Positions 1 through 64,000 of a DNA stretch of 64,000 nt are shown piece by piece. This DNA comes from Chlamydoabsidia padenii (lineage: Eukaryota; Mucoromycota; Mucoromycetes; Mucorales; Cunninghamellaceae). The DNA lies in NCBI GenBank assembly GCA_025330725.1, contig JAIWND010000004.1, forward strand, positions 620,001-684,000, written 5' to 3'. The position numbers were made by a program, and so were the translations under genes. Positions within the stretch are counted from its first letter, which is position 1, and each line of letters opens with the position of its first letter. The notes under the pieces were generated by a model that did not search any database, had not been told where the DNA came from, and saw only the letters and a list, made by a program, of their open reading frames with translations.

Positions 1-839
1 ATTTGCAAGGATCAAAACAGAACCATCCGGCGTGTACGTATCGTGTGGCGGTGTGTTACGAACTCGGTGCTGGGACCAAGAAGGACAATGCTCATGCTAT
101 TCAATTCTTCCGCAAGGCTGCTAATCTGGGTGATGGACGAGCCATGTACAAGCTCAGCATGGTTCTCTTACGTGGCACAATGGGACAACCGAAGAATCCT
201 CGGGAAGGGATGAGCTGGTTGGAACGGGCGGCGACTCAGGCGGACGATAATTATCCTCAACCCATCCATGATCTCGGTGTGGCTTTTGAAAAAGAAGGTG
301 TTCCCTCGGTGATTCCGGATCTTAACTATGCGCGCGACCTCTTCACTCGGGCTGCTCAATACGGTTATGCTCCTTCCCAATTCAAGCTGGGTTTGGCCTA
401 TGAAAATGGGTTTTTGAACTGTCCTATTGATCCTCGGCGGTCGATTGCATGGTATTCCAAGGCGGCGGAACAAGGCGATTTGGAATCTGAACTGGCACTC
501 TCGGGTTGGTACTTGACGGGTGCAACGGGTCCTGGCAATCGTGACATATTACCTCAGAACGACGTCGAAGCTTATCTCTGGGCACGTAAAGCGGCGGATC
601 GGGGTTATGCAAAGGCAGAATATGCTGTGGGCTACTATACGGAAACTGGCGTGGGTGTTAAACAAAGCTTGGACGAAGCAAGGAAATGGTATATGCGCGC
701 CGCTGCTCAGAACAATCGCAGGGCAATGCAACGACTCTCGGAACTCAAGAAACATGGGAATATACAACAACGAAAGAAACATACCCGTGATAATGGTGCT
801 AGATCGCATGAAAAAGACTCGGACTGTACCATCATGTAA
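1..839 (+). CDS. Chs4/Skt5-like chitin synthase activator, Sel1 repeats (3' part only)
   Basis: The frame is open from the left edge, so only the last ~278 codons of a longer gene are visible and the true start lies outside the window. The product is a run of Sel1-type repeats (about 36 residues each), with characteristic stretches such as AVGYYTETGVGVKQSLDEAR followed by a W-Y-x-x-A-A helix. After a basic, low-complexity tail it ends in C-T-I-M, a CaaX box predicted to be farnesylated. Sel1 repeats plus a C-terminal CaaX is the architecture of yeast Chs4/Skt5, which activates chitin synthase III and tethers it at the bud neck or septum. Family assignment is firm. The exact paralogue is not, because fungi carry several Chs4-like genes. 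Confidence 0.85.
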   Translation, partial: LQGSKQNHPACTYRVAVCYELGAGTKKDNAHAIQFFRKAANLGDGRAMYKLSMVLLRGTMGQPKNPREGMSWLERAATQADDNYPQPIHDLGVAFEKEGVPSVIPDLNYARDLFTRAAQYGYAPSQFKLGLAYENGFLNCPIDPRRSIAWYSKAAEQGDLESELALSGWYLTGATGPGNRDILPQNDVEAYLWARKAADRGYAKAEYAVGYYTETGVGVKQSLDEARKWYMRAAAQNNRRAMQRLSELKKHGNIQQRKKHTRDNGARSHEKDSDCTIM

Positions 840-3056
840 TAAACCAACTTTTATTACTATAGACAATTAGATATTCCTTACACCGTTACTATCCCACATA
901 CACATTACTGTTATTATTACTACTACTATTACTACTATTACTACTACTATTACCATCATTACTACTATCATATTCATTTATTTACTTCATCATTGATTGT
1001 GTTTATCTTTAGTTTAGCATATAGTAACTTCCACTTTTTGTCTTGTTTTGTACATTACTTTTAATAAACTCAGCGGATTACTACGCTTATTTGCTTTGAA
1101 TGATAAAATAGTATAGTGTTGAATGATGCATTGTTATTACTATTGTAGGGGATGGAGGGTCGGCGGAATTTTAAAAAACATGATTGTCAAAGTCCGATAT
1201 TCATGCACACTAATTTTACTTGAACTGCTATGTAATCCATCTTGGAACTATATGGTGCTACTGGAGAGGAGCCTTGAGATCAATAAAAGGGATTTAATAC
1301 AATGTGATCAGGCGCATCATGCTATTACTGGATTGGTGTGATAAAAATAACTGTCCTTCCCCAGACCCTGAAAACGATTTCTAACTAAACCCCGCTTCCC
1401 GATCATTCATTGGTATTTGAGTCAAATGATATTTCCCTTTTACGGAAGTTGAATTATCAATCGAAAAGTGAGGATCGAGCCATTGTTCACCTTTGTTGAA
1501 CAAGGGTCAATGAACAAGCAATGTAAAATATAATCAACACGTTTGATTGGTTTCCGAGACAGAGTAGATCATGTGTGTGTATTTAGTGAACCCCACACCC
1601 AGATTATCATTATTAAAAATAAGTTTCGCTACAGTACCAATTGTGTAGTACAGTATCTCGTTGTTTTCCATGAGATACAAGTGCGTAAGATGAGTCCGAT
1701 TTAACTGACAAATAAAAACTATATAATGTGCGCATCATCGTGGATGTGAAAAATGAAAGTAGACCCTTATGAATTTTAGGTATCATCACCTGACAGTTGC
1801 TGATGTGATCATACCCAGTGCTTTAATGATGACCACCTTTGTCAGGGTCTGTCCCTTGAAATCGATTATACTTTTTGCTCTTCAGGAAAAAAAAAAGGGT
1901 TGTTTCATGTTGGTCAGGGTCATGACCCTGTCATGCTTTTCTTTGTAATCCAATATGTCAAATTCACACGGACAGAGTCCGCCTCCAATTCAAATCCCGT
2001 CGAGTGGGGAGATCACCCCACAAATGGAGGTTGTACTGAACAAGGCGGTAGATGAAAATACTACTTGATAAAATGGAGGGGCGGCTGCGGGTCCTTTCTT
2101 TTGTGTGAAACATGAATAAAATGGAGGAGCCACTGACATTCTGCTTCATCCTCGGAAGCATAGCGGAGGTTAAATATAAATTGGAGCAAGCAAAGAAAAA
2201 ATAAGAAAGACCAAAGGCAAAAAGCCCCTGCTTTTTTTTCTTCGGTTTCAAATAATGCGTGATCTTTGAAAATAGAATACAAATAGTAGCAGTAATAAAA
2301 TTTTTCTTGTTTTTGTGAACTCGGCGAAATTGATCGTCATCCTCGATAATTAGAAATATGAGAATGGGTAATAAACAATCAAGCAAGAGTGGGAACCTAC
2401 CACCTTTTTTCTTTCTCTAAAAAGAAATTTCAATACCTCATTACGGGTACCGACAATGAAACACCAAACAAGTTGTCGGATCAGGGTTGGTTTTTTGAAC
2501 GCCGATTGAAAACAGCATTGCATTCCCCTCAAGGAGTAATCCAGCAAGTAAGTTAAAGGATAGAGTAGTCCTAATCATAAGCATCACGGATAATACAATG
2601 TATGAATGAAGTACAAAAAAGTGGCAGGATGTCAAAGTCGGTTACAAGATCCTTCCCCTCCCAAAAGAAAAAAAGGCCCTGAAATAGGAAAAATCATTAA
2701 TAACGTAAGCACAGGGTTGGCGTGTGAAAAAAAAGCTTCAGGGTGAAATATCCTGAATCAAAATCATTATTGGTGTACAAGGAAGAGTGAAAGAATTCGA
2801 TCATGAAAGACCCTGGAACGGAACGAACTTGACTGGGCAAGTAAAAATAAAAAAGGAATTTTTTTTGAGCTCTCTCACACACGCCCCATTTTTTCAAATC
2901 CCGCCAACACAATATATAAATGTCTTTTTTTGTTTCACCCCTTCTTTTTCTCTTTCTCTTTATCTACACTTTTTTACTTTTTATCACACAAATTCTACTT
3001 TTTCTACTTGAAAAAAAAAACAAACCCTTATTTACTTTACATTAAATATTCATCTC
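840..3056. other. Intergenic spacer, ~2.2 kb
   Basis: I find no gene I can support here. The spacer holds a TTA/ACT trinucleotide microsatellite (about 900-970), the AATAAA-like 3' end of the Chs4-like gene near 1063, a perfect 16-bp palindrome CAGGGTCATGACCCTG at 1915-1930, a GTGGGG/CCCCAC hairpin near 2003-2021, and two copies of the recurrent motif (1988-1999 and 2891-2905). Short open frames in it lack coding character. Confidence 0.6.
2891..2905 (-). promoter_or_regulatory. Recurrent GGCGGGATTTRAA motif upstream of the UNC-93-like gene
   Basis: TTTTCAAATCCCGCC on the plus strand, about 150 bp before the start codon at 3057. One of close to 40 copies in the window; see the motif finding. 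Confidence 0.55.
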
Positions 3057-4599
3057 ATGGGAATTAGTTTACCATTCCGATACAACAGCCCCACTTTCCA
3101 AGTTTTCTTGGTTGGGTTTATCTGTTTCTGTTGCCCAGGTATGTTAAATAACAAGTAACTTTGATATGAATAACAAAGATTTACCTTTTTCTCTTTCTTC
3201 TTCTTCTTTAACTCTTTAGGTATGTTTAATGCCTTGACTGGTATGGGTGGTGGGGGTAAATCCTCAACAGAAGCTGTCAACAACGCCAACACTGCCTTGT
3301 CTGTAACATTCACCGTTTGCAGTCTTTTGGGTGCTCCTATCTATAACATCTTTGGTCATCGTGTCATTATCCCTGCTGCTCTCTGCTATGTCCTTTACGT
3401 TGGTACGTTTTTTACAAGTAGCGATGCTTTCCTCATTGCCGCCGGTTCTATTCTTGGTATTGGTGCAGGTTTCCTGTGGACAGCTCAAGCCGGTATCATG
3501 ATGTCTTATCCCAATGAATCCGAAAAAGGCAAAGCTTTTGCTATCTTTTGGATGATCTTCAACTTGTAAGTTGATTACATATCACGAATAGGAAAACCAA
3601 AAACTAACTTTTATTATTATTAGGGGTGCTACTATTGGTGCTGCTATCCCCCTCGGTAACAACTGGAATAACACAACAACAAGTGATGTGAACATTGGTA
3701 CCTACATTGGGTTTATGGTCATTATGGCTTTTGGTGCTTTCTTGGCTCTTGGCCTTCTTCCTCCCAGCAAAGTTATCCGAAGCGATGGTACCAATGTCTC
3801 TTTACACAAATTCTCCAACTGGAAACGTGAAGCTATTGAAGTCTTCAAACTCTTCACTAACTGGCGTATGCTGATCTTGATCCCCATGTTTGCTGGCTCC
3901 AACTGGTTTTATACTTACCAATTCCAAGTCTATAACGGTGGTGGTTACTTCAACTTGCGTGCCAGATCTCTCAACAACTTGCTGTACTGGCTATTCCAAA
4001 TCATCGGTGGTGGATTCTTCGGTTGGTTGCTTGACTGGAAGGTATTGGGTGGTCGTCGCCAACGTGCTCTCATTGGTAACACGTTTGTCCTTGTGGTCTG
4101 TGTGGCTCTATGGGTCGGTGCCATCTTCATTCAAAAAAACTTTACTTACGAATCTGCCAAGGCTCTTGCTACTATTGACAAGGTGGATGTGTTTACTCCT
4201 GGTTATGCTGGTATGGCGGTTGAATACGCTTTCTTTGGGTTCCTTGACTCAATCTTCCAAGGTTTCAGCTACTGGTTATTAGGCACAATGACCAACGACA
4301 CCGAACGTGCTGCTCGATATGGTGGATTCTATAAAACAATTCAAAATGCATTCGCTGCCGTTGCTTCTCAATTGGATGCTCAACGAATTCCCTTCATGAC
4401 CCAACTTATCATTGTCTTTGCCGTCAACGTGGTTGGTATCTTGTTGGCTTATGTCGTCTGCTTCACTGTGTCTGATGTTACGGTGGAAGAAATCGACAAC
4501 TTACAAGGCGTCCAAGGAGTTGAAACTGTGGTTGGTGGTCGTCTTGAAGATGAAGCTTTGCCTGCCAAACTGGAAATCACTGAAAAGGAATACATGTAA
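3057..4599 (+). CDS. UNC-93-like major facilitator superfamily membrane protein
   Basis: Three exons, 3057-3138, 3220-3565 and 3624-4599, give 467 residues. Both introns have GTATGT/GTAAGT donors, and the frame continues across them. The N-terminal CPGMFNALTGMGGGG and the later GIGAGFLWTAQAGIMMSYP are typical of fungal UNC-93-like transporters (DUF895/Ion_trans-like MFS branch), with about 11-12 hydrophobic segments. Fungal members are polytopic membrane proteins of unknown substrate; animal UNC-93 regulates a potassium channel. The C-terminal ~35 residues are acidic and hydrophilic, hence probably cytosolic. A copy of the recurrent motif lies ~150 bp upstream and a T/C-rich leader precedes the ATG. 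Family call is strong; transport role is inferred only. Confidence 0.88.
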
Positions 4600-5461
4600 A
4601 TAGCACCTCTCCATTTCCTCTTCTTCCATCCTCCCTTAGTATAGTTACTAGTTTACCCTTTCCCTACCTTTTTTTTTTATTGTTATTATCACCCAAAGAT
4701 CTGTGATCTTTTCTTGTTTATCATTCATTCATTTTTTTTTTACACTTCTTTACTCTATTATGTTATTACCAATCTAATAAAAAACAATCGTTTATGACTG
4801 TTATATACAATCATCATCCATCAATCATATCCATGATGCACCCCTGACATTTTTACTGTATCAAGTTGGTGGAAACTTACTAGGCAATTTAAATTCCGAC
4901 AAGGGGACAAAAGAAAAAAAGGGTCTTTTCCTTTCCATCCTCTTCCCTCCCTGTAATCGTTATCATTTTTATGGCAAACTTTTGACGACCCAGTTTGCAC
5001 ATAATGACGATACTTATGCTTTGGTGTCTTATTCAGCAATGTGGCCTATTACTTTATAAAAGACTATGGCGATCGACAATGGAAGGCTTTTTGCCCTAGC
5101 GTAATCCCTTTTTTACATGTAACTAGTATTCTCTGTTGTGTATGTATATATTAAATAAAAACTTGAAAAGCTACAATGACATGCTTTATGTGTATGATTA
5201 CTGTGGTTGGTTGTTTGATATGGTGGAAGGTGAAAGATTCGTCTATGCAGATCGCATGAGGCATTCAGATTCAAATCCCGATCGCATACATCTAATCAGA
5301 CACCTATTTTTTATATTTTACTTGATATGGTTTATAGTTAACAATGCTGTTCACACAAAGTTAATTCTTTTCAGTAGTGATATACATTGCGATGGTTGTG
5401 TGATGTGATAGAAACTGTCTCTTTCTCTTGAGGAAGTTGATGATAGGGCCAATGACAATGA

Positions 5462-5474
5462 AGCGGGATTTAAA
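5462..5474 (+). promoter_or_regulatory. Recurrent motif upstream of PER1
   Basis: AGCGGGATTTAAA ends 87 bp before the PER1 start codon. A second copy in the opposite orientation (GATTCAAATCCCG, 5268-5280) lies ~280 bp upstream. Confidence 0.6.
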
Positions 5475-5560
5475 TTATATGTTTTTGAAGAAAAAGGACC
5501 TGCCCTCGTCTTTATTTTTTATTTTTTCTTCTCTCTTGACTCCATACCCACCTTTCCATT

Positions 5561-5929
5561 ATGCATTATGGGATACTTTTATTCTTAATATTATCTTGCC
5601 TTTTTGCTTGTACATTTGCTTCAAAAGGGAATATCCAACCTTTATTCTTACAATGCGTTGAACAGTGCGCTCAAACTCAATGTCCTGCTTCACTTCCACT
5701 CTCCTTGCGTCTGTTATTTTGGTCTTGGTAAGTATATTTGTGCAATTAAGTTTAGACATTAACCTGTTATTATTATTATTATTATTACTCTAGTAAAGAA
5801 AACTGTCAATACAACTGTATGCAAGCCATCACGGATAAGGCGATCGAATATGGGGAAGAAGTGATGCAATATTATGGAAAATGGTAAGTTGATCAATATA
5901 GTATCTAATTAATATTAATGACTAACCTC

Positions 5930-5968
<39 letters not shown>

Positions 5969-6717
5969 GACTGTCTCACTATAAAAAAAAAAGGCCCTTT
6001 TATCGGTGTATGGGTATTCAAGAACCTGGGTCAGTCCTCTTCTCTATAGGCAATGGTTGGGTCCACTACTACTACTACCACTTATTAAAACAAAAGATTC
6101 CTGTCAACTATTATCTGAAGAAGGCAATGCTGGTGTATTCTCTTTTGGGTATGAATGCATGGATCTGGAGCACGGTATTCCACGCTCGCGACACAGCACT
6201 GACGGAAAAACTCGATTACTTTAGTGCGGGACTCCTAATTCTCTATTCCCTCTACTATGCTCTGCGTCGACTCTTCTACATTAAACATACCCCTTGGGAA
6301 TTGGTGGTGATCTTTGTCACATGTTATGTATTGCATGTGGGATATCTGACTCTGGTTCGATTTGATTATGGTTATAACATGTTGGCGTCTGTGGTGGTGG
6401 GTTTGATTCAATTATCATTGTGGGTAGGCTGGTCTATTCGTCAATATACAGTGGAAACGACTAGACGTGGGTTTGCTTATTTGGCCTTTGTATCCGTGGT
6501 GGGTGTGGCCGTAGCCATGTCGTTGGAATTACTGGATTTCCCTCCCCTCTGGCGATCACTGGATGCTCATAGTCTTTGGCATTTATCGACTATTCCTCTC
6601 ATGGTCTTATGGTACAAGTTTGTCTTGGTGGATACAAAGCATGAAATGAAATATCATAAAGCGGATGTCACTACTACTACTACTACTACTACTACTACAC
6701 TGTTATCATCTAAATAG
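5561..6717 (+). CDS. PER1: PER1/PGAP3 GPI-phospholipase A2-like remodelling protein
   Basis: Exons 5561-5727, 5794-5883 and 5994-6717 give 326 residues. The first exon encodes a signal peptide (ILLLILSCLFACTFA) and the Cys-rich luminal start QCVEQCAQTQCP. The splice restores FWSCKENCQYNC, matching the FWxCxxxCxYxC block of Per1. Exon 3 carries the CREST-superfamily core STVFHARDTALTEKLDYF and a second His pair in DAHSLWHL, with about seven membrane segments. Known role of the family: removal of the unsaturated sn-2 acyl chain of GPI anchors in the ER (yeast) or Golgi (animals), needed for remodelled GPI lipids and raft association. The C-terminus has a run of ten Thr from a CTA repeat. The second intron contains an (AT)n tract immediately before its A-rich acceptor. 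I chose the start because it begins the signal peptide. Confidence 0.92.
5933..5967. repeat. (AT)n microsatellite in PER1 intron 2
   Basis: An uninterrupted alternating A-T run of ~35 nt inside the intron spanning 5884-5993. Confidence 0.95.
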
Positions 6718-6756
6718 TTTGGCATATTACAATCACATTGGATCTCATCTTTTTAT

Positions 6757-6769
6757 GGCGGGATTTAAA
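6757..6769 (+). promoter_or_regulatory. Recurrent motif upstream of the F-box/ankyrin gene
   Basis: GGCGGGATTTAAA followed by a T29 tract (about 6781-6809) and then the ATG at 6860. It sits only 40 bp after the PER1 stop codon, so the promoter of the downstream gene is packed against PER1. Confidence 0.6.
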
Positions 6770-6859
6770 ATAAAAACCAATCTTTTTTTTTTTTTTTTTT
6801 TTTTTTTTACTCCTTCTTTTGTTATCATATCAATTGATTGGACAAGGCCATGCGTTTTT

Positions 6860-8125
6860 ATGTCTTCAGAAAACTTATCACCTAGTTCATTCTGCTCCTC
6901 TTCCAATGATGAATCAAGTCATAATAAACAACAACTCTCAACCCATTCATCATCACCTCATACCAATAACAGCCTACAACAATTACCTTCCGAACTCTTG
7001 ATCCGAATCTTCCTTCTTGCACAGAATCCTCAGCTACGATTGGTAACTCCAGCATTATATAGTATTTCCCGGTCAGCCTTGATCCGTGCGCAATTCCTCA
7101 TCCATCGTTTTGGACGACTAGCAGCTTTGAGCGAACGAGGAATGACCAGTTTCAACCTGGCCTCGACTTTGGCGGTGGTGGATAATTGTCTTAAACTGGG
7201 CTGTTCTCCTCGTGCGGATGACGATTACCTGGTATGGCGGGCGTGCAGACAACAAGACATTCGACTCTTTATTCTCATGGTGGATGCGATTCAACCCGAT
7301 ACTCGTACACTGGATCGTTATCTGAACGGTGCGGCTATGCAAGGTGCTGTAGCGATCGTCGATGTTCTAATAAGTCGGTATGGCGGATCCATCCATCACG
7401 GTGACGATGCGATGATGATGCTGGCGTGTGCGGAACATCAAGTAGCGATGGTACAACATTTGATTACTCGGTATGGATGTGATCCTCATGCTGATCGTGA
7501 TCGTTACTTGAGGCGGGCTTGTCTGGAAGGTGATCTGGATCTGGTATCTGTCCTTTTACCTGGCTCCGATATCCATTGCTTCAACAATGCGCCATTACAA
7601 AACGCTGCCCATAAACAACATGCGGGTATTGTCAAGATCTTGCTGGAGGCGGGTGCGGATCCTTTGGCGAATCGTGGTGCTAGTCTGGTATCGGCGGTAC
7701 GGAATAATGATCTGGCTTGTCTCACTTTGTTGCTTCAAGGTGGCGCTGATCCTCGCTGTCAGGATGATTTACCTCTTTTATTGGCATGTCGGCATGGGTT
7801 TCCAACGATCTTGGATGGTTTGGCGGCTTTTGTTGGTACGAGGACGACCTGGGTGAACTGTGGTAAAGGGATGCCTCTTTTTGAAGCTTTGGTCGCCAGT
7901 CAATTGAATGTGCTCGAACGATTGTTGGCTTATGGTGCGGATCTGACCACTCAACGTGCTATGGAAGGTTTGCATGAAGCTATTCTTCGGAATCATATGG
8001 CCTGCGTGCAACTCGTGGTCAATACTGCATCCACTCCTCTTCGTCTCCTTCACCCTCCTTCTTATTATCTCTCCAAATCAAAAGTGTCAGGTCCCATGCG
8101 CAGGTTGGTCCAAGATCTAGACTAA
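6860..8125 (+). CDS. F-box-like ankyrin-repeat protein
   Basis: A single exon of 421 residues. After a Ser-rich N-terminus, QLPSELLIRIFLLAQNP resembles the first helix of an F-box. The rest is a series of ankyrin-type units, for example AGIVKILLEAGADPLANRGA, LACLTLLLQGGADPRCQDD and LNVLERLLAYGADLTTQRA. In fungi such proteins are candidate SCF ubiquitin-ligase substrate adaptors, with ankyrin repeats as the binding surface; that is inference from architecture. The frame is open further upstream, but that stretch is the poly-T leader translated as Phe, so I placed the start at the first ATG after it. The start is ~143 bp from the PER1 stop. Confidence 0.78.
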   Translation: MSSENLSPSSFCSSSNDESSHNKQQLSTHSSSPHTNNSLQQLPSELLIRIFLLAQNPQLRLVTPALYSISRSALIRAQFLIHRFGRLAALSERGMTSFNLASTLAVVDNCLKLGCSPRADDDYLVWRACRQQDIRLFILMVDAIQPDTRTLDRYLNGAAMQGAVAIVDVLISRYGGSIHHGDDAMMMLACAEHQVAMVQHLITRYGCDPHADRDRYLRRACLEGDLDLVSVLLPGSDIHCFNNAPLQNAAHKQHAGIVKILLEAGADPLANRGASLVSAVRNNDLACLTLLLQGGADPRCQDDLPLLLACRHGFPTILDGLAAFVGTRTTWVNCGKGMPLFEALVASQLNVLERLLAYGADLTTQRAMEGLHEAILRNHMACVQLVVNTASTPLRLLHPPSYYLSKSKVSGPMRRLVQDLD

Positions 8126-8166
8126 TTTAGTTATATACCGTTAAACACATTGTATAAAGTTATAAT

Positions 8167-8229
8167 AAAGTTTGTTTGTTATTTTTTATTGTCATAACAA
8201 AGTTTGTTTGTTATTTTTTATTGTCATAA
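8167..8229 (+). repeat. Tandem duplication of a 32-bp unit in the 3' flank of the ankyrin gene
   Basis: AAAGTTTGTTTGTTATTTTT and the bases up to ...GTCATAA occur twice in a row (8167-8197 and 8199-8229), each ending near an ATAA/AATAAA-like element. The repeat duplicates the probable polyadenylation region. A G-run of about ten bases follows near 8263-8272. Confidence 0.85.
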
Positions 8230-8392
8230 AATAAAAATTGACTATACTAAATATACAAAGTTGGGGGGGGGGTCAAAGTGTTAAATACATTACATCACTA
8301 TATAGACACATTTATATATGTGTACTTTATGAAGGGGAGATTATATATACAATCATCATGTTTGGTGGAATTAGTATGTAATTGCCAAATAA

Positions 8393-9383
8393 TCAAGAAG
8401 AGTAGTGTGGTGGAGTAAATCGAGAGCTTGATTCTCGAGCCCATCCTTTTTTTTGTGAGAAGTGATGAATGGACAATGGTGGAAGGATAGTTGCAGCAGC
8501 CATCGTCATAGTTCGTGATCCATAGTGTTGTGAAGATAGTTGACACAAACCTTGTAAAGCTTGATATTCATCGTCAGATAGATCCCGACCTAGAGATCCC
8601 GAAGAGTACTGACTAGGTGGCATCAAGTGAGGGTAGTCATCACGATAAAAAAACATTGGATTAGATACATGAGATGGTGACACGACTGAAGAAGAGATCA
8701 ATACAGGAGAAGGTGAAGACATGGTTGATGATCCAGACGAAGAAGAAGTGTCATAGTCGTGATGATCCAAATCGATAGGTTGTTGTTCATTATCATCATC
8801 AAGGTAAGCAAGAGGTGGATGATGATAGTAGTAAAGACCGAGTGTTTTTGGTGAAGGTAAAAAAGTCGGAAGTGGTGACAGGTGATCATAACTACTGTTG
8901 GAAGACCAAGTAGGCATCGATGTGAATGAAGAGGTATATGGGTGATTGCTTGTCAAATAAGTTTTATCAGGGGTTGATCGTGTCTGCTTGGTTCGACGAC
9001 GCGGCTTGTTGTTATCGACTTGTTGAGTTTTCTTCCTGCTGTTTTGCTTTTTATCGTTGTCTTGGTGTTTACTATGTATAGCTGTATGTTGTATCATATT
9101 GTCAAACCGACTGAACGCACGTTCACAGCCAGGTACAACGCACTTGAATGGTTTCTACACACACAAAAAAAAAAAAAAAGTAATGAAAAGAGATTAGTTA
9201 ATTACTTTCTTTTTTTTTTTTCTTTTTTTGTTTGTATTGACTAACTTCGCCAGTATGTTTTCTTGCATGCCGAGCGAGGTGTTCACTGCGGGTGAATGTC
9301 ATACGGCATTCACCAAAGCCAGTGCATTGGTATGTCTTGGCTTCCGACGGACGACGATGTGTTTTTGTTTTCATGTTGGTCAT
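8393..9383 (-). CDS. C2H2 zinc-finger transcription factor (Usv1/Rgm1/Adr1-type finger pair)
   Basis: Two exons on the minus strand, 9383-9246 and 9154-8393, encode 299 residues. Splicing joins HTGE to KPFKC and completes two consecutive fingers: [20 protein letters not shown] with RHARKH, then [20 protein letters not shown] with HTAIH. The TRSEHLARH helix followed by a FSRxDN helix is the pattern of the yeast Adr1, Usv1 and Rgm1 group, which bind short C/G-rich stress and carbon-source elements. The remaining ~220 residues are Ser/Thr/Pro/His/Asp-rich and look like a disordered activation region with no further domain. A motif copy (9516-9529) lies 133 bp upstream. Target genes cannot be inferred. 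Confidence 0.88.
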
Positions 9384-9843
9384 TGTTGTGGGTAAATAGT
9401 GATCAAGTAAAAAGGGGAAAAGAAAGAAGATAAAAAGTAAGGTGAAGAAGAAAGAAAGAAGTAAAAAATAGGGGTCAAGAAAAAAAGGACCATGATATAA
9501 GGAAAGAAAAAAAACGATTCAAACCCCGCAGAGAAAGCCATGGAAAATTTGGATTACTTGGTCCCCCCCCTTCAGCATGAAATCAAAGGTTTCACTGATA
9601 CATACAAATTTAGTAATTGGTAAAAGAAGTTTTTTTTATTAAAAAAGAATAATGATTACAAAACATGATGTAAAAGAATAAACTATGTGGGGTGATTGGT
9701 AGAAAAAGATGAATCCATGGGTAAAAAAAAAAAGCAAATGTCAAGATTAATGCTGGTTGCATGCTTGTTTTATTGTTTACCTACCAAAGTTATACTGTCC
9801 AGTATAAGATATAAACATGTGATTTTATATTGATCATCCGAGA
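9384..9843. other. Promoter-side spacer of the zinc-finger gene
   Basis: Purine-rich leader (A/G tracts at 9415-9515 on the plus strand) with one motif copy GATTCAAACCCCGC at 9516-9529. No coding signal seen. Confidence 0.5.
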
Positions 9844-10247
9844 TTAAAACCGTGCCCTAGGAGGATAATAGTAAAGGAGAGAGAGAGAGAATGCAGTGCA
9901 AGTTTTTAGCCAATTAAAGATTGTGTTTATCATCGGAATCATCCTATTTCCTTGGGTATGCCTATTCAAGAATGAGGTCCTAAAGTGGCCTCCCCCCTCC
10001 CCTCGAAGGCTAGACTGATCATCCACCGAGTCGTTAGTAAAGTGTTTCCCATTACCTTCATTATATCCACATCATCCCCACTGGGAAAAATAAAAACACA
10101 AGTGTTCTAAGAGTTAGTTAGGTTTCCTATTCCGATATCTGCTGTTAAATTTGATTACCTTCCAGATACAATAGTTCCGCAAATACAAAAGTTCACACTC
10201 GGCATGTCCATAATGACGAGGCCAGCCGCATCCAACCTTGATCTCCT

Positions 10248-10249
<2 letters not shown>

Positions 10250-10314
<65 letters not shown>
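10250..10314. repeat. Poly(A) tract, ~65 nt
   Basis: An uninterrupted A run inside the unresolved minus-strand region; on that strand it is a poly(T) ahead of an AG acceptor (CTAG at ~10247). Confidence 0.95.
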
Positions 10315-10316
<2 letters not shown>

Positions 10317-11107
10317 ATTTTGAGTCCATTTCATTCCATGGATTCCTTGTTGTACCTGCTGTGTTACAATCAATGGTAAAGACTTGTTGACAACCTCTTT
10401 ATCATTTTGATTTGTTCCAGATTGACTCCGCCCAAAAATACCAAGTATCATCGTTATACATAGAAGGAGAGGAATAGACCATTACCGAGTTAATTGGAAT
10501 ACCGATGTTGATATATCCACAATGATCGCGATTAACCTGCTAATGATATCAATGTTCGTCATTTGTTCTTCGTCAGATAGTTGGCGTCATATATCCTATA
10601 GAGGGACAAGTTACCGTTCCTACTCGATACTTTCTGCTAGTCCCGTTTCTTTTGAGTGGATGTATGTCGTTATCCCTATACATATATGTATTAAAGTAAA
10701 AAAGGATACCTATTTCAGCAACTGGGGCGCTTTAATTGAGTTTGTCAGACCTGTTCTTACATGGGATGCAAATGCCAGCCGCACCCAGCTTGTCCTTGGT
10801 CATCATTAAGAGAGGCATTCCTTGATTAGCATATTGCATTCTGACGGTAACGATCAAGAGGATTGTTTGTTGACTGGGTTGAAAAAGGACCACCTGGCCT
10901 GTATAAAAAAAGAATAAAGTGTTACAAAGAAAAAAGGAAAAAAGGTTAGTTCCCGCCATTCTTAATATTGTTTGATTCTTTACTTACCATGCTTCAAAGT
11001 GAGCACATGTCGCCCTATCGTTGATGCAAGTACATGTCGCAAGTTGTTTTGGTGAGGGAGGAATTGACGAAAGAGAAGAAGACGTGATATAAATTGAGAG
11101 GGAGGCC

Positions 11108-11108
<1 letters not shown>

Positions 11109-11141
<33 letters not shown>
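11109..11141. repeat. Poly(T) tract, ~33 nt
   Basis: Uninterrupted T run directly beside the motif-like CGGGGGTTTAAA at 11149-11160. Confidence 0.95.
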
Positions 11142-11144
<3 letters not shown>

Positions 11145-11497
11145 TTATCGGGGGTTTAAATTTTCAAAAAGTATGGCAGAGTTGTTTTTGCTCCATTCAG
11201 GGCAAGTCTTCACACTAACTCTTGACTTTATCCCTCCTCCACGTCTAATATCAATTTCCATGATCCATTTTCCACCTATTCCCAATTATGAGGTTACTGA
11301 ATGATATGACTTGACTATGGAGAGAAGTACAACATGGACATTCAGCATGAATTTGTGTGACATGTTTAGTTTTCCCCAAAGTACAGGTACCATTGAGAGT
11401 GGACAATTCATTTAAAGTATGTCAACAAATAGCTTTATTATATATATTCAAGTTAAAACATTGTATAAAGTAAAAAGTTGTATTTTTAAAAAAAAGC

Positions 11498-13373
11498 CTA
11501 TTCGAATTGATATAGATGGACAGCCCCAGAGAATCTATTGTCCAAGGTAAAAAAGTATCAGTATCATGTTAGAATGGTATTTTTTCATGCCTACCTTGCA
11601 CTCTGGCTATCATGTTGTGAAGTAATGCAAAGTACTCCCGATCCGACTTGAATAATTCGAGACCCAAAGCGTGCCTAAAAAAAAAAAAAAAAAAATGTCA
11701 ATATTAATCTATATACCATTCCCAACATGTATCCTTTGTTGTCTCACCATAGAACTATCACCCTCCAAACATTCAAGATTATCATCATCCAGTGTCCACC
11801 GATAGATTCGTCCTTTTTCTATGCATAAATTAACATCATTAGCCTATGTATACAGTTTTTTTTTTCTTTCTTTTACCCTGATTCCCTAAAGGTTCTCCTA
11901 TCCAGAGTCCCACTTTATCATGTTCTTGGAAGAAAGCAACACTAGTACCAAAATGCCCCGAGACTTGTCGTCCCTCAAGTATTCGAATCAATCCTGTTTC
12001 CAATGATGTTTCATTTTGTGCCTGAGCCAAGATCGACCAGTCATAAAGCCTGATGTTACCACCTTGCCAGTGTTTTTGAATACCAGCATAAGTATCCTAT
12101 CAATAGAGAGCCCATTGTAAGTTTATTATCATGTGTTATCTTGTTCTCCCCTCCCCTCTTCCACATTACCTCTGTCGGGCTTGATATCACCAAGTAATTA
12201 TTATCCCATCCTTCGAGGACACTATACCAAAATCCAAAAGTGTGAGTATTCGAATCAATTGAATTTCGATTTCATTTTACCTTCCAAACTGTCCAAACTT
12301 TGTTTCACCTGTCATGACCCATAGAGGTAATAAGGGCGTTTCGATTCCTTTGAAGCCATAGACTTTACCCACCTGAGCCAAACCATCAATCGTTGCACCA
12401 GGAGCTCCAATGATGAGGGTGCCTTTGTCGTCGGACGTGGAATACATATACGCCATAGCTGAGCCGAACCGTTCATATCGATTAGGGTGATTGCTATAAA
12501 AGGATTGATCCGGTTCAATGGCACCGCCTTGCTTCAGTCCAGCTTTACTTTTATACAGATCTACCCGTCCAGCCTAAAGAAGAAGAAAAGAGTTAGTATT
12601 CAGGTAAATGGTGAGGCAACATAGTATTTTACGTGAGACAAGTGCTTGATGGTGCAATAAGGACAACCAATGAGTAGATCACGATATCCGTTTTGATCCA
12701 GATCAAAAGCAGCCAGAGAAAAACCAAATCCTTCAGTCCTGTCAGTAGGTAAGATGGTGATATTTGGACTAGTCGACAATCCACTGGAGCTACCAAAAAA
12801 GATATCCACATGACCACGCAGATTGTGTGACCAAGGTGTCGCCACAGCCAGGTCGTCGATCCCATCCTGATTCATATCCAATACAGCCAATGCCCAACCG
12901 AATCTGGTACCAGATTGACCGCCGGATAGCACCCTCTTGGATTCATTCCACGTAAAGCTTGCCCCATCCATAATAAACACTGCGCCTGCCATGGTTGTCG
13001 TCGTTGTCGTGTCGTGATAAGGTGCAGAGACAACCAAATCAGTATGTCCATCCCCGTTAAAATCACCATGAACAGTCGCATGTCCGAATCCGGCAAGAGA
13101 AGTTGGAATCGACAGTGTGGGTAGATCGCTCTTGAGTGTCACTGAACGGCATTGATTTCGTAGATATGGTAGTGGAATAATGCCTGATGCTTCCTGATGC
13201 TGAGGTTTTTTCAAAACAGATTGTTGTTGTCGGCCTGACGAATAGTGTTCTTGTTGTTTATGGTGGTCGGTAGTGTTCCATGTTAATGTTAGAAGGCCAG
13301 TCTTGTCGTCTAGATGGGAGATGATTCCATTGTCCAGTAAAAGCTGGTTCAAGTTGGGCGACTGATTCAAGTC

Positions 13374-13419
<46 letters not shown>

Positions 13420-13548
13420 CGAGGTTCCCAATGGAGGCTGCCATCATCAAAATAGTCGCTACATAATACATCTGATGCCCCATTTTCAAAATACCGGATC
13501 ATATCATGATAACAGTGACTGACACTTGCAGAAAGATCTTGTAATCCT

Positions 13549-13594
<46 letters not shown>

Positions 13595-14687
13595 GAGCAT
13601 TAATATATTGTTTATATGATATCCAATTCATTAGCTTACCTCCTTTATGATAATCATTCAATTGATCCACCATAAACGGACTTTTCGCACCATAATAGTT
13701 ATACATCCATTTCCCGATTTTCAAATCCAGTTTGAGCCCAGAGAATGCTGACACCATACAGTAATGAAGATGATCCTTTGAAGGCACCTTTAGTTGATTG
13801 TTGTTGTCATAATAGAGAGTATAGATATTGACCAGATCTTGTAGAGGGACTTGCCAAGTTGCGTTCAAATAACCAAGACGAGAGGTATGTTGTAAAGTGA
13901 ATTCGGCACCTGTATCAGCCACTGTATGTGCTTTTTTATAATTCCCATCAAATTCCATTTGAGCCATTGCTTGTATAAAGTAGTTATCTAATCCATTCAA
14001 AGAGTGCCATTTGACATCTGCCACATCATGTGACATGATCGCAAAAATAAATACCACCAATCCCTAATAAAAAAACACAAATAAAGTATTAGTAAACAAA
14101 AAGTGATCACATTGTTGGAAGAAAGAAGAGGGGGGGGGGAAAGTTACCTGGATATGAGGATCAGTCCATGGTTTTGGATAATTTTCTCGGATATATCGAA
14201 TGGCAGTTTTGATAAACGGCGCCCAATGTGCTATAGAGATAAGGGTAAGTAAACAACACATCATCATCATCATCATCATTTTCTTACCATCTTCAGATTG
14301 TTGATTATATCCTAAGCACTGATAACCCCTGACAGTATATTGTCATTAGATCATATTCCATCCCCTCTCCATCCCCCTACTACTACTTACTAACCTACCA
14401 GTCAGGGAAAAAGGACCCAGCTTGCACAAAACCAGGAAAAGTAGACAACAATTGTTTGTATTCGTATTCCAAAGGATTTCGAGGTTTGAATAAGTCTATA
14501 GACCGGTAGGAGACTTCATTATGGACAGCACTAATAAAAAAAAAAAAAAGAGTGAGTAAGGGCGCATACATTGTACGACCTCCATGACCTAAGATGTTAC
14601 TTACATGCCACAAGCAGTAGTTATTACTGGTAAAGTGTAAAGTAGGCATACTATATAAAGTCTTAAAGACTTTATTAGATTAGTCAT
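11498..14687 (-). CDS. Glycosylphosphatidylinositol phospholipase D-like protein (GPLD1 family)
   Basis: Twelve exons on the minus strand: 14687-14605, 14530-14399, 14328-14288, 14230-14148, 14063-13640, 13546-12633, 12573-12281, 12221-12170, 12096-11877, 11818-11748, 11674-11595 and 11534-11498. They total 809 residues with continuous phase. A signal peptide ends at TACG, followed by IAVHNEVSYR. The N-terminal third is the zinc-dependent phospholipase C/nuclease-like domain, including FAIMSHDVADVKWHSL and AHTVADTGAEF, whose His and Asp residues match the metal ligands of GPLD1. The C-terminal part has FG-GAP beta-propeller blades (HGDFNGDGHTDLVVSAPYH, LDMNQDGIDDLAVATP, FDLDQNGYRDLLIG). Family role: cleavage of GPI anchors on the lipid side outside the cell. 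A TTG repeat encodes a poly-Gln run between the two domains. PER1 lies 5 kb away. Confidence 0.9.
13374..13421. repeat. (TTG)n repeat encoding poly-Gln in the GPI-PLD-like gene
   Basis: About sixteen TTG units; on the coding (minus) strand these are CAA codons giving a Gln tract in the linker ahead of the FG-GAP repeats. Confidence 0.95.
13550..13593. repeat. (TAA)n microsatellite in intron 5 of the GPI-PLD-like gene
   Basis: A pure trinucleotide run that ends only a few bases before the exon 6 acceptor; on the coding strand it acts as the TTA-rich tract ahead of AACTAG. Confidence 0.9.
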
Positions 14688-14886
14688 GTTGATAAAAGAA
14701 TCAAACGAAGAAGAGAGAGGGAGAGAGAGAAAGGGAAAAAAAAAAGTAAGGGGAAAGAGAGAGGGAAGATATACTCCCGCCAATCAAATCATTTTAAATC
14801 CAGCACTATACTCAATCCGGCAAAAAGAAAAAAAGAAAAAAACAGTTTATTGTGATGCAAAAATAATAATACTATTCTATACAGTT

Positions 14887-16149
14887 CTATTCTATCCAAA
14901 TAAGTTTAATCCTTGAAAGATGTTGTTCCTTGTACCAATTCGATATATCTACTTGATCCTTGTGAGAAGCAGAGAGACAGAGTGTTTTCAATTCCAAGAG
15001 GTCCCGATGCCAATCCACCGCTTCTGTGGGCATTAACCAATCATCATAATAAGCCAAATCCCAGAATTTCAATTTACGCATCCCATGAGATAAAATCGAT
15101 ACCACCTGAGGACCTTGGATCCGATTAAAACAACCAGCCGAATACAACCACATGAGATGAGGAAGAGTGGATACCATGAGATAAGAAAACGTGAGCCAAG
15201 AGAATGATGACCCATCATCATCATCATCATCACCACTCTTCATCCATGATATGTTGAGTGACACCAATGTTTGACCAAGGTAAGGACTTGATAAGGTATA
15301 TGTAGTAGTAGTAGATGGATTGGTGGTGGGTCGTAAAAAGATCATGATTTCGTAAAGATCCTTCCATTTACCTATATCTTCTTGATGATCTACCAAGAGC
15401 ATAAACCTAGGCACATTGTCGTCCGTATCATCCAATTGTAAATCTTCCCAGTCATCCACAAGGTCATTATCATCCGTACTTGTTGTCATTATGTCCACCG
15501 TCCAGAACGCTCGTATCAGTCGTCCCAATGATACTTGGCTTCCCTCCAACCAAAGTTCTTCATAGTCTGTTTTTTGAAATAGATCCATTGTCGTGTCAGT
15601 TACAAGAGACCCATTAGCACCCATGAATGACCATTCGTATAAAAGCTGTTGTTTGACATGAATAGGTAAATGCTTGAATTGTGGTGAAGAAGACAATTCG
15701 GAAAGTTGGCGGCAACAAAGTTGAATGAGACTTGGTGTGGATATTGATGCTGGTTTCATTCGTTGGTGAGATGGTGTTGGTATATGTGGCAGTGGCACTT
15801 GTCGAGATCGTGTCCAAGAAGGTGGTGGTGGTGGCCCGGCTGCTGGTCTTTGAGAAGGTGCAGTACTATCAGGTGTATATAGACTGGAACTAGTTGCTAA
15901 TGACCAAGGATGCAGTTGATGAGTATCTTGATCAAGTACAACCACAGGTTGAGACATGGTGTTCACCCTATTGTCTTGTCGTTGCCTTTCTCGATTGGTC
16001 ACCGCCCTTGATTGTTCAATACGTAATTTGGCCAGTTTTTCAGTGACCGAGATGGTTGAATAGGAATCTGTTGTTGTAGTTCCATTGTTGGTTGATGTAG
16101 ACGGTGAATAGTGACGAAGCTGTGTTTTCAGTTGTCTTCCGCGGGCCAT
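14887..16149 (-). CDS. Uncharacterised 420-residue protein
   Basis: A single exon. I do not recognise the family. Residues 1-130 are basic, Ser/Thr-rich and contain a Pro run (AGPPPPPSW); from ~140 on the protein looks folded, starting with SLIQLCCRQLSEL and QLLYEWSFMGANGSLVTDTT. Later come W- and L-rich segments such as MLWLYSAGC and WHRDLLELKTLCLSASH, which loosely resemble the leucine-rich tails of fungal F-box proteins, although no F-box is visible. An acidic stretch (DDNDLVDDWEDLQLDDTDD) splits the domain. It is transcribed divergently from RPS18, with 179 bp between start codons. Codon use is like its neighbours and the frame is long and clean, so I regard it as a real gene. Confidence 0.7.
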   Translation of the reverse strand: MARGRQLKTQLRHYSPSTSTNNGTTTTDSYSTISVTEKLAKLRIEQSRAVTNRERQRQDNRVNTMSQPVVVLDQDTHQLHPWSLATSSSLYTPDSTAPSQRPAAGPPPPPSWTRSRQVPLPHIPTPSHQRMKPASISTPSLIQLCCRQLSELSSSPQFKHLPIHVKQQLLYEWSFMGANGSLVTDTTMDLFQKTDYEELWLEGSQVSLGRLIRAFWTVDIMTTSTDDNDLVDDWEDLQLDDTDDNVPRFMLLVDHQEDIGKWKDLYEIMIFLRPTTNPSTTTTYTLSSPYLGQTLVSLNISWMKSGDDDDDDGSSFSWLTFSYLMVSTLPHLMWLYSAGCFNRIQGPQVVSILSHGMRKLKFWDLAYYDDWLMPTEAVDWHRDLLELKTLCLSASHKDQVDISNWYKEQHLSRIKLIWIE

Positions 16150-16328
16150 GGTTGCTGATCGATCATTATGATGATAAATAAAGAAGAAAGAGAGATTGGG
16201 AAAAAGTGCCCCAGCTTTTTACTCGAAATTGAAATTCGATCGGCGTTTGAATCGTTTGGTTGGGCAAAACGGACACTTGTCAGCCTGAATTCAATAGACT
16301 CTCTCTTTTTCCGATATACAGCAGCACC

Positions 16329-16972
16329 ATGGTAAGGAGAAACAAAAGGAATCAATACTATAAAAGAGATTATCTATGATTGGATAGATAAAATAGATGG
16401 ATGGATGGATGAATGAATGGATGGATGATCCAGTATAATTGACTTTTTTTTTTTTTTTTTTTTTTTTTCTAATTTTAACATAACCTCTCATTCATTCCAC
16501 CTTCGATTAGTCTCTCGTTGTACCCGAACGAAACCAATTCCAACACATTATTCGTCTCCTCAACACCAACGTCGACGGTAAGGACAAGATCGTCATTGCT
16601 TTGACTTCAGTCAAGGGTGTAGGTCGCCGTTTCGCCAACGTTGCTTGCAAGAAGGCTGATGTCGACTTGAACAAGCGTGCTGGTGAATTGTCCAACGAAG
16701 AATTGGAACGTATTGTGACCATCTTGCAAAACCCTGCTCAATACAAGATCCCCAACTGGTTCCTCAACAGACAAAAGGATATCATCGATGGCAAGTACTC
16801 TCAAGTTATCTCTAACGTGTTGGATACCAAGATGCGTGAAGATTTGGAACGTATGAAGAAGATCCGTGTCCATCGTGGTCTCCGTCACTACTGGGGTCTC
16901 CGTGTCCGTGGTCAACACACCAAGACTACTGGTCGTCGTGGTCGCACTGTCGGTGTCTCCAAGAAGAAATAG
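16329..16972 (+). CDS. RPS18: 40S ribosomal protein S18 (uS13)
   Basis: Two exons, 16329-16331 (the ATG alone) and 16511-16972, give 154 residues, the normal length for eukaryotic S18. The sequence starts [20 protein letters not shown] and carries the H2TH-type core [16 protein letters not shown] and the C-terminal [20 protein letters not shown], all diagnostic of uS13. The protein sits in the 40S head and contacts the P-site tRNA and the large subunit. The first intron (179 nt, with a GGAT/GAAT repeat and a T26 tract before the acceptor) directly after the start codon is typical of ribosomal protein genes. The stop codon TAG is immediately followed by a GTAAGA donor, so the 3' UTR itself contains an intron that carries a snoRNA. 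Confidence 0.97.
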
Positions 16973-17156
16973 GTAAGATAGGTTAATAATCAGGGGTAAT
17001 GGCCATTAGGATGATGAATCTACAAAAAACACTCTTATCTACATTATCTGATCTTTTGTTTGATGTGTACACTTGTTACTGACTATTGGCCATTGGATGA
17101 TCATTGATGGAATGAATGATTTTACTGATCTTTTTTTCCTTGAATTATCATTATAG
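16973..17156 (+). other. 3'-UTR intron of RPS18 (snoRNA host intron)
   Basis: GTAAGA begins on the base after the RPS18 stop codon. A branch-like TTACTGATC and a pyrimidine tract precede an ATTATAG acceptor ending at 17156. The intron is not needed for coding; it contains a box C/D snoRNA. Confidence 0.75.
16998..17094 (+). ncRNA. Box C/D snoRNA in the RPS18 3'-UTR intron
   Basis: All the elements of a C/D snoRNA are present in order. There is an 8-bp terminal stem AATGGCCA (16998-17005) / TGGCCATT (17087-17094), a perfect C box ATGATGA (17011-17017), a D' CTGA (17048-17051), a C'-like TGATGTG (17061-17067) and a D box CTGA (17079-17082). Five nt separate stem from C box and four separate D box from stem, which is normal spacing. 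The 3' splice site is ~62 nt beyond the stem, typical of intron-encoded snoRNAs. Guide candidates are the ~15 nt before D' (TTATCTACATTAT) and before D (GTGTACACTTGTTA). I could not assign the rRNA target from memory, so which 2'-O-methylation it guides is open. Confidence 0.8.
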
Positions 17157-17373
17157 GTTGATTGGATGGTGCTTTGTTTTACTATTGTAGTTTATTAAAC
17201 TTGATTATCAAAACGAAATAAAGATTGCATATGATCATTTTTTTTATTATTACTATTATTTTTGTCAAAACTATATGTAATAAAGAGGGGGGAGGGGATG
17301 TGTAGACATTATTTGACTATGGGGGGTGTATGGACTTTGTTTAACTTTTTTAGGGATGTGGATGTCATCTATT

Positions 17374-18412
17374 CTATTCTACAATGATTCCTTGTTGCGC
17401 TGCCCACGTTGTCGCCAGGGTTGTGATGACATGAGCATCTTCATGCGATAAATCACAAAGCACGACTTTTCCCAAAATATCCAAACGGGTCATTTGCCAT
17501 TCCGGAGAGATGTGATCGACAAACTTGCCATAGAATTCATGATCCGACGTGTCCATGGCATACCGCTCGTACCAAAGCAATAAATCGGGATCCTCCGTAT
17601 TGTCACTGATCGCCCTAAAAGTCAGAGGGAGTCGGGATGCAAAAGGAATTAGACCGTATCGTGTGTCGCCTGGCTTGATCGGAGGGCGCGCTTGATAAAA
17701 CTCATGCAAGAGAAGGGTTTGACACCAAAAGGGAATCGCACCACGAATCATCATATCGCCTTGTTTGTTTCCTGCATTGATATATCGCGCACCGATTGTG
17801 TAGCTGCAAGTTGTGGTGGATGGTCGGAGGTAGTTGTTTGAGATTAGACCGGCCATATCATTGTAATCAAACGTAAATATATCTACTCCCCCCCCCCACA
17901 AAAAAAAAAGAGTGAGTTACCTTTTCTGGATTTATTTGGTTAATCTTACCTTGTTGACCTGTTACTCCAAAGGACGAACTGTTGAGAATGTGATCCAAGT
18001 TGTTGTATTGCTGTTGTTGTTTCTGTACGACAAAAACACCGTGATCAAGTCGTAACACATTCACCAGAGAGAGTCCAAGACAGTGAACCAGCCGGAAGAG
18101 GATGTGTTCCGATCGTTCACGCCGATAACCAAATGCGTCCTGTGAACTGAATGGATCCGAGTTAAAGTCAAAACTGGCCCCATGAAGTCTACAGTAATCG
18201 CAACACGTTTTATCACCATCGTATTCAATCAAATAGTCATGAGGAGACGGGAGACCCACACCTGTGGATGAGAATAAGTCTTGTGTAATACGATCCACCA
18301 CATACCGCCAGGTATTTGAGTTGATTGGTTGTTGATTGGGTTGATTCGAGCAGGCACATTCGTTTCTTTGTCCAAGACTAAAAGCCTTAGAGGTCCTACT
18401 ATTGGTATCCAT
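17374..18412 (-). CDS. Uncharacterised protein, tandem paralogue A
   Basis: Two exons, 18412-17950 and 17885-17374, give 324 residues. It is a clear paralogue of the next gene upstream (19688-18577). They share a Cys-containing N-terminus, then DPF-x-DA-x-x-Y-R-x-x-RSEHIL, FDYNDxxGLIS, IGARY/LGARY, IRGAIPFWCQTL, a P-x-x-TRYGLIPFA-x-x-LPLTF block, LLWYERYAMD, and an ending like TTWAAQQG. I do not recognise the family and see no signal peptide or membrane segment. The acceptor region is odd: GGGGGGGGGGAGTAG offers two in-frame AGs three bases apart, so exon 2 could start at 17882 instead of 17885. The start was chosen to match the MD start of the paralogue. A motif copy (18510-18522) lies ~98 bp upstream. 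Confidence 0.75.
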
Positions 18413-18509
18413 TACGTAAAACAATACAAACAAGTATAATGCAAAAAAAAAGAGAGAGAGAGAGAGAGAGATAAATATAAAGTTTATTCATTTAATGATC
18501 AACATTGGA

Positions 18510-18522
18510 GGCGGGAATTCAA
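18510..18522 (+). promoter_or_regulatory. Recurrent motif upstream of paralogue A
   Basis: GGCGGGAATTCAA, ~98 bp before the ATG of the minus-strand gene and only ~55 bp past the stop codon of paralogue B. Confidence 0.55.
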
Positions 18523-18576
18523 TCATGTCCAGGACCCGCCCCGGTTTTCCGCCTTTTTTCCTCCTTACTATAAAGA

Positions 18577-19688
18577 CTAATGTAGTAGATATCCTTGATT
18601 CGCCGTCCAAGTGGTGCCCAATGAAGTGATGAGTTGAGCCAAATCAGGAGGTATATGACAATACACAAGTTTATCCAATACCATTCGTTCGTTGGCATTC
18701 CAATAGGCATTGTCATCGTCAAGAGGAGAGTGTTCTTCACCCACGTTATCCATTGCAAAGCGTTCGTACCATAATAAGATTTCCGGTTCATCGTTAGTCT
18801 GTCGATCTGGGATCTGTTGGTTAGTCAGGATACTGAAGGTGAGTGGTAGGTGTGGTGCAAATGTGATCAATCCATATCTTGTTTCGTTAGGTCGTATGGG
18901 TGGTTGGGCACTGTAAATGTCAAATAGTATGAGAGTTTGACACCAAAGAGGAATGGCGCCCTGTATCATATAATCTTGTTGATGACCACTTAGGCTTGTG
19001 TATCGAGCACCAAGAGTGTATGTATATGGAATAAAATCGTCGGCTGGTATCTGGTTTCCTTGGTTATTCTTGTTGAGAGGATCGTCTTGTAGGTTGGGAG
19101 AAATCAGTCCAATCAAATCATTGTAATCGAAATCGGATACCGGTGCGGTCGTACCTAGATAACAAATTTAATTGATCATTTAGTTGGTAAGTTGGTCAAA
19201 TCACCCAGCCACTTACTTTGTAGGTCACCCCCAAGCGGAGTAAAGGAATTGTCATTAGAGAAGGAGTCCAACCAGGAAGAAGAATGTTCGCTTGGTTTAT
19301 GATCAGAGTACCGGAAAGGGCGAGCTTGCTGTGCCACGAAGACACCCTTGTTGATACGGAGAATGTTGATATCGTCGAATTCCAACTTGATCTTGTGATA
19401 GATTCGATAGAGAATATGTTCTGAACGTTGTTGTCGGTAATGCAACGCATCAATAGCACCAAAAGGATCAGTATTGAAGGCCACATCGAATCGTTGTTGT
19501 GTACAGTAATCACAGAGATCAGTAGGAAGGCCAAGGTGTGGGTCGGGCGTGGGGACTCCTACACTGGTTGAGTTATACATATCCCGTATTACATGATTCA
19601 TCGCACGTTTCCATACTTCTGGCTCTCTAAACTTTTCCAAACGATTCTTGTCGCAAGTGCATTTTGAGTGTGATGTGTAGATATCCAT
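18577..19688 (-). CDS. Uncharacterised protein, tandem paralogue B
   Basis: Two exons, 19688-19217 and 19154-18577, give 349 residues. It has the same single intron, in the same phase (1) and just before the FDYND block, as paralogue A, so the pair arose by tandem duplication of an already intron-containing gene. Shared blocks include TDPFGAIDALHYRQQRSEHI, GARYTSLSGHQQDYMIQGAI, PLWCQTL, NETRYGLITFAPHLPLTF and LLWYERFAMD. Both proteins have N-terminal Cys pairs (KCTCDK here, CACSN in A) and a C-x2-C (CDYC) ~60 residues in, which could bind metal; this is inference. Divergence outside the blocks is large, so the duplication is not recent. Function unknown. A motif copy (19768-19780) lies ~81 bp upstream. 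Confidence 0.75.
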
Positions 19689-19767
19689 TTGAAGTAGAGA
19701 AGAAGGGAAAAAAAAAAAAAAAAAAAGGGCCAGGCAATAAAATCACCGCCACATAAAAAGTTCAATT

Positions 19768-19780
19768 TCTAAATCCCGCT
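19768..19780 (-). promoter_or_regulatory. Recurrent motif upstream of paralogue B
   Basis: TCTAAATCCCGCT on the plus strand, ~81 bp before the ATG at 19688. Confidence 0.55.
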
Positions 19781-19925
19781 GCATGTTCCAAGAACGTCAA
19801 AAGATCAAAGAGATCATAAAAGGCATAATGTTTATTGATGTTTCATAATATAAAGTGAATTGATAGTATGATAGATAACATAAATAAAACAAACTATAAC
19901 TTAAAAAAAAACAACAGAGCATTGT

Positions 19926-22841
19926 TCATACGTTTTGTTGGATTTCCCGGAGTTCTTGTAGCCTGGCTTCCAATTTGGGGATTTCGAGGAGCTTCGCTTC
20001 GATCTACCACAAAAGACATAAAAGAAAAAGGTTAGTCTTTGGACTTCATCGACGTTTACCATAATAACTTACCGAGTTTTTTTCTTCTTGTAACTTGAGT
20101 CGTTTTTCCGCATCCAACTTTGTAAAGACATAACCACCCTGGCCATCATATTGAAGGATATAGTTGTGGTACTTCCAAAGTGAGGGACGATGAGACACTG
20201 TTAAAAGTGAAATTCCAAGTGCTAAATATAAAATAGGTATTAGAAGTTGAAATATGTAGTGTAAAAAGTGGGGGTTCTCCTTACCTGTAGCATGAGTATA
20301 CATGATCTTTTCTATATCCATGCTGACTGCGCTTGTGCCTAAAGTAAAAAGTGCATGAGTGCCTTTTATATCCTTTTTTTTTGTCTTGTTTTGTTTGAAA
20401 TACTTACATTCATCCAAAATAGCATAGCGAGGAGAATGGTAAAACAATCGAGCCATGGCAATCTATGTTAAAGAAGTGTATTTGTTGGTCAATGCAAAGA
20501 TTATGATCATTTAAATCCCGACGCTTTTTTTTTTTTTTTTTCCAAACGACATACCCGTTGTTTATCACCACCAGAGAGTGCAATGGTCCATTCCTTTTCG
20601 ACATCCCATCCACCTTCCCGATCAACAATGTGACCAATCTGGACAATATGAAGGATGTCCAACAAATCCTTATCAGTCACACCACGTTCATGCATTTCTT
20701 CGACAGTATCAGGATAGAGGATTCTATATAATATAATAAAAGAAAGGCTAATCGTTTGCAACATTACCCAGTTATATTCATTTACTTACTGATCTCGTAG
20801 AGTACCAAGTGACAAATAAGGACGTTGTGGAATGTAAAAGATATCTCGGTGACTAGGCTTGTTCACTGTACCACCATACACAGGCCAAAGTCCACCAAGA
20901 ATACGGAAGAGACTTGATTTCCCACATCCGTTGGGACCAACAATCAACAAATGCATCTAGTAAAGAGGAAAGTAAAAAAAAAAAAAAATAGTTGAGTAAC
21001 AACAACCTGCTTCATCCGATCATTATATATAACTTACCCCAGGTTTGACGTGGAAGGATAGTTTGGGCACCAGCACATCACCATTTGGACTAACAATAGG
21101 TACATCAATGAACTCAATGTCTTGACTATCCTTGATTTCACCACGGCCTTCGAGGGTCTTTGCATTAGATTTGGTAGACACCGAAGATACAAGTCGCTTT
21201 TGATACCGACCCGCCTTGACATCGTCAAATACGTCGAGTAAATCAATCACCTAAAAAATCAAAAGCAAAAAATACAAAAATTGTTAATATGATAAAGATC
21301 GACCTGAATAGAGACTTACCCGACTAGTATACCCAGCTAGCTCAGTTACTTCTTTATAAGCGTACATGATACGACCAGCAGCATCAGAGGAGCTCATCAG
21401 CAGACGACGGTTGGTGATAAATCCTATATAAATATAAATGAATTAGTCATGGAAACCACAGTATTGATCCACCTTACCTTCAGTACGAGATCCAACAGAT
21501 CCCATTTCTACATTTTCCATTTTGAAGAAAACAGGGACCGAGCACAAGATAAGACCACAAGCACCCCAAAAATACTTGATGACAAAATCCTCCAGCATAC
21601 CATGAGGCACACGCATACGGAAGATACGATTGACATGACGAATCAGGGCATAGTAGCTCTTGTCCAAGACGGTTTTTTCGATTTCTTGACCTTCAAACAA
21701 AGCAATCTCTTCCGAGTTTTCAATGATGCGAGAGTGACGGAAACGGAATTCACCTTCCAAACGTTGCTCTTCAGCGACCATTTTGCCAAAAGAGGGAGTG
21801 TATTTACGCATCAAGGTGGAAGACAGACGGACGATTGAGGTACCGATAAGGACTCCTTCAAAACCCACATTTCGACTGAGTTGGTAATTGTAGATAAAGA
21901 CGTCCAAGATGGGTTTGGCGAGATTCGAGTAGAGTTCTGATAGTGAGTTGCTGAATTTCATGGTGTCCACCGTGATGCATTGATCGGCATTCTTGATACG
22001 ATCATCTAGATTACCCAGTGTGTAGAAGGTCATGTCGGTAAGATACTTTTCGTGAATGTAGGTGGTCAATCGTGTACGGAATTGGATCGCCAGTTTGCTT
22101 TGCATATACGTCAGCTATTATCAAAGAGATCAGTTAGTATAATCATATAAACAAACTACCCCCTCTTTTTTTTTTTTTTCAAGGCTTTTCTTTTTTACCA
22201 TGCTATTTGTATAAGTTGCAGGAAGAGCTACTGCCATCCACCAGACAATACCCAATACAAAGTCCCTTACTTTGCCTTGTACCTAAGTAATAATAGTAAA
22301 AGCATGTGAGTGTGTCTTTTATCACCAGACTAGTGTTTTCTTCATCTTCCTAACTTACCAATGCACTGACAATGCGTCCATCTAAAGCAGCAATATAGAC
22401 AGAGAGTATAGTTCTGAAGACTAAAAACATCAAATACAAGTGAGTATTCTATTCAGGTTTTACGATCCCCCTCTTCCCATCCTTACCTAAAAAGCCTGAA
22501 TGGAGAACCAGCATCCCAAATTCTTTGGATCGTAAACCAGGCATGACAATCTTGAGTAGTCGTTGTATTTGTCGTAAAAAGGCCATATCTACATCCACCT
22601 TTTTGTTCTTGTAGTCCAAAGGTTTAGCGGCGATAGGTTTTCGCTGTTCCATCTTGAATTTGTTCATGGCTTGATATATAGACAACACCCCACGAAGTAA
22701 GAATAAGACAAAGAGAGATCGTCGAATAGTCACGCGGTAGCGAGTGTATACCTTGATGTAATGTAAGACGTAAGGGGCAATAGAGCTCCATGACGTTGAT
22801 GAGGCAAGTGTAGAGATAACGTGGGTCATGGTTCCATACAA
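19926..22841 (-). CDS. Peroxisomal ABCD-family half-transporter (Pxa/ALDP type)
   Basis: Twelve exons on the minus strand: 22841-22487, 22420-22359, 22282-22199, 22114-21478, 21423-21320, 21250-21038, 20956-20790, 20723-20555, 20462-20408, 20338-20285, 20221-20073 and 20003-19926. They give 708 residues. The order is membrane domain, then ATPase. Family marks are [19 protein letters not shown], the EAA-like [33 protein letters not shown], Walker [10 protein letters not shown], signature LSGGDKQR, Walker B YAILDECTSAVS and the switch His in [16 protein letters not shown]-terminal coiled coil ([16 protein letters not shown]) ends the protein. ABCD half-transporters dimerise in the peroxisome membrane and import very-long-chain or other acyl-CoAs for beta-oxidation. 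An in-frame ATG four codons downstream (22829) is an alternative start. It shares a 508-bp divergent spacer with the FBXO9-like gene. Confidence 0.93.
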
Positions 22842-23064
22842 AATAGGTACAAAGAGAGAAAAAAGGGAGGGTTTTAGTGTATATCTAAGAATATGTATAT
22901 ATGTATGCGTGTCTGTATATCTATGTGTCAGGTATTATAAAACAGGTAATGGTGGATGGTATTGGGAAGAAAAAAAAAAAAAAAAAAAAAGTGGGAAGAA
23001 GAGAGAAAGACGATTTTCAATTCTCATGTGAAAGATTATAAAAGTGCGGGGAACATTCACAAAC

Positions 23065-23077
23065 GGCGGGATTTAAA
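23065..23077 (+). promoter_or_regulatory. Recurrent motif in the divergent ABCD / FBXO9-like promoter
   Basis: GGCGGGATTTAAA lies ~224 bp from the ABCD start and ~273 bp from the FBXO9-like start. It is the only good copy in this 508-bp divergent spacer. Confidence 0.55.
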
Positions 23078-23349
23078 AATACGCTCAATCGGAGTGGTAC
23101 CTTTTTTTTTTAACATTCAGCATGAATAGTTGACAGTAGGGTACAAGCAAAAGCAATAAATACAACCGAGTCCAAACAAAGACTCACAAAGGGATGTTTT
23201 AAGGGTGATGACGATGTCACTATAAGAGAGTTACATAAAAATAAGATGCATTTTCTCACTGACCACTTTTTTGTTTCTTTCTTTTTCTCTCGTCGACTTT
23301 TTTTTTCCCACCATAGTACCTTTTTTCGTTCCTCTTGTTTCTTAAAAAA

Positions 23350-24739
23350 ATGATTCAGCCCGTTTACCCTACCGAAGATATGCCTAGTTCTCTAGTTCCA
23401 CTACTTTCCCCTTCCTTCCAACGTCTTGCCATGGAGAAGTATATAGAAGGAGTTCAGTTAGAAAAGCAAGGAAGTCATTCTCAAGGTAAGGGTATATACC
23501 TAGTCAGGAACATTGTGTTCCCACACTGCATATTTTCATCGACTGATTTTCTTTCTTCTTCCTAAAGCTCTGACTTGTTTTCAACAGGCATTCAAGTTGG
23601 ACCCTGATGTTGATGTTACTTACTCTTACCAAAAGAGAAGGAAATCATCCTCGGCGTCTTCTTCCTCTTCTTTATTCAGCTCAAAGACGGAAGAGGATGA
23701 ACAAGACACTGGTCACGTTACCACTATAACAGTTTCATCCGCCTATTATTCTATTGATGATTTGATTGATCATATTTGTCAAGAAGAGGATCTTTCTTAT
23801 CATCCATTAAAAAAGTTGAGACCTGTCTGGATTGCAAAACTTCCAGGTACCCCTTTGCACTCTTGCCAAAAAGTTACTTTTTTGTCTCATGATCCCTTTT
23901 CGATTTGTTATATGAATAGATGAGATTATTGTGCATATACTTTGCCATCTCGTTCTTCAATCACTCGGCTCAGTGGCTCAGTTTGCTTTAGTGTGTAGAT
24001 CGTTCTTTTTACTCACTCGGTCAGCTACTTTATGGAGGGCAGCCTGTGAATCTCTTTTTTCAAATCCCGCCATGACATTCATGCAAGCAGAACAATACCA
24101 ATCCTCCATTGTTCATCAGTCGTTTGAAGGTCAATGGCTACGTATGATCAAAGAAAGACCGAGAATTCGATACGATGGGGTTTATATTGCTACTTGTCAG
24201 TATGTTAGGTAAGATTTAGACAAAAAACGGAAAACCCAAACGAACAGAATTCAAATTCCGACATTGGGCTTTTTAGACCAGGTGCCTCTGACACTGCTTG
24301 GACAAGACCTGTGCATCTTGTAACATATTATCGCTATTTACGTTTTTTCCCTGATGGTCGTGTTTTGAACTTTATTTCGAATGATGAGCCGATCCAAGTA
24401 GTTCATTTGATGGTACCTTCTTTTACCAAACGACAATTTTTCAGGGGTACTTTTTCCTGGGATGGGCATACTCAGGTTCGGATCCAGATGAAGGAAGATG
24501 GTCGTGATGGTGAAGCGTTTGTCATGAATCTACAGATTAAACATCCATATGGTCATAAATCCGCGACCAAACGGCGCTTTTATAAATTGGCATGGGATTC
24601 TTATACAAGTCGAAAAGTCAATCAAGGCGATGAGGGTCCCCTCAATACCTATAATATCGAACTGATGAAACCTTTCATTTTTAGCGCTGTGAATAGTTAC
24701 AGGGTTGATTATACAAAAGAGAAACCTGCGGTAGTTTAA
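23350..24739 (+). CDS. FBXO9/Hrt3-like F-box protein
   Basis: Exons 23350-23485, 23568-23846, 23920-24208 and 24277-24739 give 388 residues. The N-terminus has a TPR-like unit (KYIEGVQLEKQGSHSQALTC followed by FQQAFKLDPD), then a Ser-rich insert. The F-box begins LPDEIIVHILCHLVLQSLGS with a WRAACESLF end, and the C-terminal domain starts DGVYIATCQYVRPG and includes VTYYRYLRFFPDGRVLNFIS. This order (TPR, F-box, conserved beta domain) is FBXO9 in animals and Hrt3 in yeast, substrate adaptors of SCF ubiquitin ligases. A copy of the recurrent motif (24057-24071) lies inside the coding part of exon 3 and another (24248-24260) in intron 3, which is unusual in this window. Confidence 0.9.
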
Positions 24740-25074
24740 ACGTGTGTGAATAAAGTAAAAAAAAAAAAAAGGATCATGACCCTTTTAAAGTTAAAAACCC
24801 GCCCGATGAGACCTCATCTTGCATTGTCGAGTAATTTCAAGACCTGACCCATTTACTGTATCCTGCCCAACAACTATATACATCACTAAAACACACTAAC
24901 ATTTAAAAAAAGTATGTACGATGTCCAATTTTTTATTCAAAAGCAATTAAACGATTTGAGAATTCTATACTATAATATGCTGTTGGGATTAAAAGACAAA
25001 CATCACCAATCTAGGATTAAAAGGAGATGTAAAGTATTAAACTATATCTACACATAAATATTATTAATCTATAA
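24740..25074. other. Convergent 3' spacer
   Basis: Short region between the FBXO9-like and Trf4-like 3' ends. It contains the near-palindrome AAAGGATCATGACCCTTT (24768-24785), a relative of the perfect palindrome at 1915-1930. No gene seen. Confidence 0.5.
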
Positions 25075-25949
25075 CTAGTCCCATCGCACATGTTTAGCCT
25101 TGACATTGTCCGATTTCCTCCTCGGTGATTTAAATGCCTTGTTAGAGTTGTCCCCACCTTTCCATTTCTTGTTGTTGTTCTTGAGTGCACCTGGTATAGA
25201 TATTGAGTCGTCAGTATTTCCTCGTTTTCGTTTGTTGCCAACATAATCATCATCATCATTATTATTCTGTGCGTTCTTTGTTTCCATCTTTTGACGTCGC
25301 TTTTCTTGCCGTTTTTGCCTTTTTTCCTGTTTGTTCGCTTGCACTTTTGCAAAAGTTTCAGAGTATAACATGTGCAATGGTTCGATTCGATAGTCGCGTC
25401 CTTCATATCGTGGTGTGCCATTTGATGGTTCTTCATCAGCCACAGGTATAATGCGTCGTAAGATAGATCGGTGGTCTTGATTTGGGTTCTGTGTCGTCAA
25501 CGAGTTATACAAAAAAGAGAAGCATTCTTGCAGTTCCTCCACAAATAGACTACTTCGGCCCACATTGCTTTCTGGATAAGGAGGTGTTAGTAATCATAAC
25601 GATTTCCAGCTTCTTCTTCCTTTGCCTTACCAGGTATATCGGGATCGATGATCATCATTGGTGGACGTTTCCCCTGCATGAATAGATAAGCCATAAAACA
25701 AATTGTTAGTATTCCAAATCATGGATCATGATTTCATTCATATACTTACTTTTGAAAAGTATGGACTTTCCCCTTCAGTAAAACGAATCCCCTTATTTGC
25801 AAAGTCAAAGGTAGAATAAAAGTGTAAAATGTCGACCAAGACATTCGCATAGTATGTAGTGGAATCGGAATCACATCCATGGTTAGCAGCTTCTTCCTAT
25901 ACATATAAATATATAATTATACAACAAAAGCGATTATTATTGAATCCTC

Positions 25950-25993
<44 letters not shown>

Positions 25994-26847
25994 TACCTTC
26001 AAAAAGTTGACTATTAAACACACCAAGGTGTAACTTGCCATTCCACCAAATTTAGACGACATGGGTTGGAAGGTGGGTCGAGGAGCTTGTAAACCCAGCA
26101 AAGCATGTTTAAGCACAAAATACAGTGGTCGTAGTTCAGGGTATTGTTTAAGCCAGAGAATGGTCCGGTCTGAGCTAGGTGATGGGTTATTGGCAGTAAT
26201 GTCTATAGTAATAGGGTACCTTGGTGAATCAATGGAGATTACAGGCACCTAAAAGACAAACACGTTAGCCATCCCTTGTCAATCCATGTTTAGTTTACTA
26301 TACCTTTGCCTGAGGAATATAGGTGATTTCGTGGTAACGGCACATTCCTTGTTTTAAGAGACCTTTTCTTATGCGCGCAATAGCTCTTTGATCTCCTCCA
26401 CGAATATTCAAATCCATATCACTATAAAGTGTATCAAATATGTTAGTTTCTTCACGTCAATCATTGATAGTTGATCAATATATATATATATATATATATA
26501 TATATGGGTGTGTGTGTGTGTGTGTTTTACCTGCCAGGAAGAAAAAGACCAGTTACATGCGAGCCAAAAGCGACGGCTTTTGCATCGGGAATACAACTTG
26601 AAATGAATACTTCAAAATCATGTTGTGCCTTTTGTCGAGAAGTCCGTTCAAATTCCGTGGGTGAGATATATTCTTCAAACTGTAAGATTTCCAAGGACAG
26701 CCTACAAATAAAAGAGAAAGTATGAGTCACCAGTCTTCCGATCAAAAACTATTGAATAAGTCTTGTTTTTCTTGTTTTTATGACTTACCTTTCCTCTTTA
26801 TCAGGGTGGTCTAATGTTTTATGATTTGACCATGGTGCCTCTTTCAT
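25075..26847 (-). CDS. Trf4/5-like non-canonical poly(A) polymerase
   Basis: Seven exons on the minus strand: 26847-26789, 26701-26531, 26421-26304, 26248-25997, 25896-25750, 25673-25631 and 25571-25075. They give 428 residues. The nucleotidyltransferase signature FGSHVTGLFLPGSDMDLNI supplies the first two catalytic Asp, and ITIDITANNP supplies the third. The poly(A) polymerase-associated part follows with ALLGLQAPRPTF and SKFGGMASYTLVCLIVNFLK. The C-terminal ~90 residues are Lys/Arg-rich and disordered (QEKRQKRQEKRRQ). This is the Trf4/Trf5/PAPD5 group, whose oligo(A) tails mark nuclear RNAs for the exosome as part of TRAMP. Intron 4 has a ~34-nt A tract right after its GTAAGC donor, and intron 2 has an (AT)n(GT)n repeat. 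It is divergent from NPC1. Confidence 0.92.
25957..25990. repeat. Poly(T) tract, ~34 nt, in intron 4 of the Trf4-like gene
   Basis: On the transcribed (minus) strand this is a poly(A) that begins immediately after the GTAAGC donor. Confidence 0.95.
26479..26525. repeat. (AT)n(GT)n microsatellite in intron 2 of the Trf4-like gene
   Basis: Roughly thirteen AT units followed by about eight GT units. On the transcribed strand the (AC)n part comes within a few bases of the donor site. Confidence 0.9.
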
Positions 26848-26926
26848 GTTGGTTGATCAGGAAGTAAAAGTAAATGAGAGATTGCAAAAGAAAACTTTTT
26901 TTCCCTCTTTTTTTCTTCGTAGATCA

Positions 26927-26940
26927 ATTCAAATCCCGCT
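26927..26940 (-). promoter_or_regulatory. Recurrent motif in the divergent Trf4-like / NPC1 promoter
   Basis: ATTCAAATCCCGCT on the plus strand, ~80 bp before the Trf4-like start and ~257 bp before the NPC1 start, in a 349-bp divergent spacer. Confidence 0.6.
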
Positions 26941-27196
26941 AGTGGCACATAATGCCTGACGGAAGCAAGAAATGTCCGACGGGTGATCAGGTGAGCCACC
27001 TATTTCATATCTGGTCGCCCACTTTTCCTTTTCCAGTCTTCTCTTTCGCCTATTCCTTTTCTCTCAATCCTCCCCTACTTTTTTTTTTTATCACATACTT
27101 TTTATATAACGCCCTCTCCATTACGACACAAGTTTCACTTTACTTGTGTTTGTATATATTCATCTTTTTTACCATAAACCCGTACGTATTTGAATA

Positions 27197-29718
27197 ATGC
27201 ATCTCTCTTTACTATTTAATATTATTTTATGTATCATACCCTGCTTCTACATACAATTGGCTTCCGGCAACCAACTGACACCTGTCCATGAACAAGGCTA
27301 TTGTGCTATGCGTGGTCAGTGCGATTCCAGCATGTTTTCCCATCTACCTTGTGTTGATAATGGACCTGCCTCTACGCCTGAAACAGATGACTTTCAACAA
27401 CAACTTGTGGAAACCTGTGGTGTAGCCTATCAAGAAGGTCCTGTTTGCTGTGATGCTTCTCAATTTAACGATCTGGTCACTCAAGTTAAGCGTGCGGAAC
27501 CAATTATCTCGTCGTGCCCTGCCTGTTGGAAGAATTTTATGCAATTCTGGTGCTCCTTCACTTGTTCTCCCAACCAATCTACCTTTGTCAATATCACCTC
27601 AGCAACCAATAAAAACGGCAAAGCAGTGGTAGATCAAGTGGATTATTGGGTAGGCGATGGTTTTGGGACCCAATTCTTTGACAGCTGCAAAGATATCAAG
27701 TTTGGCTCAAGTAATGGATATGCAATGGACTTTATTGGTGGTGGTGCGACTTCTTGGACAGGTATGGTAAAGTTTATGGGCCAGAAACAACTCTTGGGTA
27801 GTCCTTTCCAGATCAATTTTCCATCCTTGGAAGCGGCGCCTCGTGATGGTTTAACAAGGTATGACGACAAGGGGGAATCCTGTAGCGAAGGTAATTATCG
27901 CTGTGCATGCGTGGACTGTCAAGCCGTATGTCCTGTACTTCCTCCCACTGATGGCGATATTCCGGAATGTCATGTTGGTTTACTACATTGTTGGAGCTTT
28001 GCTATGGTGACAACTTATGCGGCGATCTTGGTTCTGGTCTTCCTGTGGTTTATTTCAAGGCAACGGTGGATGGTGCTCTGGATTCAACACTGGTGGTATG
28101 ATAATTACAACACGGACCGTGGTGCTTATGAACCCGTACCACTCTCGGAGGATCAACATAACAATGGCAACAATGACGAAGACGATGATAATGATGATGA
28201 TGACAACGACAACTTTGATAATCGCCACCATCATGAAATGTTACTTGATCCTGATCATACACCTAGACGATACTGGCTCAACACGCGGATTCAAAGATGG
28301 TTTTATTATCAAGGTCTTTTCTGTGCACGTCATCCTTGGTTGGTTATCTCTCTTGGTCTTGTCTTTGTCACCATACTCTCCTCAGGTTGGTCTCGATTTT
28401 CGGTTGAACGCGATCCGGTACATTTATGGGTTTCTCCAAATTCCGAAGCATTGGCACAAAAAAACCACTTTGATCAACACTTCTCACCTTTTTATCGCAC
28501 CACACAACTCTTTTTGGTCAGCGAACATGATGATCAACCGGTGATGTCTGCGTCGCGTTTAGAACACTTGTTTGCCCTGGAAGAAGAAATCAGCTCGATG
28601 GTGTCCGAACAACATGGTATCTCTTTGCAAGACATTTGTTTCCATCCCAATGGTGATGTCTGTATTGTCCAATCTATCACGGGGTACTGGCAAGGCGATG
28701 TGTCCAACTTTGATCCTACTAATTGGCGTGAAGATTTAAGTGTCTGTTTATCTGACCCAACCAGTTGTCTTCCTGCGTCTTTACAACCTCTCAAGCCTCA
28801 AATGATTCTCGGTGGATTTACGACAAAAGATGGTCAAACGAAATATATGGATGCCAAGGCGATGGTGGTGACTTTTGTGTTGCGCAACTCTTTGGATACT
28901 GGTGATATTGACAAGGCGCACGATTGGGAAGTCTCTCTTTTGGATAATATCTTGTCCAAGGTGAACGATCGTCCTGAATGGAATGGTGTTCGTATCACCT
29001 ACTCGACTGAAGTAAGTCCATCAATCGTTGGTGATAAAGAAGGTAGAAAGAGTAATGATATCTAACTTTTTTGTTGTGTTTTATAGAGCTCTTTGGAAAT
29101 CGAATTGAATCAATCTAGCAACACTGACGGGACAACTGTGGCGATCAGTTACTTGGTGATGTTCCTGTATGCTTCTATGGCTCTGGGACGATTTACTTCT
29201 TGGCAGCCTCGGCGTTTTATGGTAGAATCCAAATTCAGTCTTGGTGTATGTGGCATATTGATTGTCGTCTTCTCCGTCTCGGCAGCAGTTGGACTCTTCT
29301 CATTTACTGGGCGCAAAACCACCTTGATTATTGCCGAAGTGATTCCATTTTTGGTATTAGCGGTTGGGGTCGACAACATCTTTATTCTTTGTCACGAATT
29401 CGATCGTCGTAGGCGGATTGTGGAACAAGAACAACAGCAACAAATTGAAGCACGGGTGGGGCAGGTGGACGACGACGACGATGTTGTTTGTGGCGGTGAA
29501 TCTATTCAAGAAAGCGCTGCAAAAACACTCGGCAAAATGGGACCTAGTATTCTACTTAGCTCTCTCAGCGAAACGATTGCATTTGGATTGGGGACTTTGG
29601 TCAGCATGCCGGCTGTCAGCAGTTTTGCCATTGTTGCTTCTACTGCTGTGTTTGTTGACTTTTTACTCCAGGTGACATGTTTTGTATCCTGTATGGTACT
29701 AGATGCTAGGCGGACAGA

Positions 29719-29796
<78 letters not shown>

Positions 29797-31303
29797 AAGA
29801 CAATGATCCATATGATTACTAACTCATATCTTCTTTTATTATTTGTCATAGGCAAATCGAATGGATTGTTTCCCTTGCATCCGACTTGGTACTCAAGATA
29901 AGGTGGAAAAGGAAGGTTGGTTTGAAACTTGTTGGCATCGTGGCTTCGTTCCCATGGTCCTTCATCATAAGACCCGTATCATCACCTGCCTTTGTTTCCT
30001 TGGTCTATTTATGTTCAATCTTGCCATGGTACCAGAAGTAGAATTGGGATTGGATCAGCGTATTGCCTTACCTTCCGACTCATATTTGGTGCCTTACTTC
30101 AATGATATGGATGCATACTTCAACGTGGGTCCTCCTGTATATTTTGTGGTGACTGGTGCAAACCTGACTGAACGATCAAGACAAAAACAAATCTGTGGGC
30201 GATTCCCTGGCTGTGATGAACACTCATTGGCGACAATCTTGGAACAAGAACGCAAACGGCCTCATGTATCTTATATCGGCGAACCCACTAGTGTCTGGCT
30301 GGACGACTTCTTCCTCTGGCTGAATCCCAACTTTGAATGCTGTCAATTGAAGAAACAGCGCCGCCAACGTCAATCACCAATCAAGCAAACGTTATGGTCT
30401 GACAGTCAAAAAAAGAAGATGGAACTCTGTGGTGAATTCGACATGAACTGTGAAGCCTGTGCACCTGATTGGTCGGTATCGGACTTTAATACTTTACCTC
30501 AAGGACAAGACTTTTTGGATTACTTTGATCTTTGGATTGGCATGCCTCCGAGCGAAAGCTGTCCTTTGGGTGGCAAGGCGGGGTATGGTGATGCAATCGT
30601 GGTGTCTAGCGGTGATAACGACGTTGGTACTATTGAAACATCTCACTTTCGGACGTTTCACACTCCCTTGAAGAACCAAAAAGACTTTATTCAAGCCTAT
30701 GCTTCTGCTCGCCGAATTGCCAAGGACCTCGGTAAATCTCTGGATCTGGACGTATATCCTTACTCGGTGTTTTATATCTTCTTTGAACAATATGCACATA
30801 TCATCAAGATGGCGGTGGAACTTTTGGGCTTGGCGATGGTGGCGATTTTTGTGATTACAAGTGCACTTCTCGGTAGCCTACGCTCGGGCACGATTGTCAT
30901 GATGGTGGTGGGGATGATTCTAACAAATGTGATTGGTACTATGGCTATATGGAATATCAGTCTTAATGCTGTTAGCTTGGTGAATCTTGTCATCTGTGTT
31001 GGAATCAGTGTGGAATTCTGTTGTCATATTGCTCGCGCGTTTATGGTGGCTACTGGTACGAAAGAAGAAAGGGCTGCAAAAAGCTTGAAGGATGTCGGCA
31101 GTTCGGTAAGTGATATGGAATAAGAATTATAATGCAGGATCACTAATTTGATTGCTTGTATTAGGTATTTTGTGGTATCACTTTAACCAAGTTTACAGGG
31201 ATCATTGTATTGGCCTTTACAAAGTCCAAGATCTTTGAAGTATATTACTTTAGAATGTGTAAGTCCATGCGGCGGAGTATCTGGGTTTAAATAATACTGA
31301 CCT

Positions 31304-31348
<45 letters not shown>

Positions 31349-31565
31349 TCTTACCATTGTTATCTATGGTGCATTACATGGGCTTATTCTCTTACCTATC
31401 CTGCTTAGTCTTTATGGTGGTGATGGTATGTCTCTCTTATCTGAATTCAACGAAGATGGTTTTGTTTGGGATTGGCCTAGAAGCGAACAAGGACTTTTGA
31501 TTGAAGACAGGGATAGCTTTGATCAAGTATTGGTTACAGATATGCCGCCTTCCCACGGTAGATGA
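27197..31565 (+). CDS. NPC1: Niemann-Pick C1 sterol transporter (NPC1/Ncr1)
   Basis: Five exons, 27197-29011, 29087-29719, 29852-31105, 31165-31258 and 31348-31565, give 1337 residues. A signal peptide precedes the Cys-rich N-terminal sterol-binding domain ([32 protein letters not shown] with an NQST glycosylation site). A sterol-sensing domain of the Patched/RND type spans roughly residues 620-800 ([20 protein letters not shown]), and the second RND half includes [20 protein letters not shown]. The end ([23 protein letters not shown]) matches NPC1. The protein moves cholesterol or ergosterol out of the lysosome/vacuole lumen. An Asp/Asn-rich cytosolic insert (around residues 315-345) is unusual. 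Intron 2 is mostly an A73 run starting in the donor; intron 4 ends in T37. A short acidic tail follows the last helix. Confidence 0.96.
29722..29794. repeat. Poly(A) tract, ~73 nt, in NPC1 intron 2
   Basis: The run starts within the donor itself (GAG|GTAAAA...), so the 5' half of this 132-nt intron is nearly pure A. Confidence 0.97.
31308..31345. repeat. Poly(T) tract, ~37 nt, before the NPC1 exon 5 acceptor
   Basis: Pure T run ending in the TTTTTAG acceptor at 31347. Confidence 0.95.
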
Positions 31566-31920
31566 AAACAAGCAATCTCAAACAAATCCTCAGAATAGTT
31601 TTTATAGTATAGATATAGTGTTTTTATTTGCTGATTTATAAATAAAATACAAGATTATTGATCTTCTCTCCCCCGACGATGATGCTTGTTTTTAATATCC
31701 CGCTCTCTCTCCCCCCCCCAAAAAAATATATTTAGGTTTAAATGTCCACACTTCTCCTTTTTTTCTGTTTTTCCCTTTCTTCTTTCTTAACCTCTAACCA
31801 TTCAACTTGATTGACTAGTCATTATCATTATAACTAGACTAGTCCTTTTTACTCTCTTATCTACTTGCACTTTTGGCAACAATTCTTATATTATAAATCT
31901 AACCTTCGTTCTCTTCTTCC

Positions 31921-32968
31921 ATGTCTCTCTCACTCTCTTCTACCTGTTACAATAATCTTGGCCTAGGTCGGTGGGAGGAGCTGTGTCACGAGTTCATGTC
32001 GTCTGTCTTACCAATGGATGATCCAGGAATGTCAGTCGATGATTTGTCAAGTCCGACCTGGCGTATCATCTTCCTCAAGGACGATTGCTTCTTACAGCCT
32101 TCATACGAACTAACATGCTCACCTTCCTCGACCACCTTTAACAACAACACATCAACAACGGCATCTCCTTCCAATTCGATCGAACCTCTTTTTGACGGCA
32201 TTGATATGAATCATCCAGATCCACATCGATTAATCACACCTTCCCGATCAGAACCCCGGAAACGTAAATCACATCCCGTAAAAAAACAACAAGGACAACA
32301 GAAAAAACGACGTAAACAACAAACGATGACCCATCGACATTCTGTTTCTGGTGACAACAACTGTACTCTATTTGATCAACTCACTTTGGCTGGTATTGAT
32401 TGGTGTCGATACTGTGGTACAACTGAAGGGGTGAATTGGCGACCTGGACCATGGGGCAAACGGACATTGTGCAAGTAAGGTTAAATGATTGTTATTTGTT
32501 TATGTCCTGTACTTACCTTTCTCTCTCTCTCTCTCTCTCTCTCATCTTATAGTAAACATGGCTGTGATTATAAAGGATATGGGTTGGCTAGTCGACTACC
32601 ACGATTGGATCTCTCTGGTTATCGACATGAACTTGTACAAGATCGTCATCGTCCGGTGATTCAAGACTTTTGCTCTATTTGCCAAAAACGGGGTGAAGAA
32701 GACAATGAAAATCAACAGTTGTTTTTATGCGATGGCGGATGCTCACGTGCCTTCCATCGGCATTGCTTTTCGATGACGGATCAAGAACAAGATGATATGA
32801 CTTCCTTATGGTTTTGCGGGCCTACATGCTCGGAAAATCGAAAAAAGAAACGAGTCGGTAAGTGTTGATAATAGTGGTAATAAAAAGACATATAGTCTAA
32901 TTTTTTTTTTTTTTTTAATAGTGGTGGATCTACCTCGAAAACAGCCCCTGATGGGACCTTTAAAATAG
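31921..32968 (+). CDS. GATA-like zinc finger plus PHD finger protein
   Basis: Exons 31921-32474, 32553-32857 and 32922-32968 give 301 residues. After a disordered, basic N-terminal half (EPRKRKSHPVKKQQGQQKKR) comes WCRYCGTTEGVNWRPGPWGK|RTLCNKHGCDYKG, a GATA-type finger: C-x2-C, 18 residues, then C-N-K-H. The canonical fourth Cys is His here, with another Cys two residues later. Next is a C4HC3 PHD finger (FCSICQKRGE, LFLCDGGCSRAFHRHCF, LWFCGPTC). PHD fingers read histone tails and GATA fingers bind DNA, so a chromatin-associated regulator is likely. Intron 1 splits the GATA-like finger inside the C-N-K-H turn and contains a (CT)n tract. The family is a fungal type I cannot name further. Confidence 0.82.
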
Positions 32969-33088
32969 TATAGATAGAATTACTCTCCCCCCTTGATATT
33001 ACAACGCCTTTTCATTTTGATCGATTCATGCTTCCCCCTTACTTTTAACCAATCATATTACCTCAATAAAAAACTTTATTTGATCCCA

Positions 33089-33102
33089 ATTTGAATTCCC
33101 GC
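33089..33102 (-). promoter_or_regulatory. Recurrent motif upstream of PRP38
   Basis: ATTTGAATTCCCGC on the plus strand, ~84 bp before the ATG. A T30 tract (about 33129-33159) lies between motif and start codon. Confidence 0.6.
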
Positions 33103-33186
33103 TCGTCGACGCACTATTTTTTGTTGTGTGTACTTTTTTTTTTTTTTTTTTTTTTTTTTCATTTTCCACTTCTCTACTCCTTCATC

Positions 33187-34369
33187 ATGGGTAAGTCTAT
33201 ACTATAAACCACTTGCTATAGAATTGGATATACTAACTCTTACTGTTTTGTAATAGCTAATCGAACAATATCTGGTGCTAATTGGATCCATGGACGAGAT
33301 CCACAACATTTGATTGAAAAGATCATTCGAGAACGTATCTATGATTCCATGTACTGGAAAGAAGAATGTTTTGGTTTGACAGGTAGACTATGAATACTAC
33401 CCTGAATCCCTCTTTTTGTAAACTAACTTTTTCTTTTGTATATAGCTGTCACTTTGATGGACAAGGCGGTGGAATTGACTTGTATCGGGGGTGAATACGG
33501 TAATCAAGTACCTACCAACTTTTTATGCTTGACTTTGAAAATGCTACAACTTCAACCTGAACGGGAAATCTTGACGGATTTGATCAAACAAGAAGACTTC
33601 AAGTAAGTTGGGAAACTAGTAATTAGGATGGGGGGGGAAGGAATCAGGAATTGGTTGGTTAATCTTCCTCATTTTTAGATACCTTCGTGCACTTGCGGCC
33701 TTTTATCTTCGTATTGTAGGTCAATCCAAAGAAATATATCAATACCTGGAACCACTCTTGAATGACTATAGAAAACTCAAGGTCCGAGTTGGCAGTAAGT
33801 CATAATTGAGATACCATACAAAAAAAAAAAAAAAACTGATCTTTTAATATATAGGTGGGTATACTCTATCTCATATGGACGAATTCATCGACCAATTATT
33901 ACACCAGGAACGTGTATGTGATGTGATTCTACCTCGACTGGTCCAACGACATGTGCTGGAAGACAATGACGAATTAGAACCTCGGGTCAGTGCTTTGGAA
34001 GACGATCTGGAAAGTGAAGACGGTGGTGATAATGATGAAGAAAAAGGATCGGAGGAACAACGACATCGAAGCCCTAGCTCCAGTCCTGAACGAGAACAAA
34101 GACGACACCGTAGTCCTAGCTCCAGTCCTGAAAGAGAACAAAGACGACACCGTAACCCCAGCCCTGAACGACGACGACGACATGGACACTACAGCAGCGA
34201 CGACGACGACAGTGATCGTGATGGACGACATGGACGATCTTCGGGACACTCCTCCTCATCAAGACATCGTGGATCCTCATCAAGACATCGCCATCATTCA
34301 TCATCATCAAGGCACCGATCAAGATATAGAAGCCCTAGTAGAAGTAGTAGTGAAGATAGACGTAAATAG
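33187..34369 (+). CDS. PRP38: Pre-mRNA splicing factor PRP38
   Basis: Exons 33187-33190 (ATGG only), 33257-33382, 33446-33602, 33679-33794 and 33855-34369 give 305 residues. The conserved core begins ANRTISGANWIHGRDPQHLI and runs through CIGGEYGNQVPTNFLCLTLK and YLRALAAFYLRIVGQSKEIY to the DVILPRLVQRHVLE end of the PRP38 domain. The C-terminal ~110 residues are acidic and then Arg/Ser/His-rich (SPSSSPEREQRRHRSPSSSP), an RS-like tail present in animal and many fungal PRP38 but absent in budding yeast. PRP38 is a U4/U6.U5 tri-snRNP (B complex) protein needed for spliceosome activation. The four-nucleotide coding first exon is supported by a GTAAGT donor and a phase-correct MANRT restoration. 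Confidence 0.95.
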
Positions 34370-34512
34370 TTTTATTATATACATACATACATAAATAAAA
34401 CGATACATGTTTAAATAAAAAGATTGGTTTTTATTTACATTAATATATTAAAAATATAAAAGAGGGATTGGGGGGGGATATAGCTAAAGGTATATGTGTA
34501 AACTATGTGTTT

Positions 34513-35652
34513 TTAGGAAGACCAGGCAATATGATGTTCAGCAAAAAGTAAAAACCCTTGAGGCACCCACCGTTGTTGATCACGTTGACAGAATTCCAAG
34601 CAGATAGTATCGTCTTCCCGATGTTCATACACAAACACGCAATCAAACCGATCACCTTTCTTGAGCCCACCTTTCCGTACATTTTGTTTGAGAGTGCAAT
34701 TGTAGAGAGTCTGAAGTAAGCACGGCTGCCAACCACGGTATGCCTTGTAGTAGTTCATCGGAACAGGCGTTCCATCCAATTTGTCTTGTATTTCCAGTAA
34801 ATCGGTCCAGGAACGATCAGTGAGGATCCCTTCGTCTTCATACCATAGTCGACCATAATGACAATTCAGCTCTTGATCAAATGCCACCACTGTATCCGTA
34901 TCATGAATAAGAGCAAACAAAGTATCGCCTGCCACAGGAGGTTTATCGTATGGTGTCGTGTCTTTCTTGAGTGTGGGGATGATGATATCATGTTGGTATG
35001 GTGCAGTATTTTGTTGAAGTGTCACTTGATAATATACTCGTCGAGGCACCCCGTTCATGACTCGATGGCGATGACATGATGAGGCTGTGGCGACAAATGT
35101 TTTGTTGACCAAAGTAGGGATCGTCAAGGTACTTGAATGTGAATGGATGGTGCGATGGTGGTGTCGTTCGGATGCACGGTTAAAGACTTGTAAGAGGGTC
35201 TTTTTGAGATTGTTGTTGTTGGCATAGTCAGTAAAGTGGCAAAAGTGCACTGTGGGGACCAGCTCCAGCAAGGCAATGGCTGACACGGATGAGATTGGAA
35301 TGGTGGACGAGGCGATAAACCGGCAAAGTGTCCGTCGGTATAGATCTTGTTGGTGACGTAAAGAGGCAAGATCGGTTTGGCTGTAATGGTGATTGTGTTG
35401 TTGCTGTTGTTGCTGTATTCGGTTACTTTTGTTACTGCTGTTGTATATGTAATACTTGTGAGGGCTACCAGATTGACAATGAGTATCGTCGACCAAGATT
35501 CGGTAAAGGAAGGAGTAGCGGATGTTGAATGAGCAGCCAATACGGTGCAATAGAGGGTGGATCATGCATAGTCGATAATATTCCAAAGGTGTGTCGGCAT
35601 AGTCGAATAAAAAGCATAATAGTTCATTGGGTAAATCAAGTAAGGATGACAT
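34513..35652 (-). CDS. F-box-like protein of unknown target
   Basis: A single exon of 379 residues. The N-terminus LLDLPNELLCFLFDYADTPL followed by YRLCMIHPLLHRIG fits an F-box. A Gln/His run (IQQQQQQHNHHY) follows, and the C-terminal half has a compact region with GDTLFALIHDTDTVVAF, YKAYRGWQPCLLQTLYNCTL and FLLFAEHHIAW that I do not recognise. By analogy it could be an SCF adaptor; the substrate is unknown. A motif copy (35795-35806) lies ~143 bp upstream. The 3' end is convergent with PRP38, ~140 bp apart. Confidence 0.7.
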   Translation of the reverse strand: MSSLLDLPNELLCFLFDYADTPLEYYRLCMIHPLLHRIGCSFNIRYSFLYRILVDDTHCQSGSPHKYYIYNSSNKSNRIQQQQQQHNHHYSQTDLASLRHQQDLYRRTLCRFIASSTIPISSVSAIALLELVPTVHFCHFTDYANNNNLKKTLLQVFNRASERHHHRTIHSHSSTLTIPTLVNKTFVATASSCHRHRVMNGVPRRVYYQVTLQQNTAPYQHDIIIPTLKKDTTPYDKPPVAGDTLFALIHDTDTVVAFDQELNCHYGRLWYEDEGILTDRSWTDLLEIQDKLDGTPVPMNYYKAYRGWQPCLLQTLYNCTLKQNVRKGGLKKGDRFDCVFVYEHREDDTICLEFCQRDQQRWVPQGFLLFAEHHIAWSS

Positions 35653-37398
35653 TGATTCACTTGTTATGCTGAGTTGGAATAATAATAATAGTGAAGAAAA
35701 AGAAAAAGAAAAAAATAAAAATAAAAAAAGTGAAGAAGTAGAAAAAAGAAAATGGTCAAAGATTTTTTCATTTTATATTCTGGCAATGGTAGAATTTCAA
35801 ATCCCGAATCCAGGATCTTTACGTGCATTACTTGGTCAAAGCACAGATCACTAGTTCCTTCTCTTTTATTTTAGTACGTCAATAATATCGGATCATCATT
35901 ATATTAATAAAGAAAAGAATGATCATAGAGGAGATGACCTTGGCAGTGGAAGGAGGTCATTCGTTCGGAAGCAATGACGTTATCGGGATTTGAAAATACA
36001 CATCCACCTGGTTGATCTGCTTGTTGGCCACCTACCCTTTTGTCCCAATGTTGCAAATGATCAATATGTGTCATTGGACCCTGTCTCTTCATTTAGATAC
36101 AATTTCAGTTTAAATTAATAAATTTTCCATTATGTTTATACTAGGTTTGCATTGAATAGTGGTAATGAGCTACATATGCATTATAAAAGGAAAAGAGGGA
36201 CGTTCATCTTCATGTGGTCAATATAATGCATCCGTGCTCATTCAGGGAGAGTGATGCTGAATTTGAATCCAACTTGACTGGAATGACCTGTTCCTGTTAA
36301 CCCCATGAATCTGCAATGTCATTAGACCAGTTAAGATTACTTATCAGGAACAACATGATCCCCATTGTAAAAAAGATAGAATGAATTTGATCTGGTCCGC
36401 ATTATTCCACCACTCTATTGACTTCATTCACATACATATACATACAGCTAAGTTAAACATTTGACTAAAGATACAGTTTTTTTATTATTATTAAGTGAGA
36501 GAGAATAAAAGTCTATCACTAGTTTAAAAGTAATAGTAGTATCGGATATCCTGAACAAGACAATTAATCATATAGTGAGTTATGTGTATATCATGCATCT
36601 TATTGTCATTCAGTCTGATCTTGTTTTTCTTTTTCTTTATCAAACTTACATAGTATCCAGTTCTTAATTTTAAAATTATCAAGACCAATGTTCTTAAATA
36701 CTGGAATCAAAGTAGTAGGTCATAAACGTCTTGTTGGACTAATAGAGTAAAGAGTCCACCTACAAAAGAGACAGACAATGCCATCGTTTTCTGTGTCGAT
36801 CCAACTTCGATTTATAGTTCCACAGAATCGTAATTCCAAGAAGGATCAGGAGGAAGATAAAATAAAAAGTTAGATCAAGTTCACAAATCGGTATAATCTT
36901 TTTGTTACCTCATCATTCCAAGTGTTGGATCATCCCCCTTTTTATAGTACGACCTTGATAAAAATAAAAACAGTTATTACGGTTATCACACTGTTGTTTT
37001 TCATTCAAGCCATTTTAGTATTCACCTTCATTTTAGTCGAGTTATATAACAAGAGATTTATTGTGAGTATTGCTTTTCCGTTTTCCATGTACTTACTATA
37101 CCAACCTGCCCATGACCATTTGTGTTATATTGATGGACCTTGATTTATAAAGTGGAAAAAGTCAGTTCAACCAGTATTTTTAAAAAGTGTCGTCTGTGGC
37201 TGCAAGTGTGCATCATAATACTTGACCCCCACCCCCACCCATGAATCAAGTATTGACAGAGATGGGGAAGTAAAAGAAAAAGAAAGAAAAACGCCGGCTC
37301 TACTTTTTTTTTTTTTTCTCAAGATTTATTCAGGCGGGATTTGAAAACCTGAGCTTGCACAATAATGTATATGCAGAAACGAGATTTTTAATTAATGA
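35653..37398. other. Gene-poor spacer, 1.7 kb
   Basis: No gene that I can support. It contains motif copies at 35795-35806, 35983-35996 and 37333-37346, short AT-rich repeats, and a short open frame at 36922-37143 whose product is hydrophobic but lacks coding-like composition. Confidence 0.5.
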
Positions 37399-37878
37399 TC
37401 ATTTGGGGAAACAATAAGAAAACCAAGATAACCAAGAGGAATTAGAATATAAAGATGAAGTGGTAGAGGAAGAGGAAGATATAGAAGAGGCATGAGACAT
37501 ACGACCAGCATTTACTGATGAATCCATGATCAACCTGGATGTGGATTGGGTATATGAAGGGGAAGAAACGGATGGCGGAGTGGAGAAAAGAAGAGAGATA
37601 GCATTTTCATCATTATCCAAAGAGATACTAGATACAGACGAAGCATCATCATCATCACGGGCAAGCCCTCGTTCCACCATTAGTTGATGTGTCCATAAAA
37701 GGTACAAGCTTTGATCATCATCATTTGGACTAATCTGAGTCGAGCTTTTTCTTGTAGTTAAAGAAGAGGAGGAAGAGAATGAGTGCTTGTTTCTTACTAA
37801 GGAGGTAAAGAAGAAGAAAAAGAAAAAGTTTGTTCCTGTTTCCTTTTCACTACACATTCTCCTTACACATGGTTCCAT
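37399..37878 (-). CDS. Small Ser-rich hypothetical protein
   Basis: An open frame of 159 codons with protein-like content from residue ~50 (SLYLLWTHQLMVERGLARDD, a long Ser-rich acidic stretch, and a W-rich end SNSSWLSWFSYCFPK). Residues ~18-24 are a Phe run that corresponds to a pyrimidine tract ending in CTTAG, so an intron may remove the region after the first few codons (a GTAAGG donor lies just after ATGGAACCATGT). The phase of that splice does not work cleanly, so I leave the model unspliced. A motif copy (37902-37913) sits 24 bp upstream. No recognisable domain. Confidence 0.45.
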   Translation of the reverse strand: MEPCVRRMCSEKETGTNFFFFFFFTSLVRNKHSFSSSSSLTTRKSSTQISPNDDDQSLYLLWTHQLMVERGLARDDDDASSVSSISLDNDENAISLLFSTPPSVSSPSYTQSTSRLIMDSSVNAGRMSHASSISSSSSTTSSLYSNSSWLSWFSYCFPK

Positions 37879-38620
37879 AACTTTGAGGGGGAAGCAAATT
37901 ATCGGGATCTGAACATTTAAAAAAGCGGAAACTCCGCTGGTGAATATTTGGCATGAAAGTCAACCTCTTTATGTATTTACTTACTTTTTTCATGGTCTGT
38001 ATTCATTAAGCTTTGATACTCCATTGACTTGGACTGAATAACAATTATCTAGGGATAGGTAATAGAGAGGGGGTGATCATAATTAGATTCTTCCAGTGTT
38101 GTCTTTTTTTTTTTCATGTACTTTTGACGGGGACGACATTAAGAGGGAAAAGGGAGAGGAACAGGAATAAAAAAGAAGAAAAAGAAAAAAAAGAATCGGA
38201 AGGGAATGCATTTGTATTTATAGATGTTTGCATGAAAAAGATGTAAAGGGACAAGGTCGATCTCATTGGCCGTAAACTAAAAAGTACCTCGACTTGGGAA
38301 AAACAAAGATAATGATAATGATGCTATTTTTGTTAGCACATAATGATAGTGACCCAGGTACATACATCTTCTGATACATGCTAACCTTTTTTCCCTTCAT
38401 AATCTTGCATAGCTCAGAAAACCAAGAATAGTCGTGATCTCCTTATGTGTTACCTCTCCCCAATTGTATAATTTTGGACTCGTTGAAAATCGATCAAATT
38501 TCATCATCATTCATCACATCCCACTACCAGTTTGTTTGTATTCGGGTGGAAACCCAGATGGAAATGTATAAAAAAAGTATATCATAATGATGATAAAGAC
38601 GATGATCAATGCATGCAAGA

Positions 38621-38674
<54 letters not shown>

Positions 38675-40029
38675 AACTGAATGATGATCACTTTCTGAGC
38701 AAGATGTCCATCACGCGACGTCTTCTGTTTTTTTTTTCTTATGATCATAATCTAGCCGGGCTCAACTTATCATTACCCCTGAAACGGATGCATTCAGCCC
38801 ACCAATAAGATCGGCGGCGTAGATCTTGGTTATTCACATCCCGACAACAACCCCGCCCCAAATCACCTTTTTCTTTTCTGCTTTTGTAAATGAAAACAAA
38901 AAAAAAGTAGATACTTACAAATTGAATGCTTACTTTTATTGAAAAAAGTAGCTGTTTAGGTAGTATATTACTTGTATAGGTAACAAATGATCATTGCATT
39001 AGATGAAGAAGTTTTACTAGCGGGGTTGGAATATACGAACACTTGCATGAATCTCTTTTCAAGGCATAAATCCTCCTGGCGGTGCCATCTTTATTCAGCC
39101 CAAAAATATAAAAGATGATGAGTACCAATTAGAGAGTTTTGATTGTTTTATTATGGTAACGTAAAGTTTAGTAAGCAAGGCTGACATGAAGACTCGCATC
39201 ACTTTCTCTCCGCTTAGTCATTGTCGATACATTGCATTACTTTTCTTGCCATACAAACAAAACGAGTCGTATTTCTATATAAAAGGTACCAAGTGAATTA
39301 ATGAAAAGTAGATATTCTTTCCAGTAAACATATGATGAGTGCATGATTCTTTGAAACGAAAAAAAAAGCGATGGGCGCTGTTTTAAAATGGATGTTGCTT
39401 TTGTCATGCAAAATGTGGGGCAGATATATCAATCAGAATGATGTTTCTTTCAAGGGCAGATTCAAAAAACACATATTTCTCTTTACCGCCTTTTAAGCAT
39501 GGAGTTTAGGCACTAGTTCTTTGATTGCAGCTCAAGTATGTCAGGTATCTTGCCTGAGTTGCTCTAGGGATCACCAGCAAGAGATCGTAATGGAAAGGTG
39601 GTGATTTATACACGGGTGTAAAGATGGAAAAGTGGTGATTCATGCAAGAAATTTAAATGCACTATATATGAAAAGGTGATACACCTTATTTGGGACCAAC
39701 AACCACATTTTCAGTATATCACGAACAACACTACTGTAATCCCCCATGTAATACACAATCATTATAACAAGACACAATAAAAAGAGACATCCCACTAATA
39801 ACACATATATGCATAAATGATTTTTTAGTTATCATAATCAAACCCCGCTTGGGAGCTGTCAAATTTCGGTCCAGTTTTTATATAAAAAAAAAAAGGTTAC
39901 TGTTTTTTATTATAAAATATTATCTACTGTACAAAAGATGTGAAGTGGAAGTAAAAAGAATGGAAGATAAACTATGTATGAGGTGTGGTGTGGTGGGGGA
40001 TAAAAGACAAGCGAACAAACTAAGGGGAC
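37879..40029. other. Gene-poor spacer, 2.1 kb
   Basis: No supported gene. Contents are a T/A-rich region, a (CA)n repeat at 38624-38670, motif-like copies at 38832-38844 (ATTCACATCCCGA), 39019-39034 (weak) and 39836-39848 (AATCAAACCCCGC), and several TGCATGAA words. Open frames are short or made of repeat translations. Confidence 0.5.
38624..38670. repeat. (CA)n microsatellite
   Basis: About 23 uninterrupted CA units in the gene-poor block. Confidence 0.97.
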
Positions 40030-40386
40030 CTAGGACAATTCGAGATTCTTGGCCTTTTGCTTGATTTCACCATAACATTGTTGGCAGACGTGATGTAACA
40101 TTTTAGAGTGACCACAGGCAGGACATGACACGATGTTTTCTTTTTGTTGTAATCCCTTGTTACTGGCCCGCATACGTTTCTTGGAATGGGAAGTTTTCTT
40201 TTTGGGAGCAGCCCAAAGAATAGGACCGAGCCAACTAGGGACTTGGAATGTGTTGATAATATTGACATTGTTGTTATTGTTGAGCCATTGACCGATTGCT
40301 GCTAAAGGAGAGAATCGTGTGTTACTTTGGATAGTGAGTTGGCGAAGAGTATTAGGACGTGTGGTTGACAATACAGCGTTCAACAT
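40030..40386 (-). CDS. MRPL32: Mitochondrial large-subunit ribosomal protein bL32m
   Basis: A single exon, 118 residues. The N-terminal ~60 residues are basic, Asn-rich and presequence-like. The mature part begins AAPKKKTSHSKKRMRASNKG, the hallmark of bL32, followed by a zinc ribbon IVSCPACGHSKMLHHVCQQC (C-x2-C and C-x2-C). In yeast Mrpl32 is matured by the m-AAA protease, with removal of the presequence; the cleavage region fits here. I chose the start by placing the ATG directly before the presequence; the frame is open further upstream but reads as a pyrimidine-rich leader. A motif copy (40482-40496) lies ~97 bp upstream. Confidence 0.93.
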   Translation of the reverse strand: MLNAVLSTTRPNTLRQLTIQSNTRFSPLAAIGQWLNNNNNVNIINTFQVPSWLGPILWAAPKKKTSHSKKRMRASNKGLQQKENIVSCPACGHSKMLHHVCQQCYGEIKQKAKNLELS

Positions 40387-40662
40387 TATAAAATAAGGGT
40401 CAAATGGAATAAATAAAAAGAAGAAGAGAGGTGAAAGAAAAAATAACAAGGCCCTACACAAAAGCCACTACCTACATTTGATTTTTAAAGTCCCGAATCT
40501 TTTGAGCCAATCAGATTCGACCCCTTACATACCTTGGCTTTTTTTAATCATTCTGGAAAGAGACAAGTCTACAAGTAAAGTCATACCATACAATTACATA
40601 AACGGGAGATTAGAATAGTAACTTTATTAAGGTAAGATAAAAATGGAATGGGGAAACTATAG

Positions 40663-40901
40663 CTATTGGGATACGTCGTTTATAGTACCAGTACCAGCAG
40701 AAGCCTTCATTTGTTGATACTTTTTGGCTTTGGCATCGTCGACTGCTTGAGCTTTTCTATCAAAGTATATATAAGCAAATACAATGACAATGATACCGTA
40801 CCAAAACCATTCGTTCCTATTGTCGCGTCCAGTGAGATGATGAAGTAGAGGTTAGTCAATATAGTCACTTGTCTCCGTCGTAGGTTAACTTACAAAACCA
40901 T
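40663..40901 (-). CDS. Small single-pass membrane protein, 53 residues
   Basis: Two exons, 40901-40894 (ATGGTTTT, 8 nt) and 40816-40663. GTAAGT donor and ATAG acceptor restore the frame as MVLNEWFWYGIIVIVFAYIY followed by FDRKAQAVDDAKAKKYQQMK and a short polar tail. One hydrophobic helix (about residues 7-20) is followed by a charged, probably alpha-helical tail; a tail-in-cytosol or mitochondrial inner-membrane microprotein is likely. I do not recognise the family. It is too short for ordinary gene calling. It is divergent from eIF2B delta (210 bp between starts), and both sides of the shared motif copy at 41017-41030 fall 78-117 bp from a start codon. Confidence 0.65.
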
Positions 40902-41016
40902 CGCAAGCTTTTCAATAAAGGGGATGGGCGAGAGAGTTGTGTTATCAAACTTGGTAAAGGATGGAAAAGAAAAGGAAAGGGAAAGAATGGAAGAAAGACC
41001 CTTTCAAAGCGTCCAT

Positions 41017-41030
41017 AAGCGGGATTTGAA
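41017..41030 (+). promoter_or_regulatory. Recurrent motif in the eIF2B delta / small membrane protein divergent promoter
   Basis: AAGCGGGATTTGAA, ~82 bp before the eIF2B delta ATG with two T-rich tracts in between, and ~116 bp before the divergent 53-residue gene. Confidence 0.6.
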
Positions 41031-41111
41031 TATTTTCGAGTCACCTTTTTTTTTTTCTCTTCTTTTTTTTTTTTTCTTGCTTCTTCTCTTTTTGATCACT
41101 TTTAATTACAC

Positions 41112-43212
41112 ATGGATTCAGCGCCAAAGTCAACGGTAAGACAATAAAGACAAGTAAGAAAAGAAACATTAACAAACTGACCATTATTCATGTTGTATCT
41201 TTAGCCTCTCCATATTCCTCAATCTGGCAGTCGCGGTATGGGCATCGCCGGCTCACCTAGCATGGGCCAACCCATGAGCTCTTCTTACGAAAATCAATGG
41301 CTACTCAGTGACGACAAGAAAACACCAGGACATCGAAAAAGCATAGCGGAAGACACCAAACCCAAACTAGACACCTCTACATTACCCAACAACAATTCTT
41401 CACCATCGGGGGCTCCTATCCGAAAAAGTCAAAAGAACATGACCAAAGCCGAACGTCGAGCCTTACAAGAACAACAACGCTTGGAGAAAGAACGTCGTGT
41501 GGCGGCCGGTTTACCCAAGAATGCGAAAAAGGCTGCCGAATTACTGGAAAAACAACCTAGCAGCAAACCATCAACACCAAAAATGCCACCTTCTACACCA
41601 ACAACAGCCGCCGGTGACGATAATAGTAATTCTTCTACAAACAAAAAAGCAGCACTTCAAAAGGCCGCCCAAAGGAATCAAGTACCTTGGCTTTTGCATT
41701 TGGACGCACCTAAGCGACCGGATACTGCGGGATCTTACAAGGACTTGCACCCTGCTGTCAAGACGTTGGCTTTATACTTCTCTGAATACAAGATCGTGGG
41801 CTCTAATGCTAGATGTGTGGCCATGCTGGAAACATTCTCAAAGGTATCTATCTATATAGGAAAGGGGGTTGGTGGTGATTGGGATTAATAGTAGACCATG
41901 TATAACTAAGCTCTTTCTCTTTCTGTCTTTTAAATATATAGGTGATTGAAGAACATCGTCCTCCTTCTGATGCTACCTTCTCAAGACATATTCAAAAACA
42001 CTTGGACCCACATATTGCTTACCTCTTGGCAACTAGACCCATGTCTCTCAGTATGCGTGAATGTATCCGATGGCTCAAGAAAGAAATGTCCGACATTGTA
42101 GAAGAAGATCCTCCTCTGGCTGACAATGATGCACGACACCGACTGATGGAACGTATTGAACACTTTATCCGAGAAAGAATCACCATGGCTGATCAACTTA
42201 TTGTACAAAATGGATTGCAGAAGATCAATGATGGTGAAGTGATCTTGACTTTTGGGAAATCATCCGTGGTGGAAAGTCTATTGTTGGCTACGAAGAAAAA
42301 GGGGATTGACTTTAAGGTGATTGTTGTCGATAGTCGTCCCCTCTTTGAAGGTAAATTTATATGAAAGCAAGTGATCATGGAACTAATGGCTTCTTTTTAT
42401 ATTTTATTTTATGTAGGCAAACATTTATTACGAAGATTGGCGGCGGCTGGGATTGATTGCTCTTATCATTTATTGTCCAGTGTTTATGTGGCCTTATCCT
42501 CGGTGACAAAAGTGATCATGGGTGCTCATGCCTTACTGAACAATGGCGCTGTTTATTCTCGTGTGGGTACTTCTTTGGTGGCAATGGCAGCCAGTGATAA
42601 ACAGGTAAGTCAATACAAAGACACACACCAACAAGATGATAAACTCTTCTTTCTTCTTTTTATGTAGATCCCTGTGATGATTTGCTGTGAAACATACAAG
42701 TTTGTTAATCGCACTCAAGTAGATTCTTTTGTTATGAATGAAATTGGTAAGAAAAAAAAAAAAGAAAAATCCATTCATTTCCATCATTATTAAATCTCTT
42801 TCGTTTTATCATTAGGTAATCCGGATGATTTGGTGAACACAAAGGCCAAATTCAACTCCCATCATCAAGGCCATCCCAACCCTACCACCTCGGCTTTAGA
42901 AAACTGGCGTGAACAACCTAATCTCAGACTGCTGAATCTCCTCTACGATGTCACTCCTTCAAAGTATATCACTCTGGTTGTTACCGAAGTGGGTCTCATC
43001 CCTTGTACCTCTGCTCCTGTGGTAAGTATACTTAAATTGAGGAATCATGACAATACTTTTTACTAATAACTGTTTTGTTTCTATGACAATAGATTTGGCG
43101 TGAATATAAGTAAGTGATAACCCCTCATCCCCATGAAATCATATTATTGACTCACTCTTACCTTTTTATTGCTGTGTTGTATAGTGAGGAATTTGGCAAA
43201 CGGGACAAATAG
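41112..43212 (+). CDS. GCD2: Translation initiation factor eIF2B subunit delta (GCD2)
   Basis: Eight exons, 41112-41135, 41205-41843, 41942-42350, 42417-42604, 42668-42746, 42816-43021, 43093-43109 and 43185-43212, give 529 residues. The N-terminal ~150 residues are Lys/Pro/Ser-rich with a helical Ala/Arg/Glu segment ([18 protein letters not shown]). The C-terminal eIF2B alpha/beta/delta regulatory domain includes [34 protein letters not shown] and [21 protein letters not shown]. The final [14 protein letters not shown] is close to the family end. The delta subunit is part of the regulatory core that senses phosphorylated eIF2 in the exchange factor complex. The 17-nt exon 7 is a genuine micro-exon: without it the frame breaks. 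Confidence 0.95.
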
Positions 43213-43413
43213 GATGGAACATCGATTTAGTTTAGTAGTAATTTATAATCAATGATATCAATATAGTTTAGATAGGGTGTAGAAAAAAAAGGGGTTTTTT
43301 TGTTTGTTGGCTTTGTTTTGGATAAAAGGAATAAAGTAATGTATTTAATATATAAATTGGTTTAATGACATGTTTGCATAATGGTGGTGTGTCATGGAAA
43401 CAGACACGCTGGT

Positions 43414-43426
43414 GGCGGGAATTCAA
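43414..43426 (+). promoter_or_regulatory. Recurrent motif upstream of the VPS68/TMEM50-like gene
   Basis: GGCGGGAATTCAA, ~92 bp before the ATG at 43518. Confidence 0.6.
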
Positions 43427-43517
43427 TTTGGATAGCGGGGGGAGGTAGAAACAAAAAATGACCGATTTTTGAAATTTACCATTGTCTCTTTTTCCTTCAC
43501 TCAATTGAATACAACGA

Positions 43518-44400
43518 ATGCAATCTCTTTACGACGATGAACCACGATCTATATTTGTCATAAAGAATCCCTTCACGTTTCTATCCCATAAAGGACGACA
43601 AATAGGATCCTATTTGGCTGGTGGACTGGTAAAAACTAATGGTGAAAAGTGTATTGATTCCAAACTCATCCTTTATATCAAATACAGGTGGCGATTGGCT
43701 GGTGGGTCTTTCTTGATGCAGTTATACAATCTTCAACATCATTGGAGTCTAACCCGGTTAGTATGGGCTTTGAAGATTGGTTCTCAGGGATTCTATCCAC
43801 TTTGGGTATGATTGTGTAAGTGAAAAGCGCACTGGTAACAACAACAAAAAACAGACACTGAAACTAACTCTACCATTTTATTTCATTTAGAATCAATCTT
43901 ATTGACAAGTCTCGATTACAAGGCGAAGCATTCTCTTATGCGGGAAGTGATTTGGTATGGAAAGCAAGGCTCTTTTTGTTTGTTGGATTTGCTCTCTTAG
44001 GGTTTGGATTTGCTGGATCATGCGTAAGTTACTGATAAAAACAAAAGGAACAAGAGGATGTTAACACTGTCATTTGATCCTCCCTTGGCTTAACAATAGA
44101 GTGTAATGATTATCAAGTATATGGTACGTCATGATGGCAAAGACATCTATTACGGCATAGCTCAAGTGATTCAATGTGGTTTGATCATGCTAAGGTAAGG
44201 AAGGACTGGATACAATCAATTGGGTCTTTACTCATCAACTTTTGTGTGATTCCCTCTTGTTACAGTACGGTTGTGCTTTGGGTGGCTCAAGGATCTCAGG
44301 AGGTAATGTAGATTGGTATGGTATAGAATGGAATGGATTTATGACCAGCTTTTTTTTTTTTTAATACAAATAGGAATACGAATACAACCTGCGGATCTAG
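43518..44400 (+). CDS. VPS68/TMEM50-family membrane protein
   Basis: Six exons, 43518-43628, 43688-43815, 43891-44023, 44100-44194, 44266-44302 and 44374-44400, give 176 residues. Four hydrophobic segments are visible; VAIGWWVFLDAVIQSS in the first loop-helix and LVWKARLFLFVGFALLGFGF are typical of TMEM50/Vps68. In yeast Vps68 works with Vps55 in endosome-to-vacuole sorting, so a late-endosomal membrane role is the likely function. The short C-terminus EYEYNLRI is cytosolic by prediction. Confidence 0.88.
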
Positions 44401-45045
44401 TATATAGAATAGTAGAAATAGTAGCATACCCTCTCTAACTACCTCCCCCGCCTCTCTCTCTCTCTTTTGTTTTATTTGATACTTATGAATAATAAAAACT
44501 ACTATTGACTATGTATGAATGTTTGATTATGCAAAGGTGGTCTATGACACGTGATTAAATGTGTGTATTAATGGGTTGTTACTATATAAAAATGTAGGTC
44601 AAAGTAGATTGAGGGAACTTGTGACAAGTAGACCACATCTTGAAAGATCATGGCCAAATGGATCAGGATATTACATGCTGGCTCTATCAAACAAGGAATT
44701 GTCTTTATCTTAACAATAATAAAAAGGTTGCCAGTCAAGTCCCTTTATAGAAATACAAGATTACTCTTGAGAGGACTGATCATGAAGCTTAAAACAATGA
44801 AGTGGAGTAATGTCGTTCAACTGCCGCACTTTGGATTCCGTGTTACATTGGGTTCCTTTAATTTTCAAATTCCGACATTTTTCTTTGATTCAAAATCCAT
44901 TTTCTCCCTCCTTTTTTTCTTCTTCTTCCTCTTTCTTTTTTAATCCTCTTCATATATACAAATACGGACATTGCAGTAACAACAACGATTCTTTACCAAT
45001 ACTTTACCTCCACCAACAACAGCAACAAACAATTCACTATCATCA
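44401..45045. other. Spacer and leader of the RasGAP gene
   Basis: Carries the 3' end of the VPS68-like gene (CT-rich, AATAAA-like at ~44491) and a motif copy TTTTCAAATTCCGAC (44862-44876) followed by a pyrimidine-rich leader. The short open frames here are not convincing. Confidence 0.5.
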
Positions 45046-46995
45046 ATGGCCGATCGACGAAGTGGCATGGTTCAATCGTTTGGCTACCCACAAAATGGCT
45101 CCATTGTCAGTCGTGCGGTCGCTGCTGCAGCTGCCAATAATCATCACTCTACTCGACGTGGTGGTCGTAGCTCAAAACGGTATTCTGTGTCTGCTTTTTA
45201 CTCAATGGCGGCTGAACAAGACGTAGAAGTAGAAGACGATTTGGCCAAAGGTAAAAGAAAACTCTTGCTCGTGTATTGTATTATTAACCTTTTATTTTGG
45301 CGGTTGTGGTTTTTAATGTTGTAATTTAGCTCAACGGGATCTTCGCTCACTCAAGACAATGATCTCCTCACAATCCAAGAACAATTTTATGCGCGAACGG
45401 GATGTGCGGTTCCTTGATTCTCGTATTGGTCTATTGATCCAAAGTCGGATGGCTCTTGATGAAGTAAGTTGGTATATAGGCAAGAAGGTGTTATTTGATA
45501 CTAATATTTTTTATTATTACTTGTTTAGCAAAACGAAGTCGCCTCTCGGTTGGAAGAACAAGACGATGACAGTGATGACCATTATCCTGATGACCGAAAA
45601 ATGCAACAATATGGTAACCTCTTTTATCTATTACAAAGCGAACCTCGATACATGGCAACTCTCTGTCGGTTGGTGACTCTGTCTGAAATTGATACTCTAC
45701 TACAAACCATCATGTTTACTCTTTATGGTAATCAATATGAAAGCCGGGAAGAACATTTGCTATTGACGATGTTTCAGGTAAGAAAAGAAGAAGAAGAAAA
45801 GAGAATACTTGACTAAACTTTTTGATTATCCTTATTTAGAATGTATTATCATGGCAATTTGAAACAACCACGGAATTCACATCACTCTTACGCGCCAATA
45901 CCCCTGTGTCTCGTATGATGACAACATATACTCGTCGTGGCCCTGGACAATCTTATCTGAAATCTGTTCTGGCTGACAAGATCAATGATTTAATCGAACA
46001 AAAGGAACTCAATCTACAAATCAACCCCTTGAAGGTAAGTTTGACAACAAAATGGAATCACTTGCTAACTGTTGATTGATTCTCATAGGTATATGAAGAA
46101 ATGGTACAAACGATGGAAAGAGAACAGGGCGAACTTCCTTCAGATGTCCCACGTAGCATCACGGCGGAAGCAGCATCCAGTCATCCTCAAGTACAAGCTA
46201 TTATTCAACCACGACTCAGTGCACTGATGGAAATCGCCAACTCTTTTCTATTCACTGTCATCAAATCACTGAATCAAGTCCCATATGGTATCCGATGGAT
46301 TTGTAAACAGATTCGATCCTTGACAAAACGAAAATACCCAGACGCTACAGATCAAGCCATCTCTACTCTGATTGGTAGTTTCTTCTTTTTACGGTTTGTG
46401 AATCCTGCTATTGTGACACCCCAAGCTTATATGCTTATTGACAGTGTGCCTGGCACTCACCCTCGCATCACTTTGACTTTGGTAATGAAAAATAAAAACA
46501 ACAATATTAACAACAGTAGACTAACTATATTAATTCTTTAGATTGCCAAGATGATTCAAAACCTTGCGAACAAACCTACTTACGCCAAAGAAACATATAT
46601 GATTCCAACCAACCCATTTGTCGAACGCAACAAACGACGCACCAACCAATTCCTCAACGACTTGTGTGAAGTAAGTGATTTTTATGAATCGCTTGAAATG
46701 GATCAGTACATGGCTTTGTCGAAAAAGGATATCATGATCAACATTACACCAAACGAAATCTACAACACACAGTCCTTATTACAGCAGCATTTGGATATTC
46801 TTGCACCAAAATCGGCAGATCATTTACGCGTGTTGACTTTAGAATTGGGTCAAGCACCAGCACAAGTCCCTCGAAAAGAAAATAAAGCAATTGAATTACC
46901 ATTATTCAGTCGTTGGGAAATGCCAATCCAAGGTAATGAATATATATAAGGGACATGGGGTTGGGGCTGCATACATCCAATTATTAATCCCCTCT

Positions 46996-47029
<34 letters not shown>

Positions 47030-48027
47030 TCTGTAATATACATAGATTTAACGATGACGCTCATGTCGGACAACAACATTACACAAAACGACATTCTGTA
47101 TATGGAGGCCAAAGCGATCTTTGTACAAATCATACGATCTTTACCTGGATTATCACGACCTCCATTGAAACTACATCTGATTGCTGAAACGGCTGGTACC
47201 GCGAAGGATGCTCAATTGGTGCGCAAAGGGATCAAGGTCAAGGAAATGCTGCGGGAATTGGAGGTTGCCGGGGTGATTGATCAGGTGGACGGACATCGAC
47301 TGTTGGTGGAAGAAATCACCCATGAACTAGCACATCTTGGTGATCTCAAGGTTAAGGTGATGGAAGAACTCGAATCGCTAAAAAGTGTCTACAAAACCAT
47401 CCAGGATCACAACAACTACTTGATGAGCCAACTCGAAAGCTACAAGGCGTATCTCCAGAACGTGCGGATCCAAAGTGGTGGTGGTGGGGCCAAGGCGAAC
47501 AAGAAACAGGTCGGCTTGGGTGTCGAAGTCGTGGATGGCAAGGCGAAGAAATCAACAGGAAGCACCAAGGCCCATATACAGGGACCTTTCAAATTCACTC
47601 ATCAACAACTGGAACGGGACGGGATCATCGCCGAAACTGAAGTACCTGAAGCTCGACGAAACAACATCTATGTCACCATTACTTCTCCTATTCCTGGCAC
47701 TTTTATTATTGAACTGCATTATCGAGGACGAGATAAAGCTATTCTCGAAATTGATTTGAAATTAGATGATTTACTGGAAAAGGTAATAACTACAGGATAC
47801 AATCAGGATCTAATGCGTCTTGTTTTATACATATACATAGCAACAAGATCAAGTCCAACTGCTGGATTTGGATTATATCAAGCTTCATGTCAACAAAACA
47901 CTTCATCTGTTAACAAAAACCTTCATGTCTAAAAACAAGTAAGTATTGTTAAAATGTATTATTCATTGACTAAATCGGTGATCTTCTTTTTATTTTATTT
48001 TATTGTAGGACTGGATTCTTCTCATAA
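45046..48027 (+). CDS. IQGAP-related Ras GTPase-activating protein (Gap1/Sar1 type)
   Basis: Nine exons, 45046-45250, 45330-45463, 45529-45777, 45840-46034, 46089-46481, 46542-46932, 47046-47782, 47841-47938 and 48009-48027, give 806 residues. The GAP domain has the arginine-finger region [20 protein letters not shown] (Arg near 214) and the FLR motif in [14 protein letters not shown] (near 360), both present in active RasGAPs. The C-terminal RasGAP_C domain runs from [20 protein letters not shown] to a coiled coil ([20 protein letters not shown]) and [20 protein letters not shown]. There is no calponin-homology or IQ region, so it resembles the short S. pombe Gap1 and Dictyostelium DGAP1 group rather than full IQGAP. 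Likely role: turning off Ras at the membrane. Confidence 0.92.
47001..47028. repeat. Poly(T) tract, ~28 nt, in intron 6 of the RasGAP gene
   Basis: Pure T run within the intron spanning 46933-47045, some distance before its CATAG acceptor. Confidence 0.95.
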
Positions 48028-49164
48028 TTTGACCATTTTGTGGATCATACTGTAGCACCATTTTCTCCCTTCCTCCCTTTTATCTTTTATATTGTTGTCT
48101 TAATCCATTTATTACTCTAGTCTCACAACCCTTACCTATTTATATTCATTCATATTACTTTTTACATATGTTTATGCAGTTATTCTCCTCATGTCTTCTT
48201 ATGTATAATAAACGTAGGAGCTGTTTTACTCTGAAATACAATCTACCTTAGTTGACCAAATATAAATCATGTATTACTGTTGTTGTTATTTGATGTGGAA
48301 GTAGAGGTAAAAAAAAAATGATAGAGTACTGTAACCATTCTCGGTCTCTGTTCTGTCCTTTTGATTCGTCTATGAGCGACTGATTTACGTTGCAGTCGAC
48401 GCTTTCCATGCATGAATCGGGATTTGAAAATCAAAAATCCGTCCATGGAAGTAAAGCTATTCACTAATGCATAGGCGATGAAAGTATCTATGTCATATAA
48501 TACAAGTACACAAATGGTGAAAATAACGACAATAGTAGTTGACTGTAATAGCAGATCGTTTTATAATAAAGACCTTTTACCACAATTTAAAGACCATAAA
48601 TACAAAACAGAGACATTCAAGTCTATGTAAATAAGCTTCTTTTTTTTTTTTTGGTTCGTTTTTTTATGTAATAAGGATGATGACGAATATAATGATCTAT
48701 AAAACCAAATAGAGGGGACCACACACAGTCAGTGTTACCAGTGCATTTACCTATCCACGATCTCGCATCCACCGCCAAACACCATTGATTCGGAAAATTC
48801 CGTCATGGCCAAGTTATCAAAAGGGCATGACAGTAAGGAGAATCAACCCAAACGTTATATATTAGGGGAGCATCCTATCTAGCAAAGTAGGAACCCGTTA
48901 TGATTTGGAGCCGATGTTTCAAAAATGCATATTTAAACCCCGTCCTCGTCTCTTGTTGAAACCTGGAAAACGGGAAATGATGTCCCCTTTTTTTTTTTCT
49001 TTTTTTTGTGTTTAGCCTATGTGAAAAGTCAATTGGTTCACTCACTTTATACCACCTTTTGATAAAAGAATGTATGTGGTTTTGTCTTTATGTCCTCAAT
49101 TTGACAAATCGTTCAAACGGTGGCACGTTTCAAACGCCGACAGTGGTGGAAGTAACAAATCCCG

Positions 49165-49197
<33 letters not shown>

Positions 49198-49672
49198 GGT
49201 TGGTTTCCTTTTCTTTCCACTCCACTTTTTTTTTTTCTCTCTCTCTCCCTGCAATCATAATCAACAGTATTATCACCGATTGACGACACAGTTTACCCTT
49301 TATGGAGTGGATCGTGGAACCTAACTTTCTTCTTTGGTGTATGAAGAAACGGAACGAAAGCATTCAGCAACAACACACAATAAGGTCGATTTGTCTATGG
49401 GTGTCAACTTGGAATCAAGAAGGGGCATGAACTTTGACAACTACACTAACTGTATACAAGTCAAGTAATCTGATTCGCAAACAACGAACATTGTCTATTA
49501 TGGGTGTGAACTCACAAATAACTCTTCCAACGTAATTACTGTCTCTCTTCATGTCCCTGGCTGGTGTGCTTATGAATTGGTTCTCTTTTGGCTTGAACTC
49601 TACTAGGTAAGAATGGAGTTCTTTACTTCATAAAGTGTAATATGCTAAAGTAAGCTAATTCCTTTATTTACA
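48028..49672. other. Gene-poor spacer, 1.6 kb
   Basis: Contains the 3' end of the RasGAP gene, motif copies at 48417-48430, 48931-48942 and 49154-49164, and an A29 run at 49166-49194. I see no coding region I can support. Confidence 0.5.
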
Positions 49673-49804
49673 CTACAATGTTTTGGCTGGAAATGGCTTC
49701 TTGATCATCAACTGTGTGGTCAAGGCTTGCAATCTTGTATAAAGGTATCCAAAACCAGCGGCTGTCATCCGATTGGATACCACAATCCTTGGACGTTTTG
49801 ACAT
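49673..49804 (-). CDS. Short bL33m-like mitochondrial ribosomal protein
   Basis: A 43-codon frame on the minus strand: MSKRPRIVVSNRMTAAGFGY followed by LYTRLQALTTQLMIKKPFPA and KTL, then stop. The pattern K-R-x-R-I-V-V-x-x-R-x-x-x-A-G-x-G-Y-x-Y-T matches the start of bacterial and mitochondrial L33 (bL33m). The C-terminal half, where L33 normally has YDPVVKxxVLF, is weaker (KKPFPAKTL). A clean CTGTAG acceptor lies three bases before the ATG, so a non-coding 5' exon is likely. It would be a protein of the mitochondrial large subunit. Length is below the ~55 residues usual for bL33m. Confidence 0.55.
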   Translation of the reverse strand: MSKRPRIVVSNRMTAAGFGYLYTRLQALTTQLMIKKPFPAKTL

Positions 49805-50376
49805 AATCTACAGCAAAGACAACATGATATTAGCACTGGGCTAGGTGGATCTCTTCTCTTTTAGAACACTTTACTCTTTGGGCGGTGATATTTGGTCTTT
49901 CTCGCTTGTCCTGACTGTGGTAGAAATGATCATATTGCAATCTGGTATCCAGGATGATAGACTTCCTTTTGTCTAATATTCATTTAGAACGATAGTCCTC
50001 ACGTCAGCTACGGTAGTCTTAGCAGGTAATTAACATTCAAGAGCAGGAAAACAGAAATACTAATCAATGGTTACCTTCTTTTTTTGGGGGGGTGGCAACG
50101 GATTCATCAAACGAATGGCTTGACTAATCTCTTGCTATCCATACATTCTATAGGATTCAACTCGAAAATGCATCAACAACGCGGACGAAGTAAACGATGG
50201 TATATTAGTGACGGGGCAAGATTTTATGACAAACAATGATATCTCAACAACTACAGTAATGGCGATGAATTCTTTGGAGTTACTCGACGATCAACCTTGA
50301 TTAGTATATTAAAATAGCTGCATAATTTATATTAGTTTTATAATAAAAGGGTTTTATTGATGAATTATTGTATTAT
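49805..50376. other. Spacer with possible 5' exon(s) of the bL33m-like gene
   Basis: No coding region that I can join in phase to the bL33m-like frame. Open stretches here are short. Low confidence that it is only UTR and spacer. Confidence 0.4.
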
Positions 50377-51455
50377 CTAATGTAAAGGGATCCAGTCTCT
50401 TGGGTTTTTTAAAACAGCTTCCAACTCTTCTTGTTTGGAATTTGGTTTGACTTTATACATATATTCCCAACGAGCAGTCAAGGGCAGCGTCATCATGATG
50501 GATTCCACGCGAGCACAAGGTGTCTGCAGACCAAACCGAGTACCACGATCCCAAATCAAGTTGAATTCCACATAACGGCCACGACGAATCTGCTGCCATT
50601 CCACCATGTCTTCTGTATACGGCATGGCATGACGCTTTTCCAAAATAGGAACATAGGATGGCAAGAATTGATCCCCAAGGGCACGCACCAAAGTGAACAG
50701 ATCCTCGGCGGGCTTACAATCCAGATCGTCAAAGAACACACCACCGATCCCACGTGTTTCACCACGATGAGCATTATAAAAGTACTTGTCGCATTGCATC
50801 TTGAACTGGCTATAGAAATCCGGATCGACGGTATCACATGCTTGCTTGTAAACGGAATGGAAATGCACACAGTCTTCCTCGAACAAAAAACACGGAGTGA
50901 GATCCGCACCTCCGCCGAACCACCAGATCAAAGGGGCTCCCGTGTCAGGGTCGAATACTTCAAAATACCTATAGTTGAGATGGACCGTAGGAGCATTAGG
51001 GTTTTTGGCATGCATCACTTGAGAGATCCCTGTGACAAAAAAGGGAAGATCATCACGGTCAGGTAGGGTTTTTCCTCGGTCTTGTCGCATTTGATGGGCC
51101 GCCTCTTTGGATAATTGACTATAGACCACCGACACCGCCACACCAGCTTTTTCCATCACATTGCCATCTTGGATCACACACGTTATTCCTTCCCCACCAT
51201 GGTCAGGTCGTTCCCATGTCGTGCGTTCAAACCTTTTGCCATCCACTTTTTCAATCCCCGCCACAATCCGGTTTTGTAAATCCTTCACATAGGCTTCCAT
51301 ACGAAGTCGCATAGGTGCATCGTCTTGAATTGGGCCTTTGGATCGCTATGCATCAACCTTGGGTGAGTGATTATTTGTGTAGCACTTTTTTTTTTTTTTT
51401 CCAAGTCACTTACCAAAAGCTGATCTTGTTCATATACTGGAAGCTTAGATGCCAT
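50377..51455 (-). CDS. HEM13: Coproporphyrinogen III oxidase
   Basis: Two exons, 51455-51414 and 51345-50377, give 336 residues. Family landmarks are the N-terminal MRLRMEAYVKDLQNRIV, RPDHGGEGITCVIQDGNV, PTVHLNYRYFEVF, LIWWFGGGADLTPCFLFEED, YFYNAHRGETRGIGGVFFDD and the FNLIWDRGTRFGLQTPCARV end region. It is the oxygen-dependent enzyme that turns coproporphyrinogen III into protoporphyrinogen IX in haem synthesis. There is no mitochondrial presequence (it starts MASKLPVYEQDQLL), consistent with the cytosolic fungal enzyme. In yeast it is induced when oxygen or haem is low; no such site is identified here. Confidence 0.97.
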
Positions 51456-52031
51456 GATGTTGTTATGTATATATTTATGTTCAATGAAGAAAAAAAAAAG
51501 AGAAGGTAGCAGCTGTTCCTTTTTTTCTTTTTATTATGAATCTATCAAGAAAAAAAAAATGACCTGATTTGATTTTTGAATACCGCCTGTTTGTCTCTCA
51601 TACGTTGGAAAATAACATGATTTTCGGTATCGCCGGTGATACATAATCCCCTGTCCTATTTCCTTTCAGTCATCACCAACCCAACTTCTGTCAGCATATA
51701 CCCAACAATGCAAGATTACTTTCACATACCTCATGATAAAGCGCATCGTCTTTGGCGGGATTTAAATCCCATCATGCAACCGGATGCTAATTAAAATCCC
51801 GACCACATCAGGCAAATCACTTTTGCATAGAATAATCAATGTGTACATTTGAGGATATGAGTTTGATCTCGACTAGATAAGAACAAAAGTAAGACCGAGT
51901 TTATCTAAAAGAATGTTTTTATTTTGATAGTTCAATTGTGTGTTTTATAATTAATTAATTAACAATGGAGTGGATGGAATAATATATAATAATACAGTTA
52001 CTAAAGGTAAAAAGAGTAGGGATAAAGATGA
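51456..52031. other. HEM13 upstream / PHO89 downstream spacer
   Basis: Contains the palindromic motif copy GGCGGGATTTAAATCCC (51754-51770), a neighbouring TTAAAATCCCG (51791-51801) and T/A-rich tracts. No gene seen. Confidence 0.6.
51754..51770. promoter_or_regulatory. Palindromic double copy of the recurrent motif
   Basis: GGCGGGATTTAAATCCC contains GGGATTTAAATCCC, a perfect 14-bp inverted repeat made of two half-copies sharing TTTAAA. It lies ~300 bp upstream of HEM13. A further single copy follows at 51791-51801. Confidence 0.55.
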
Positions 52032-53874
52032 CTAAAGTCTAACAAAGTTGGGTGCATTGGAACCAAAGGCGAAGAGGAGACCAGACATTAAACCAGCAGC
52101 AGGAAGAGTGAGGAACCAAGAGAAGAAACACCATCCGAGCATTTTCCAGTTAATAGCACGCCAGTTACCATTACAAAGACCAACACCAGCGGTGGCGCCA
52201 GTGATACAATGGGTGGTGGAAACGGGCAATCCGAGCTTGGAGCATGTCAATACAGTCAAGGCAGCACCCAGTTCAGCACAAAAACCTCGAGAAGGAGAAA
52301 AGTATGTGATATTATTGCCCATTTTTCGCATAACCTAGATCATAAGAAAAAGAAAAAATGTTAGTATACAAAAGATATATTTCGTCCTATTTACCTTATA
52401 GCCTAGTGTCAGCAAACCAAGATCAATAGCAACACCACCATAAGCCAGAATCCAAATAGGCACTGGAACCTTTCCAGCCACATCCACCGTAGCATTTTGC
52501 CAAATATCAAAAATAGAAGCCAAAGGACCCACTGCATTAGCCACATCATTACTGCCATGAGCAAAGGAAGCCATACATGCCGTCAAGATTTGTAAAAAGG
52601 AGAATAAGTATTCGGCATCATCATCATAAAGAATGGCGGCAGCATGGACGTTTTTCAAATGTTGACTATCCAAATTCCTAACATCTTTTCGAAGACCATG
52701 CATGGCAAAATTGATGGCTTTTGTCTTGAGTTGAATCAACTTGGATTCAAGTGGAGGATTGGGTTCGGAAGGACTATTTTCTTGTTGTTGATCCACGGAT
52801 TCGGCTTGTTCTTCTTTAATCTTGAGCTTTTCATCGAGAGGTTCATCGAGAGGTTCACCAGAAGATGGAGTGGCGGCGGCAGTGGGAGCATGCATTTCAG
52901 GGTCAGATTGTTGTAGAGTTGGACGTTTTGACACCCAGGGAATTACAAATACATGATACCAACGTAAATCTTCATGAGCCTTGACACGGCGATTTACCCA
53001 AGGTACAAAGAAGAACCAAGAGAATGCAGCAAAGAAAGCACCGATCCCAAAAGAGATACCAACAATAACACCTACAGATAACGTGGCGGCATTAGTACCA
53101 GGGGCACCTTTGTAAATAATGTAGAATGCATTGATGGCAGCAGTGAAAAAGAAGTAAGCAGGCACCAACCGAAGACCCCAAGTGAAACTGTCGGATCTTC
53201 GTAGGACAGCATATTTGGTGATGGTATACAGAATCGCAGAGACAAAACCGGCAGCAATAGGAGATAAAAACCAGGAAGTGATAATAGAAGAGATACCTCC
53301 CCATTCCCATTTGAGAGAGTCACCACCAAAACTAGAAGGAAAAGAAAGAAAGAAGAAAAAAACAGTTAGTTAACATGTCCACACTTTTTTTTTGTTAGTT
53401 ACTTACGCAGCAATACCAACACCACAGATAGCACCAACAATGGAATGAGTTGTACTTACAGGCCAACCTCTTTGAGAAGCAAATACCACCCAAACAGCAG
53501 ATCCAAACACCGCGCATAACATGGCCAGCATGAGCATTTCAGGCTGATCAACAAATTTTGATACAGAGAGAATTCCACCCTTGATTGTTTCAGAAGTACT
53601 TGAGCCCAAGAGTAAAGCCCCCAAGAATTCAGTGAAACAGGCAATAATGGAAGCTTGAATTAGGGTCAAAGAGCCAGAGGAGATGGAAGTGGCAAAAGCA
53701 TTAGATACATCGTTCGCACCGATACCATACTATATTCATATATACAATATACATAAAAGTTAATACAACTAATACTGTTATCCTACTTTTTTTTTTTTTT
53801 TGACTTACAGCATCCATAAAGGCAAACACCATTCCCGTACCAAAGATCCAAGTAAAATCATAAGGCTGCATCAT
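52032..53874 (-). CDS. PHO89: PiT-family sodium/phosphate symporter (Pho89-like)
   Basis: Four exons on the minus strand, 53874-53809, 53729-53407, 53331-52395 and 52334-52032, give 542 residues. Both PiT signature repeats are present: YGIGANDVSNAFATSISSGS in the N half and SFAHGSNDVANAVGPL in the C half, each followed by a GWPVSTTHSIVGAICGVG or GLPVSTTHCITGATAGVG block. A long hydrophilic loop (about residues 270-370, Pro/Glu/Gln-rich) separates the two membrane halves, as in other Pho89/PiT proteins. It takes up inorganic phosphate at the plasma membrane with sodium (or protons). Two adjacent ATGs begin the frame; I used the upstream one. Confidence 0.95.
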
Positions 53875-54464
53875 GGTGGACCAAGTAAGAGAATAAACAA
53901 AGGTTTATGATAAAAACACACAAAAGTGTCAACGATATGGCTGTATTTATACCCAAGTTGATGATAATCCATTGTCGATGGAATGAATAGAAAAGCGTTC
54001 AAAGAAAAAAAAAATCAAAATGGGATCGTAAATGAAAAATTCAGCCAATCAACATTGAGTTTCAATGCACGCCTATGCTTTTTCTACAGAAACCATGGAA
54101 ATGGAGTCCCTTCTTGACAGACAGATCAGGAAAAGAAAAGTAAAGACAATCCCTCAAGAGACTGCACATATCAAATCAGAGGCAAGTGTTCAGTTCGTGC
54201 ACCACTACAATCATTAAAGGCGCACACGTGCTATGACCTAATAAGAAGAAGGCAAGACAGTATGATATAAACACATACACAAATATATGTATAGGTGGGT
54301 CAATTCTTTATTGATGTAAAGTAAACTATTCTATTAACTACAAGTAAAAACCTATTTGACTATATTTGTTCATATGATTAAGAACATGGACGCATGAATC
54401 ACTATATCGGAATTTGAATATCAGTGTCCGTTGTCCGTACTTACATAATGATCTTGATCTATAC
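53875..54464. other. Spacer between PHO89 start and sugar-transporter 3' end
   Basis: AT-rich with a motif-like TCGGAATTTGAA at 54407-54418. No gene seen. Confidence 0.5.
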
Positions 54465-56321
54465 CTATGCTTGATTTTTGACGCAAAAAAGAGTTTCCAT
54501 TTCTTCAAGAGATTTTCCTTTTGTCTCGGGAATAAAACTAACACCTACAAGACATACCACACAACATGATCCAAAGAAGAAGTAGACACCAGAGACAGTA
54601 TAGGCCATAAACAAAGGGACACTATAGGTGATGATGATGGAGGATACCCAATTTAGACCATAAGAGAGAGATAATCCTTTAGCCCGGCAGCGCATACTAA
54701 AGATCTACCAAAAAAAAAAAAAAAGGAAGGGAGGTTACATGATATTAGATGAGTAATGATGATCCCTTTTGTCACTGTTCGTTTCCCTTACCTCAGCCGG
54801 GTACACATAAGAAGCAATACCATAGCTGAATGCAAATGAGGATGTAAAAATATAAATAAACACGATGATTGTATTGCGTGCGTTATCATTTGATACCGTA
54901 ATGCCGCCAGTATCAGTATCCACCACTGCATATTGCCAGAATATCCCCCCTACCACAAACATCGAGACGGCCATTAAAGCAGCACCGATTTGGAAAAGTG
55001 CAACACGGCCAAGACGATCAATCAGGAATTGCAAGGACAAGGCAGTAGATACCAAAGAGAGAATACCCGAACCACCAGTGATAGCAATAGAGGAGGAGAT
55101 ATTCGACAGTCCGGCATTGACAAGGATTTGAGGTGCATAATACCAGATAGCAACACTGCCGGTGAAGGAGGTGGATGTGGAGATAAAAAACGCAATCAAG
55201 GTCCGCCTGAGATGTTGATCCTGAAAGAGTTCCCCGTACGATCGTTTGCCCAGAGACCGTTCAAAGTCGATTTCCTTTCTGATTTCATTGAATTCGTTTT
55301 GCACCGTGGGATGACGGCAATCCAGTCCGTTCAGTTTAGAGAGGACCATCAATGCTTCTTCTTTACGCCCTTGTTCCATAAGCCATCGAGGAGAGAATGT
55401 CAAGGTGAGGACAAAATAACCAAAGTTGGCACCACATAAGAGTTGTATTACCCAAGGGAACCGCCATGACCAATCGTTAGATAGTCGACTTGATGCAAAT
55501 GCTATAAAGTAGCCCACTACTTGTCCAAACGTGTTCATAAGAGTAAATAGACTTACAAGGCGACCACGGATATCAGGTGGACTGATTTCGGAATGGTACC
55601 TATAATTGATAAACAGTTAGAATGACCAGAGAAGCTGAATGTTTGAATAAATTGACCTACAGATTGATTGCATTGGTAAGTAGTCCTGCACCAAACCCGG
55701 TAATAAGGCGTCCTGCACATAATAAACCAAAGTTGTAACCAATGATTTGAGCTAGTACACCAATACAAATGATCACTGTGGCACCCACAATGGAATACTT
55801 GCGACTAAACCTATCTGATCAGTAAAAAAAAATTAAGAAGTGAGTAATACCGATAAAGACCTTGCCACCCCCCCTTTTTTTTTTCTTCTTCTTCTTTCTT
55901 TCTTTCTTACCACAGAAGTACCCAGATGATAATGATCCTAGACTAGCGGTTATTAAATAAAACACCAATAGTAAACCTTGATTGTGAGTATAGGTATGTT
56001 GAATAAAAAACCTTTTCTTGAATATATCCATCGCACTACAGTAATATGTCGAGCAAGTAAATACTGATCATCATTAGTGTCGTCTGTTTTTATCCTATTT
56101 GGGTTTTTGTTTTGTTTTGTTTCGATTTACATAATACTTGAGATACATCCTGTATCATATCCACAAAGAGCTCCTCCAAAGGCAGCAACCAGTGAAGAGA
56201 GATAGACTGACTGTCGGAATGGTTTGGGTTGTTCATCCTGAGCAAGTAAAGAATCCGTTGGTGAGTTTGTTGCTAGATAGTTTCGGTGACCATAATTGAC
56301 TTTACATTTGGTGTTAGACAT
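54465..56321 (-). CDS. Sugar transporter-type MFS protein (hexose-transporter family)
   Basis: Five exons on the minus strand, 56321-56131, 56035-55911, 55814-55661, 55599-54792 and 54704-54465, give 505 residues. Sugar-porter motifs are GGALCGYDTGCISSIM in TM1, DRFSRKYSIVGA after TM2, AGRLITGFGAGLLTNAINL, SPRWLMEQGRKEEALMVLSK in the central loop, DRLGRVALFQIGAA and the C-terminal PETKGKSLEEMETLF. Twelve membrane segments are expected. The Sugar_tr family moves hexoses or related polyols with or without proton coupling; substrate cannot be told from sequence. It is divergent from the NUDT19-like gene, and a motif-like TTTAAACTCCGAA (56394-56406) lies ~73 bp upstream. Confidence 0.92.
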
Positions 56322-56899
56322 GTTCTAATGTTAGGTTAAAAAGAAAAAGAAAAGGAAAAAGAGAAGAATTCAAACCTCCTTTTGATTAAAATGTTTAAAC
56401 TCCGAAAGGTTCGCCTTTGAGATATGTACTCATGCTTCTTCTTCCTAGTATGAAAAAAAAATCTATTGTTTTCATGTGCTTGTCTTCGTACCTTTTAGAA
56501 TGATGATATTAAAAAAGAAGATTTGGCGATTCCCTTCATGTTTACACATCACAATGCCCCTGAAGGCTATTGTGGATCTAGTATACTTTATCATATGGTA
56601 TGATCAGTGTCATTACCTTTGTGTATCCGACTTTGTGGTTATCATATGCAAGACATATACCATGAATGTAGTTGGCTTTTATGCAAATCTCATGTTATAC
56701 TCATTGACATGTTCCTGAAAGGGGTAATACATTGAGTGTGTAATGACGTTTGAATATTTAAATTCACGCGCCGCTTTTATCCAAGAAACTTTCCCCACAC
56801 TTATTTTTTGACTTTTTTTCTTTCTTTTGGATATTTAACATTATTAATGACTTTTCAACTATTCTCAAACTTGATTTTTTAAACAAAAAAAGAACACTC

Positions 56900-58193
56900 A
56901 TGTCGACTTCAACAAAACCTACTATTCGACCATCCGCAACGTAAGTTGAAAAAAAAAAAAAAAAAAGTTGAAGGTTTACTCACCTCACACCCTTTTTATG
57001 TATAGTCTCATAGTTGCTGCACCCATTCCCACCAACGCTCAACGACAGGAACAATGTAACTATCGCATACTCATGATGAAACGGTATAGTAAAAAAAAAA
57101 AATAAATGGGTGAGGGAAGGGCGACTACCAAACCAGTGGGTAGATGACTAATATACTCACTTTTTGTTGTTTTAATAGGAATGGAAAAAGTAGTTTTGTG
57201 CATGCCCATGTCTTCCCTGGTGGCAACTTGGACGAGTACGATAATCAAGTCCATTGGTCAAGTACTCTATCAAATAGTCCTTCCTCAGGAAGAAGTCTGT
57301 AAGTATAACTGCCACATAATCATCAAGTTGATCAATAACACTCTTTTTATTTTATTTTACGTGTACAGACTGACCCACAAAATCTGTGCTATTCGAGAAA
57401 CCTTTGAAGAATCGGGCCTATTATTGACGATACCTCCAGCACATACGATTCCTGAATTAGATACCAATGTATGGCGACACAAAGTCCATAAAGATGCCTC
57501 TCAATTCAAGCGCATGTGCGACCTCTATCAACTTGAACCTGCTGTCAATCAATTGACCCCTTTTGCCAACTGGATCACACCTGCCTTTGAAAAGAAACGT
57601 TATAACACCATATTCTTTTTAACAGTATTACAACAAACAGTGGACAAGGAACATCAGGAAACGGTAAAGATATCAGCTGATGGAAAGGAAACTGTGCAAT
57701 TGGATTGGTTTGACCCTCAACAAGGTAAGCATTAGAAAGGGAACATTTGGACTGTCATGTTATTCATCTTTTTCTCTCTCTCTCTCTCTTCCTCTCAGCA
57801 TTAAATAGTTATATTGAAAAGAAAATTGTCCTCTTCCCTCCTCAATGGTACACTTTACACTGCTTGAATGGAATCCAACAACATGAAGACTTGGTGGATA
57901 ATGCGGGTATGGGCACATTCCGAACTAAAACAGGGGATCTTATCACCATCCGACCTCAGGGGCATCCAATCTCGGCAGACGACAAAACTGCAGTGGATGG
58001 TTGTACAGGGTTTTTGGCTTATCCAGGGGATGAAGTATACTCGACGGCTCACGAAGACACCACCAGGGACTATGTACTTCTCCCACCAGGGAAAAAGGGC
58101 GATCGACACAGAATCTACGTCAAGGGCAAACTACAACAGGTAGCGGTGGAACGTAATGTGGATGTGACGAACCTAAACAAGTCTCAATTGTAA
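56900..58193 (+). CDS. NUDT19-like Nudix hydrolase, probably peroxisomal
   Basis: Exons 56900-56940, 57006-57083, 57179-57298, 57369-57724 and 57799-58193 give 329 residues. The N-terminus reads LIVAAPIPTNAQ and SSFVHAHVFPGGNLDEYDN; the Nudix helix is CAIRETFEESGLLL, with the long insertion between the GG and the helix that is characteristic of NUDT19 (RP2-type). WITPAFEKKRYNTIFFLTVL is another family block. NUDT19 hydrolyses CoA and acyl-CoAs to 3',5'-ADP and phosphopantetheine in peroxisomes. The protein ends in S-Q-L, a variant PTS1, so peroxisomal import is plausible here. The phase-1 junction before ALNSYIEKK is well supported by a CTCTCAG acceptor. Confidence 0.88.
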
Positions 58194-58745
58194 CCATTAG
58201 AATACTTTCCCTTCCCTTCTCTCTCTCTCTCTCTACTTGTCATTAGTCTTATTTATGAACTTTGATCAATAAACAATAAAACCCATTTTTTACAATCTCG
58301 GCCATGTATGGCGGGGGTTTAAATCATGCCTTGTCAAATATCCACCATAGACATCTTGCATATTTAACTGTAAGACAAAAAATGTCGTACCTACCAAAAT
58401 AAGTGTGTGTAAAGATTAAATGAAAAGTCTGGGTTAATGGTGCTATGTCTTGGCATTGATGATGCTAGTACCCAAGTGTTAATCAAAATGCCTCATTGTC
58501 ACTTGAAGATTCACACAAAACAGATCGACAAGGATAACGATCAAAGCTGAAAAAGACATTTCATTACTGATACAGTAATGGTCATCCTAATTAGGACATG
58601 AGTAATGATGATGTTAAGTTAAAAAAAATTTTTTTTTTATATTTATTATAATGCGATATATGTATTTAAAGAGGGGTATATACAAATGTGTAAACTATAA
58701 TAATGCTACAATGAAGTGTGTGTGTGTGTATAGAGTGGGTATGTT
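58194..58745. other. Convergent spacer
   Basis: Contains a motif copy GGCGGGGGTTTAAA (58310-58323) even though both flanking genes end here. No gene seen. Confidence 0.5.
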
Positions 58746-59645
58746 CTAGGTAGTTGATTTGGCGAGAAGAGCGTACCGTCGAATAGAATGGACCACGCCA
58801 TGCTTGTTTTCCACCTTGTCAATCGAATCCAAAACAGTATTGACCGTATCCCCCATACTAGACCAATCCTGTGCCGAGAGTCGTTTCACCCGGAGTTGAG
58901 TGTGAGGAGGTAATAAAAAGGTGTTAAAATGGTTGAGAATGGCCTGAACATGGTTATCGGTCATGATCACCAACTGAGGCAGATCCTGCTGAACAATATC
59001 GGTTAAAGTAGATTGCATGTTTTGTTTGACATAAGTATCCAGTGTGGTAGCAAAGTCAGTAGGTTGTAAACATTGATAGCTGATCCTCTGACTGGTAGGA
59101 CAATGAGCCAAGAGAGTCAATTCCATAAACGATCGTAAAGAGACCGAGTCCAATGGCACAAATGAGCGATGACTATACCACAGTGCAGGTAATTGATCCT
59201 CCACAAAGGATCCCACAGCGCCTTGAAGTTGTTCCTTGAGTAATCGAATATCCACCTCATCCGTTGTTGTTCTTGTGTTTGTTGTTTCAAAGTAGTAGTT
59301 ATAGTAGTTGGGCTGGATGGTATCTACTGGTTGATAGATATCAAGCTGCATAGAGTCTTGTATTTGTCCTGCCAATTTCTTAGAGAGAGCAGTAATGGCA
59401 ATATCAAGGTGTTCTGTCATGATATGGGCCGAAAGAAGCTGAGTGAATCGATTGAGGTCCACATCAAAGTCATTCGTTAGTGGCATTACTGAGGAGGGTG
59501 AATGATCAATAAGTTTATTGGCAAATTTGATTGTTGTTGCATCAAGTTCATGGTGGTAGCCATTAGGCACTGGTAAGGTCGATACGAAGGGAGCAAGTTG
59601 GAAGAGTATGCCTGTAATGCTGATCAGACAGCATTGGAGAAACAT
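58746..59645 (-). CDS. Secreted or membrane-entering hypothetical protein
   Basis: A single exon of 299 residues starting with a signal peptide (MFLQCCLISITGILFQLAPF then VSTLPVPNG). The remainder is soluble, mainly helical by composition, with two Cys (AHCPTSQRISYQCLQPTDF) that could form a disulphide. Repetitive acidic/helical segments such as VDIRLLKEQLQGAVGSFVED and QQDLPQLVIMTDNHVQAILN follow. I do not recognise the family. A late C-terminal segment IRRYALLAKSTT is basic. The frame is open upstream through a Phe-rich leader, so I used the ATG that begins the signal peptide. A motif-like TCGGAGTTAAAA (59725-59736) lies ~80 bp upstream. Confidence 0.65.
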   Translation of the reverse strand: MFLQCCLISITGILFQLAPFVSTLPVPNGYHHELDATTIKFANKLIDHSPSSVMPLTNDFDVDLNRFTQLLSAHIMTEHLDIAITALSKKLAGQIQDSMQLDIYQPVDTIQPNYYNYYFETTNTRTTTDEVDIRLLKEQLQGAVGSFVEDQLPALWYSHRSFVPLDSVSLRSFMELTLLAHCPTSQRISYQCLQPTDFATTLDTYVKQNMQSTLTDIVQQDLPQLVIMTDNHVQAILNHFNTFLLPPHTQLRVKRLSAQDWSSMGDTVNTVLDSIDKVENKHGVVHSIRRYALLAKSTT

Positions 59646-60203
59646 TTGATAAGAAGAAGCGGGAAGAAGAAAAAAGAAGGAAGAAGAAAAGAGGAAAAAA
59701 AGAGAAAAGAAGGAATTTGATAGGTCGGAGTTAAAACATTTTCTCTTTTCCAGCGGTTTCCCAATGTCGTACCACATTGAAAGGTAGAATTCAGAGTTCA
59801 GGTCCGAGAGGTACCTTCATCATCACACCCAAAGATTCTTTTCTAATCCCGACACTGAAATTTTCTGTTTTGGTGTCAGGGCAAGAGGGGCGTCCATTGC
59901 GTCTAATTACAAGGGTAGTATATAGTAAGAAGAGCGACAATGCGCATAGCATTATCAAGATTTGAATCATAGCCTACTACATACTGTACATATATTCTAC
60001 AGTATACCGTTTTCTCTTTCATATCTTCAATAAACACTTTAGGTTACAGGTAACCTCACTTTGGATTGTGCAAATTGTTGATGTCAAATGGAAGAAAGAA
60101 AAAAAAAAGTTCGAATGGTAAAGAGATAATCGTCATATGCATAATTTAACGTGATGGCTTGCAAAGAGGTAAACGGGGAGGGACAAAATCATAACTCACT
60201 TAC

Positions 60204-60342
60204 CTAATTTGGCTACTTCATCGGTCTGTGCCACTCTGTAGCTCACACCGAACTTACTCTGCGAGATAGTCCGCCTATAGACATGGGCAGGTAGATCTAG
60301 GGGAACGGAAATCACTTTATCCGTTCGCGGGGATAACCCGTT
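60204..60342 (-). pseudogene. Coding-like remnant with a 5' splice site, family unknown
   Basis: The minus strand reads an uninterrupted NGLSPRTDKVISVPLDLPAH then VYRRTISQSKFGVSYRVAQT and DEVAKL, ending exactly at a GTAAGTG donor. The codon choice and composition are protein-like, yet I find neither a start codon nor an acceptor upstream (a TAA precedes it) nor a convincing partner exon. It may be a gene fragment left by a rearrangement, or an exon of a gene I cannot assemble. The family is not recognised. Confidence 0.35.
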
Positions 60343-60552
60343 ATGTATGATTTTTTATTAAGTGTCACCTTGAGATTTTTTTTTTCTTGGTTTTAACTGT
60401 ATGTATAGTACTTGGCCATCAATTCATCATTGGACTATTTGACATAAAAGCTCAATTGATACTATTGATTCTGTATAAAAGTGACATGTGGACATAACAG
60501 GTATATGATATGTCTGGGGGGTATGATATTTCGGGGGTATGATTGTCCGTAT

Positions 60553-60567
60553 TTTTTAAATCCCGCC
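60553..60567 (-). promoter_or_regulatory. Recurrent motif upstream of ERG4
   Basis: TTTTTAAATCCCGCC on the plus strand, ~95 bp before the ATG. Confidence 0.6.
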
Positions 60568-60661
60568 CGGCCCGTAAAAATATTTTTCTATGATATAAAT
60601 CAAAAATGTCTCTTTTCTTCTTTTCTTCTCTTTTCTTTACTCTTCATCTCTTTTGTTAACC

Positions 60662-62286
60662 ATGACAGCTACTGCAGAAAAGGAAAAGGTGAATGCTAAT
60701 GGTGTGCCTTTATTCAAACACGCCGTGACCAAGCTCGACGCTGAAATGGACAAGGAAGTCATTTACGAATTCGGTGGACCCGTTGGTGTCTGTGCTATGA
60801 TGCTCGGATTCCCTTCTTTAATGTACTACTTTTGGGTCTGTTTGGAATATCATCAAGGCAAACTTATTACACCTGCTTCCTACTCTATTGAAGGCGTTCA
60901 ATCGTTTGTGTTTAATGATATCATTCAAAAGGTTATTACTGGTGCATTCCCTCACTTGTTGGCTGTCAAAATCTATATGGGCTTTGTCTTGTATTCTGCT
61001 GTCTGTGCTTATACTCTTCCTGGTCCTGTCATTGAAGGTCTTGGACTTCCCTCCTTGAAGGGCAAAAAGGTAAAACCAAACATATATACATATATAAGTG
61101 AAGGCTCAAACTGAATGTATTCACGTGTTTTTTTATTTTTATTTTTTATTTTTATTTTTATTTTTATTTTTTTATTTTTTAATACTTGTAGCTCAAATAC
61201 TTGTGTAATGGTTTAAGCTACTGGTACCTCACTCTTGTCTTGTCTGCCGTCCTCCACTACACTGGTATCTTCCGCCTTACCTTGATTGCCGAAAACTTTG
61301 GTAGTATCATGTCCGTCGCCATCATTTGGGGTTTCACTATGTCCACCTTGGTGTATGTGATCTCTGGTCTCATGGGCAAACATCACCGTATGTCTGGCAA
61401 CTTCTTTTACGACTTCTTCATGGGTGCTTGCTTGAATCCTCGTATTGGTCATTTGGATCTCAAGATGTGGGCTGAAACTCGTGTGCCTTGGCCAGTGTTG
61501 TTTTACATCTCCGTCTCTTGTGCCTTGAAGCAATACGAAACTAAAGGCTACGTCAGTGCTCCTGCTGCATTCATGGTCCTTGCTCACTTTTTGTATGTCA
61601 ATGCTTGTCAAAAAGGTGAAGAATGTATTATCACTTCCTGGGATATCTTTTATGAAAAGGATGGTAAGTTATGGGTGGAACGGGGTTGTATATGTGACAG
61701 GGTGAACTAACCTAGTTTTATTAAATGATGATAATTAGGATTCATGCTTATGTTTTGGAACATGGCTGGTGTGCCCTTCACCTACTGTATGTCCTCTATC
61801 TACTTGATGAAGTCTGAACAAGCCACTGGTGTCACCATCTCTCACTCTCTTCCTTATACCATCTTCCTCTTCACCTTATTGTTGGTGGGCTACTACATCT
61901 TCGACACTGGTAACTCTCAAAAGAACAGATTCCGTATGGAACAAAATGGCTCCTTCATGACTCGTAATGCCTTCCCTCAATTGCCTTGGGGTCATATTAA
62001 GAATCCTGAATATATCCGAACTGAACATGGTAACCTTTTGTTGACTTCTGGCTGGTGGGGTATTGCTCGTAAACCTCATTACACTGCTGACTTGATGATG
62101 TCTATCTCTTGGGGTTTGATCACTGGCTTTGGCTCCTTCTTGCCTTACTTTTACTTTTGCTTCTTTGTCTGTGTCCTGACTCACCGTGTGTCTCGTGATA
62201 TGGAACGTTGCGCCAAGAAATACGGAAAGGACTGGGATCGCTACTGTGAACGTGTGCCTTATATCTTTATCCCTTATGTATTCTAA
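60662..62286 (+). CDS. ERG4: Delta24(24(1))-sterol reductase, last step of ergosterol synthesis
   Basis: Three exons, 60662-61069, 61192-61663 and 61739-62286, give 475 residues. The ERG4/ERG24 family core is unmistakable: FFMGACLNPRIGHLDLKMWA then ETRVPWPVLFY, FMLMFWNMAGVPFTYCMSSI, LLLTSGWWGIARKPHYTADL, and the C-terminal KYGKDWDRYCERVPYIFIPY. The GxACLNPRIG and the long loop before FMLMFWNMAGVPF favour ERG4 over the C14 reductase ERG24. It uses NADPH in the ER membrane to reduce ergosta-5,7,22,24(28)-tetraenol to ergosterol. Intron 1 contains a TTTTTA repeat before its acceptor. Confidence 0.95.
61130..61181. repeat. (TTTTTA)n repeat in ERG4 intron 1
   Basis: About eight imperfect TTTTTA units directly upstream of the CTTGTAG acceptor; doubles as the pyrimidine tract. 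Confidence 0.9.
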
Positions 62287-63260
62287 ACCTTATAATTCCA
62301 ATCCCCCTCTTTTGTATGTAGTAGTAGTAGTTAATTTATTAGTATAGTTATAGTTTACTTATTTTCTTTATTGTGTCGATGAAATCAATAAATATCAATA
62401 ATATCATCACTTAAATGTCTTGTTACAATCGAATACTTGTCTTTAACTATTATAATAATAATTAATAAAATTGTTGTCTCATTCCACACTTGATCAGTAC
62501 TTTTGATTATATTGCTATCATACTTGGTAAAAAATATACTCTACATTTACCAATCGTGTCTAAACAATCTCTCCTCTTTCAACCAGTATATATTATTTCT
62601 CTTCCGTAAACTTATGATGGCAAACCTGTATTCTACTTTTTTATTCATTCCAAGTGATCAACAAGAACAATGGAACTTGATTAACGTCGGGATTTAAATT
62701 ACCACATCTTGCATTAATTGTCGGCATTTACATTATCTTGATCATCTTTAACGTTAAATGATTCAGGATACGATACACCGGCTGGTCGAATATTATAAAG
62801 ACAATGTTGCAAAATGTTTAAATAGATTAAACTTTATTAAATCGAATGGGAGGGAAGACGGAGCGACACCACTTTATGATCTACAGCAGGTACCCTAAAT
62901 TCGAAAACCGCTCATCTGTGTATATTGACACTACTACTGGAATGTTGGGAAACAGAAAAGTGTATACCAGTACATAACATGTGTTTTTACGGAAGCCATA
63001 AACTGAACTTGACAATGGATTAACGACTTTGTTTCAGCATTGCCCAGAAGCAGGCAAAGCGGGATTTGAATATGATTTACCAACCAAATTGAAAAAAAGT
63101 TGCGCGGCCGTGAATCTTTTCTCTTTTCTTTTCACCAAACTCATGAACCTATGATAAAACTCAACGTATTCTTCGACATTATATGGTTATCAACATTTAC
63201 ACGGCATCAACGACCACCTATCCCGACAACAACTGATAGCAAAAGGAGTTGGTCGATTAG
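62287..63260. other. Spacer downstream of ERG4
   Basis: 3' end of ERG4 (AATAAA-like at 62388), motif copies at 62687-62698 and 63057-63070, and short unsupported open frames, including one at 63151-63339 of uncertain coding value. Confidence 0.5.
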
Positions 63261-63448
63261 TTTTTCAACCACCTCCTCACCCAAACTGACCGAATTCGAA
63301 TATACTTTGAACACAGTCTTCCAAGGCGTTCTGGAATAAAAGGTAACGAACTAAAAGACTCACTCATCTGCTAAAACATTGTCCATTTGTGATAAAGGAT
63401 TACCTGACTCAACCTCCTCCTCTCCCACTTTTATTCATTCTGCAATAG

Positions 63449-64000
63449 GTCACAATGGAATTGGCATTGTCCTTTTGAACAAAAACGTCAGCAACAAACT
63501 TGGTGGATGACTCTATACAAGAAATGGCTGCCCTTGTATTCACTAATATTGGTATGATTCATCTTGGGAAATGGTTCTTCGTTTCCTTATATTGGTGGCC
63601 AAGATACACAAAGCTGGTCAAGGAAACAAGATAGGTATACATGGAAACGTCCTACACGTAACCTGGTCCATGGAAGCGGGTAAATGACCAGACTCAAAAA
63701 CAAAATCTTTATAGTGAAGCCAAGGTGTCTCTTTTAGTTTCTGGCTACAACGTTGCGGTGACACCAAGTTTATGTAAAGTAAATTCATCTGGCTCTGGGT
63801 GGAATCAAGAAACAGGTATGTTATGGAACAATATGACCAATCCAAGTGACTTCTTGTAGAAGAGTTGTAAAATCAAATGGATGAAATGTGCACATACTAA
63901 CAATGTCTTCCTCCTTCTCTCTACAGAATAATATGGTCATCGAGGCTTTGCTCCTAGCGCCACATCGATGTCTGGATCTGCATTACTTATTACATCAACA
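63449..64000 (+). pseudogene. Coding fragments with in-frame stops, runs off the window
   Basis: From an AATAG acceptor at 63448 one frame reads SQWNWHCPFEQKRQQQTWWM then TLYKKWLPLYSLILV, meets TGA at 63555-63557, and continues in the same frame with protein-like FILGNGSSFPYIGGQDTQSW then SRKQDRYTWKRPTRNLVHGS to a GTAAAT donor at 63680. After the next AG the phase-matched exon (from 63738) reads FWLQRCGDTKFM and meets TAA at 63775-63777. A further segment near the edge reads GHRGFAPSATSMSGSALLIT. A TGG-to-TGA nonsense change in a real gene, or a retained intron, could explain this. The family is not recognised. Beyond the window the gene may continue. Confidence 0.35.

Follow-up and report, generated by a model that had tools for sequence, protein, structure and literature searches.

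A short motif recurs just upstream of many ordinary genes in the mould Chlamydoabsidia padenii

Results

Genes and motif sites in the window

The window analyzed here is a stretch of 64,000 nucleotides from Chlamydoabsidia padenii, in which copies of one short motif precede genes of very different function. The copy GCGGGATTTAAA at 5463..5474 (plus strand) lies 93 bp before the ATG of PER1 at 5561, and the same word at 6758..6769 (plus) lies 97 bp before the ATG of an ankyrin-repeat gene at 6860; Pfam matches identified both genes, the former by its Per1 family. The next example is GCGGGGTTTGAA at 9518..9529 (minus); 140 bp downstream of it, a zinc-finger-like gene has its ATG at 9383 (minus), and both the start and the zinc finger were assigned by eye. 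The site TCGGCGTTTGAA at 16240..16251 (plus) is situated in the middle of a divergent promoter of 179 bp, 84 bp before RPS18 (16329, plus; identified by a Ribosomal_S13 Pfam match) and 96 bp before the gene at 16149 (minus). In the tandem pair of paralogues, GCGGGAATTCAA at 18511..18522 (plus) was found in antisense, 104 bp before the ATG of the first (18412, minus), and GCGGGATTTAGA at 19768..19779 (minus) 85 bp before the ATG of the second (19688, minus), the start of which was taken from the alignment of the two paralogues. Antisense sites also precede an ABC transporter gene (GCGGGATTTAAA at 23066..23077, plus; 242 bp before the ATG at 22829, minus) and NPC1 (GCGGGATTTGAA at 26928..26939, minus; 264 bp before the ATG at 27197, plus).

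In the second half of the window, the antisense site GCGGGAATTCAA at 33091..33102 (minus) lies 91 bp before the ATG of PRP38 at 33187, a start that was set by eye and has an intron very soon after it. The site TCGGGATTTGAA at 35796..35807 (minus) is located 149 bp before a gene starting at 35652 (minus), and TCGGGACTTTAA at 40485..40496 (minus) 104 bp before the ATG of bL32m at 40386 (minus). The site GCGGGATTTGAA at 41019..41030 (plus) lies 88 bp before a start at 41112 (plus), which was taken as that of eIF2B delta; the gene finder gave two genes here, and this start and the IF-2B domain at 42818-43021 probably belong to a single one. For a RasGAP gene with its ATG at 45046 (plus; start by eye), the antisense site TCGGAATTTGAA at 44864..44875 (minus) is 177 bp away, and a pyrimidine run follows 20-70 bp after it. 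The coproporphyrinogen oxidase gene (ATG 51455, minus) has the site GCGGTATTCAAA at 51575..51586 (minus), 125 bp before the ATG, and stronger copies lie at 51755-51766 (plus) and 51791-51802 (minus). The last two examples are TCGGAGTTTAAA at 56394..56405 (minus), 78 bp before the ATG of a sugar transporter gene (56321, minus), and GCGGGATTTAAA at 60555..60566 (minus), antisense and 102 bp before the ATG of ERG4/ERG24 (60662, plus). No gene was identified beside several further sites, e.g., those at 62687 and 63059.

A first-pass annotation of the window had placed copies about 70-100 bp before the ATG of a set of named genes. The distance was checked for nine of the eleven (PER1, the ankyrin gene, the tandem pair, PRP38, bL32m, eIF2B delta, the sugar transporter and ERG4) and was 78-104 bp.

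The motif is strongly over-represented in the window and in the genome

Exact copies of the 12-mer GCGGGATTTRAA numbered 11 in the window (seven on the plus and four on the minus strand), and 21 copies were present when one mismatch was allowed, compared with a mean of 0.67 and a maximum of 4 in 100 dinucleotide shuffles. The octamer CGGGATTT/AAATCCCG, for which one or two chance occurrences had been estimated from base composition, was found 21 times, and an order-2 Markov model gave an expectation of 1.65. In the genome of 34.2 Mb, GGCGGGATTTRAA occurred 1,145 times versus 0 for the pattern read backwards, RKCGGGRTTTRAAWW 3,194 times versus 1, and KCGGGATTTRAA with up to one mismatch 12,640 times versus 156; the backward pattern that served as control differs from the motif in its dinucleotides. 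A genome-wide count had been proposed as a check of the first-pass annotation, and the frequency lay far above this control. Strong genome-wide over-representation is expected of a general or housekeeping promoter element.

For a broader definition of the sites, expectation maximization (EM) anchored on CGGG and CGG was used; without an anchor, the search strayed to purine-rich stretches. The mixture model yielded 255 sites in 314 kb versus 11 in the reversed sequence. In the window, where it was seeded with the consensus and without the coordinates of the first-pass annotation, it yielded 53 sites in all, within 1163..63070, of which about 3-6 are expected to be false (Markov sequences gave 17-31 per 314 kb). 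The model recovered 31 of the 32 copies that had been listed as good (the one at 49154 was missed). The recurrence of the motif is real and stronger than had been claimed. The list itself was less exact: 20 of the 32 are within one mismatch of the 12-mer, and their positions had been given with errors of 0-3 bases. Four of the seven copies listed as weak were recovered, those at 14773, 14792 and 59725 were not.

Position relative to coding starts and pyrimidine tracts

In the 314 kb, 237 of the 255 mixture-model sites lie outside predicted genes, and the non-genic share is 53% of the bases; the motif is scarce in coding sequence. Many ordinary genes have a copy about 80-140 bp before their coding start, with a long run of pyrimidines shortly after it. 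Among 103 genes, the bin of 75-99 bp before the predicted ATG contained 11 sites, compared with 0-4 in each other 25-bp bin shown. The position is sharp with respect to both predicted ATGs and pyrimidine runs, and the positional peak by which the motif was to be judged is present before predicted coding starts. Raw ATG counts around the sites had no clear peak, and none was seen with the starts of single-ORF genes, because the genes are intron-rich. The density of sites was modestly higher in divergent than in convergent gaps between genes (0.79 versus 0.50 per kb), and a stricter choice of genes left hardly any difference (0.55 versus 0.54), so that the gap contrast alone does not support a general promoter role.

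The fraction of genes with a site depends on the gene set. The gene starts came from a home-made gene finder that missed short first exons, e.g., those of PER1 and PRP38. Where a pyrimidine run precedes the ATG, the feature by which this subset was selected and which is itself associated with the sites, a cross-validated site was present at 55-160 bp in 32 of 48 genes and at 160-265 bp in 6 of the 48; among the genes without such a run, 4 of 65 had one at 55-160 bp. In the window a site was found at 55-160 bp for 15 of 24 genes, and 4 of the 24 had none within 310 bp. The earlier statement that most genes are preceded by the motif applies to the genes with a pyrimidine run and to the window; with every automatic gene start included, many of which are doubtful, the figure is 37 of 113. 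A core site within 600 bp was lacking for 62 of 103 genes, a class that includes 3' fragments because short first exons are missed by the gene finder. Ten genes of this class were analyzed with Pfam, and for four of them (Rpb1, saccharopine dehydrogenase, an RSN1-type channel and RasGAP) the match was limited to an internal or C-terminal section of the protein.

The association with pyrimidine tracts could also be measured without gene models. Of 171 core sites, 100 had a pyrimidine run that began no more than 100 bp from the motif and pointed away from it (31% for random points; 26% for purine runs), and the other 71 had no pyrimidine run within this distance. The most common distance was 20-60 bp, equal for both motif orientations. 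Runs of at least 12 pyrimidines starting at 40-60 bp numbered 29.2 per 100 sites, compared with 7.6 for random points; purine runs gave 3.5. As side observations, AAAAAA or TTTTTT occurred 907 times around the sites versus 590 expected, which in part is the pyrimidine tract itself, and the further enriched words TTCATGCAA and CACTTTAA were rare just upstream of pyrimidine runs.

Both orientations are used, as had been noted: the pyrimidine-run test gave 59 sense and 57 antisense sites, and of the 17 genes whose core site lies at 60-130 bp, 9 had it in sense and 8 in antisense. The additional impression that the GCGGGATTT sense is more common was not borne out by either count. Orientation bears directly on the possibility that the basal machinery recognizes the motif as a core-promoter element with a direction of its own, consisting of a TATA-like TTTRAAWW and a GC-rich flank of the TFIIB type. 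TTTRAAWW is rich in A/T, and a distance of 20-60 bp to the pyrimidine tract falls in the core-promoter range, but a flank beside a TATA-like core should set the direction, and no bias relative to the tract was found. In addition, G is the most common base at the R position (57% of sites), which is unfavorable for TBP, and TATA[AT]A was equally frequent with a site (12 of 84) and without one (36 of 283). This explanation is thus very unlikely.

Conservation between paralogues and functions of the target genes

The site is kept at a similar place in three of four pairs of paralogues, i.e., ERG4, the mitochondrial carriers and the tandem pair, although the flanks differ by eye and in one pair the site has the opposite orientation. 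The fourth pair, kinase-like genes with 24% identity, is an exception: a site was found at 93 bp for one of them, and for its partner the 600 bp next to the predicted start contained no core site. Outside the core of about 15 bp the copies have no sequence in common. The very high copy number might suggest the scar of a mobile repeat, the ends of which landed upstream of genes; this origin is hardly credible, because dispersed repeats would share flanks, and here the sites are restricted in position and vary in their core as binding sites do.

Seventeen automatically selected genes with a site were analyzed with Pfam; 13 matched a family and 4 did not. The targets include mitochondrial carriers, ERG4/24, two genes of the CSN8/PSMD8/eIF3k family, a tRNA synthetase, a DNA polymerase, PRP38 and RPS18. 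By inspection of these and the window genes, they are functionally mixed and mostly housekeeping genes (metabolism, translation, splicing, transport), and they are not confined to the cell cycle.

This breadth matters for a reading as a composite CDE/CHR-like element, in which the CGGG half would be bound by E2F/DP and TTTRAA by a CXC protein of the LIN54 type, as in animal DREAM targets, with a spread to general genes. Several features fit: a GC-rich, E2F-like half is followed by a TTTGAA-like half, TTTRAA fits the CHR core, and six E2F/DP domain matches above the cut-off were found in the genome. Excerpts from work on C. elegans describe a LIN-54 hybrid motif that is E2F-like in its 5' half and CHR-like in its 3' half, akin to the human CDE/CHR (PMC3093354). 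Nevertheless, this reading is unlikely. The halves are about two bases apart, not four as in the human element. The need for GCG is weak, as T occupies the first motif position in 37-43% of sites and disrupts the E2F GCG core, and variants such as CGGGAATTCAAT (window 18511) lack TTYRAA. LIN54 (Pfam TCR, a typed CXC region and a DNA signature) and LIN9 were not detected in a genome search without positive control; the DNA signature gave three matches, all with two mismatches, compared with five for its control. RB_B matches stayed below the cut-off. The available part of one study reports that zygomycetes lost pRb and kept E2F (PMC4862756), which was also counted against a CDE/CHR element. An evolutionary variant is quite unlikely as well, namely that after the loss of Rb, and perhaps of MuvB, a cell-cycle element of the E2F/CHR type became the default promoter element of the lineage, with retained and multiplied E2F/DP proteins reading KCGGGATTTRAA at most genes.

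The remaining alternative was a TFIIIC B-box (an extra-TFIIIC site) or a tRNA remnant, since TTYAAATCCCG resembles the T-arm of tRNAs. Words like TTCAAATCCCG occur in tRNA T-arms, and the matches listed for the word include one paper on human tRNAs. However, the motif has A/T at bases where the B-box requires GG, the B-box core GGTTCRANYCC occurred only twice in 314 kb, and ARAGORN found no tRNA within the window, which makes this origin extremely improbable. The TATA-like, B-box, repeat and RNA-element readings of the motif were all rejected.

Discussion

The motif RKCGGGRTTTRAAWW is probably recognized by one abundant protein that binds with sequence specificity, a general promoter factor of the housekeeping type in this Absidia-like mould, which would place initiation at the pyrimidine tract. 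The first-pass annotation had proposed a general promoter element or transcription-factor site of this lineage; the abundance and position of the motif, its tract spacing, its scarcity in coding sequence, its retention in three of four pairs of paralogues and its mixed targets support such a predicted site. A single factor would suffice, binding the motif either way round about 20-60 bp upstream of the tract. The bound factor may keep the promoter free of nucleosomes and position the initiation complex, so that transcription would start in or just after the tract; the resulting 5' leaders would comprise a few dozen bases. In its properties the motif resembles a general, undescribed signal that marks the beginning of genes.

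Several known systems are similar in part. The Drosophila elements of DREF and M1BP also occur in many housekeeping promoters near the start, which are directed by a factor and not by TATA, but the sequence of the motif is different. For such promoters, the accessible text of PMC10183819 reports that the canonical complex is not readily taken up and that factors of the DREF type are recruited. The GA element of yeast is likewise a short element of TATA-less promoters tied to the assembly of the initiation complex, according to extracts of PMC3217976; judging by its name, its word differs. The sites of the yeast general regulatory factors Reb1, Abf1 and Rap1 also precede diverse genes in either orientation with poly(dA:dT) nearby. 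They lie further upstream of the starts, and their sequence differs for Reb1, the word of which, TTACCCG, occurred 15 times in 314 kb. Among the matches listed, no literature was found on a general promoter motif of the Mucoromycota or describing this motif, and a review of DNA methylation in fungi (PMC13297926) names no such word in the part that was available.

A single word carried by roughly two thirds of the promoters recognized by their tract (32 of 48) would offer a handle on the choice of start sites, on gene annotation, on expression vectors for Mucorales and on the identity of their main promoter factor. A question that thereby becomes testable is whether general promoter factors are exchanged among fungal lineages in which the set of genes stays the same.

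Abundance and shape of the motif

The window (620001-684000 of contig C34) belongs to a 34.2-Mb genome of 95 contigs, and its coproporphyrinogen oxidase has its best protein match in Absidia cylindrospora (90% identity; Mucorales, family Cunninghamellaceae), in agreement with the placement of the sequence in Mucoromycota by the first-pass annotation. Detailed reading covered 314 of 34,228 kb, i.e., a sample composed of the window, 200 kb of contig C1 and 50 kb of contig C56. The gene models were our own, made with a home-built gene finder, and the ATGs are predicted starts. The motif models were trained on the sample on which they were scored, except in a cross-validated split into two halves.

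The first-pass annotation had described a recurrent motif upstream of most genes, and the motif is indeed real, as judged from window counts against shuffles and genome-wide counts against backward patterns. In the window, GCGGGATTTRAA was present in 11 exact copies, and in 21 copies when one mismatch was allowed, versus 0.67 in shuffles. Genome-wide, GGCGGGATTTRAA was found 553 + 592 times (0 + 0 for its backward version), exact RKCGGGRTTTRAAWW 1,625 + 1,569 times (backwards 0 + 1), and KCGGGATTTRAA with at most one mismatch 6,321 + 6,319 times (backwards 84 + 72). The top over-represented 10-mer of the 314-kb sample that passed the low-complexity filter was CGGGATTTGA, with 51 copies observed and 0.37 expected (order-3 Markov). 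Two further non-simple words, around TTGCATGAAT and CCACTTTAATC, were also over-represented in this sample; they are rare immediately upstream of pyrimidine runs.

A mixture model anchored on CGGG yielded about 177 sites among the 751 CGGG of the sample, with a posterior above 0.5 for 171, the core sites. The broader model was anchored on CGG and also took in the CGGA, CGGC and CGGT forms; it gave 255 sites with a posterior above 0.5 among 3,466 CGG. When applied to controls of equal length, it gave 11 sites for the reversed sequence and 17, 31 and 23 for order-3 Markov sequences. The net number of about 230 per 314 kb (255 less the Markov 17-31) suggests, by extrapolation, about 25,000 sites genome-wide. 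The consensus is R K C G G G R T T T R A A W W, the last G of CGGG being present in 68% (A, C and T are tolerated), and the information content beyond about 15 bases is nearly nil. A form longer by one base recurs in the window (11148, 58311) and in the C1 sample. It carries TTTAAA rather than TTTGAA in 10 of 11 matches, hinting that the right half is chosen according to spacing; CGGGGGTTTAAA makes up 5 of the 11 longer-spaced matches. The CGGGAATTCAA and CGGGAATTGAA forms occur 7 times each in the 314-kb sample, where words such as TCGGAAT, CGGAATTT and AAACGCCG, apparently weaker versions of the motif, are enriched ahead of pyrimidine runs that have no core site.

Position relative to predicted genes and pyrimidine tracts

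Of the 255 sites, 237 lie outside predicted genes, which is where 53% of the bases lie, while 15 are exonic and 3 intronic. For 103 well-scored predicted genes, 11 sites fell into the bin 75-99 bp before the ATG, versus 0-4 in each other 25-bp bin shown. Conversely, coding-like ATGs were found 14 times at a distance of 80-100 bp from 140 near-consensus sites; the expected number, based on random points outside genes, was 2.5.

The next set comprised 113 genes with a score of at least 20 and at least 320 bases of preceding sequence, and in 48 of them the 100 bp before the ATG include a pyrimidine run of 14 or more. With training on one half of the sample and scoring on the other, a site at 55-160 bp was found for 32 of the 48 run-bearing genes (18/27 and 14/21), versus 6 in the next 105 bp. 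The respective numbers for the 65 genes without a run were 4 and 9. The model trained on the whole sample gave 33/48 and 4/65, i.e., 37/113. Many of the 65 run-less genes probably have wrong predicted starts, which is supported by Pfam results for 10 genes that lack a core site nearby, four of which match inner parts of proteins. Starts with tiny first exons defeat ORF-based annotation: by eye, the first exon of PRP38 (33187-33190) extends scarcely beyond the ATG (ATGG followed by GTAAGT), and RPS18 (16329) has a tiny first exon in the prediction as well.

The tract test places the sites without gene models, with random points drawn outside genes. Per 100 core sites, pyrimidine runs of at least 12 pointing away from the site numbered 22, 29 and 17 at 20-40, 40-60 and 60-80 bp, versus 8 for random points; purine runs numbered 9, 3.5 and 4. 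Within 100 bp, a pyrimidine run was present for 100/171 core sites versus 918/3,000 random points, and a purine run for 45/171 core sites. The unit is therefore site, 20-60 bp, pyrimidine tract and ATG. Seen from the tracts, 128 of 589 mixed pyrimidine runs of at least 12 outside predicted genes had a core site at most 90 bp upstream, and 35 had one at most 90 bp downstream. The excess of pyrimidine runs around core sites favoured neither side of the motif: the site was sense in 59 cases and antisense in 57.

This orientation independence disfavours an element acting at the RNA level. It also disfavours a directional TATA/BRE unit, as does the frequency of TATA[AT]A, which was equally common with a site (12/84) and without one (36/283).

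Even in hand-checked window genes whose ATG is 177-264 bp from the site, the site is followed by a pyrimidine-rich stretch, located at 20-70 bp in RasGAP, at 60-100 bp in the ABC transporter gene and at 60-120 bp in NPC1. The site thus appears to be coupled to the tract and not to the ATG, if loosely for the latter two genes.

Window genes and paralogue pairs

The gene finder made 29 predictions in the window. One was truncated at the window edge and four (30026, 42041, 47054, 61309) were judged to continue the preceding gene; without these five, 24 remained. The starts of PER1, PRP38, RasGAP and the zinc finger gene were corrected by hand from translations, and that of the second tandem gene from the paralogue alignment. 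With a training sample that includes the window, a site was present at 55-160 bp in 15 of the 24 genes (one weak, posterior 0.63) and within 310 bp in 20. The nearest site was at 324 bp for the UNC-93-like gene and at 541 bp for the phosphate transporter, and the mixture model found none within 700 bp for two genes. In the 179-bp divergent promoter 16149-16329, the variant TCGGCGTTTGAA (16240-16251) is the sole site. It is 84 bp from the ATG of RPS18 and 96 bp from that of the divergent gene next to it, and may serve both genes.

Four paralogue pairs (E <1e-10) were present in the 314-kb sample, and in three of this small number a site lies 85-104 bp before both ATGs: ERG4/24 (C34 and C1), two mitochondrial carriers and the tandem pair 17374-19688. 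One of these sites is weak (GCGGGGTTTCATT), the two sites of the tandem pair are oppositely oriented, and by eye the remaining promoter sequence differs in all three pairs. In the fourth pair, which is kinase-like with 24% identity, a site lies at 93 bp in one gene; the other lacks a core site up to 600 bp from its predicted start.

Target genes and the putative factor

A core site at 60-130 bp was present in 17 genes, of which 13 matched a Pfam family and four matched none. The families were flavin oxidoreductase, homogentisate dioxygenase, ankyrin, 3-hydroxyisobutyrate dehydrogenase type, kinase, CSN8/PSMD8/eIF3k (two genes), tRNA synthetase, ERG4/24, CAP-Gly, DNA polymerase delta-like and mitochondrial carrier (two genes). 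Together with the window genes, the 17 are a broad, largely housekeeping set and no cell-cycle regulon, as read from the list of families without an enrichment test.

The reading of the motif as an E2F site is an interesting alternative, albeit of low probability. The genome has six E2F/DP domain matches, three of which contain an RRVYDALNV helix, a DP-like feature. LIN54 and LIN9 were not detected in searches run without a positive control, and Rb matched only below the cut-off. These results are in keeping with the published statement that zygomycetes have lost pRb and kept E2F (PMC4862756). The six E2F/DP loci of about 3.2 kb themselves contain 10 motif matches (at most one mismatch, or the form longer by one base), distributed over five loci; the sixth, L014, has none.

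Taken together, a general promoter factor behind the motif is the best-supported explanation. Such a factor would bind near the start in either orientation, might open the chromatin, and would direct initiation into the adjoining pyrimidine tract. It would thus act in a similar way to DREF or M1BP in flies and Reb1 in yeast.
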